Virus record (IMG/VR): IMGVR_UViG_3300002138_000032
Location: 1 to 35,417 of that record
From: a virus
Direction: 5' to 3' (one strand)
Length of the DNA: 35,417 nt
Position numbers and translations under genes: made by a program. This document shows, piece after piece, positions 1 to 35,417 of this stretch. Positions within the stretch are counted from its first letter, which is position 1. Every line of letters starts with the position of its first letter. The notes below the pieces were generated by a model. That model made no database searches. It saw only the letters and a list, made by a program, of their open reading frames with translations, and was not told the DNA's origin.

Positions 1-110
1 CTAACACTATGAGAATTATGGCGGGGGTGGGTCGAATCGCTGGAAGGCGTCTCCCCCCAGACCGCGCATGGGTTTGAGCGACTATTTAGCCTATTTCACA
101 AAATCCCAAA
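1..110. other. Left edge, no confident gene
   Basis: No complete gene can be assigned here. One + strand frame stays open from the TGA at 10-12 to a TAG at 118-120 and reads like ordinary protein (it contains SLEGVSPQTAHGFERLFSLF), but it has no ATG, GTG or TTG start after that TGA. It may be the distal end of an upstream gene broken by an in-frame stop or sequencing error, or chance. An ATG at 9-11 overlapping the TGA would encode only 22 residues in another frame. Confidence 0.3.
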
Positions 111-818
111 ATGGATAAATTAGAAGCATATTTGAAAACGGTCGGGTTACATCAAAAGGACGCTCCTGCTGGAATGTTCCCGATGGAAACGGCAAAATAT
201 CTCAACACGACAATTAAAGTCAGGAAGGGGATCAAGAAATTTGTAAATCCAAAGAACGCAGCCGAGATCAGAAATTACATTCCAGAACCAGGAACATTCA
301 CGCTCGGAATGGTCAACGGTAGTTTCGTATTCGGCGACGTAATCGAGCACATGATGCCCGATCGCGGCAAAGTTCGGCAGTTCGCTTGCAGCACATTGAG
401 CCTTTCCGTCGCCAATGCCGAGTCTCTGATTCACGTCGCCAGCCGATCCAAAGAGTTTACGCTATGGGTTTCTCATTACTTTGTTCACTGCGATAACGGG
501 CCGCACGCAGTAGCGATCAAAAAGCTTTTTGAAGCCGGAGTCGACCTTCGATGCAGCCGAACCCATGCTAAAATAATACTGATACACTACGGCAAAAACT
601 ATTTCGTTCTGGAGGGCAGTGCCAACCTTCGAAGCAACGTCAACGCCGAGCAGTTAATAATTCTCAACGACAAAACCGCCTACGAATTCCGATTACAAAA
701 TCTAAATGAACTTGAAGACACCCCGATCGACCGCGAAGAAATCGCCAAAAAAATCGACATCGCAACGGCAAAGCGAGAAGAAAGAAAAACCAACGATGAC
801 GGATTCGGCAAGTTCTGA
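111..818 (+). CDS. Phospholipase D-like domain protein
   Basis: The 235-residue product carries one half of an HKD-type active site: H152 and K154 in the run THAKIILIHYGKNYFVLEGS, followed by S170, N172 and E180 in GSANLRSNVNAEQ. This is the arrangement of PLD-superfamily proteins, including small nucleases that work as dimers with one HKD each. PLD-like proteins of this kind recur just upstream of terminase genes in siphoviruses, where their role is not established; a nuclease role in packaging or DNA processing is inference. The canonical downstream Asp of HxKxxxxD is not obvious, so activity is uncertain. No good ribosome binding site precedes the ATG. The lysine-rich tail overlaps the start of the small terminase gene by 23 bases. 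Confidence 0.7.
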   Translation: MDKLEAYLKTVGLHQKDAPAGMFPMETAKYLNTTIKVRKGIKKFVNPKNAAEIRNYIPEPGTFTLGMVNGSFVFGDVIEHMMPDRGKVRQFACSTLSLSVANAESLIHVASRSKEFTLWVSHYFVHCDNGPHAVAIKKLFEAGVDLRCSRTHAKIILIHYGKNYFVLEGSANLRSNVNAEQLIILNDKTAYEFRLQNLNELEDTPIDREEIAKKIDIATAKREERKTNDDGFGKF

Positions 819-1362
819 AGTCGATCCACTGAGAGATCTAACCGTCGACATATTAGCAGAGGCGCAGAAGCGCAATATCAACAATATCCTATGCAAGATC
901 GCTTCCGGCACCCCATTGAGCAGCACGGAAACGAAAACCATAGAAGCTCTACAGAAAAGAGTTAAAGAGCGGGACGCCTTGCCTGTCGCGCCCGTTTTGA
1001 TTAAGGTGGTCGAAGATCAGAACCACGCGGATTCGATTCCCGATCAGGGAAATCATCCTGCGCCTGCGCACTTGGATGCCTATGGTCGGGAAATATGGTA
1101 TGACTACTGTAATCAAACCACTGACTTCCGGACGCTCGAAATTTACGCATCTTCATATTCTCGATGGCTCGGGGCAAAGGCCGATATAAAGGTCAACGGG
1201 CTCTCCCTGCTAATCACCAACGAAAGAGGGCAAAATACAGCCAAGGCAAATCCTGCATGCGCCGTTGAGTCGGCGGCAGCGCGAATAATGATGGCATGCT
1301 CGAACAAGCTCGGACTGAAATCAGAGCAAACCAAAACCGATGCGTTCTCAGAATTCGACTAA
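796..1362 (+). CDS. terS: Terminase small subunit, P27 family
   Basis: This protein should recognise phage DNA and hand it to the large subunit. The diagnostic region is the C-terminal half, with LDAYGREIWYDYCNQ, a YASSYSRW helix, the conserved G of NGLSLL, the KANP turn and the final NKLGLKSEQ, the P27 pattern seen in HK97-like phages. I place the start at ATG 796 (protein MTDSASSEVD..., 188 residues) because it has an A/G-rich leader (AGAAGAAAG) and leaves a short overlap with the preceding gene. The frame stays open back to ATG 706, which would add a very basic 30-residue N-terminus lying wholly inside the upstream gene. It is followed one base later by the next gene. Confidence 0.85.
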   Translation: MTDSASSEVDPLRDLTVDILAEAQKRNINNILCKIASGTPLSSTETKTIEALQKRVKERDALPVAPVLIKVVEDQNHADSIPDQGNHPAPAHLDAYGREIWYDYCNQTTDFRTLEIYASSYSRWLGAKADIKVNGLSLLITNERGQNTAKANPACAVESAAARIMMACSNKLGLKSEQTKTDAFSEFD

Positions 1363-1363
1363 C

Positions 1364-1684
1364 ATGACGACCAAAGAAAAAATAGAAGTAATGCAGGCAT
1401 TTGTTGACGGTCATTTCATTGAATGCCGCAAGATTCACACCGCTGACGAATGGAGGGAAGCTTATCCCAAATGGGACTGGCAGGCTATGGAATACCGAGT
1501 CCAAAAAAAGCGGATCACCGAAGGCATGACCGGACTCACGGTAGGAGGGCACAAGTTTCATGTGTGGAAGAAGTTCGACGATCGATGGAGAGGTGTCGTA
1601 TTACACGATCGCCATTATGTGAATGTAACATGGGCGGACGATGGTCAATCTAAAGTATATTCGCCCTACAGCATCCCGATCTAA
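1364..1684 (+). CDS. Small phage protein of unknown function
   Basis: This 106-residue protein begins MTTKEKIEVMQAFVDG and contains a W-x6-WDWQAMEYRV element. That combination (KIxVMQAF.DG..IE....W....WDW....YRV) is a recurrent motif of small phage proteins with no known activity. The second half (GLTVGGHKFHVWKKFDDRWR) is rich in aromatic and basic residues and looks like a compact beta domain. The ATG at 1364 follows the terS stop by one base; an in-frame ATG at 1340 lies inside terS and is less likely. It lies between the terminase subunits, so it is probably co-transcribed with them, but nothing assigns it to packaging. Confidence 0.6.
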   Translation: MTTKEKIEVMQAFVDGHFIECRKIHTADEWREAYPKWDWQAMEYRVQKKRITEGMTGLTVGGHKFHVWKKFDDRWRGVVLHDRHYVNVTWADDGQSKVYSPYSIPI

Positions 1685-3361
1685 TTGGACGCCTGCACAC
1701 AATACGCTCTTGACGTAACCGCCGGAAAGATCCCGACGGGCGAGCCTGCTCTGTGGGCATGTCAGAGGCACCTTGACGACCTGGCGAAACGAGCGGACGA
1801 CGATTTCCCGTTCTACTTCGATGCAAAGGAAGCGGAGCAGTTTCGTCGGTTCGCTGGTTCGCTGATTCAATTCGAGGGCGACTTCTCAGGACAGCCTCTA
1901 ACATTGTTGCCATGGCAGTCGTTCGTGTTCGGTTGCGTCTACGGGTGGAAGCGGAAGTTCAGCGGGCTCCGGCGATTCAGGACGGCCTACGTGGAGGTTC
2001 CGCGCAAGAACGGAAAGACGACCTGCGCCGTCGCTCCCGTTCTTTACGCTCTCATCGTCGAAAAGGAACCGGCGGCAGAGGTCTACGCACTGGCGACGAA
2101 ACAAGACCAAGCTAAAAAGCTATGGGACGCCTGCTGGAAGATCGTCGCCCGGACGCCGGGACTCAGCAACCGACTCCGCAAGCGGTTCAACAGCGTCGAG
2201 AACGAATCTACCTTCTCGTTTTTCAAACCGCTCGGGGCGGACTCCACGACGCTGGACGGACTCAATCCTTACCTCGCAGTCTGTGACGAGCTGCACGCGT
2301 GGAAGGGCCGCGATCTATGGGACGTCATCGCCGATGGTATGGGATCGCGATCACAACCGCTTATGTTCGCGATCACCACGGCAGGCTACGACCAGAACGG
2401 CATCTGCTTCACTCAGCGGACGCACGGGCTTAACGTCTGCGATCCGAGTAAATACGAATACGAGGACGACGCCTTTTTCTGCTATGTGGCGACCGTATCG
2501 AAAGCGAACGAGGAAAACTGGGAAAGCGAGGAGGCGTGGATCGAGGCGAATCCATCGCTAGGAGTGGCGAAGCGATTGGACTATCTGCAAACGCAATCGG
2601 CAGAGGCAAAGCAAATCCCATCGAAGCGGAATGCATTTCTCAACAAACAACTCAACATCTGGACGACCGCCGCGAATCACTGGCTCGATCTTCGGGCATG
2701 GGATCAGTGCGCTGCTGAATTCGCATTCGATGACATGCGCGGGCATCCTTGTTTCGTCGGGATCGACTTGGCGAAGGTCGGCGACGTTTCGAGCGTGGCC
2801 TACGTATTCCCGCCGCACCTGCTCCGCGAGCGATGGCGCGTTATCGTCGTTCACTACGTGCCGGAGGACGACATCCATGAACGCTCGAAAAACGTCCCGT
2901 ATGAGACATGGCGCGATCTCGGGATGATCATCGCGACACCAGGCAACTGCACTGACTTTGATTTCATCCGCCACGACATGAATCAGACCGCCGCGATCGT
3001 CGATGTGCGCCTAGTCGCCTATGACCGGCACTTCGCACATGAGCTGATCACACACCTGACTGACGACGGTTTCGAATGCGTCGGCTTCGGTCAGGGCTTT
3101 GTTTCGATGGCGGCACCGACGGCCGAACTGGAGCGCATGATCATCACTGGCGAGATCGAGCACGCTGGATGCCGAGTGCTCCGATGGATGGCAGGCAATG
3201 CCGTCGTGCTGATGGACTCAGCCGGTAACATCAAGCCGGACAAGGCGAAGAGCGCCGACAAGATCGACGGCATCAGCGCAACGATTATGGGGATTGGCGT
3301 GGCGATGACTAACACTGTCAAAAAATCCGTTTACGAAACCCGTGGAATTAGAGAGATCTGA
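1685..3361 (+). CDS. terL: Terminase large subunit
   Basis: This 558-residue protein is the packaging motor ATPase and headful or cos nuclease. The Walker A motif is PRKNGKTT (residues 106-113), Walker B is YLAVCDE with D201 and E202, and the RNase H-like nuclease acidic residues are D361 (VGIDLAKVGD), D447 (VAYDRH) and D528 (KIDGIS). Length and motif spacing match HK97-type (Terminase_1) large subunits. The start is a TTG directly abutting the TAA of the preceding gene; no ATG lies upstream in frame and no clear Shine-Dalgarno is present, so translational coupling is likely. Its TGA overlaps a CTG that appears to start the next gene. Portal does not follow directly, which is unusual for this family. 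Confidence 0.95.
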   Translation: MDACTQYALDVTAGKIPTGEPALWACQRHLDDLAKRADDDFPFYFDAKEAEQFRRFAGSLIQFEGDFSGQPLTLLPWQSFVFGCVYGWKRKFSGLRRFRTAYVEVPRKNGKTTCAVAPVLYALIVEKEPAAEVYALATKQDQAKKLWDACWKIVARTPGLSNRLRKRFNSVENESTFSFFKPLGADSTTLDGLNPYLAVCDELHAWKGRDLWDVIADGMGSRSQPLMFAITTAGYDQNGICFTQRTHGLNVCDPSKYEYEDDAFFCYVATVSKANEENWESEEAWIEANPSLGVAKRLDYLQTQSAEAKQIPSKRNAFLNKQLNIWTTAANHWLDLRAWDQCAAEFAFDDMRGHPCFVGIDLAKVGDVSSVAYVFPPHLLRERWRVIVVHYVPEDDIHERSKNVPYETWRDLGMIIATPGNCTDFDFIRHDMNQTAAIVDVRLVAYDRHFAHELITHLTDDGFECVGFGQGFVSMAAPTAELERMIITGEIEHAGCRVLRWMAGNAVVLMDSAGNIKPDKAKSADKIDGISATIMGIGVAMTNTVKKSVYETRGIREI

Positions 3362-3582
3362 AACGCTGCGACGAATACCGACTACTCCGCATTCAGCTCG
3401 GCACGCAAGGCGAGGTTGCGCCGATGCTCGGTATCACAGTAAACGCGCTCAGCGATCGGGAGATGGGACACACGGACGATATACGCATGGAGTCATTCCT
3501 GGCGCTGCAAATGCTCCTCGCTCTCCGAGACGTGGACGCAAAAAAACGGCCCCGAGCTACCGGGGCCGTTAGGATGGTTTAG
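3358..3582 (+). CDS. XRE-type HTH protein, CTG start
   Basis: Translation from CTG 3358 gives a 74-residue protein whose first half (YRLLRIQLGTQGEVAPMLGI, then TVNALSDREMG) is a clear Cro/CI-type helix-turn-helix: helix 1, Q-x2-VAxMLGI recognition turn, and the conserved E before a glycine. No ATG, GTG or TTG lies between the in-frame TAG at 3349-3351 and the HTH, so CTG at 3358 is the only near-canonical start. It overlaps the terL stop as CTGA, like the common ATGA couplings, with GAGAG just upstream. The next in-frame ATG, at 3424, falls inside the HTH and would destroy it. The tail is basic (KKRPRAT). Its last codons run through the stem of a terminator that serves the opposite strand. 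It probably regulates the adjacent operator-rich region; that is inference. Confidence 0.65.
   Translation: MKRCDEYRLLRIQLGTQGEVAPMLGITVNALSDREMGHTDDIRMESFLALQMLLALRDVDAKKRPRATGAVRMV
3541..3570 (-). terminator. Rho-independent terminator (minus strand)
   Basis: A perfect 10-bp stem, AACGGCCCCG (3545-3554) and CGGGGCCGTT (3561-3570), encloses a 6-base loop. Read on the minus strand it is followed directly by six T residues, so it terminates the two minus-strand genes. On the + strand no T run follows. It lies within the end of the XRE gene, so the two converging units share this DNA. Confidence 0.85.
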
Positions 3583-3752
3583 ATTCGCGCTCTCGAAACC
3601 ATCGTCGCGAACTGATCGCTCTGGCTCCGATCCTTCGCCTCGCAGAGCAGCCTAAACCGCTCTGCAACTTCCGGCTCCACGCGTAACGTGATCGCTACGC
3701 GGGCCGCAGAGCGGGGCTTCCGCCCCGCTCCTTTACGTGCTCCGCCTCTCAT
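3579..3752 (-). CDS. Ribbon-helix-helix-like DNA-binding protein
   Basis: This 57-residue protein has a basic start (MRGGARKGAGRKP, a common leader in small phage and plasmid DNA-binding proteins), then a strand VAITLRV, and helices EPEVAERFRLLCEAK and SQSDQFATMV. That strand-helix-helix order fits the Arc/MetJ ribbon-helix-helix fold, which binds operators as a dimer of dimers. The ATG overlaps the upstream TGA as ATGA (3749-3752), implying coupled translation. The frame stays open upstream to 3926, but that extension lies in the neighbouring gene and has shadow-like composition. It is a good candidate for binding the inverted repeats at 4127-4183; no direct evidence shows this. Confidence 0.7.
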   Translation of the reverse strand: MRGGARKGAGRKPRSAARVAITLRVEPEVAERFRLLCEAKDRSQSDQFATMVSRARI

Positions 3753-4012
3753 TTGAGGATGATGGCTGCTAAGACGCGAGCGAAACGCTCGATTGCATCG
3801 TCGCCTGCTGGCATTTCGGCGATTTCGGCCAGGATCGGAAGGGCTTTGGATTGATCGGCGAGGATTGCCTTTTGATCTGCGGTCATGTCGGCTGCCAGTG
3901 ACTGCACCATATGAGCTGCTGCGCACTGTCCGACTGTCATGCCAGTGAGACCGGCCATGTTTTCGTATGTGGGACTGTTGAGGCCGATTTGGAGTTGAGC
4001 GATTGTCTTCAT
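3749..4012 (-). CDS. Hypothetical protein, minus-strand island
   Basis: I do not recognise this 87-residue protein. It starts MKTIAQLQIGLNSPTYENMA and is mostly helical and alanine-rich, with no Cys pair and no convincing membrane segment. It is the first gene of a two-gene minus-strand unit, is coupled by a 4-base overlap to the ribbon-helix-helix gene, and reads away from the operator-rich intergenic region. The arrangement (unknown partner first, small DNA-binding protein second, self-contained terminator) resembles toxin-antitoxin or small immunity modules, but no toxin fold is visible. Its start has no strong Shine-Dalgarno. Confidence 0.6.
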   Translation of the reverse strand: MKTIAQLQIGLNSPTYENMAGLTGMTVGQCAAAHMVQSLAADMTADQKAILADQSKALPILAEIAEMPAGDDAIERFARVLAAIILK

Positions 4013-4079
4013 TTTTGGTATTCGTTGCGCTCCGGGTTGATTCCCTTCGCTGGGTTAAGACTACCTCACCTTTTGATTG

Positions 4080-4091
4080 AGCGCAAGCGCT
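4080..4091. promoter_or_regulatory. Palindrome AGCGC-AA-GCGCT
   Basis: A perfect 5-bp inverted repeat with a 2-base centre, followed by a T run on the + strand. The loop is too tight for a good terminator hairpin, so a protein-binding site is more likely. It lies in the divergent intergenic region between the minus-strand unit and the portal gene. Confidence 0.4.
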
Positions 4092-4126
4092 TTTTCAAAG
4101 TATTCTGAATTTATTTTTCAGGGCAA

Positions 4127-4143
4127 TTCCAAGAAACTTGGAA
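4127..4143. promoter_or_regulatory. Operator-like inverted repeat 1
   Basis: TTCCAAG-AAA-CTTGGAA is a perfect 7-bp inverted repeat with a 3-base spacer. Its core CAAG-N3-CTTG is shared with the repeat at 4155-4183; the two centres are 34 bp apart (4135 and 4169), close to three helical turns. Paired sites with a common core between divergent transcription units are typical of repressor operators. Confidence 0.6.
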
Positions 4144-4154
4144 ACGTCCGCAAA

Positions 4155-4183
4155 TCGCAATTGCAAGTTGCTTGCAATAGCGA
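4155..4183. promoter_or_regulatory. Operator-like inverted repeat 2
   Basis: A 29-bp inverted repeat: arms TCGCAATTGCAAG and CTTGCAATAGCGA match at 12 of 13 positions around a TTG centre, and the inner 8 bp are perfect. It contains the same CAAG-N3-CTTG core as the repeat at 4127-4143. The high symmetry and short spacer suit a dimeric DNA-binding protein better than an RNA hairpin. Confidence 0.65.
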
Positions 4184-4187
4184 ATCA

Positions 4188-4203
4188 GGCGCATATTTGC
4201 GCC
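4188..4203 (+). promoter_or_regulatory. Hairpin just before the portal start
   Basis: GGCGCA-TATT-TGCGCC is a perfect 6-bp inverted repeat with a 4-base loop ending two bases before the GTG at 4205. As RNA it would occupy the space where a ribosome binding site should be, so it could control portal translation; alternatively it is a third DNA operator, or the true portal start is downstream at GTG 4274. Confidence 0.45.
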
Positions 4204-4204
4204 A

Positions 4205-5476
4205 GTGATCAGCCCCGGCGACTCATTCTCAGTTTCCTACGCAGGCGCTCCCGAGGCGCTCGCCAGGAATGCCGTGCCGTCGCCGGTATCGACCGTTAAC
4301 CCGCGATTCCTCTGGCATCGCGAGGAGCCATCCTCCGGCGAGAAAGTCAGCCAGGATGATGCCCTTGGAATTGACACCGTATTCTCCTGCTGCAACGTCC
4401 TGAGTCAGTCGATTGCGTCGCTTCCGCTCGATTTATACCGCATTTCACGCAAAAAAGGGCAAGAAACGACCGAAAAAGCGCGAAATCATCGCCTTTTCAA
4501 CGCGATCAAGCGCCGTCCGCATCCTGAGATGACGTCGTTTCGGTGGCGTCAATTCATGATGGTCGAGGTGTTGCTTCGCGGCAATTCGATCTCGCAGATC
4601 CTTCGCGACGATTCCGGCAGCGTTACTGGCATTTATCCGCTCCTTTGGGATCGGGCGACGATGAAGCGGCGCGAATCAGGGGAAATCGCCTACGAATACG
4701 CCGTAGGAAAAACCAGAGTCGTCCTGGATAAGTCTGAAGTCCTGCACATTCGCGGCATCAGTAACAGCGGCGGACTGGTCGGCATGTCGATCATCGAATC
4801 TCTTCGGGAATCCTTCGGATTGACTAGAGCTATTGAAAAGCACGGCGGAAAGACCTTCGCGAATGGAGCGGCCCCAAGTGGTGTCTTAGAAGTCCCCGAG
4901 GAACTTTCAGACGAGGCGTATGAGCGGCTCAAGTCGAGCTGGAACGCTAGGCAGCAGGGCGCGAGCGCGAGCGGCTACCGATCGACCGCGATACTCGAAG
5001 GCGGAACAAAATTCTCCGGGCTCTCGATGAGTAACGAGGACGCGCAATTCCTAGAGACGCGGAAATACCAGCGCTCGCAGATCGCATCATTCTTTTCGAT
5101 GCCGCCGCACCTGGTCGGCGACTTCGAGCACGCCACATTCTCGAACATCGAGGAGATGGGCCGCTCGTTCGTCCAGCACACGCTTCGCCCGTGGTTCGAA
5201 AATATCGAGCAGGAGCTTGATCTCCTGCTCACCGAAAAAGAGCGCGAGACGATGTATTTCCGGCACAACGCCGAGGCGCTCCAGCGCGGCAACTTCGCGG
5301 CAATGACTCAGGGTATCGGGACGCTGATCAATTCGGCGGTCATGACTCCCAACGAAGCTCGGAGCAAATTCGAAATGAACGCGCATCCGGACGGCGATGT
5401 GCTACTCGGCAATGGCACGCTCGTTCCGATTTCAACCGCCGGGCAGGAACCGCAACAAGACCAACCGCAACAATGA
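4205..5476 (+). CDS. Portal protein, HK97 gp3-like
   Basis: This protein should form the dodecameric ring at the capsid vertex through which DNA is packaged and to which the tail attaches. The core is recognisable: DTVFSCCNVLSQSIASLPLD near residues 58-77, an NHRLFNAIKRRPHPEM segment, and QIASFFSMPPHLVGDFEHAT with FVQHTLRPWFENIEQEL further on, all standard in phage_portal family proteins. The length (423 residues) is normal. GTG 4205 gives the longest form, but a hairpin lies just upstream; GTG 4274 has AGGA five bases before it and would give a 400-residue protein. The stop overlaps the next ATG as ATGA. Confidence 0.92.
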   Translation: MISPGDSFSVSYAGAPEALARNAVPSPVSTVNPRFLWHREEPSSGEKVSQDDALGIDTVFSCCNVLSQSIASLPLDLYRISRKKGQETTEKARNHRLFNAIKRRPHPEMTSFRWRQFMMVEVLLRGNSISQILRDDSGSVTGIYPLLWDRATMKRRESGEIAYEYAVGKTRVVLDKSEVLHIRGISNSGGLVGMSIIESLRESFGLTRAIEKHGGKTFANGAAPSGVLEVPEELSDEAYERLKSSWNARQQGASASGYRSTAILEGGTKFSGLSMSNEDAQFLETRKYQRSQIASFFSMPPHLVGDFEHATFSNIEEMGRSFVQHTLRPWFENIEQELDLLLTEKERETMYFRHNAEALQRGNFAAMTQGIGTLINSAVMTPNEARSKFEMNAHPDGDVLLGNGTLVPISTAGQEPQQDQPQQ

Positions 5477-6555
5477 GCAACTCCTGGTATCAAATCACCA
5501 ACGCGGCAGACGCTCCGACGACCGTCTACATTTACTCCGAGATCGGCGAATGGGGAATCACTGCCGACGCCTTCGCTCGCGAGTTTAATCAGATCGAGTC
5601 TGGTGCGGTTGATGTTCGGATCAATTCCGCAGGAGGCAGCGTTTTCGCTGGCTTCGCGATTCATTCGATCCTCGCCAACTCCAATAAGACGATCACGGTT
5701 TACATCGACTCGCTCGCCGCGTCGATTGCGTCGATCATCGCGCTCGCGGGCGACAAGATCCACATCGCCGATAAAGCGTATTTCATGATGCACAATCCAG
5801 CTGGGATCGTGCTGGGCGGATCGAAGGACATGCAGAAAACGGCGAAGCTGCTCGATCAACTCACCGGCACGCTCGCTGACATCTACGCTCAGAAGTCCGG
5901 CAAGGGCCGCGAGGAGATCATGCAGCTCATGGAGGACGAGACGTGGATGGATGGCCAGGCGGCAGTCGATGCCGGATTTGCTGACGAGGTATTCAAGACA
6001 GCGAAGATCGCCGCCAGTTACGACCTGAGCGCGTTCGCAAACGCTCCACTCAATCAATTTTCCGCGCCCGTCGCGGGGCAAACCATAGAAACAAAACCAA
6101 ACATGGAAACACCAGAGAACAAGCAACCCGCGCCGAAAACATTTACGGCAGCGGAAGTCGAGGCCATCAAGGCCGAGGTAATCGCTAAGATCGTGGAAGC
6201 TGACGCCAAGGCGAAAGCTGACGAAAAGCAGCGCATCACCGACATCACCGCACTCGGCAAGGCTCATGGCCTGGCTGACGAAGCGAATGAAGCGATCGCA
6301 GAATCATCGAGCGTGGAAGCGTTCAAGGATGCTGTCATCGAGAGTCTAAGCGCATCCAATGCCGATCTGCAAAAGCAGGTTGACAAGATGGCGAAAGACA
6401 GCGGCAAGCCAACGCCACGCGCTGCGCTGACCGGAGCACCAGAGGGCGACGTTTCAGAGATTGACTCGTTGCTCGAACAGCTCAACGCCACGCGCAATTC
6501 AGCGGAGCGTTACAAGATCACGAAAAAGCTGATGGCAGCACGCCAGGCGAGCTAA
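5473..6555 (+). CDS. ClpP-type head maturation protease with scaffold-like tail
   Basis: The N-terminal half is a ClpP-type serine protease of HK97-like phages: VRINSAGGSVFAG, then the nucleophile S84 in IDSLAASIASIIALAGD, the catalytic H107 in FMMHNPAG, and a likely Asp at 136 (TGTLADIYAQKSGKG). Residues from about 210 onward are highly charged and helical (AEVEAIKAEVIAKIVEADAK) and predict a coiled coil. Such a tail on a prohead protease usually acts as the fused scaffolding or delta domain, cleaved after capsid assembly; here that is inferred. No separate scaffold gene lies before the capsid gene, which supports it. The gene overlaps portal by four bases. Confidence 0.9.
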   Translation: MSNSWYQITNAADAPTTVYIYSEIGEWGITADAFAREFNQIESGAVDVRINSAGGSVFAGFAIHSILANSNKTITVYIDSLAASIASIIALAGDKIHIADKAYFMMHNPAGIVLGGSKDMQKTAKLLDQLTGTLADIYAQKSGKGREEIMQLMEDETWMDGQAAVDAGFADEVFKTAKIAASYDLSAFANAPLNQFSAPVAGQTIETKPNMETPENKQPAPKTFTAAEVEAIKAEVIAKIVEADAKAKADEKQRITDITALGKAHGLADEANEAIAESSSVEAFKDAVIESLSASNADLQKQVDKMAKDSGKPTPRAALTGAPEGDVSEIDSLLEQLNATRNSAERYKITKKLMAARQAS

Positions 6556-6592
6556 CCGAACACAAACACAAACACACTAAAAGGAAAAGCTC

Positions 6593-7786
6593 ATGGCTCT
6601 TACACTCTACGAAAACGAATTGCTGGCCACAGTGCTGGACAAGTTCAAAGTCCAATTCCCGATGTTGTCGGCATTTACGACCGACTTCGGGAACGGTGGC
6701 GTCGTCTTGAATCAGACGAAAACCGCTCGCGTCCGCAAGGCAGCGACAGTGCGCGACTATGACGGAACGACCGGCTACGCCGCGAACGCCGCCGCCACGT
6801 CCGCTCTTCTGGAAGACGTGCCGGTCACGATGAATCGTCACAAGCACGTTCCGGTCGTCATCGACCACATCGACCAGGCTGGTTCAACCCTCAACCTCAT
6901 GGAAGAAGCGGCGGCTGAGATCGCGTTCGACCTTGGAAAAGAGGCCGTTGATTACGTCCTTTCGCTCTGTCGCGGCTCGAACTTCTCGCAAAGCAGCGAA
7001 TACACCGAGTCAAACTCGGATCTGGACGCGACCGAGAACATTCGCGGCGATCTCAACGCGATTGGAGCCCGCCAAACTGGGCGTTTCGGCATTGTTAATA
7101 CCGGCGTCGCTTTGTCGCTCGGGGTTGATTCTCGCGTCGCGAGCCGCGACTTCCACGGCATCCTGAATGGCAGTAATGCTTTCCGGGGATTTGCCAACGT
7201 CAGCGGATTCGACAATATCTGGGAATATCCCAGCCTTCCGGATAACAACCTGTCGAGCGTCACGTTTACGGCAGTCGCCGCGACGGAGGTTATTACTACC
7301 GCTACCGCTCACGGATTATCCATCGGCGATCGCGTCCAAGTATCATCGACCACAACGCTCCCGGCTGGACTGAGCGCATCGACCGACTATTTCGTGATCA
7401 CGGTGCCGTCGACGACTACGATGACCATCTCCGCAACTGACGGCGGCAGCGTCGTCAACATCACCGACACCGGCACCGGCACGCACTCGATGGTTGGATG
7501 GGAAAACCTTTCCGGGTTCTTCGGCACCAAGGAATCCATCATCCTCGTCGCTGACATTCCTCGCAGCTTGTCCAATCCTGATCCGGCGCTTGCGAACGTC
7601 GTCGATATCGAAACGATGACCGACCCTGACACCGGATTGACTATCGCGATGCTCACATGGGCAGCGGTTGGCCTGATGGACGTCTACAAGACCTGCACAT
7701 GGATCTACGGAGCCAAAGCAGGCCGCCAAGGCGGAGCTGCTGGAGTCATGACTGACTACGCAGGACATCGCCTCGTCGATCTCTAA
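6593..7786 (+). CDS. Major capsid protein with inserted HGL/GTGTHT module
   Basis: This 397-residue protein occupies the major capsid position after the protease and has the clearest Shine-Dalgarno of the head region (AAGGA at 6581-6585, seven bases before ATG). The N-terminal part (TLYENELLATVLDKF) and the motifs AEIAFDLGKEAVDYVL and ADIPRSLSNPDPALANVVDI fit HK97-fold capsid proteins of the P22/coat-like or gp5-like groups. Residues about 223-300 are an extra domain shared with four tail proteins of this phage (see repeat entries); it is placed between YPSLPDNNLSS and WENLSGFFGTKES, so the capsid fold resumes after it. It is probably displayed on the capsid surface. A strong hairpin follows the stop. 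Confidence 0.85.
   Translation: MALTLYENELLATVLDKFKVQFPMLSAFTTDFGNGGVVLNQTKTARVRKAATVRDYDGTTGYAANAAATSALLEDVPVTMNRHKHVPVVIDHIDQAGSTLNLMEEAAAEIAFDLGKEAVDYVLSLCRGSNFSQSSEYTESNSDLDATENIRGDLNAIGARQTGRFGIVNTGVALSLGVDSRVASRDFHGILNGSNAFRGFANVSGFDNIWEYPSLPDNNLSSVTFTAVAATEVITTATAHGLSIGDRVQVSSTTTLPAGLSASTDYFVITVPSTTTMTISATDGGSVVNITDTGTGTHSMVGWENLSGFFGTKESIILVADIPRSLSNPDPALANVVDIETMTDPDTGLTIAMLTWAAVGLMDVYKTCTWIYGAKAGRQGGAAGVMTDYAGHRLVDL
7259..7492 (+). repeat. HGL/GTGTHT module copy 1 (capsid)
   Basis: Residues 223-300 of the capsid protein: TATAHGLSIGDRVQV, LPAGLSASTDYFV, TISATDGGSVVNI and TDTGTGTHS. This is one of the most complete copies of the family and serves as the reference pattern for the others. 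Confidence 0.8.
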
Positions 7787-7802
7787 TTTCGTTGTTGCTC
7801 GT

Positions 7803-7840
7803 GAGGGAGGCTGAGTTTGTGGGATTTCTCAGCCTCCCTC
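7803..7840 (+). terminator. Strong hairpin after capsid gene
   Basis: A perfect 13-bp stem, GAGGGAGGCTGAG (7803-7815) and CTCAGCCTCCCTC (7828-7840), with a 12-base loop, follows the capsid stop by 17 bases. Only three T residues follow, so it may be a partial terminator or an RNA 3' end stabiliser that sets capsid expression above downstream genes. Confidence 0.7.
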
Positions 7841-7866
7841 TTTACCACCCCAACTGAAAAAAACAG

Positions 7867-8136
7867 ATGATTAAAGCAATAACGATAGGCTATCCAGATC
7901 CGAAGTGTAAAGACACGCACAAGATCCTCTACTCCGGCAACGACAAGGGCCAGGCGCGAGCGGTGGCTGAAGCGGCTACCGATATGGCGGTCGTCGAGGT
8001 TATTTACCCGACCGCATACATCAAGCGGATCGCTCATGCGCAACCAGTCGCCAAGGCTGAGGTGGCGGTAGAAGAAGAGGCTGAAGAACCAGCCGAAGAA
8101 AAACGCGGACGCGGACGCCCGAAGAAGTCAGACTAA
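7867..8136 (+). CDS. Small acidic protein with basic AT-hook-like tail
   Basis: This 89-residue protein has a folded N-terminal part (MIKAITIGYPDPKCKDTHKI), then an alanine/glutamate-rich linker (VAVEEEAEEPAEEKRGRGRP) ending in an RGRGRPKK tail, which resembles an AT-hook. Its place after the capsid and before the head-tail connector suggests a minor head or DNA-facing protein, but no family is recognised. Its stop overlaps the next ATG (TAATG). Confidence 0.65.
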   Translation: MIKAITIGYPDPKCKDTHKILYSGNDKGQARAVAEAATDMAVVEVIYPTAYIKRIAHAQPVAKAEVAVEEEAEEPAEEKRGRGRPKKSD

Positions 8137-8720
8137 TGTTTATTTCATCCGTCAGAACCGTAGCGCCGTCAGAGGCCGCTGTCTCGCTCGCCGATATGAA
8201 GGATTTCCTTTATATCAGCGACTCGGACAGCGACGCTCTGATTACGGCGCACATCGCGACGGCGGAGAAATGGCTGGAGGACGTGGCCGGGCTGGCGCTG
8301 CTCACTCAGACGCGCCGGGCAAGCTACGAATGCCTGGGCGACGATCGGGTATTAATTCTGCCGCGCCCGCCGTTGCAGAGCGTCACAACGCTGGAATATC
8401 TCGATCTCAACGCGACATGGCAAACGCTATCTAGCGGGCTCTACGATTTGCAAATCGACCGTCAACCTGCTCGATTGCAGATCCGAAGCGGATCAGTCCC
8501 GAGCGTGCATTCGACGATCGCGATGCGCTGGCGCGTTACCTACGTGGCCGGATTCGCCGATACAGCGGCAGATCTCAAGACGGCAGAACCGACGCTCGTC
8601 CAGCTCGTCCAGTGCATGGTCAAGGATATCGATGAGGGATGCGGCCTCGATGACAGCAAGTCCGCCAAGGCGATCCTCAAACTGTATCGAATCCAACCCG
8701 TATCACTAGACGCGGCATGA
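8136..8720 (+). CDS. Head-tail connector protein, gp6/phiE125 gp8-like
   Basis: This 194-residue protein shows the pattern of HK97 gp6-like connectors: SLADMKDFLYISDSDSDALI, AHIATAEKWLEDVAG, a central YDLQIDRQPARLQI and the typical WRVTYVAGFADTAADL segment before helical AEPTLVQLVQCMVKDI. These proteins form the ring that joins portal to the tail completion proteins. It overlaps the next gene by four bases (ATGA), as expected in a connector operon. Confidence 0.8.
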   Translation: MFISSVRTVAPSEAAVSLADMKDFLYISDSDSDALITAHIATAEKWLEDVAGLALLTQTRRASYECLGDDRVLILPRPPLQSVTTLEYLDLNATWQTLSSGLYDLQIDRQPARLQIRSGSVPSVHSTIAMRWRVTYVAGFADTAADLKTAEPTLVQLVQCMVKDIDEGCGLDDSKSAKAILKLYRIQPVSLDAA

Positions 8721-9055
8721 GTGCAATCTGCGAGCCATTAGTCAGAGCCAAGATCGTGATCGAGATCCCGAGCGACGAAGGCACGGGGCCGGAGGACGTG
8801 ACGACATGGGCGGCAGTCGGCGAGCCCTGGGCGGAGATCGAACACAAAGACGGCGACGAAGATCAGGCGGCAGATCAGCAATACGCACGCGGCAATACAG
8901 TTTTCAAGATTCGCTACTCGAACGCATACGCGGAAGTGAACGCCCGGCATCGCATCCGCTTCGATGGCGACACTTACGACATTCTCGACTTTCAAAAGGT
9001 TCCGGCCATTCGGGCGCGGCAACTCAAAATAACAGCGAAAACACGCAGAGACTAA
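8717..9055 (+). CDS. Head closure / head-tail adaptor protein
   Basis: This 112-residue protein has the compact beta pattern of SPP1 gp16 / HK97 gp7-type head closure proteins: TTWAAVGEPWAEIE, NTVFKIRYSNAYAEVNARHRI, FDGDTYDILDFQKV and a final LKITAKTR. It seals the connector after packaging. Position right after the gp6-like gene agrees. The start overlaps the previous stop. Confidence 0.8.
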   Translation: MSAICEPLVRAKIVIEIPSDEGTGPEDVTTWAAVGEPWAEIEHKDGDEDQAADQQYARGNTVFKIRYSNAYAEVNARHRIRFDGDTYDILDFQKVPAIRARQLKITAKTRRD

Positions 9056-9056
9056 C

Positions 9057-9482
9057 ATGGCAACATTATCACAGACAGCAACAAGCGTTCTCAAATCAAG
9101 CAGCGCATCCGTCCAGACGGGCGAAGGCATCGCTGGCGGAACGATCACAGCAGGAATGCCGATCTACATCGACACGGCAGCTTCGAACGTATTAAAAGCG
9201 GCAACCGGAGCCTCTGCCGTCCTCGCCGACGTTTGCGGCATCGCACTCAATGGCGGAGCGATCGGCCAGACGATCGAATATGTCACTCGCGACCCGGCGC
9301 TCGTGATTGGCGCGACGGTTGCGGTCGGAACTACCTACGTTCTCGCTTTGGCTGGCGGAGTTTGTCCGGACGCTGACATCACCACTGGAGGGTTTAAGAC
9401 CGTCCTGGGGCCAGCTACCACTACCACCACAATCAACTTCTCAGTCGGTTCTCGCATGCAAGCCGGAGTTGCTCACGCCTAA
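9057..9482 (+). CDS. Putative capsid decoration-type protein
   Basis: This 141-residue protein is nearly free of aromatic residues and rich in Ala, Gly and Thr. It contains the pattern GTITAGMPIYIDTAASNVLKA, ADVCGIALNGGAIGQTIEY, VIGATVAVGTTYVLA. This resembles small trimeric decoration or DUF2190-like proteins that turn capsid-bound beta barrels. Those genes normally lie next to the capsid gene, whereas this one sits among connectors, so the assignment is tentative. A minor tail component is an alternative. Confidence 0.5.
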   Translation: MATLSQTATSVLKSSSASVQTGEGIAGGTITAGMPIYIDTAASNVLKAATGASAVLADVCGIALNGGAIGQTIEYVTRDPALVIGATVAVGTTYVLALAGGVCPDADITTGGFKTVLGPATTTTTINFSVGSRMQAGVAHA

Positions 9483-9902
9483 ATGATCAAGGTTAAGCTC
9501 AACACGACGCAGTGGAAAAAGATCGGCACCAAGCTCGATCGGATGGCCTCGCGTGCTGAGAAGGCTGGTAACGCGGCAGCGATTAATAAGGCGGCAACTC
9601 CGATGCTGGCGGCGGCAAAGCAAGGCGCTCCGGTCAGGACTGGCAAGCTCAAGAAGTCGCTAGTCAAGCGAGTCAAGCGAGTGGGCGGAGTCGTCGTCGG
9701 CAAGATCGGAATCAAGCCGAAAACCTACGGCAATAGGATTCTCCACCTACTGGAATTCGGAACCAGTAAGATGAGAGCGCATCCATTCCTTCGCCCGGCC
9801 TACTACCAGACCCGCGACGAAGCGAAAGCGATCTACAAGCGCGAGATCTGGGCAGACATCCAAAAGCACGTCCGTAAGGAGCGGGAGAAAGCAGGCATCT
9901 AA
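9483..9902 (+). CDS. HK97 gp10-like tail completion protein
   Basis: This 139-residue basic protein has the gp10 hallmark motifs: AAKQGAPVRTGKLKKSL early and HLLEFGTSKMRAHPFLRPAY late. The PVRTGxLkxS and EFGTskmxAhPFLrPA pair is diagnostic. Family members act at the neck or tail end during head-tail joining. It starts directly at the preceding stop and overlaps the next gene (TAATG). Confidence 0.88.
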   Translation: MIKVKLNTTQWKKIGTKLDRMASRAEKAGNAAAINKAATPMLAAAKQGAPVRTGKLKKSLVKRVKRVGGVVVGKIGIKPKTYGNRILHLLEFGTSKMRAHPFLRPAYYQTRDEAKAIYKREIWADIQKHVRKEREKAGI

Positions 9903-10315
9903 TGGCGACGATCGCAACAGCTCAAATCCTAACCGATCTGCACGCGGAAATCCTCTCGGATTCCGGTGTGACGGCTCTCATCGGGACGCGGCTCCGCTAC
10001 GGCAAGGCGCGACAGAAAGAGGCTATGCCTTACGTCGTCTATCAGATCCTGACAAAGATCCCAACGCTCACGCACGATGGCGATGCCAGCCACGCTCAGA
10101 TGCCGATGCAATTCGACGTTTGGGCAGCGACTCACTACCAGGCAACGCAAGTCGCCGACGCTCTGGAGTCGAAGCTCGTAGGAATCAAAACAAGTCGCGG
10201 ATCTACGGGGATTCAATTCGGCAATCTTGATCGGGCATTCACAGCATTCGACGACGAAACGGAATTTTGCCGATTCAGCGGAGACTTCAATTTCTTCTTC
10301 GGCATCGCCAGTTAA
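9902..10315 (+). CDS. Tail terminator protein, DUF3168-like
   Basis: This 137-residue protein contains MPYVVYQILTKIPTLTHDG, MQFDVWAATHYQATQVADAL and a C-terminal FCRFSGDFNFFF strand, the pattern of DUF3168 tail terminators (lambda gpU position). It would cap the tail tube. After it, the expected major tail protein is delayed by about 2.5 kb of non-canonical genes. Confidence 0.82.
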   Translation: MATIATAQILTDLHAEILSDSGVTALIGTRLRYGKARQKEAMPYVVYQILTKIPTLTHDGDASHAQMPMQFDVWAATHYQATQVADALESKLVGIKTSRGSTGIQFGNLDRAFTAFDDETEFCRFSGDFNFFFGIAS

Positions 10316-10335
10316 ATACTCAAAAAAAATAAGAC

Positions 10336-10602
10336 ATGTCAAAACAAGACGAAATGCTAGGCCAGGAAGGGCTCGATTATTTTGCTGATACCGACGCGCA
10401 CACGCCGGGCGGCGGGAAATCGCATTGGGTCACTGTCCAGGCGCACGGGGCGGCGGCAGTCGTCGCCAGTCTGAGCCTGAGCAACTCTAACGTAGCTACA
10501 ATCGCAAGCTTCACTCTCGCGCAAGGCGAGGCATTCTTCGGTCAAGTCACAAGTATCACGCTTACAAGCGGAGCCGTCCGATGCTACCGTAATACATTAT
10601 GA
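10336..10602 (+). CDS. Small phage protein, unknown
   Basis: This 88-residue protein contains HWVTVQAHGAAAVVASLSLS and FGQVTSITLTSGAVRCYRNT. The layout (VQ..AAAVVA..... then GxxTSITLTSGxVxxY) recurs in small phage proteins found near tail genes and probably forms a beta sandwich. No activity is known to me. The leader is A-rich (CAAAAAAAATAAGAC) with no Shine-Dalgarno. Its TGA overlaps the ATG of a 40-residue gene. Confidence 0.6.
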   Translation: MSKQDEMLGQEGLDYFADTDAHTPGGGKSHWVTVQAHGAAAVVASLSLSNSNVATIASFTLAQGEAFFGQVTSITLTSGAVRCYRNTL

Positions 10603-10721
10603 TGCTCGCTCTTACACTATCACTAAACGCCATCACATTTGGAGGATTTGGATGGAAAGTGGACGGAGAGGGGCATTACATCCTCGATGGAGAAGGAAAT
10701 AAAATCGCGATTGCAACCTGA
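10599..10721 (+). CDS. 40-residue protein coupled to the preceding gene
   Basis: This short gene (MMLALTLSLNAITFGGFGWK, then VDGEGHYILDGEGNKIAIAT) overlaps the stop of the preceding gene as ATGA and ends one base before the ATG of the signal-peptide fibre gene. The tight packing and the sensible sequence, with glycine-rich beta-turn repeats DGEGHYILDGEGN, support it as real. Function is unknown. A second ATG directly follows the first, so the start could be 10602. Confidence 0.6.
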   Translation: MMLALTLSLNAITFGGFGWKVDGEGHYILDGEGNKIAIAT

Positions 10722-10722
10722 T

Positions 10723-12408
10723 ATGAAAAATCTCTTACTATTATGCCTGGTGTTTACAGGATCGTGCATTGCACAGGACACCGCTGTTAACTCTGCTACG
10801 CACGATCACGCAAGTGCTGCCGAGTGGTTCGAGAGGAACACTGTCACGGTTAATAAAGCCGCTGGAAACTTCTCAGGGCTACTCTATGACTACACGCTGA
10901 CCAGTGCGCCGGGAACGGATAACAGGCTGATTGATTTCATTGTAGACTCCACATCTGTTTTTCGCGTGAATGAAGATGGGCAATTAACTTTGGTGAATGG
11001 AGTAATGACTGGCCAGTCCCTTGCTGGCTCTGCCAGCAACTCTGTCCTAGACCTAGCAACAACGTGGAGCACGACGGGCACGCCAACGGCACTGAAGCTC
11101 AATGTCACTGACACGGCGAGTAATGCGAGTAGTCTGCTCATGGACTTGCAGGTTGGGGGAACGAGTAAGTTTAAGGTTACTAAGAGCGGCGCAGTCACAG
11201 TAGCCAATATCGATGTAGCAGGCGACGTGGCTGTTAAGAACGGCACCAGTGCAGTTGAGCAGACGATCTACAACACCTACACTGACGCCAGTAACTACGA
11301 AGGGTTAGAGATCGGATTTAAGGACACGGTGAACGTCGCAACGATCAAGACGACTGGCAGCGGAACTGGAGCGGTGACTCCGAGGGCGTTGCGGTTGGAG
11401 TCGCAGGGTGCAAGATTTCTCCACCAGACTGGTGCAACTACCAACTTATTTGCTGGAGATAGATCAGGGAATTACGCAGTATCTGGCTCAAACAATACAG
11501 GGGCAGGTTATAACACGCTCGCCTCGGCAACTTCAGGGGTTTTAAATTCAGCATTCGGGTCAGGCGCTTTAGACGCTGAAACAACCGGATCATACAATAC
11601 AGCGGTTGGGGGAGGTTCTCTTGGGGGACAAAATGGGGCAACCTACAACACTGCGGTGGGGCGAGGCGCAGGATTGCTGCTAAGCACAAGCTCGTATAAT
11701 ACGATTATCGGCGGACTGGCTCTGGACGCAGAAACTACAGGAAGTTATAATACTGCGGTAGGTTGGGGTGTTTTCACCGACCAAAATGGCGGTAATTACA
11801 ATGATGGATTTGGTTACAACGTAGGAGCAAGCATCTCGACAGGGACAAACAATGCCGCGTTTGGGTCTTACTCTATCGACGCAGAAACGACTGGGGTGGG
11901 TAATAGCGCATTCGGATATCAGGTGCTGACTAAGCAAAATGGAGCATCAGGCAATGCCGCGTTTGGGCGAGGAAGTGGCAGCGAAGTGACCACTGGGTCA
12001 AATAATTCGCTATTTGGGTCATATGCCGGAGATAATTTAACTTCAGGCTCATCCAATATCATCCTCGGCTACAACATCGACGCCCAATCCGCCACAGCCT
12101 CCGGCCAGATCAGCATCGGCAACCTGATCTTTGGAACGGATGTTGGCACAGGGACGACTGCGAGCACGGGGAACGTAGGAATCGGCGTCGTCGCACCAGC
12201 GAACAAACTCTCAGTAGACGGCACGATTAAATCCAAAACCTACACGGTCGCCACTCTCCCTGATGCCGCTACGGTGGGCGCAGGCGCAACGGCATTTGTT
12301 TCTGACGGCTCAGTCGTCCACGCTGGTAACAGCGGAACCGTAGTCGCTGGATCTGGCGCGAATTTCGTCCCCGTCTACAGCGACGGGACAGACTGGAGGA
12401 TCCAATAA
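10723..12408 (+). CDS. Signal-peptide fibre/adhesin with 51-residue repeats
   Basis: From ATG 10723 the 561-residue product begins with a Sec-type signal peptide (MKNLLLLCLVFTGSCIAQD). The next part (TLTSAPGTDNRLIDFIVDST, GTPTALKLNVTDTASNASS) matches repeats common in phage fibre shafts. The middle has YadA-head-like units (SYNTAVG, NYNDGFG, NNAAFG) organised in a 51-residue superrepeat present three times. The C-terminus (TLPDAATVGAGATAFVSDGS ... VPVYSDGTDWRI) is a frequent fibre tip motif. A cleavable signal peptide is odd for a virion protein assembled in the cytoplasm. It could be a secreted adhesin carried as a moron or a fibre with an unusual route. The frame stays open to ATG 10639, but that covers the 40-residue gene. 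Confidence 0.75.
   Translation: MKNLLLLCLVFTGSCIAQDTAVNSATHDHASAAEWFERNTVTVNKAAGNFSGLLYDYTLTSAPGTDNRLIDFIVDSTSVFRVNEDGQLTLVNGVMTGQSLAGSASNSVLDLATTWSTTGTPTALKLNVTDTASNASSLLMDLQVGGTSKFKVTKSGAVTVANIDVAGDVAVKNGTSAVEQTIYNTYTDASNYEGLEIGFKDTVNVATIKTTGSGTGAVTPRALRLESQGARFLHQTGATTNLFAGDRSGNYAVSGSNNTGAGYNTLASATSGVLNSAFGSGALDAETTGSYNTAVGGGSLGGQNGATYNTAVGRGAGLLLSTSSYNTIIGGLALDAETTGSYNTAVGWGVFTDQNGGNYNDGFGYNVGASISTGTNNAAFGSYSIDAETTGVGNSAFGYQVLTKQNGASGNAAFGRGSGSEVTTGSNNSLFGSYAGDNLTSGSSNIILGYNIDAQSATASGQISIGNLIFGTDVGTGTTASTGNVGIGVVAPANKLSVDGTIKSKTYTVATLPDAATVGAGATAFVSDGSVVHAGNSGTVVAGSGANFVPVYSDGTDWRIQ
11566..12024 (+). repeat. Three tandem 153-bp units in the fibre gene
   Basis: Each unit starts with (A/S)(L/I)DAETTG and spans exactly 51 codons: starts at 11566, 11719 and 11872. 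Within each unit three NxAxG/NTAVG-type short repeats recur, separated by QNG. The units are diverged at DNA level, so they are old or under selection rather than a recent expansion. Confidence 0.75.
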
Positions 12409-12445
12409 TCTAACTCAGCATCTTATCTCTCTGTCTCGCACAAAC

Positions 12446-12865
12446 ATGAAATCAAAACTCAAAATCACCACATGGGCGCTCTGCGCATTCACATTCTGTT
12501 GCGTCGGAACCTGGCTGGCTGCTCAGTCGCCAATTCCAGCAAAAGCGGAGCTCGTGAAACCAGCTGTGCCAGAGAAGCGATTTCCAGCTTACTGGGTTCG
12601 CAACTTCCAGGCTCGTGCCTCATCGCCGACCGAGGGGACTTATTACCTTGAGTTGATCCCGTATAATCCTGAGACTGGTGAGCTGGATCATTCAGCGCCG
12701 AAGGAATTCAGTGGCAGTCTGTGGGAATTGACCAGCGAAGTTCCGGAAGCCGCGCAGGCAATGAGCGCTGTGTTTATCGCTGTGCCCGCAATCGAGAAAT
12801 GGATTGACGATAAGGCAGCAGCTGCAGCCGCAGCAGACGAAGCCGAAGCAGCCGAACCTAGATAA
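12446..12865 (+). CDS. Secreted or membrane-anchored small protein
   Basis: This 139-residue protein starts with a signal peptide or signal anchor (KITTWALCAFTFCCVGTWLA, then AQ). The mature part has PAYWVRNFQARASSPTEGTY and an alanine/glutamate-rich helical C-terminus. It contains two Cys in the hydrophobic stretch but no clear lipobox. I do not recognise it. It sits 38 bases after the signal-peptide fibre gene and 24 bases before the tail tube gene, so the two exported proteins are probably partners. Confidence 0.6.
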   Translation: MKSKLKITTWALCAFTFCCVGTWLAAQSPIPAKAELVKPAVPEKRFPAYWVRNFQARASSPTEGTYYLELIPYNPETGELDHSAPKEFSGSLWELTSEVPEAAQAMSAVFIAVPAIEKWIDDKAAAAAAADEAEAAEPR

Positions 12866-12888
12866 TCTAACATTAACAGAAATAAAAC

Positions 12889-13296
12889 ATGGCTAAAACA
12901 TCATCCTTCGGAGTCCAATTTAAGCAGGGCTCGAACGTCATCGCAAACCTTGAAAGCCTGGGAGAGTTTAACCTCGGAACGAAAGAATTTGTCGATTGCA
13001 CCACTCATGACGGGGCGACTCGTTTCCGTGAATATCTGGGAACGCTGCAAGATAGCGGATCGGTTACCGCGACGCTCGCATGGGACCCGGCTGAGGCAAC
13101 CCACGCCGCTCTCGCTGCCGCTGCAACCACGATCGCAAACGAGACATGGAGCGCGATTTTCCCGACCGATCCAAGCGTCACTTGGAGCTTCACCGGCCAA
13201 GTCGAATCGTTCTCGATCGGCGATACTCCGGTTGATGGGAAGCACATGGCAACGGTTTCAATCAAGCGCACGACTGGCGGATTCACTGAGTCCTAA
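12889..13296 (+). CDS. Major tail (tube) protein
   Basis: This 135-residue protein fits a lambda gpV / TP901-type tail tube subunit: FGVQFKQGSNVIANLESLGE at the start, a DCTTHDGATRFREYLGTLQD segment, GSVTATLAWDP and TWSFTGQVESFSIGDTPVDG near the end. The strand-rich N-terminal tube domain is present and there is no C-terminal Ig-like addition. It precedes the G/GT chaperone gene, as in lambda. A hairpin follows it. Confidence 0.85.
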   Translation: MAKTSSFGVQFKQGSNVIANLESLGEFNLGTKEFVDCTTHDGATRFREYLGTLQDSGSVTATLAWDPAEATHAALAAAATTIANETWSAIFPTDPSVTWSFTGQVESFSIGDTPVDGKHMATVSIKRTTGGFTES

Positions 13297-13320
13297 TTTC
13301 CTCGCCACCACAGCCAGGCC

Positions 13321-13350
13321 AGCGGGGCACCTGGTTAAAAACGCCCCGCT
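13321..13350 (+). terminator. Hairpin after tail tube gene
   Basis: AGCGGGGC (13321-13328) and GCCCCGCT (13343-13350) form a perfect 8-bp stem with a 14-base loop, 24 bases past the tail tube stop. No T run follows, so it is more likely an mRNA end stabiliser or attenuator than a full terminator. It parallels the hairpin after the capsid gene. Confidence 0.5.
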
Positions 13351-13359
13351 TCAATCTGT

Positions 13360-13740
13360 ATGGACGACGAACTAACACTAAAACTTGGAGACAAGACATT
13401 TCGACTCGAACTCAATGGCGGAAGCCTTTGGGATTTCGAGGAAGCTGGGCACTCGCTCAGTGACGTTGATGGCGGCATGAAGGCAATGATAACGCTCGCG
13501 TATTATTGCATCCAGCCGTCCGTTGGAATTTACGCCGGACGTGACGACATCACGCCGCGAGATTTCGCAGGGATGATTCGAGGCAAAGACTTCGCCGCGT
13601 TCCTGCCAGTTTCGAAGAAGCTTTTCGCGTCCCTGAGCATGTCAGACGACTCCGAAAAAAAGGACGAAGCTGGGCCTTCTTTCGAGTTGAGCTCGGCATC
13701 AAAACCAAAGAATTCCAAAGCTACAGCTATCGCCAGTTAA
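13360..13740 (+). CDS. Tail assembly chaperone, gpG-like
   Basis: This 126-residue protein (MDDELTLKLGDKTFRLELNG ... FAGMIRGKDFAAFLPVSKKL) occupies the gpG slot between tube and tape measure. It chaperones the tape measure during tail assembly. Near its end the sequence carries a canonical slippery heptamer, and a minority of ribosomes should shift to make the GT product. The 0-frame tail after the slip site (DEAGPSFELSSASKPKNSKA) is of low complexity, as expected for a short alternative end. Confidence 0.85.
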   Translation: MDDELTLKLGDKTFRLELNGGSLWDFEEAGHSLSDVDGGMKAMITLAYYCIQPSVGIYAGRDDITPRDFAGMIRGKDFAAFLPVSKKLFASLSMSDDSEKKDEAGPSFELSSASKPKNSKATAIAS

Positions 13741-14006
13741 CCGAGCTTTATCGAGCATGGGAGGACAAAATCAAACGCGAGCGGCTCTGGCAATCGCATC
13801 TTGCATGCGCAACTCTCAACGTCATTGACTCTACCATTCCGAGAAAGCCGGGTGCGAGCCTGAGAGGATTCAAAATCTCCGATCTCATGCCGGATCACCA
13901 AGACGCCAAGCCGAAACGCAAACCGCAAACCATGGAGCAAATGAAGATGATCGCTGAAATGTTCGCCGCTGGCGGATGGGGCACGATCACGATTGGTAAA
14001 AACTAA
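13360..14006 (+). CDS. gpGT-like frameshift product
   Basis: The 215-residue product is read in frame from 13360 to 13662, then -1 frame from 13662 to the TAA at 14004-14006. The shifted part reads as good protein: FFRVELGIKTKEFQSYSYRQ, LTELYRAWEDKIKRERLWQS, then a long basic helical segment MEQMKMIAEMFAAGG. No start codon with a ribosome site opens this frame, and it runs through to overlap the tape measure ATG (TAATG). This is the lambda G/T arrangement; the T domain is expected to bind tail tube protein. Confidence 0.85.
13656..13662 (+). promoter_or_regulatory. -1 frameshift slippery site A-AAA-AAG
   Basis: In the gpG frame the codons read gaA AAA AAG, the canonical X-XXY-YYZ heptamer for -1 slippage, inside a run of seven A residues. 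It lies 78 bases before the gpG stop and directly upstream of the well-formed T frame. Confidence 0.88.
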
Positions 14007-16846
14007 TGGCAGCAGAATCGATAGGATCAGTTTTTCTTGAGCTTCGGGCGGATGCTACGAAGCTGAAGGGCGATGTCGACAAGGCGCTCGCGTCCACGTC
14101 TAATTCGTTTAAGAAATTCGGGAGCCAGTTGCAATCGATCGGGGCAAAAATGACCGTGGGAATCACGGCTCCGATTGCAGCGATTGGAACCGGCATGATC
14201 AAGTCGGCGGCGGACTTCGAGAAGGGAATGCGTAACGTAAACTCGCTGCTCAATCTCCCGTCGGTCGGACTCAAGAAACTGTCCGCTGATATTCGGAAAG
14301 TAAGCAATGACCTGGGCGTCGATCTGGTCGGTCAGACTGAGGCGGCATACCAAGCGATATCGGCAGGAGTCAAAGAAAACGATCTCGGAAAGTTTCTGAC
14401 AGAGGCATCGAAAGATGCCATCGCAGGTGTTGCATCGACGACCGACGCCGTTGCCGTCCTGACGAAAACGATGGACGCTTACGGAGACAAGAGCGTGTCA
14501 GTCGAGACACTATCCGATCAGCTATTCGCGACCGTGAAAAATGGAGTCACGACGTTCGGAGAACTGGCGGCAGCTCTGCCTAACGTCGCGGGGCAAGCGG
14601 CAAGCCTGAATGTCGAGTCAAAGGAGCTGCTCGGATTGCTCGCCCGGACTACTAAGGTCGCTCCAACGACATCGGTAGCGGTTACGCGACTGGCGGCGAC
14701 GATGACCGCACTCAGTAAGCCGTCGAAAGACATGGCGGACTTGCTGGATAAGGCCGGAATCAAGTCGGTTGAGGCATCGATCAAAACGATCGGATTCGTC
14801 AATACCCTACTTAAGGTCACTGGCGCGGCGCGGGGAAGCAGCACGGCAATCGCGCAGGCATTCGGCAGCAACGAAGCGTTGCTATTCGTCAAGGATCTCA
14901 CTTCGAACACGGACAAATTCCGTGAACAGATCGACGCGGTTACGAATTCCCTCGGAGAGCGCGACAAGGCATTCGAGGAAAATAACAAGGGAATGCTCCG
15001 CTCGCTGGACACACTGAAAGCGAAAATGCAATCGTTCGCAACGGTGGCGTTTCTCGATTCCGGCGTGATTGATCAGATTACGAAATTCATCGGGAAAATC
15101 ACCGAACTTTCCGGGAAGCTGACGGAGATCAATCCAAAATTTATCCAATGGGGACTGGCGGCGGCAGCCGTAGCGGCATCGGTTGGGCCGCTCGTGGTCG
15201 GGGTTGGATTGATGACTTCGGCGATCGGGACTCTGCTCGGCATCGTAGGGGGCGCAAGCTCAGGCATGATCTTGGCCTTTGTATTGCTCGCGGGATCAGT
15301 CGCCGCTCTCACTCTCGCGATCGCTAAGGTTCCGATCGGCGAGATGGAAAGCGATTTTTCCAAGCTGAGGAAGGAGGAGGGGTTAGTCGTCGCCGTCACT
15401 GAAACGCTTGAGCAGACATTTTGGAAAATAGACAAAGCGATTAGGAGTGTGAAAATCGGCATTGCTGATTTAAGCGCGACATATAAAGAGTTTAAAGCTG
15501 GCGCTGGCGGATTCTTTGATGTTGGACCTAATCCACTAAATGGAGCATCCGGTGGGCCATTAGGCGATACTGGCAAGTTAAGGGCAGAAGCGGATTCATC
15601 GAGAGCGGAGGTTGATCGAATGATCGCCGAGATGGGCGCTGAGGACTGGCGGCGTGACCAAGAGGCGCAGAAACGTGCGGCAGATCGGGTAGCGGCGGGA
15701 ATAAAGAACTCGGGCCAAAACATTCAAGACCTCGGGGCAGGGATGAAGGGCATGATTCCTTTCCCTGGCGATCTACCGAATTACGATGGGCCATCTGACG
15801 GACTCCTCGCAAGCGGATCCGGAATAGATCCAGTAATGCAAGAGTCTCTTGACGCGGCAGCGGCAGAAGCCGCACGATTCAAGCGCGAGATGGAAGGCGT
15901 CGGCGAAGCAACAAGCGGAATCCCACCGATGCTGGAGCGCGTCAACCGAGAGCTGGAGACGATGCAACCTGAGCCGATCGGCAACTCGCTCGCAGGGATG
16001 AATGCAGAGATGCGCCAGTTCCAGGAGCAGCTCCAATGGATGGAGGTCGGCAGCGAGCCATTCGTAGCGACTCAAGAAAAGGTGGATCGGTTAGGGTTCG
16101 CAATCCAGCAAGTTGGGATCACGCACGAAAGCGCATTTTCCAAGATGCAGCGCAAGACCGCAGAGACAGCGCAATCTTTTCAGCGGCTCGCGAACGGTCT
16201 CGGGCAGAATCTCAGTCAGGTATTTCAGACAGGCGAATTCAAGGCCGACTCGTTCCTGAACACGATCAAGGCGCACTTCGCCGATCTCGCGGTCGAGAAT
16301 ATCAAGACGATGCTCGGATTGCAAAAAGGCACAGCCGACGGACTGACGGGCATGTCGAAACAATTCAGCGGCTGGTTTAAATGGCTCACGTCCGCATTCT
16401 CCGGGATCGGTTCATGGATCGGAAAAGTCCTCGGAGGCATCGGCTCGTGGGTCGGTTCGTTATTCAGCGGCGGATCATCGGGCGGAGGCGGAGGCGGAGG
16501 CGGATGGCTATCGGCTATCGGAAGCGTCGTCGGAATGATATTCGAAGGAGGCGGCTACACGGGCGACGGATCTCGGGCAGGCGGCATGGACGGCAAGGGC
16601 GGATTCCTGGCGATGATGCATCCTCAGGAAACCGTGATCGATCACACTAAGATGACCGCGCCAGTCGCCACGGGCGGCAGCGGCAGCAACGTCGTTGTCA
16701 ACCTGACGCAAAATTACGATCCTTCCCTAACGGAACCACAAGTGGCGTCCATGATCGAACAAAACGGCGCGTTGACCGTGGCCGGAATCTTCGAAGCTTT
16801 CCAATCTGGCGGAGGTGCCAGAAACATCCTACGCGGCGCACTCTAA
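14006..16846 (+). CDS. Tape measure protein
   Basis: This 946-residue protein sets tail length. It starts with SIGSVFLELRADATKLKGDV and the SFKKFGSQLQSIGAKMT-GIT block of TP901-type tape measures, then the conserved GQTEAAYQAISAGVKEND and FAALPNVAGQAA-like regions. A hydrophobic stretch around residues 380-440 (AAVAASVGPLVVGVGLMTSA) could insert in the host membrane. The C-terminal part has a GGGGGGGGW linker and a FEGGGYTGDGSR ... HPQETVIDHTKM module, typical of lambda gpH-type ends. The start overlaps the GT stop. Confidence 0.93.
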   Translation: MAAESIGSVFLELRADATKLKGDVDKALASTSNSFKKFGSQLQSIGAKMTVGITAPIAAIGTGMIKSAADFEKGMRNVNSLLNLPSVGLKKLSADIRKVSNDLGVDLVGQTEAAYQAISAGVKENDLGKFLTEASKDAIAGVASTTDAVAVLTKTMDAYGDKSVSVETLSDQLFATVKNGVTTFGELAAALPNVAGQAASLNVESKELLGLLARTTKVAPTTSVAVTRLAATMTALSKPSKDMADLLDKAGIKSVEASIKTIGFVNTLLKVTGAARGSSTAIAQAFGSNEALLFVKDLTSNTDKFREQIDAVTNSLGERDKAFEENNKGMLRSLDTLKAKMQSFATVAFLDSGVIDQITKFIGKITELSGKLTEINPKFIQWGLAAAAVAASVGPLVVGVGLMTSAIGTLLGIVGGASSGMILAFVLLAGSVAALTLAIAKVPIGEMESDFSKLRKEEGLVVAVTETLEQTFWKIDKAIRSVKIGIADLSATYKEFKAGAGGFFDVGPNPLNGASGGPLGDTGKLRAEADSSRAEVDRMIAEMGAEDWRRDQEAQKRAADRVAAGIKNSGQNIQDLGAGMKGMIPFPGDLPNYDGPSDGLLASGSGIDPVMQESLDAAAAEAARFKREMEGVGEATSGIPPMLERVNRELETMQPEPIGNSLAGMNAEMRQFQEQLQWMEVGSEPFVATQEKVDRLGFAIQQVGITHESAFSKMQRKTAETAQSFQRLANGLGQNLSQVFQTGEFKADSFLNTIKAHFADLAVENIKTMLGLQKGTADGLTGMSKQFSGWFKWLTSAFSGIGSWIGKVLGGIGSWVGSLFSGGSSGGGGGGGGWLSAIGSVVGMIFEGGGYTGDGSRAGGMDGKGGFLAMMHPQETVIDHTKMTAPVATGGSGSNVVVNLTQNYDPSLTEPQVASMIEQNGALTVAGIFEAFQSGGGARNILRGAL

Positions 16847-16849
16847 CAC

Positions 16850-19800
16850 ATGTTTACTCTACGACTCAAACTAGACTCCAGACTGCGAGAAGATCCGCTC
16901 GGGTTTTCCGACGGGCTGTTTTTCCACAACGGCGACGACCTGCGCTTTGAGCTTGGGCTTTTCCGCGACGGCGTAGTGGTCGATGATCTCACGCAGGTAG
17001 CCGTGCAACTCAAGAGCGCCAACGCAACGTCTGAGGATGCGGCGTGGTTTATCGAATACGACGAGAGCCCGTCGGCGGCGCTGACAGCTGCAACGTGGAA
17101 GGCTGGCGCGGCGGAGACGGCAACGGTTGACGTGGCGGCTATTGATACCAGCATTCCATCAGGTAATTATTTACTGACAATCTCGGCGACGACTAACAGC
17201 AGCAAGCATGAAACGTTTTATGCCGGACGCGTAATTGTGTCTGAATCCGGCTACGGGACATCGACAATCGACAATCCAGGTGCTCTGCTTTATTATGATG
17301 CGACTACGTCCGACGCCAGATACGTGCTTCGATCTGAAGTCGAGTTTATCTCGGTGCATGACAGGGCCACTTTAGATGCAGCCAACGCAAGTGAGGGGGC
17401 GGCTATATTAATAGTTGACACCATAGAGGTGACTACGGATTTAACAATTTCCGCAGATAAGAAAGTGGCAGTTTCGCCAAGCGGATCATTCGCGATTACC
17501 ACCGGCAAACTCACATTCCACGCAACGCCGGTTGGATGGGGAAGTGGCCAATGGGTATTTCATGGTAACAGCACCTCTAACGGGTACTCGACTCTAGGGA
17601 CAGGACTAACTCTTCCAAGGGGACGCAACAGCGCCACCCCAGGAGACGTGGAGGGCACGTTTGGATCTGTCCCACGCAGGCCAGAGTGGTTCGGAGCAGT
17701 CAAAGGACTCTCCACTTTCGACAACACTGATTCCATCGCTTCCGCCTTCAAGGCATCCGAGTGGACAGCATTCGCTCAGGCCGGTTACGATGACACTCAG
17801 AAGAACGCCTACACTCATGTAGTGTTCGGCACAGGCATCTACTACCACTCCCGGACTATCGACATCCTCGGATGCCAGTTCAACGCCACAGGAGAGGGGC
17901 GCTCAGGGTCAATCATCGAGGCATTCGCAACCTTCGACTACGCCAACTCGACTCCAGATGTGGTGGACTACCCACAAACATCATGGGTCAATGTCACAGC
18001 TGATGCCGCAACAGACACATTCACATCACCAGGGCACACCTTCTCAGACGGGGAGATGGTATGGATTCAGACGACAGGAACAGCTCTCCCCGCAGGACTG
18101 ACTCCACAGACCAATTACTGGGTGGTGGGGACAAGTCATGTCAACGGAACGCTGCAACTGAGCGCAACGGAAGGTGGTTCGGCAATCAACTTCACAAGCG
18201 CAGGCACCCTGACCGCAGCTGAGTCCCACCAGATCCGCCGCAAAATGTCCGTCTACTCTCAACTGCTATTCGGTGGTTGGGGAGGCGTCAATACTCAAGG
18301 CACACAGGCAGCACAACTGGGCTCCTTCGACAATCACTTCCGATTCCTCTACTTTAGGGCATCGTCGATGGCGGAATACTCGACATGCATTTTCGCACCG
18401 CACTACATCCAGGAAAACACAGAGATCGAGAACTGTTTATTTGGCGGGGGCACCGTAGCGCAGATCCTCCTCGGAGCGCGGGACCGGACTCAGCCAGACT
18501 GGTTCACGTCCAACGGTGTCAGGATCTCCCAGTGCGAGCTCTTCTCGATGGTTCGCACCGGCAAAGTGGTGATCGGATCTAACCTGCGATCAATCTCAGG
18601 CAGGTTCCTCGATGTCTCCAACTGCACGTGCATCGGAAGGGCCGATACTGCGTCATACACTGCGGCTTGCACCGTCTCAGGAGCAGTCCTAACAAGCGCA
18701 GATCATGGACTCTCCAATGGAGATCCAGTCTACCTGACCACCTCTGGCGCAATGTCTGGACTGGCCGCCAACACCATTTACTACGTGGTCAAGGCAACCG
18801 CCGATACCTTCTGCCTCTCGACTCGGATCAATGACACCAACTACATCGTGACGGATACGGGCAGCACTGGAGTGTCGTGGAACACATCAGCCGCCTGCCT
18901 GTCTTCAATCGACACGTCAAACCAGATCACCACAATCCGCGACACCCACATGGAGTCAGGAGTAGTCGGTATCCTCGTCAGCGACTCACTGGCAGGTGCT
19001 GTTAATACTGCCGCAACCGGAGGATCAGGAGGCTACAACGTCAACTTCGGAAAACTCAGCGCATGGCCACAAACCCCATACGGCACTCACCTGACAGTGC
19101 AGAACGTAGACTTCACCAACGATGTCGAAGAGGCTGCACTCAAACTCAACTACGACTCACAACGCGCGTCCGTCCACGTCGTCAACCTGTTCGCACAATA
19201 CAACATCGGACTAGGAACCTCTGCTCCACTGCTCCTGTGGGACGCTCCACGGGGCAGATCCAGCCACGGCATAGGCACTACCAACAAACGTCGCATCGTT
19301 GAATACTCCAGAGGATACAGCAGCGAGAATGCCAGTCCAGACGGAGTAACCGAGGGATACTACGTTAGCACTGCCCATGTCGATCTCATGGAGCCGCCCG
19401 TCTATAACGATCCCGAGCTTTTCGTAGGGCAACCCTACGTCGCATCAGGCGGATCAGTCAATATCAGCCTGGGGGCAAACCCAGCACTCCTCAACTCAAT
19501 CAGAGACTGTTGGGGATTGGCCGATCTAACGAACGAGGAAGCAGGGGCAGCGGGGAGTCTGACTAACATCGGCACAGTCATCTTCAGTGAAGATGGATCA
19601 GACGCGCCTACCAACACAGGACTCTACGCAGGAGGTGCGGGCGCAGAATTACTGCAAGACTCGAAACACCTCTACGCAACCGCAGGAGCAGCTCTCAACT
19701 ACGGGGACATCACCGGCGCCAACGAAGACTACGGCACATCATTCGCCTTCTCTGTCTGGTGCAAAATTCCAACGCTCGCCACAAGCGGCGCAAACAACAC

Positions 19801-20479
19801 TATCTGGAGTCGATCAGGTGCAGGAGTAGTAGCATCCACCTCTGTAGCATGGTCAACAGGGATCAAGATAGACGCTACAGCACACCCATTCAGCAACGGT
19901 CAAATCGTCAGAGTCAGCGGCACTGTGATTGCTCCATTCTTAGACACTACCCCATATGTGGTAGCTAATAAAGCAACCGACAACTTCGAGCTAACCGAGC
20001 TCGACGGCACTGCCGTCAGCGGAACCTACGGCGCATTCACCGCAGCAACTGTCGAGCTTATGTCAGGTTACGAAATGCTCTACAGCGGTGACAATTCGGA
20101 GATGATTTTTACGTTCAAACATCCTGGGGCAGAATTCGAAGCGTACTACGCCAACCCATTGGTAGATCCAATAGCAGGAGAGTGGACGTTCTACTACGGG
20201 GAATACAACGCTCAAAGCCGCGCCATCACTCTCCACAACGTCACTGGCAATAGCCGCAAAACTGTAACAGCGGTGGACGGGACGGGTACATTCACTGGAT
20301 TTAAACCTCTGATAGATGACTCCGTCCCACTCTACATCGGCACTCGCAAGAGCGATGGAGCATCCGATGGACTCTGCATGGTCGATGAACTCACGTTCTA
20401 CAACCGCATCCTCACGTTGGAGGAAGTCGCCTGGATTCACAATTGGGGGTCAGGAAGATCCTACTCTGAACACATCTAA
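16850..20479 (+). CDS. Large tail fibre with beta-helix, LamG-like domain and three modules
   Basis: The 1209-residue protein starts with a phage-attachment type domain (residues 1-155, FFHNGDDLRFELGLFRDGVV, ending LLYYDATTSDARYVLRSEVE). Residues about 160-860 have the repetitive strand pattern of a right-handed beta-helix (DTIEVTTDLTISADKKVAVS; SNCTCIG). Three copies of the HGL/GTGTHT module are at residues 379-462, 602-680 and 993-1071. The C-terminal 330 residues look like a concanavalin/LamG-type domain (SFAFSVWCKIPT ... VDELTFYNRILTLEEVAWIH), and the third module is inserted inside it. It is a likely receptor-binding or depolymerising fibre; catalytic residues are not evident. Codon choice in the middle looks different from that of the neighbours. 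Confidence 0.8.
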   Translation: MFTLRLKLDSRLREDPLGFSDGLFFHNGDDLRFELGLFRDGVVVDDLTQVAVQLKSANATSEDAAWFIEYDESPSAALTAATWKAGAAETATVDVAAIDTSIPSGNYLLTISATTNSSKHETFYAGRVIVSESGYGTSTIDNPGALLYYDATTSDARYVLRSEVEFISVHDRATLDAANASEGAAILIVDTIEVTTDLTISADKKVAVSPSGSFAITTGKLTFHATPVGWGSGQWVFHGNSTSNGYSTLGTGLTLPRGRNSATPGDVEGTFGSVPRRPEWFGAVKGLSTFDNTDSIASAFKASEWTAFAQAGYDDTQKNAYTHVVFGTGIYYHSRTIDILGCQFNATGEGRSGSIIEAFATFDYANSTPDVVDYPQTSWVNVTADAATDTFTSPGHTFSDGEMVWIQTTGTALPAGLTPQTNYWVVGTSHVNGTLQLSATEGGSAINFTSAGTLTAAESHQIRRKMSVYSQLLFGGWGGVNTQGTQAAQLGSFDNHFRFLYFRASSMAEYSTCIFAPHYIQENTEIENCLFGGGTVAQILLGARDRTQPDWFTSNGVRISQCELFSMVRTGKVVIGSNLRSISGRFLDVSNCTCIGRADTASYTAACTVSGAVLTSADHGLSNGDPVYLTTSGAMSGLAANTIYYVVKATADTFCLSTRINDTNYIVTDTGSTGVSWNTSAACLSSIDTSNQITTIRDTHMESGVVGILVSDSLAGAVNTAATGGSGGYNVNFGKLSAWPQTPYGTHLTVQNVDFTNDVEEAALKLNYDSQRASVHVVNLFAQYNIGLGTSAPLLLWDAPRGRSSHGIGTTNKRRIVEYSRGYSSENASPDGVTEGYYVSTAHVDLMEPPVYNDPELFVGQPYVASGGSVNISLGANPALLNSIRDCWGLADLTNEEAGAAGSLTNIGTVIFSEDGSDAPTNTGLYAGGAGAELLQDSKHLYATAGAALNYGDITGANEDYGTSFAFSVWCKIPTLATSGANNTIWSRSGAGVVASTSVAWSTGIKIDATAHPFSNGQIVRVSGTVIAPFLDTTPYVVANKATDNFELTELDGTAVSGTYGAFTAATVELMSGYEMLYSGDNSEMIFTFKHPGAEFEAYYANPLVDPIAGEWTFYYGEYNAQSRAITLHNVTGNSRKTVTAVDGTGTFTGFKPLIDDSVPLYIGTRKSDGASDGLCMVDELTFYNRILTLEEVAWIHNWGSGRSYSEHI
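17984..18235 (+). repeat. HGL/GTGTHT module copy 2 (fibre)
   Basis: GHTFSDGEMVWIQTTGTALP, AGLTPQTNYWVV, LQLSATEGGSAINF. The final GTGTHT is degenerate (TLTAAESHQI). Confidence 0.7.
18653..18889 (+). repeat. HGL/GTGTHT module copy 3 (fibre)
   Basis: DHGLSNGDPVYLTTSGAMSG, LAANTIYYVVKATADTFCLS, then TDTGSTGVSW. Close to the pattern except that LPAGL is MSGLA. Confidence 0.75.
19826..20062 (+). repeat. HGL/GTGTHT module copy 4 (fibre)
   Basis: AHPFSNGQIVRVSG, DTTPYVVANKATDNFELTEL, DGTAVSGTYGAFT. It is the most diverged fibre copy and interrupts a LamG-like domain. Confidence 0.6.
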
Positions 20480-21547
20480 ATGCCACTCGACTTTCCATCC
20501 ATCGGACTTTCCGAGATTCACTGGGCTCCATCGTCAGTCGTGGCGCTGCACCAGTCGCCCGTGACGTATGCTCAACAGGCCTATCGATGGCCAGGGCAGA
20601 TGCTCGCGTTCTCGGCCAAGCTGCCGCCAATGACGATGGATCAGGCCCGCGAGGTTCAGGCTTTTTTCCTGAGATGCAACGGCCCGGAAAATACGTTCTA
20701 CTTTCAGGATACTCCGCCCGGGCGCGAGCAGCTCGGGAACGCCAAGGCGGGCGGGATGATCGATAACGAATTGCAGGAATTTACGGCGGCGACTACGGAC
20801 ATTTGCACAGCGACCGCCCACGGATATGTGACTGGTGATCGTGTCAGGGTTCTCACGTCATCGATACTCCCTGCAGGGCTCGCGATCTCGACGGATTACT
20901 ACGTCCGCAAGATCAACGACGATACGTTTTATCTCTCCGAGCAGCTCGGCAGCGGTCAATCGTTTACATCCGTCGCCGCTACGGACATCATCACCAGCGC
21001 CGGGCACAATCGGCGCAATGGGGACATCGTTTATTTATTCGGGACGCTGGCAACGGGTTTAACGGCGAATACAGCCTACTACGTAATATCGCGGACAACC
21101 GACACATTCAAAGTCTCGACAACTCGCGGCGGGGCGGCGGTAAACATTTCAGCCGACGACGGCAGCGGGATGACGTGGAACACAACTCCCATCGTGGACA
21201 TCACCAGCACGGGCACGGGAACGCACACGATCGGCATCCGTCAAATAGGCGAGGCGGTCAACACTCGCGGATGGATTCCAGACGTGATCGACCTGTTTAA
21301 GGCTGGCGATTGGATCAGTATTAACGATCGATTGCGGCGCGTCACGGTGGACGTGGACAGCGACGCATCCGGTAAGGCAACATTGATCGTCTGGCCGCGC
21401 ATTAACGAGGCTTTCGATGACGGCACAGAGATCGACATAGGCGACGATGCGCGAGGCATATTCCGGCTATCATCAATCCCATCATGGACGCGGGACGTTT
21501 CGCGCCTCATCGTCGATCAGGAATTCTCAGCTTTTGAAGCTCTCTAA
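20480..21547 (+). CDS. Distal tail protein with nested module insertion
   Basis: The N-terminal 90 residues (VVALHQSPVTYAQQAYRWPG, LPPMTMDQAREVQAFFLRCN, ENTFYFQD) and the C-terminal 100 residues (RGWIPDVIDLFKAGDWISIN, LIVWPRINEAFDDGT, GIFRLSS) together make a distal-tail-type protein: the gW...llkaGDwI.i and WPrl..a..dG motifs are common to that group. Residues 98-252 are an insertion built of HGL/GTGTHT modules, placed just before the RGW strand. Within it one copy seems to sit inside another. The protein would link the tube to the tip complex. The 355-residue length is explained by the insertion. Confidence 0.78.
   Translation: MPLDFPSIGLSEIHWAPSSVVALHQSPVTYAQQAYRWPGQMLAFSAKLPPMTMDQAREVQAFFLRCNGPENTFYFQDTPPGREQLGNAKAGGMIDNELQEFTAATTDICTATAHGYVTGDRVRVLTSSILPAGLAISTDYYVRKINDDTFYLSEQLGSGQSFTSVAATDIITSAGHNRRNGDIVYLFGTLATGLTANTAYYVISRTTDTFKVSTTRGGAAVNISADDGSGMTWNTTPIVDITSTGTGTHTIGIRQIGEAVNTRGWIPDVIDLFKAGDWISINDRLRRVTVDVDSDASGKATLIVWPRINEAFDDGTEIDIGDDARGIFRLSSIPSWTRDVSRLIVDQEFSAFEAL
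20771..21235 (+). repeat. HGL/GTGTHT module copy 5, outer (distal tail)
   Basis: Residues 98-160 supply the start (TATAHGYVTGDRVRV, LPAGLAISTDYYV, DTFYLSEQLGSGQ) and residues 237-252 supply the missing end (PIVDITSTGTGTHTIG). The two halves are separated by copy 6. Confidence 0.7.
20960..21187 (+). repeat. HGL/GTGTHT module copy 6, nested (distal tail)
   Basis: Residues 161-236: SAGHNRRNGDIVYLFGTLAT, GLTANTAYYVISRTTDTFKV, GGAAVNISADDGSGMTW. It starts with the same FTSVAATDIIT lead-in (compare FTAVAATEVIT in the capsid copy), indicating a full module inserted into copy 5. Confidence 0.7.
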
Positions 21548-23766
21548 TGGATTACTACGTTTCACCAACCGGAACTGGAGTCGGCACCTACGCCGATCCG
21601 GGAGCGTGGAAATCCGCCATTACGGGAGGTCGGACGAACCTGCCTGGTGATCGGATCATTTTTAAGACCGGCACTTACACTGACAAAAAAGCCGGGACTC
21701 CGTGGAATAAAAAGGTGGTGATCAGCGGCGTGGTGGGAACGGCGATCGCTCCGATTTACATCATGGGCGAGGATGGCGGGCATGTTATTCTTGATCTGTT
21801 TTTTGACGTAAATAGTGGAGCGTCGGGAAGCGCCTATATCAATTTCACTGGCCTGCATTTCAAAGATCTCGACGCTAAGATTGACCCGACAACGATTTCC
21901 GAAGACTCGGCACCATCGGAGCTTGCGGACTGGGGGACGGGGATAACGCTTGGGGACGCTCCGAACTGCAAAATCTATCATTGCGTCATCGAGGGCGGAG
22001 GTCAGGCGCTCAGCGCGTTCCAGAGCGCGGACAACGCTTACATCGGCTGGAATGTCGTATTTAATTACGGATGGTATAACGATACTGGAGCCACCAGGCG
22101 ATCGCACGGTCATGGAATTTATTTGGCCAACGGTACGCCGGACGGGACAAAAACGGCGGAGTTTAATATCTTCGGGCCGGGCTACTACGCGAGCGAGCAT
22201 GCCGGGCACTACGGGATGCACTACTTTTCGACGACGGATAAAATACAGTCGATCGAAACGGTTTCCAATATCGCTTATGGTGGCGTTATTGTCGCTTCCT
22301 ACGATTTCCCGGAAGACGATATCACGATGGACGATTGCTGGATTACGTCGCCGCTCGTCGGCGAAACGTCCAGCTATGATGGCAATGGGGTAGCGTTCGG
22401 ATACGCGAATCCAAAGGTTTTCACGACCGCCTACGCGACCGACGCAAACCAGATTAATTTCGCCGGGAGCGGATTCAGCGACGGTCACGTCGTAACGGTT
22501 TACACAGACGGCGCACTGCCTGCGCCGCTGGTATCTGGAGGAACTTACTACGTCGTCAATGAGGGATCGGGCACGGTAGAACTATCGCTGACTGCTGGTG
22601 GTTCTCCCATCGTCCTGACATCGGATGGCACCGGCAATCACACGATGGCTAAGCAGAGCTTGGTTGGATCGTTCGTGGACAACAAGCTTTTCCACTGCGT
22701 CCTGCGCGCCACAAACGGAATCTGGTACGCGCTCACAACATCAGGCGTCACGATCTACAAAACGCTCGCCGACTGGTGGAGCACTGACGAGGGCGTCACT
22801 CCGGCGCTCCAATTTAACGAGGTCGCCACGTTCTCGGACGTCTCGGGCGGTGGCGGCACCGACCTGTCACGAATCGACATTAGTCCATACGATACGGACT
22901 ATGCACATGTCTCGATTGCGGATTTGGATCTTGATGGATCGGTGAACGTCTCAACCGTCGTCGATACGTTCCTGACCACGGGAGATTCCTACGAGGTCTA
23001 CCATTTCCGCGACATTTTCAGCACTACAGTAGCGTCCGGCACCTGGGCGGGATCTTTGACGCTCTCGGTAATTGAGACGCTCGGAGTCGATGACGGCGCA
23101 ACTATTACGTCAGATCAGAGCCCTATTGATTCGTTCGTGGTTCGCAGGGTTACGGCTGGCGGAGGCGGAGGCGGAGGCGGCGGAGGCGGAGGCGGCGGAG
23201 CGATCAGCGGTCAACGCGAAATGTCGGACGGTTTGCTCTCAGCAACGCAGGCCGGGACGGTAGCTCCGATCCTGCTTTACTCTGCAAGCTTCCCAGATAT
23301 CGAGGTTTTTGGCTGGACGGGCTACGGACAATTGTCCTGGGCAAACCAGACATGGACTGGCTACGGCGATCTCATCATGATTGATCCGGTGCAGGAGAGC
23401 ACGGACAGCGCGGCGGACTCGCTCTCGTTTACCATGTCGGGACTGGAGGGCGAATACTATACCGCGATCTTGCTGGGCGATTATCATGGGCGAGCGGCGA
23501 AAGTATGGGTTGGCGCTCTCGATTTGACGACGGGGCAACTCGTAGATGATCCGTATCTGCTATTCTCGGGCGTGCTGGATTCCGACGCGATCAAAGACAG
23601 CGGCGACAGCGCAACACTTAGGATGACGCTTATCAACGACGTGAGCGACCAATTGCGCGCTCGGAGCTGGCAGTATACGCACGAGGATCAGCAGAGCCTT
23701 TATCCCGGAGTCGTTGACAACGGACTCGAATTTGTGGCAGCATTGCAAGACGTGGAAATAGGATGA
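21547..23766 (+). CDS. Beta-helix minor tail protein with poly-Gly linker
   Basis: This 739-residue protein joins three parts. Residues 1-290 are a right-handed parallel beta-helix as in pectate lyases and tailspikes (YYVSPTGTGVGTYADPGAWK, GDRIIFKTGTY, INFTGLHFKDLD, NCKIYHCVIEGGG). Residues 291-367 are an HGL/GTGTHT module. After more beta-rich sequence comes a run of 14 glycines at 23158-23199. The last 185 residues (LLYSASFPDIEVFGWTGYGQ, LLGDYHGRAAKVWVG, LFSGVLDSDAIKDSGDSATL) match a widespread minor tail protein that precedes the NlpC-like gene. In many phages that last domain is a separate gene, so this is a fusion. It could give the tip a polysaccharide-binding or degrading arm. Confidence 0.75.
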   Translation: MDYYVSPTGTGVGTYADPGAWKSAITGGRTNLPGDRIIFKTGTYTDKKAGTPWNKKVVISGVVGTAIAPIYIMGEDGGHVILDLFFDVNSGASGSAYINFTGLHFKDLDAKIDPTTISEDSAPSELADWGTGITLGDAPNCKIYHCVIEGGGQALSAFQSADNAYIGWNVVFNYGWYNDTGATRRSHGHGIYLANGTPDGTKTAEFNIFGPGYYASEHAGHYGMHYFSTTDKIQSIETVSNIAYGGVIVASYDFPEDDITMDDCWITSPLVGETSSYDGNGVAFGYANPKVFTTAYATDANQINFAGSGFSDGHVVTVYTDGALPAPLVSGGTYYVVNEGSGTVELSLTAGGSPIVLTSDGTGNHTMAKQSLVGSFVDNKLFHCVLRATNGIWYALTTSGVTIYKTLADWWSTDEGVTPALQFNEVATFSDVSGGGGTDLSRIDISPYDTDYAHVSIADLDLDGSVNVSTVVDTFLTTGDSYEVYHFRDIFSTTVASGTWAGSLTLSVIETLGVDDGATITSDQSPIDSFVVRRVTAGGGGGGGGGGGGGGAISGQREMSDGLLSATQAGTVAPILLYSASFPDIEVFGWTGYGQLSWANQTWTGYGDLIMIDPVQESTDSAADSLSFTMSGLEGEYYTAILLGDYHGRAAKVWVGALDLTTGQLVDDPYLLFSGVLDSDAIKDSGDSATLRMTLINDVSDQLRARSWQYTHEDQQSLYPGVVDNGLEFVAALQDVEIG
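22417..22647 (+). repeat. HGL/GTGTHT module copy 7 (beta-helix tail protein)
   Basis: GSGFSDGHVVTVYTDGALPA, GGTYYVVNEGSGTVELSLTA, GGSPIVLTSDGTGNHT. Complete copy with the terminal GTGNHT. Confidence 0.75.
23158..23199 (+). repeat. Poly-glycine codon run
   Basis: Fourteen consecutive GGA/GGC codons form a flexible linker between the beta-rich N-terminal part and the conserved minor tail domain. The alternating trinucleotides make it a likely site of length variation by slippage. Confidence 0.8.
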
Positions 23767-24176
23767 CGACCGAACAAAGACATCGAGGCGAATTATTCAT
23801 AGCTAGCCGAATGGACACGCCGTTCGAGTGGGGCGTGCATGACTGCGGCCTGTTCGTCGCGGACTTCATCTTCGAGACCACGGGCATCGATTATGCCGCG
23901 GACATCCGATATAAATACTCCGATCAGGCAGGAGCGGTTAAGGCTTTTCAAGAAATTTCATGCGCCGGAGTCACCGGCTATCTCCGGCGCAAGGCTTCCA
24001 TCCATCAATGGGAGTCGGTCACTCCCGAAACCGCTCGATGGGGTGACGTTGGAATTTTACGCAATGGCAGGGATTCGGCTTGCATCTGCATCGGGGCGGA
24101 AGTTATCGCCGCCGGACAGGATCGGCTGATTACTAAACCGAGGTCGATGGCTTCGCATCTTTGGAGGGCGATCTAA
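23763..24176 (+). CDS. NlpC/P60-like tail protein (DUF6950-type)
   Basis: This 137-residue protein starts near the motif FEWGVHDCGLFVADFI, with C28 the presumed nucleophile, and later has RWGDVGILRNGRDSACICIG. It matches the small NlpC/P60-like proteins found between the minor tail protein and the tip protein, comparable to the peptidase part of lambda gpK. It may cleave peptidoglycan during entry. The His expected in the second motif is not apparent, so activity is uncertain. It overlaps the upstream gene by four bases. Confidence 0.75.
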   Translation: MTTEQRHRGELFIASRMDTPFEWGVHDCGLFVADFIFETTGIDYAADIRYKYSDQAGAVKAFQEISCAGVTGYLRRKASIHQWESVTPETARWGDVGILRNGRDSACICIGAEVIAAGQDRLITKPRSMASHLWRAI

Positions 24177-26395
24177 TGGCTGGTGCTCTTGTCGCACTTG
24201 GCGGGGCTCTTTGGACGGGAGGAGGACTCACCGCTCTCGGTGGGGCAGTTGCATCGACTACCATATCGCTAGGAATCTCCGCCTACCAAAAGAACAGGCA
24301 AAAGAAAGCCGCTTTAAACGTCGCCAGGCAAGCGAAGAAGGCGCAAGCGAAGGCGCTGAGACGATTACAGCAGCAACAACAGAAGATCAAAGCGTCGAAT
24401 TTTGAAGTCCCATTTTTAAGCCAGGCGGACAACACGCTGATGATTCGCAATCCGATCGCGTCGCGGCGGATGGTTTACGGGAGGACTCGTATTGGCGGGG
24501 TCTGGGTCTTTTACGAAAAAACCGGCGCGTCTGGCGAATATCGGCATCTCATTCTCGCTCTCAGCGAGGGGCCATGCGAGGAGATCGAGGGCATCTATTT
24601 CGATGATACGCTCGTCACGCTCGGCGCTGATGGCAACGCAACCGGAACCTATGCCGGATACGCTCGCGTGATGAAGCATCTCGGCGATGCCGTTGCCAGC
24701 GAGATCACCGGGACGTTCACGTGGGCGAGCGGCGCGACTCTCGATTGCGTGGCGCATGGACTGAGCGACGGCGATCATGTGAGGCTGGCAACATACGCAG
24801 GGACGGGACTGGCAACGTCCACTTCTTACATTGTCCTCAACAAAACAGATGACACATTCCAACTCGCTTTATACGCGACACCAACATCGGCGATCACGGC
24901 ATCGGCTGGCGGCACATTTCAGCGATACATCGCCGACGGTTACGCCGTTTCCGAGTGCGCCAACTGGACTGAGACGCATCGGCTCAATGGCATCTGTTAC
25001 ATCTACGTCCGCCTAAAAAACAATCTCGATCTGTTCCCGAACGTCATTCCGCAAATCTCGGTCGTAATGAAGGGCAAGGCTGACATCGAAGATCCGCGAA
25101 CCGGGACGGCATCATACTCGACAAACTCAGCGCTCTGCCTCTCGCATTATTTACAGGAGCCGATTTTAGGGCCAGGCATCGACACCTACGATATTCACCC
25201 GGACGAATTGATCAACGCGGCGAACACCTGCGACGAAAACGTATTGACGGCGACGAGCGCAAGCTTCACGTCAACCTTTGCGAGTGATCTGATTACCAGC
25301 GCCGGGCACGGACTGGCGGACAGCAACATCCTATTTCTGATGGGCTCGGATTTGCCCGATCCGCTGGCGGCGGATACCGCGTATTATGTTATCGACGCAA
25401 CGACCGACACGTTCAAGCTTTCGGAGGATCTCGGGGGGACGGCCGTGACGTTGACCGACGACGGCACGCCAACGCACACGTGGCGACTCTCGGAAAAACG
25501 CTACGCGACTAACGGAGTCTTGCAGCTCGCCAACGACGTGGAGGACAACCGCAACGCTCTTGCTTCGCCAATGGGAGGGACGGCGGTCTACACTAACGGA
25601 TACTGGGTGATCTCAGCGGCAGAGTATTTTACGCCAATATTCCTGGTCGATGAGGATATGATCGTTGGCGAGATCGAGCTTCGGAATGAAATCCCAAGGC
25701 GCGACCGATTCAATTTAATAAAAGGCACCTACGTGGCCGAGGAGAACAACTGGCAAACGTTCGGATTCCCAGCGGTGACGAACGCGCAATATCTCGCGGA
25801 CGATGGCGGCAAAACGATCATGCAGGAGGTGCAGTTTCCGTTTACGACATCACCAGCGACGGCGCAGCGGATCGCAAAGCTGACGCTCGAACGTAGTCGG
25901 CGAGGGGTATCGTTGCAGCTCAATTGCTCACTGCGAGCGTTTCCGGTTCAGGCTGGCAAGACCTGCCTGGTTTCAATCTCGCGGTATGGATTTGTCCGCA
26001 AGGCTTTTGAGGTGACGTCGACAAGCTTCGCAATCGAGGACGGCAAGCCGACGATCGAAGTCAGCTTACGCGAGACGGACGCGGACATCTACAACTGGGA
26101 CTACTCCGAGGAGGTGGCGGTTAACATTCCGGCCAGCCTAATCAAGCCGGGGACGAAGGTTGCGGACGTGGTGGCTGATCCTACGAGCGGCTACCCTGCG
26201 GACGTCGCGCTGACTACCGCGACAGCAGGAGCGATTATTCGCTACAGCTTCACAGAGTCGCCGTCAACGATTGCCAGCGGCACGGAATACACTGGATTAA
26301 TCACTGTTCCAAGCGATCCTACCACCATATACGCCAGGGCGTTCCTTGCGGGATATCAATCCAGCGACGCATTCAGCGCAACCTATTCAACGTAA
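24176..26395 (+). CDS. Tail tip / host-specificity protein, gpJ-like
   Basis: From ATG 24176 (TAATG overlap) the protein has 739 residues. It begins with a glycine-rich hydrophobic segment (ALVALGGALWTGGGLTALGG) as in gpI/J-type tail hub proteins, followed by a basic QKNRQKKAALNVARQAKKAQ stretch. The central SRRMVYGRTRIGGVWVFYEK and HLILALSEGPCEEIEGIYFD motifs are typical of gpJ-like tip proteins. Two HGL/GTGTHT modules are inserted. The C-terminus (TATAGAIIRYSFTESPSTIA) resembles a chitobiase-like CHB_HEX_C-type beta domain often found in secreted proteins, a guess from the pattern ATxGAxIxYT. It is far shorter than lambda gpJ. Confidence 0.82.
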   Translation: MAGALVALGGALWTGGGLTALGGAVASTTISLGISAYQKNRQKKAALNVARQAKKAQAKALRRLQQQQQKIKASNFEVPFLSQADNTLMIRNPIASRRMVYGRTRIGGVWVFYEKTGASGEYRHLILALSEGPCEEIEGIYFDDTLVTLGADGNATGTYAGYARVMKHLGDAVASEITGTFTWASGATLDCVAHGLSDGDHVRLATYAGTGLATSTSYIVLNKTDDTFQLALYATPTSAITASAGGTFQRYIADGYAVSECANWTETHRLNGICYIYVRLKNNLDLFPNVIPQISVVMKGKADIEDPRTGTASYSTNSALCLSHYLQEPILGPGIDTYDIHPDELINAANTCDENVLTATSASFTSTFASDLITSAGHGLADSNILFLMGSDLPDPLAADTAYYVIDATTDTFKLSEDLGGTAVTLTDDGTPTHTWRLSEKRYATNGVLQLANDVEDNRNALASPMGGTAVYTNGYWVISAAEYFTPIFLVDEDMIVGEIELRNEIPRRDRFNLIKGTYVAEENNWQTFGFPAVTNAQYLADDGGKTIMQEVQFPFTTSPATAQRIAKLTLERSRRGVSLQLNCSLRAFPVQAGKTCLVSISRYGFVRKAFEVTSTSFAIEDGKPTIEVSLRETDADIYNWDYSEEVAVNIPASLIKPGTKVADVVADPTSGYPADVALTTATAGAIIRYSFTESPSTIASGTEYTGLITVPSDPTTIYARAFLAGYQSSDAFSATYST
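24704..24928 (+). repeat. HGL/GTGTHT module copy 8 (tip protein)
   Basis: VAHGLSDGDHVRLATYAGTG, LATSTSYIVLNKTDDTFQLA, then ITASAGGTFQRY. The last strand is degenerate. Confidence 0.7.
25244..25483 (+). repeat. HGL/GTGTHT module copy 9 (tip protein)
   Basis: SAGHGLADSNILFLMGSDLP, DPLAADTAYYVIDATTDTFK, LGGTAVTLTDDGTPTHTW. Complete copy, closest in its start (ASDLITSAGH) to the nested copy 6. Confidence 0.75.
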
Positions 26396-26733
26396 TGCCG
26401 AAACCTTACAAGCCGATCCACAAGCGAGGCCGGAAAATAGAACCGGAAACCCGACGCGCTCAGATACCGGGGACAGATTTAGAATATCCTGACAGCTCGA
26501 AAACCGGGCTCATTAAAACCGCAATCAAAATAGCAAAGGACAAAATAATGAAAAAAGCATCATGGAAAACGACATTCGGAGGAATCCTCATGGCTGGCGG
26601 GCCAGTGCTGAAGGGAATGCTGCCGCCTCAATGGGATTGGATCGGTGACGCCCTGCTTGCGCTTGGTGGACTTATCGTGGGCGCGTCTGCTCGCGATAAC
26701 AGTGTGACCAGCGAGGATGCTGGGGCAAGGTGA
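26395..26733 (+). CDS. Small membrane protein, holin-like candidate
   Basis: The ATG at 26395 overlaps the tip gene stop (TAATG) and gives 112 residues. A second in-frame ATG at 26548 has AAAGGA nine bases upstream and gives a 61-residue protein (MKKASWKTTFGGILMAGG ... LLALGGLIVGASARDNSVTS). That short form matches a recurrent phage family with two short hydrophobic stretches and the ArDNxVtSExAGa end. Both starts may be used, or the first 51 basic residues (YKPIHKRGRKIEPETRR) may be a separate functional domain. Position before the lysis genes makes a holin role possible, but it is not shown. Confidence 0.6.
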   Translation: MPKPYKPIHKRGRKIEPETRRAQIPGTDLEYPDSSKTGLIKTAIKIAKDKIMKKASWKTTFGGILMAGGPVLKGMLPPQWDWIGDALLALGGLIVGASARDNSVTSEDAGAR

Positions 26734-26846
26734 AGCTGGCGGTCGCCATCGCCGCTTGCATCATGGCGTTCGCATTTGGATTTCTGGCGGCGATGGCAAA
26801 CAAGCAAGCGGCAGCGGAATCCAATATCACGAGGATGCAACCATGA
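26730..26846 (+). CDS. 38-residue membrane peptide, GTG start
   Basis: GTG at 26730 overlaps the preceding TGA as GTGA, and the TGA at 26844 overlaps the next ATG as ATGA. The product is almost wholly one hydrophobic helix (KLAVAIAACIMAFAFGFLAA) followed by a short polar tail. The double overlap supports it. It may be a single-span membrane protein of the lysis group or a signal-type peptide; function is unknown. Confidence 0.6.
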   Translation: MKLAVAIAACIMAFAFGFLAAMANKQAAAESNITRMQP

Positions 26847-27022
26847 ACGACGAATACCACATCGAAAGCAACGGGCGAACCGTTGGCTTTATCGAGTTCG
26901 ATGAGGACTCCTACGCCGTCCATGCGACCACGGGCGCGGCGGAGTTTGCCGGGTTGGACTTCGAGTGGTTCCGAGCAACTTGCGAACATCGTGGCTGGAC
27001 TTTTAACATGATCGCATTTTGA
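26843..27022 (+). CDS. Hypothetical 59-residue protein
   Basis: From ATG 26843 the product MNDEYHIESNGRTVGFIEFD shows an alternating strand pattern and ends with RATCEHRGWTFNMIAF. It is acidic and soluble. Upstream extension of this frame to 26717 falls inside two other genes and is rejected. No family recognised; it is kept because its start overlaps the previous stop by four bases. Confidence 0.55.
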   Translation: MNDEYHIESNGRTVGFIEFDEDSYAVHATTGAAEFAGLDFEWFRATCEHRGWTFNMIAF

Positions 27023-27078
27023 TCGCAAAACCAACATCTGGCGAAATAGATCACGATCCGAAGGGGAACCGGACAACC

Positions 27079-27336
27079 ATGGCGGACAGCAATCGCCCTA
27101 GATGGTGCAACGAGTGCAGCGCATTTAATCGGCACAATCCGCACTGTTCGAAGGCGACCATTGATGACTATTTCAAGGCTCTGGAAAAGGCTCTGAAAGA
27201 CGAGGAATGGTCACGGAAACGTGCCAGGCACTGGCTCGATCAATGCCGCCTGATGCATGGCAAGATTGCGATGCTGAAGGCGGAGAACAACAAACTCAGA
27301 AGAAAGGCCGAAGACCGGGAGCAACCGCAGTGGTGA
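27079..27336 (+). CDS. Cys-rich, coiled-coil hypothetical protein
   Basis: The start at ATG 27079 has AAGGGGA 11 bases upstream (27061-27067). The 85-residue protein has a small Cys/His cluster near the N-terminus (RWCNECSAFNRHNPHC), which could bind zinc, and a long charged helix (YFKALEKALKDEEWSRKRAR ... MLKAENNKLRRKAE) predicted as coiled coil. A TTG at 27019 overlapping the previous stop would add 20 residues. Role unknown. Confidence 0.55.
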   Translation: MADSNRPRWCNECSAFNRHNPHCSKATIDDYFKALEKALKDEEWSRKRARHWLDQCRLMHGKIAMLKAENNKLRRKAEDREQPQW

Positions 27337-27380
27337 AATGAGCTGGTGGATCCGCCCAGATATCAGGCCAACTTTTACCG

Positions 27381-27836
27381 ATGACAAAATCAACAATCCT
27401 AAGAGCTGGTATTACGGCTTTCGCGTCTCTCTTACTTTTGAGCAGCTGCGGCACGTTGCGAGATCGATCGGATCTGCCATACGTCATCGACGATCAGGCA
27501 GGCGGCTACCGGAGCAAGATCCCGGGACTACTGGCGGAGGCGGAAAAGCTCGCGGGCAAGAAGTGGAAGGGGAAGAAGATCGTAATCTTCAAGCCAGAGA
27601 ATCTCGATGTTCGGAGCGTCTCCGATCTGGTTGCCAGGCTAAAAATGAACCGGGAGGAGGAGGGCACAATTGCATGGACTGCCTACGACGACAAAAGCGG
27701 GACGGCATTCGTTCAACCGATGATTGCGAAGCCGCCGCGCTGGGCGATGGTTCATGAATTCGGGCATGTAGTTTTACTTTCCAACGACATCGACGGACAT
27801 CCGAATAAATACGCCAGCAAATTCAAATACTGGTAA
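27381..27836 (+). CDS. Lipoprotein with HExxH zinc-protease motif
   Basis: This 151-residue protein has a lipoprotein signal: ILRAGITAFASLLLLSSC with lipobox L-S-S-C23 and Gly at +2, which predicts outer membrane sorting. Near the C-terminus is WAMVHEFGHVVLLSNDIDGH: H125, E126 and H129 form an HExxH zinc site, with H140 as a possible third ligand. It is therefore a candidate small metallopeptidase exposed in the periplasm. It lies immediately before the endolysin candidate. A role in lysis, envelope entry control or superinfection exclusion is possible. The family is not recognised. Confidence 0.7.
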   Translation: MTKSTILRAGITAFASLLLLSSCGTLRDRSDLPYVIDDQAGGYRSKIPGLLAEAEKLAGKKWKGKKIVIFKPENLDVRSVSDLVARLKMNREEEGTIAWTAYDDKSGTAFVQPMIAKPPRWAMVHEFGHVVLLSNDIDGHPNKYASKFKYW

Positions 27837-27841
27837 ATCAC

Positions 27842-28330
27842 ATGACTACGATCCAAGAGATTCAAACATTGTTAGGTGTCGCCGCTGATGACATCTGGGG
27901 ACCGGTCACTCAGGAGGCGCTCAGGCGTCTCATCGTCGGCGAGGCCGATCACCATCACGTCGTCGCTTCGAGCTTCGCTGATCCTGCCGACATCCGGGCA
28001 TTCAAAAAGTGCAAGGCGACGGGCAAGACTGATCAGCAATGCTTCAAAGTCGGCGACAACGGCATCGGGAAATGGGGGGACGATACCACCACGAACGTCC
28101 CTATGGTTGCCCTGCCTCCGGAGGACTGGAAGCCGCTAGGCAAGCGAGCGCGAGGGGCCAAGGTCGAAGTCGCCGCCAACGGGCGGAAGGTAATCGCCGA
28201 GCTGCGCGACACTATGCCAGCGAAAAAGAACATCAAGAATGGCGCGGGCATCGATCTCAATCCGGCGTGTTGCAAGGCGCTCGGACTCAATCCGCCCGCG
28301 CGAGTGGGCGCAACGTGGAGGTGGGCTTGA
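27842..28330 (+). CDS. Endolysin candidate: peptidoglycan-binding plus DPBB-like domain
   Basis: The 162-residue protein starts with a short peptidoglycan-binding motif (TIQEIQTLLGVAADDIWGPV, then TQEALRRLI), a reduced PG_binding_1 domain. The remaining part (VASSFADPADIRAFKKCKAT ... GKWGDDTTTNVPMVALPPED ... KVIAELRDTMPAKKNIKNGA, GIDLNPACCKALGL) looks like a double-psi beta-barrel as in RlpA and expansin-like proteins, with D123 and D138 as the likely functional acids. No lysozyme, amidase or CHAP motif is present elsewhere in the window, so this is the best lysin candidate. It has no signal peptide and would need a holin. Confidence 0.65.
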   Translation: MTTIQEIQTLLGVAADDIWGPVTQEALRRLIVGEADHHHVVASSFADPADIRAFKKCKATGKTDQQCFKVGDNGIGKWGDDTTTNVPMVALPPEDWKPLGKRARGAKVEVAANGRKVIAELRDTMPAKKNIKNGAGIDLNPACCKALGLNPPARVGATWRWA

Positions 28331-28608
28331 GTAACGAGCTAGAAATCCAAGTGCAGCAAGCGATCGAGAAGCAGGGCAAGGTATGGATAAAGGCTCTCGC
28401 TATTGTCGTGATTCAGACTGTCGGCATCTGCGCATTCGCATTTACGCTCCGGGCCGACGTGACGCGGAACTCAGAAAAGATAGCCTTTGACGCGCACAGA
28501 ATCGAGCGACTCGAAGCTGACCAGCGCGAGTTGATCCGAGTCGTCGTCACGATCGAGAACATTCAAAAGCAGATCTCAGAGATCGCCGCAAAGATTGCGA
28601 TGCGATGA
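28327..28608 (+). CDS. Single-span coiled-coil membrane protein (spanin/Rz-like topology)
   Basis: The TTG at 28327 overlaps the lysin stop as TTGA, with GGAGGTGG just before it; GTG 28321 is an alternative. The 93-residue product has a short cytoplasmic helix, one transmembrane segment at residues 19-41 (VWIKALAIVVIQTVGICAFA) and a charged coiled coil to the end (RIERLEADQRELIRVVVTIE). This is the topology of an inner-membrane spanin, and it follows the lysin directly as Rz does. No matching small o-spanin lipoprotein is visible unless the HExxH lipoprotein fills that place. Confidence 0.6.
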   Translation: MSNELEIQVQQAIEKQGKVWIKALAIVVIQTVGICAFAFTLRADVTRNSEKIAFDAHRIERLEADQRELIRVVVTIENIQKQISEIAAKIAMR

Positions 28609-28630
28609 GCGTTTAAGTCCGAAAATCTCA

Positions 28631-28702
28631 GGGGGAGGGCGTGATGCCATGACCAGCAACCGAAGGTTCGCCCGACCGCTGGCTTACGCTGCATCCTCCC
28701 CC
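28631..28702. ncRNA. Possible structured RNA element
   Basis: The arms GGGGGAGG (28631-28638) and CCTCCCCC (28695-28702) pair perfectly. Inside are CCAGC (28653-28657) with GCTGG (28678-28682), and AACC-GAA-GGTT (28658-28668), with GCGT/ACGC or ATGC/GCAT able to extend the outer stem. It is 72 bases long but has no tRNA arms or CCA. The strand is not settled because the pairing works on both. It lies in the gap between the late unit and its terminator, so it may be a 3' UTR structure of the late mRNA or a small RNA. Confidence 0.4.
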
Positions 28703-28721
28703 GATAATTCTCCCCGGTAGG

Positions 28722-28750
28722 AAAGTAGCATAAATACTACTTTTTTATTT
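28722..28750 (+). terminator. Rho-independent terminator of the late unit
   Basis: AAAGTAG (28722-28728), an 8-base loop and CTACTTT (28737-28743) form a 7-bp stem that runs into TTTTTTATTT. The stem is AT-rich but the T run is strong. It lies 114 bases after the last lysis gene and before the early-type region. Confidence 0.75.
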
Positions 28751-28776
28751 GACGGGGTATCGGGGGCGTGTAGTGT
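28749..28776 (+). promoter_or_regulatory. Weak candidate promoter
   Basis: TTGACG (28749-28754) and TAGTGT (28771-28776) are spaced by 16 bases and lie between the terminator and the next gene. The -10 match is poor, and the start would fall almost on the ATG at 28783, giving a nearly leaderless mRNA, while GAGGA (28776-28780) could be its ribosome site. It is offered only because a new transcript must begin near here. Confidence 0.3.
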
Positions 28777-28782
28777 GAGGAC

Positions 28783-28983
28783 ATGACAACGAAACAACTC
28801 AACCAAGTCGCCGCTCTTCTTTCCGCTAACGGGATCTCGCCAACGAAAGAAGTCGTTTACTCTGTTTGCATCACTTTTCACATCGGACTCGGCATGACTC
28901 CATCGGAAGCTTTTGAAGCGGTCATGGGAAGCGGATCATTCCAAAAGCTTGTGGATGACGTTTTTGAGAGAATCGCCGCATAA
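28783..28983 (+). CDS. Small hypothetical protein after terminator
   Basis: This 66-residue protein (MTTKQLNQVAALLSANGISP ... FHIGLGMTPSEAFEAVMGSG) is helical with GAGGA three bases before its ATG. It is the first gene after the late-unit terminator. No fold is recognised; the size and location fit a regulator or an early accessory protein. A copy of the 47-bp repeat begins 13 bases past its stop. Confidence 0.55.
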   Translation: MTTKQLNQVAALLSANGISPTKEVVYSVCITFHIGLGMTPSEAFEAVMGSGSFQKLVDDVFERIAA

Positions 28984-28996
28984 GATTCTACTACCA

Positions 28997-29043
28997 CACG
29001 CTCCACGGCTCGCCCTCGCAAGGGGCGGGCCTTTGGCGGCAAA
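28997..29043 (+). repeat. 47-bp hairpin repeat, copy A
   Basis: This copy matches 29614-29660 at 45 of 47 positions, with 38 identical bases at the end (29006-29043). The core GGCTCGCCC-TCGCAAG-GGGCGGGCC folds into a GC-rich hairpin followed by TTTGG. Two copies sit after two different short genes, so it may be a terminator-like or processing element. The rest of the gap to 29141 shows no gene. Confidence 0.75.
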
Positions 29044-29141
29044 AGCAGGCGTGGTGCCTGTCGCCAGCAAACCGGAATCCGAACGGGAACGCTGATCTTC
29101 ATTGACCTTTCGGACGCGCGGGTGAGAGGCCCGGTTTTGAA

Positions 29142-29582
29142 ATGCTCGTATGCCCAGGAAACAACCCCATTGACGAAGCCACGCTGAGCGCGTGGCGATC
29201 ACAGAACGGTCTTGGGCCGTTCGATCAGCTGTCTGCCGATCAGTCAGCTGAAATTGACAGGATCGCACTGGGCGACCCTGCGACAATTTCGGCTCTCGCT
29301 GATCGCGAGGTCGAACGCGCAGCCAAGCGCGCTGAGGAGGCCGCTCTGGAGTCCGCGATCGTCCGGATCACCGGATTTTCCCGCGCTGAGGTAATGGCAT
29401 CAGCCAAGGCAACCCTCCGCGATGCGCGCGGATACTGGCCGACGATAGAGGCTGATTCTCTTATCGTCCGCAGCACGGGCGATAAGGCGATCCGATGGGC
29501 GCTTGGCGAATCGGCATGGAGTAAGCCTTTTTCGACTCAGGGAAGTCGTGAGGATGGCGGGTCTGGATATGGTCGCGGATAA
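29142..29582 (+). CDS. Hypothetical protein with helical middle
   Basis: The 146-residue product has MLVCPGNNPIDEATLSAWRS at the start, an acidic/alanine-rich helix (REVERAAKRAEEAALESAIV) in the middle, and a glycine-rich tail (GSREDGGSGYGRG). I do not recognise it. No strong Shine-Dalgarno precedes the ATG. Its setting between two copies of a repeat suggests a cassette unit. Confidence 0.5.
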   Translation: MLVCPGNNPIDEATLSAWRSQNGLGPFDQLSADQSAEIDRIALGDPATISALADREVERAAKRAEEAALESAIVRITGFSRAEVMASAKATLRDARGYWPTIEADSLIVRSTGDKAIRWALGESAWSKPFSTQGSREDGGSGYGRG

Positions 29583-29613
29583 TCTCGCTGAAAGGCAATG
29601 AAGCAGCGCTCAC

Positions 29614-29660
29614 CACGCTCACCGGCTCGCCCTCGCAAGGGGCGGGCCTTTGGCGGCAAA
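29614..29660 (+). repeat. 47-bp hairpin repeat, copy B
   Basis: Copy B ends exactly at the A of the ATG of the ribbon-helix-helix gene (29660). The repeat therefore provides the leader, including GGCGG, of that gene. Copy A has AAAAG in place of AAATG and starts no gene. Confidence 0.75.
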
Positions 29661-29821
29661 TGGAAACAGCCGTCAAAAAATCAATTTCACTCCCGCCGGA
29701 TCTCGTTCGCGATTGCGACCAGATCTTCGGTTCCGGCTGGCAGAAGATCAACTGGAGTCATCTCGTAGCGGAGGCGCTCCGACTCAAGATCAAAACCGAA
29801 CAACGTAAAAGAAAACTATGA
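29660..29821 (+). CDS. Ribbon-helix-helix protein, 53 residues
   Basis: The product METAVKKSISLPPDLVRDCD has the ribbon strand KKSISL followed by helix A (PPDLVRDCDQIFG), and helix B in WSHLVAEALRLKIKTEQRK. This is the Arc/CopG-type DNA-binding pattern. The stop overlaps the next ATG as ATGA. It likely regulates early genes, possibly by binding near its own leader; that is inference. It is a second small regulator besides the one in the island at 3579-3752. Confidence 0.7.
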   Translation: METAVKKSISLPPDLVRDCDQIFGSGWQKINWSHLVAEALRLKIKTEQRKRKL

Positions 29822-30183
29822 TCGAACAGTTTACCACAGAGGCAGTCGCCGAGGACGTTGCCCGCAAGTCACTCCGCGCTCAGTGCGGGCTTCCGGTCGC
29901 CGAAGCCGCGATCAAGAAAAGCCTGGACGCGATGGTAGCAAAAAAAAAGCTGCGAGCAGTCCGACTGGAACTGGAACTGCGCGCGGAGCGGCTCCGAATT
30001 GACATCCTATCGCTCACGGCGCTTGTATTTTTGCTGGCGCTGACGGGAGGAGTCCTCGCCTATGTCCATGCCTACATCGGCGCGACCGTCGCGGTTTGCC
30101 TGACTCTAATTCCAGGACTCGGCATCATGACTAAATACGACCGACGGAAGGCAATCCTGCGGAGGTTGCATAAAACTCGATAG
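29818..30183 (+). CDS. Two-span membrane protein
   Basis: The 121-residue protein has a long amphipathic N-terminal part with many charges (KSLDAMVAKKKLRAVRLELE), then two hydrophobic segments (IDILSLTALVFLLALTGGVL and YIGATVAVCLTLIPGLGIM), and a basic end (KYDRRKAILRRLHKTR). The charge distribution predicts both ends in the cytoplasm. It is translationally coupled to the ribbon-helix-helix gene. Function is unknown; a superinfection-type membrane protein or holin-like protein is possible. Confidence 0.6.
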   Translation: MIEQFTTEAVAEDVARKSLRAQCGLPVAEAAIKKSLDAMVAKKKLRAVRLELELRAERLRIDILSLTALVFLLALTGGVLAYVHAYIGATVAVCLTLIPGLGIMTKYDRRKAILRRLHKTR

Positions 30184-30191
30184 TATTGTTT

Positions 30192-30248
30192 CCTCGCCAG
30201 TCTCATCCGTGCAGGATGGGCGAATAGCCGATTAACGGGCTGGCGGGG
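30192..30248. ncRNA. Possible structured RNA / leader element
   Basis: CCTCGCCAG (30192-30200) pairs with CTGGCGGGG (30240-30248) over 9 bp with one wobble. Inside lie the hairpin CATCC-GTGCA-GGATG (30204-30218) and either GGC-GAATA-GCC or CCG-ATTAA-CGG. This would form a small multibranch structure 17 bases before the next ATG. It may be a 5' leader of the nuclease gene. Confidence 0.4.
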
Positions 30249-30265
30249 TTTCAGTATCCCAGATT

Positions 30266-30706
30266 ATGAGCCCAGGCATTGAAAAGCAAATTAACGAGCA
30301 GCTCGCCATGAACCTACCACCTGAGAACATTCTCCGCCACATGAGCCCGGAAGATCGTGCAAAATACGGCAAGGCCGGACTGACGAAAGACGAGGCCGAG
30401 CGGGTTTACTGCGACGGCGAGGAGAAGGAGCTGCAACGGCATTGCGTCGAGCTGCTCACTCAGAGAGGCGTCCGATGCGTCATTTGCCCGCCGATGCACC
30501 GCCGATCACAATTGCCAGAGGGATGGCCTGATCTGACGTTCTGCTGGCAAGGCAAGCCTTGCGCCGTCGAGTGCAAGACGACATCAGGGCGACTATCAGA
30601 GGATCAGGTCATCTCCGCAGATGACCTAGTAGAGGACGGCTGGCATCATGACGTCGTCAGAAGCCTGCGCGAGTTCCAAATGTTCCTAGATGACCTGACG
30701 TCATGA
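30266..30706 (+). CDS. VRR-NUC domain nuclease
   Basis: The 146-residue protein has the VRR-NUC pattern: E55 and Q57 in EKELQRHCVELL, the GWPDLTF element at residues 86-92, and the ExK pair E102/K104 in CAVECKTTSGRL, followed by SEDQ. These stand-alone phage nucleases of the PD-(D/E)XK superfamily act on branched or flap DNA. It fits next to the annealing protein, helicase and exonuclease downstream. The N-terminal 50 residues are extra helices. It overlaps the next gene by four bases. Confidence 0.85.
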   Translation: MSPGIEKQINEQLAMNLPPENILRHMSPEDRAKYGKAGLTKDEAERVYCDGEEKELQRHCVELLTQRGVRCVICPPMHRRSQLPEGWPDLTFCWQGKPCAVECKTTSGRLSEDQVISADDLVEDGWHHDVVRSLREFQMFLDDLTS

Positions 30707-30942
30707 CATTATACGACACGTTTATGGATCACGATCCCCGCATCATTCCGAACAATCTAGACGCTCAATATGTCGGGCGAGCCGTCCGAATCATCCACGA
30801 GGGCATGGCCGACGCTGTTCAGATTTGCATCACTCCTGCCGGAGTCGATCTCGATCTATTCCGCAAAAACTCGCTCCAGCGAGCGCAGGCAATGGCGCAT
30901 AAGATCTTCTCTGAAACATTCAAAAAAAACGTCGAATTATGA
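30703..30942 (+). CDS. Hypothetical protein
   Basis: The 79-residue protein MTLYDTFMDHDPRIIPNNLD has a small alpha/beta pattern, including AVQICITPAGVDLDLFRKNS and a basic helix near the end. No family is recognised. It is coupled to its neighbours on both sides by 4-base overlaps, so it is part of the recombination operon. Confidence 0.6.
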   Translation: MTLYDTFMDHDPRIIPNNLDAQYVGRAVRIIHEGMADAVQICITPAGVDLDLFRKNSLQRAQAMAHKIFSETFKKNVEL

Positions 30943-31172
30943 GCCTACACTCATCCAAGCGTCGCCGCACATGCGAGTGCGGAAACCCTATTAAACCGGA
31001 CGCCAACGGCTGTCAGCGATGCCTTGCGATCGAAAGCGAGCGGTCATGCGTAAGGATGGCAACGTGCGGGGTTCCCGATCGAGACGAAAAGCAATACGGA
31101 CTGATGGCTAAGATGAATCGAGCCTGCCGGGACTTTTTTGAATCGCGTGGCATTGGCGAAGATGATCCGTGA
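30939..31172 (+). CDS. Small zinc-ribbon-like protein
   Basis: The 77-residue product begins with a Cys cluster: RTCECGNPIKPDANGCQRCL (C-x-CG, then C-x2-C), which suits a zinc ribbon, and a further C in ERSCVRMATCG. The rest is helical. It may bind nucleic acid or protein within the recombination unit; there is no direct evidence. Confidence 0.6.
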   Translation: MSLHSSKRRRTCECGNPIKPDANGCQRCLAIESERSCVRMATCGVPDRDEKQYGLMAKMNRACRDFFESRGIGEDDP

Positions 31173-31263
31173 GAGTCTTGCGAGGGGTATCATTCTAGGC
31201 GTCGCCGGTCGCCGAATCGCAATCCACGGAACCGGCAACAATTTTAATCCTAACGAAACAACA

Positions 31264-32136
31264 ATGAGCAACGAAATAACCAAACCAAAAAAGGCCGAGA
31301 TGGAATACGTTCCAGCCGGTGAATCATCGGCAATCAAACTGAGCGCGGACATCGTGACGCGCTACATTTCCAAACCGACGAAAAGCGGCGTCATGCCATC
31401 GGATCGAGACATCATGACGTTCATGATGCTCTGCAAGGCGCGGTCGCTCAACCCATTCGTCGCCGATGCTTGGCTGGTCGGATACGATGGCCGCAACGGG
31501 GCAGAGTTCTCGATCATATCCTCGTTCGCGGCGCTCCTGAAACGAGCCGATGCAAATCCTGAATATGATGGATTGCAGAGCGGGTTGATACTGGAGGACA
31601 CTGACGGAAACGTCTACGATTGTGAGGGTCAGTTCGTGCCTCCGACGGCAACGATACTCGGAGCCTGGGCGGTGGCGCATCGCAAGGATCGCAAGTTCCC
31701 GATGTCCGCCCGGATCAACGCGGCGGACTACAAAAAGGACAACGAATTCTGGAAGGGGAAACCGGCGTTGATGATCGTCAAGACAGCCGAGGCTCAGGCT
31801 CTTAGGAAGGCGTTTCCGCTCGAAACCCAAGGAATGGTCACGAGCGAGGAAAACCAACTGGAAACGATGGAGCGCGAGGCATCTGGGCGCGTGGTTGATC
31901 GATCGGAATCGATGGTGCCGGATCTGAGCGAGAAGGAACCGGACAAGCCGACGGAGATCGACCTGTTCGGCCAGCCGGTGAAGGAATTGCCGGGGCCGGA
32001 CGAGCAACTGGACGAGCTGGCGGCGGCGTTTTTTATCGAGAAGGCGGAGCTGCTCAAGATGGCGACGCGCAAGGGCGGGCTGAATCCAGATGATAAATAC
32101 GCAATCATCGAATGGGCGAGGGGGCAGTTGTCATGA
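31264..32136 (+). CDS. Single-strand annealing protein, RecT/Bet family
   Basis: I start it at ATG 31264 (MSNEITKPKK, 290 residues); the frame is open back to 31138, but that part overlaps the upstream gene. Conserved elements are DIMTFMMLCKARSLNPFVAD, AWLVGYDGRNGAEFSIISSF, the LKRADANPEYDGLQSG segment, GAWAVAHRKD and the TAEAQALRKAFPLETQG motif, all typical of Bet/RecT annealing proteins. It pairs with the RecE-like exonuclease downstream. The C-terminal 90 residues are acidic and less conserved. A 91-base gap before the ATG holds no clear ribosome site. Confidence 0.88.
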   Translation: MSNEITKPKKAEMEYVPAGESSAIKLSADIVTRYISKPTKSGVMPSDRDIMTFMMLCKARSLNPFVADAWLVGYDGRNGAEFSIISSFAALLKRADANPEYDGLQSGLILEDTDGNVYDCEGQFVPPTATILGAWAVAHRKDRKFPMSARINAADYKKDNEFWKGKPALMIVKTAEAQALRKAFPLETQGMVTSEENQLETMEREASGRVVDRSESMVPDLSEKEPDKPTEIDLFGQPVKELPGPDEQLDELAAAFFIEKAELLKMATRKGGLNPDDKYAIIEWARGQLS

Positions 32137-33521
32137 ACGATGTCCGCGTAAGATACCACGATCTGCTTGCCCGCAAATCGCGACTGGAATCCAATATCGG
32201 GATGCCGGTCATTCCTGAAATCTCGCCAGTCCTGTTCCCATTTCAGAGGGACGTTGTTCGATTCCTGCTGGAGATCGGCAGAGGAGCGGCGTTTCTGGAC
32301 ACTGGACTAGGCAAGACGCTCGTCCAACTCGAATGGGCTCGGCATATACCAGGCCGCGTCCTGATTCTCGCACCGCTCGCTGTAGCAGCGCAAACGGTCG
32401 AGGAGGCGAACGACAAGCTCGGGATGGAAATCAGGCATTCCCGCGACGGGACAACCGGAGATTCCAAGATCGTTATTACAAATTACGAACGACTGGAGGA
32501 ATTCGACGTTGGGCAATTTACCGGCGTCGTTCTGGACGAATCTTCAATCTTGAAAAGCTTCATGGGAAAAACCAAGGAGCGGCTGATCGAAGCGTTCAAA
32601 GACACGCCTTACCGGCTCTGTTGCACGGCTACGCCAGCGCCGAACGATTACATGGAACTGGGCAACCATTCGGACTTCCTAGGCGTCATGCGATCCAATG
32701 AGATGCTTTCCCGTTGGTTTATCAATGACACGATGGCGATGGGCAAATACCGACTCAAAGGCCATGCAGTCAAACCGTTTTGGGAATGGATCGCAAGCTG
32801 GGCCGCGTGCGTTTCCTTGCCATCCGATCTCGGATATGACGACGACGCCTTCGCGCTGCCGCCGCTGACTCCTAAGCGCCACATCTGCGAGAGCGAGCTG
32901 AGGATGAATCCCGAGGAGGGAATGCTATTCGATATTCCGCGAGTCAACGCAACCGAGCTGCATGCCGAAAAGCGAGCGACTTTAGAACAGCGCGTGCAGG
33001 TCGCGCTGGAGGTGATCGGAGCAGAGCCGGACGAATCGTGGATAGTCTGGTGCGAGTCCAACGACGAATCTCAGGCGCTCGCAAAAGCGTTTCCTCACTT
33101 CGTAGAGGTGCGCGGATCGATGACGGCAGAGATGAAGGAGGCGCGGCTGGTGGCGTTTTCCAAGGGCGAGGTGCCGGGGATCATCACGAAGCCTTCCATC
33201 GCCGGGTTCGGGCTCAACTGGCAACATTCCGCCCGCGTCCTTTTCGCGTCGCTCTCGTTCTCGTTCGAAAACTTCTACCAAGCGATCCGCCGGAGCTGGC
33301 GATTCGGGCAAGTCCGGCCAGTCAACGTCCACGTCATAATCTCGACCGCTGAGGTGTCCGTATGGGAGACCGTAGAGCGGAAAATGAACGCCCACGACTC
33401 GATGAAAGAGTCGATGCGCCACGCCTCAAAAGCCTTCGCCGAAGGTCTCACCAAAACAGTAAAAATTACCTACAATCCCACATGCAAAGCTCAAACGCCG
33501 TCATGGCTAACAACCGTTTAA
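32133..33521 (+). CDS. SNF2/DEAD-type helicase
   Basis: The 462-residue protein has motif I DTGLGKT (residues 56-62), motif II LDESS (D135, E136), motif III TATP (165-168), and motif VI QAIRRSWRFGQ (383-393) with the arginine finger region. The Q-x-RR-x-W-R-x-GQ ending is that of SNF2-like phage helicases. It would unwind or remodel DNA during recombination or replication. The start overlaps the annealing gene stop as ATGA. Confidence 0.9.
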   Translation: MNDVRVRYHDLLARKSRLESNIGMPVIPEISPVLFPFQRDVVRFLLEIGRGAAFLDTGLGKTLVQLEWARHIPGRVLILAPLAVAAQTVEEANDKLGMEIRHSRDGTTGDSKIVITNYERLEEFDVGQFTGVVLDESSILKSFMGKTKERLIEAFKDTPYRLCCTATPAPNDYMELGNHSDFLGVMRSNEMLSRWFINDTMAMGKYRLKGHAVKPFWEWIASWAACVSLPSDLGYDDDAFALPPLTPKRHICESELRMNPEEGMLFDIPRVNATELHAEKRATLEQRVQVALEVIGAEPDESWIVWCESNDESQALAKAFPHFVEVRGSMTAEMKEARLVAFSKGEVPGIITKPSIAGFGLNWQHSARVLFASLSFSFENFYQAIRRSWRFGQVRPVNVHVIISTAEVSVWETVERKMNAHDSMKESMRHASKAFAEGLTKTVKITYNPTCKAQTPSWLTTV

Positions 33522-34435
33522 ACTACTATCCTCAATCCGTAATCGAGGCACTCGACAGTGAGAGTGGAGAGAACTGGACGGCATACAACGCTGATTGCGT
33601 AGACGTAGCGGCTCAGTTTCCTGATAATTGCGTTGATCTCTCAGTCTACTCTCCGCCATTCGCAAACCTCTACATCTACGGCGACAGCGCGGCAGACATG
33701 GGCAATTGCGCGGACGATGCCGAGTTCTTCGACCAATACCGATTCCTAATTCAGGAGATGCACCGCATCACACGGCCTGGGCGGATCTCGTGCGTCCATT
33801 CCAAGAATCTCGTCAACTACAAAGGTCGAGACGGTATGGCCGGACTTCGAGACTTCCGAGGCAAGATAATCCAAGAGCATATCGACGCGGGTTGGGCATA
33901 CCATGCCGAGGTAGTAATCTGGAAAGATCCAGTAATCGAGATGCAGCGCACGAAAGCGCACGGGTTACTCTGGAAGCAGATCCGCAAGGACTCGACTTTT
34001 TCCAGAATGGGAATGCCGGAATACATCACCGTTTTTCGGAAATGGGCGAACGAGGAAACGGAGGAGGAAGAGGTGTCGCCGGTCACTCACACAAAGCAGA
34101 CGTTTCCGGTCAATCAATGGCAGCAATGGGCAAGTCCGGTTTGGATGGACATCCAGCAAACGAACGTCCTGAATGGCAGAATCGCCCGCGCTGATCAGGA
34201 TGAAAAGCACATCTGCCCGTTGCAGCTTGATGTTATCGAGAGGTGCGTGAAGCTCTGGAGCAACAAAGGCGACACGGTATTTTCGCCCTATCTCGGAGTC
34301 GGATCGGAAGGCTACCAAGCAATCAAGTTCGGTCGCAAATTCATCGGGACGGAGCTGAAAAAGGAATACTTCCAACACGCCGTCGAATATCTCAAAGCGG
34401 CATCATCTGAATCTTACGACCTGTTCGCAGAATGA
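33503..34435 (+). CDS. DNA methyltransferase, beta-class type
   Basis: The 310-residue product carries the catalytic motif IV SPPF (residues 50-53) near the N-terminus and a SAM-binding motif I late (FSPYLGVGSEGYQAIKFGRK, FIGTELKKEY). Motif IV before motif I means the beta-class order of amino-methyltransferases (N6-adenine or N4-cytosine). The target-recognition region lies in between. ATG 33482 is an alternative start; both lie inside the helicase gene end. Pairing with the helicase is frequent in phages and could protect DNA from host restriction; no cognate endonuclease is seen. Confidence 0.87.
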   Translation: MANNRLNYYPQSVIEALDSESGENWTAYNADCVDVAAQFPDNCVDLSVYSPPFANLYIYGDSAADMGNCADDAEFFDQYRFLIQEMHRITRPGRISCVHSKNLVNYKGRDGMAGLRDFRGKIIQEHIDAGWAYHAEVVIWKDPVIEMQRTKAHGLLWKQIRKDSTFSRMGMPEYITVFRKWANEETEEEEVSPVTHTKQTFPVNQWQQWASPVWMDIQQTNVLNGRIARADQDEKHICPLQLDVIERCVKLWSNKGDTVFSPYLGVGSEGYQAIKFGRKFIGTELKKEYFQHAVEYLKAASSESYDLFAE

Positions 34436-35322
34436 AACTCCACTCCGTAAAACTACGCGACGCCAGCGGCGAATCCCATCACACCCGTCTCAAGCGCGGC
34501 GATCCGTCGCGATATATGTCGCAATCCGATCTGAAACGAATCCTCTACAATCCCTACGCATGGCTGATGGGAGCCTTCAAAACATCGGACGCGATGCGCC
34601 AGGGCAGCTTGCTCGACGTGCTGACGCTCACGCCGGAGGACTTTGAACGACTCTACGCCATCCAGCCGGAGACATACGAGAAGGAGGTGACGAAAGGCCG
34701 GGCTCCGAACAAGACGACCACGATCGAAACGAAGCCGTGGAGCCTGGCGTCGAACACCTGCAAGGAAATCAAGGCGGCGCTCGAAGCCAGCGGCACGCAG
34801 ATCATCTCGCAGGACTGGTTGCACACCGCTTACCTTGCTCGGGACGCGATTCGGCAGCGGATGGCGGGCGGCGTTTCAGTCGGCGAGCTGATCGACTCGG
34901 GCAATCTCACGATCCAGCAATCGTGGGAGGGGATTTATACCATCGACGATTTCGATATTCCCGTCTGCGGGCTGATGGACGCGGCATACCTGGAGCAAGA
35001 TCGCTCGATTATTTACGACCTGAAAAAGGTAGCCGATGCCAGCGAGCGCAAGTTCAACTTCGACGGGCGCTCCTACGGCTACGACATCCAAGCCGCGTTT
35101 TACAGCGACGCGATGGCGGAACTCTACGGGCCGACTCGGTTCGGGTGGTGGACGGTTACGTTTGAAAAGTTGCCGCTAACCGGGCTCTACTCCGCATCGG
35201 AGAAGTGCATCCGAGAGGGTCGGGCGAAATATGAGAGGGCGCTGGCGACATACGCCAAGTGCATCAAGGACGATCACTTTCCGGACTTCACGCCGGAGGG
35301 GTTTGTCGAGATTGATATGTGA
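34432..35322 (+). CDS. RecE-like exonuclease, PD-(D/E)XK
   Basis: The 296-residue protein has the RecE/exonuclease VIII-type core: D183 in VCGLMDAAYLEQDRSIIYDL, with D196 and K198 of the D-L-K triad, and the QAAFY segment (Q220, Y224) after GYDIQ. The usual GKxD is GLMD here, but the catalytic D is kept. It would resect double-strand ends and produce 3' overhangs for the RecT/Bet protein. It overlaps the methyltransferase stop by four bases. The product ends TPEGFVEIDM. Confidence 0.87.
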   Translation: MKLHSVKLRDASGESHHTRLKRGDPSRYMSQSDLKRILYNPYAWLMGAFKTSDAMRQGSLLDVLTLTPEDFERLYAIQPETYEKEVTKGRAPNKTTTIETKPWSLASNTCKEIKAALEASGTQIISQDWLHTAYLARDAIRQRMAGGVSVGELIDSGNLTIQQSWEGIYTIDDFDIPVCGLMDAAYLEQDRSIIYDLKKVADASERKFNFDGRSYGYDIQAAFYSDAMAELYGPTRFGWWTVTFEKLPLTGLYSASEKCIREGRAKYERALATYAKCIKDDHFPDFTPEGFVEIDM

Positions 35323-35393
35323 TGATCGATGAATTTTCAATCAGGCGTGGCTGGGCGTGGCTGGGCGCGGCGAGGCCGGGCATGGCAGGCTAG
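35322..35393 (+). other. Short frame starting at the exonuclease stop
   Basis: ATG at 35322 overlaps the preceding TGA and gives MIDEFSIRRGWAWLGAARPG and three more residues before TAG. It reads into the GGCNN array. The coupling suggests a real start, but the array makes the frame unreliable and the window ends soon after. Confidence 0.3.
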
Positions 35394-35417
35394 GCGTGGC
35401 ATGGCCAGGCTAGGCGT
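35344..35417. repeat. GGCNN pentanucleotide array
   Basis: Fourteen GGCNN pentamers plus one tetramer (GGCA at 35384-35387) fill 74 bases up to the window end. NN is mostly GT, TG, AT, TA and CA. The five-base period is not a multiple of three, so it is not a simple peptide repeat. It runs out of the window, so its full length is unknown. Confidence 0.8.

Follow-up and report, generated by a model that had tools for sequence, protein, structure and literature searches.

The Ig-like domains of phages are promiscuous and sit on unrelated virion proteins, where they are thought to bind surface sugars weakly (Fraser et al. 2006, quoted in PMC9230969). Roseophage R4C, a marine siphophage, carries several unrelated carbohydrate-binding accessory domains in its Dit (an insertion domain) and its megatron (a CBM) (PMC10276861). 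One of three polysialic-acid sites of the K1F endosialidase lies in its barrel, and the substitutions S460R, S468D, and G504V alter host discrimination (PMC12632334).

Here, we analyzed a stretch of viral DNA of 35,417 nucleotides (IMG/VR record IMGVR_UViG_3300002138_000032), which is referred to as the window. Nine copies of one module of ~80 residues were found across five virion proteins of this phage, spanning positions 7259 to about 25489. The major capsid protein carries one copy, the fiber three, the distal tail protein two, a beta-helix/tail protein one, and the tip protein two. Already known are the fold, its near Pfam neighbors PF12195 and PF16190 (neither of which the window copies reach safely), and the promiscuous habit, which is familiar from Ig-like domains. 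In a search of the open-access literature, an FCCH/endosialidase-barrel module was not found described as a spread virion domain, nor was the combination of this fold, a capsid carrier, nine copies, and one copy nested in another.

Nine copies of one domain family in five virion proteins

Profiles built from eight copies recovered the ninth in all nine cases with scores of 36.1 to 72.9 bits, whereas shuffled module sequences (2,000 shuffles of each copy) reached at most 16.3 bits. A profile made from other viral contigs only, with the window left out, scored all nine copies at 34.8 to 71.0 bits. These results reject chance resemblance, and the nine segments are one domain family. In an iterated search, the profile from other contigs matched the five carriers and no other structural gene of the window. 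A search of all six frames of the window with the nine-copy profile found no tenth copy, the best other match having an E value of about 0.4. An earlier note on this DNA had described nine modules and had regarded them as a single domain borne on capsid, fiber, distal tail, and tip. Each module was recovered in the same protein and range, the scores among the copies exceeded those of shuffled sequences, and the profile of the nine segments, run against the rest of the window and viral contigs, returned the nine places in the window and many viral carriers.

Each of the nine copies lies within a single open frame without stops. None of these in-frame copies is appended by programmed frameshifting, which is often used to append Ig-like domains. 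The conserved positions of the family are H20, G25, D26, V28, G39, Y46, Y47, and V48, and the loops of the module, including the TTxLPAGL loop, are variable.

The carrier genes and modules all lie on the plus strand. The major capsid protein gene (6593..7786, 397 aa; phrog_283 major head protein, E value of 1.4e-8) contains one module at 7259..7495 (leave-one-out score of 62.5 bits), and the whole insert covers about residues 219-303 (about 7247-7501). The large fiber gene (16850..20479, 1,209 aa) was assigned as a fiber from its context and its C-terminal LamG/ConA-like domain (PF13385 on the C-terminal part). Its three modules are located at 17981..18235 (copy 1, 53.7 bits), 18653..18892 (copy 2, 49.7 bits), and 19838..20062 (copy 3, within the LamG domain). 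In copy 3, the weakest of the nine, the HGL motif and the GG motif have been lost, yet this copy is still clear at 36.1 bits. The distal tail protein gene (20480..21547, 355 aa; phrog_1302, E value of 1.4e-21) contains two modules, described below. The gene of the beta-helix-like tail protein (21547..23766, 739 aa), in which the beta-helix itself is weakly supported (E value of 0.2), matches phrog_2048 over residues 557-738 (E value of 3.3e-30) and contains one module at 22411..22650 (50.1 bits). The tip protein gene (24161..26395, 744 aa; phrog_5616, E value of 1e-62, and phrog_31, central tail fiber J) contains modules at 24701..24928 (copy 1, 42.5 bits) and 25256..25489 (copy 2, 71.0 bits).

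Other features of the window were also recorded. The C terminus of the tip protein (24161-26395) matched a chitobiase/beta-hexosaminidase C-terminal domain (PF13290, E value of 2.9e-6). Two proteins encoded between the genes of the head-tail connector and that of the major tail protein (10639-12408 and 12446-12865) have signal-peptide-like N termini and gave no match in a Pfam search; the former contains NTAxG..ETTGSYNTAVG repeats, which recall trimeric adhesin heads. Near the terminase genes, the reading frame at 111-818 contains a stretch (...HAKIILIHYGKNYFVLEGSANLRSN...) resembling phospholipase D-type motifs, and it gave no match in a Pfam search.

Predicted fold of the module

The capsid copy, modeled by AlphaFold2 with an alignment of 100 family members, was predicted to form a small barrel of six strands with a pLDDT of 96.9. 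In a Foldseek search with this model, the top ranks were taken by the endosialidase of phage phi92 and by ubiquitin E1 enzymes. In superpositions by VIA-align 2, where a Z score below 8 can mean merely a common arrangement, the best structural match was the FCCH domain of UBA6/Uba1 (Z of 9.3, rmsd of 2.1, 72 residues), followed by the phi92 endosialidase (Z of 7.8), the tail-tube protein of phage Mystique (residues 105-177, Z of 7.2), residues 425-506 of the K1F endosialidase (Z of 6.9), and the K1 lyase (7w1c, residues 141-229, Z of 6.2). Barrels resembling it also appear in structures of tail tubes and of head-tail interfaces (9n71, 9jlf, and 9l0f). The likeness to the endosialidase barrel holds despite Z scores below 8, because the sequences agree with it. 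PF12195 (End_beta_barrel) matched 37 of the 100 family members (best E value of 8.4e-5), PF16190 (E1_FCCH) matched 12 of them at E values up to 0.1 (best, 1e-6), and residues 436-494 of the K1F endosialidase aligned directly with the module through the HGL..GD.V motif. In the window, PF12195 matched two copies (best E value of 0.01), and PF16190 matched none of the nine at E values up to 5.

Profiles of the Ig family (Big_2, I-set, and FN3) gave no match to the window copies; only Ig_7 matched, in one copy (E value of 0.047). Two PDB sequence matches were set aside, BurrH for its many sub-significant repeats and neocarzinostatin as a partial match. A library of predicted viral proteins gave 35 matches that reached an E value of 0.001. 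Many of these were unnamed phage proteins, and the named ones were mostly of tail-fiber or tailspike types.

Distal-tail copy 2, modeled within its own protein, showed the same fold neighbors as the capsid copy (FCCH Z of 7.5, again below 8). In the full distal-tail model, which had a mean pLDDT of 52, the nested copy alone was confident, with block means of 74 to 93. Two of the nine copies were thus modeled, and the other seven were assigned by profile homology. The module is predicted to be a self-folding domain, a small beta-barrel of the E1-FCCH/endosialidase-barrel fold. The earlier note had suggested an E1 FCCH-like label and a fold other than Ig. The label agrees with the PF16190 matches in the family and with the FCCH superposition, and the different fold is supported by the missing Big_2, I-set, and FN3 matches together with the FCCH-type barrel of the model. 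The structure prediction and superposition that it had proposed gave the same fold neighbors for both modeled copies.

Filled and empty insertion sites

The module-free state of several carriers was seen in a sister contig (IMGVR_UViG_3300022214_000030). Its capsid protein, 75% identical to that of the window, lacks the module and reads PSLPGNA joined directly to ENLTGFF at the position of the insert of about 85 residues in the window. The sister phage has two distal-tail proteins, both without modules, and the distal tail protein of the window minus residues 97-252 aligned full-length with both of them, small gaps aside. In the tip protein of the sister phage, both sites occupied in the window are filled, and a third module of ~85 residues follows DPR at a site that is empty in the window. 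Gain or loss therefore goes both ways, because the capsid and distal-tail sites are empty in the sister phage and the third tip site is empty in the window. Within the capsid family phrog_1328, one member (L017) has a module at residues about 182-254, and Propionibacterium phage B22 is without it (53% identity). When fiber copy 3 was excised in silico, the PF13385 match improved, its score rising from 30.7 to 39.0 bits while its coverage of the profile grew from 44-151 to 15-151. These alignments indicate that the copies are true insertions into carrier proteins and that fiber copy 3 interrupts the LamG domain.

The two distal-tail-like proteins of the sister phage (L009:11967-12626 and L009:13097-14536) are arranged in tandem, and the second has a long C-terminal extension. 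The search for capsid relatives gave the sister contig only among viral contigs and none among bacterial genomes, and a sequence search found no solved structure homologous to the window capsid protein. The sister capsid protein (L009:4974-5909) matched that of Verrucomicrobia phage P8625 weakly (28%, E value of 0.2), which may point to the group of the host.

Arrangement of the distal-tail copies

In the distal tail protein, the first part of copy 1 (20774..20959; 78.5 bits, profile positions 2-60) ends at profile position 60. The complete copy 2 comes next (20960..21190; leave-one-out score of 72.9 bits) and is followed by IVDITSTGTGTHTIG, the missing last strand of copy 1 (21191..21235). 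The rejoined copy 1 scored 71.0 bits, compared with 55.5 bits for the first part alone. As a control, 2,000 other tails were joined to it, namely, 15-mers from the structural proteins of the window with other module tails included, and none reached 71.0 bits. These scores indicate that copy 2 sits inside copy 1, not beside it. The nesting rests on sequence, because the full-length distal-tail model is too poor to display it in three dimensions.

Spread among other phages and origin of the copies

Viral-contig records were picked by a degenerate DNA pattern and then searched with the module profile, which gave at least about 300 copies in at least 126 distinct reading frames. Among the PHROGs carriers in heads were the major head proteins phrog_1328 and phrog_1357 (two further capsid families), a head protein, the head closure protein Hc3, and a head-tail adaptor. 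Carriers in tails and elsewhere were the sheaths phrog_205 and phrog_23, baseplate wedges, phrog_1084, an amidase, and many fibers. A minor tail protein bearing the module also occurs in Microbacterium phages (Eden and Franklin22). With few exceptions, the carriers identified are virion proteins, and those of relatives belong to more than a dozen virion protein families, which makes the parallel previously drawn with scattered Ig-like domains an apt one. The module of a T4-type sheath (L031) aligns to, and replaces, about residues 104-189 of gp18-type sheaths; these residues form the outermost sheath domain in T4. Filled and empty sites indicate that phages gain and lose the module by recombination in many virion proteins.

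Most of the 50 whole records searched, which were mostly chosen by motif and do not give an unbiased rate, have the module in one gene only. The nine copies in five genes of the window are the highest number among them, and the next highest is found in G004 (IMGVR_UViG_3300049926_000016), with six copies in four genes. The latter (locus L157) has the module in the major head protein phrog_1357 and in three more genes, which makes it a second phage with both capsid and other virion proteins decorated.

Pairwise identity among the nine copies was 21-51% (mean, 33%), with nucleotide identity of at most 57%, and the base composition of each copy was like that of its carrier gene. Because of this low identity and carrier-like composition, the copies are considered old, and recent duplication is rejected. 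A tree of 86 modules (83 columns) was poorly resolved. It allowed one clade for the nine copies (AU p of 0.585), the nearest neighbors of the window copies were a mix of modules from the window and from other phages, and either copying within the lineage or repeated import fits the tree. The window contains just two occurrences of AACCTxTC, one at each end of the capsid insert (7247-7254 and 7505-7512). In a test of flanking repeats around the inserts against a null, none was significant at any site, AACCTxTC included. A self-mobile element with target-site duplication is rejected on this ground, and ordinary recombination is taken as the default origin.

Proposed function of the module

The loop-inserted FCCH/endosialidase-type barrel, exchanged by recombination, is most likely an accessory glycan adhesin, a reading to which we give slightly better than even credence. 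We infer surface exposure and adhesion as follows. Exposure is suggested by one case, the module at residues about 104-189 of the gp18-type sheath. The homologous endosialidase barrel, which binds sialic acid, points to weak glycan adhesion as the most likely function. The E1 FCCH domain is not known to bind sugars. In the proposed mechanism, a barrel of ~80 residues would be spliced into a loop of the carrier protein and leave the carrier core undisturbed. The modules on the particle would then make many weak, loop-encoded contacts with glycans of the host surface or the environment, and these contacts would raise the chance and the dwell time of contact before true receptor binding. In the alignment with the K1F endosialidase, S460 and S468 lie in the loop matching the variable TTxLPAGL loop of the module. 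The conserved H20, G25, D26, V28, Y46, and V48 include the HGL..GD.V motif common to the K1F barrel, and no dedicated ligand site is conserved. Because the conserved residues look structural, any ligand would probably be recognized through the variable loops and might not be the same for all copies.

Alternatively, the modules could have a structural role without any ligand, either contacting neighboring subunits and thereby cementing capsid, tail, and tip or serving as spacers. They do occur in proteins that build multicopy lattices, for example, those of capsid and sheath; barrels of this kind are present in the tail-tube and head-tail interface structures listed above, and added sheath domains have been proposed as tail stabilizers (PMC9230969). 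However, in close relatives the same sites of these proteins are empty. In addition, the presence of one domain in unrelated lattices makes a conserved common contact surface improbable, and the loops are variable. We consider a purely structural role unlikely.

Adhesion to glycans also has to be weighed against a near-neutral passenger, that is, a compact, readily folding domain tolerated in loops and spread via easy recombination between copies, without benefit to the phage. Such a domain could flip between presence and absence in both directions among close relatives and could come to lie within another copy, as was found here. Nevertheless, the copies keep frame and a recognizable fold at 21-51% identity, which suggests long purifying selection; the identified carriers are virion proteins almost throughout; and the lack of repeats flanking the inserts does not indicate self-mobility. 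A passenger is therefore improbable. Binding of pili, flagella, or other host surface proteins, as small barrels and Ig domains can do, is very doubtful: the computed FCCH-type fold and the protein context in which the E1 FCCH domain works would fit it, but the close phage fold relatives lie in capsule-degrading enzymes (endosialidases and the K1 lyase).

Beyond the accessory glycan adhesin, we tentatively offer a broader possibility, which we hold at less than even confidence. The FCCH/endosialidase-like barrel could be a second general-purpose, freely exchanged surface module of tailed phages, on a par with Ig-like domains. In some phages, head, tail, and tip would be coated by diverged sugar-binding copies, which would turn the entire particle into a multivalent adhesin, while the domain would also serve as an acceptor for further copies. 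The clean pairs of filled and empty sites provide material for testing what such domains do for the phage.

Comparison with known systems

Ig-like domains are the main known example of promiscuous virion domains, and a second, unrelated fold used on both capsids and tails would suggest that particle decoration follows a general principle. Many phage proteins labeled "hypothetical" or "E1 FCCH" would gain a sensible reading. Annotators should read FCCH labels of phage proteins as a statement about fold and not about ubiquitin biology, and inserts can split and weaken the domain match of the carrier itself, as with LamG in the fiber.

E1_FCCH (PF16190), the first catalytic cysteine half-domain of ubiquitin-activating enzymes, is the best structural match to the module, but the module is carried by capsid, fiber, and tail proteins, outside any ubiquitin or E1 setting. 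End_beta_barrel (PF12195; K1F and phi92) is like the module in its fold (Z of 6.9 to 7.8, below 8), its HGL..GD.V motif, and its being part of a larger virion protein. It occurs in a single type of enzyme, adjacent to a sialidase propeller, whereas the window phage has nine copies of its module on capsid and tail proteins, with a conserved YYV strand motif and without a propeller; profile searches of the window carriers found no sialidase domain. The Rider domain of the K1 lyase (PF24149) shows marginal similarity to the module, with a weak profile match (E value of 0.087) and an overlapping fold (7w1c 141-229, Z of 6.2), but it is part of a capsule lyase. As in R4C, accessory domains are inserted at the distal tail and the tip of the window phage; those of R4C are described as having different folds, whereas the window phage reuses one fold, capsid included. 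Like the phage Ig-like domains (Big_2, I-set, and FN3), the module is promiscuous over many unrelated virion proteins, but it has a different fold and forms in-frame internal insertions, one of them nested in another.
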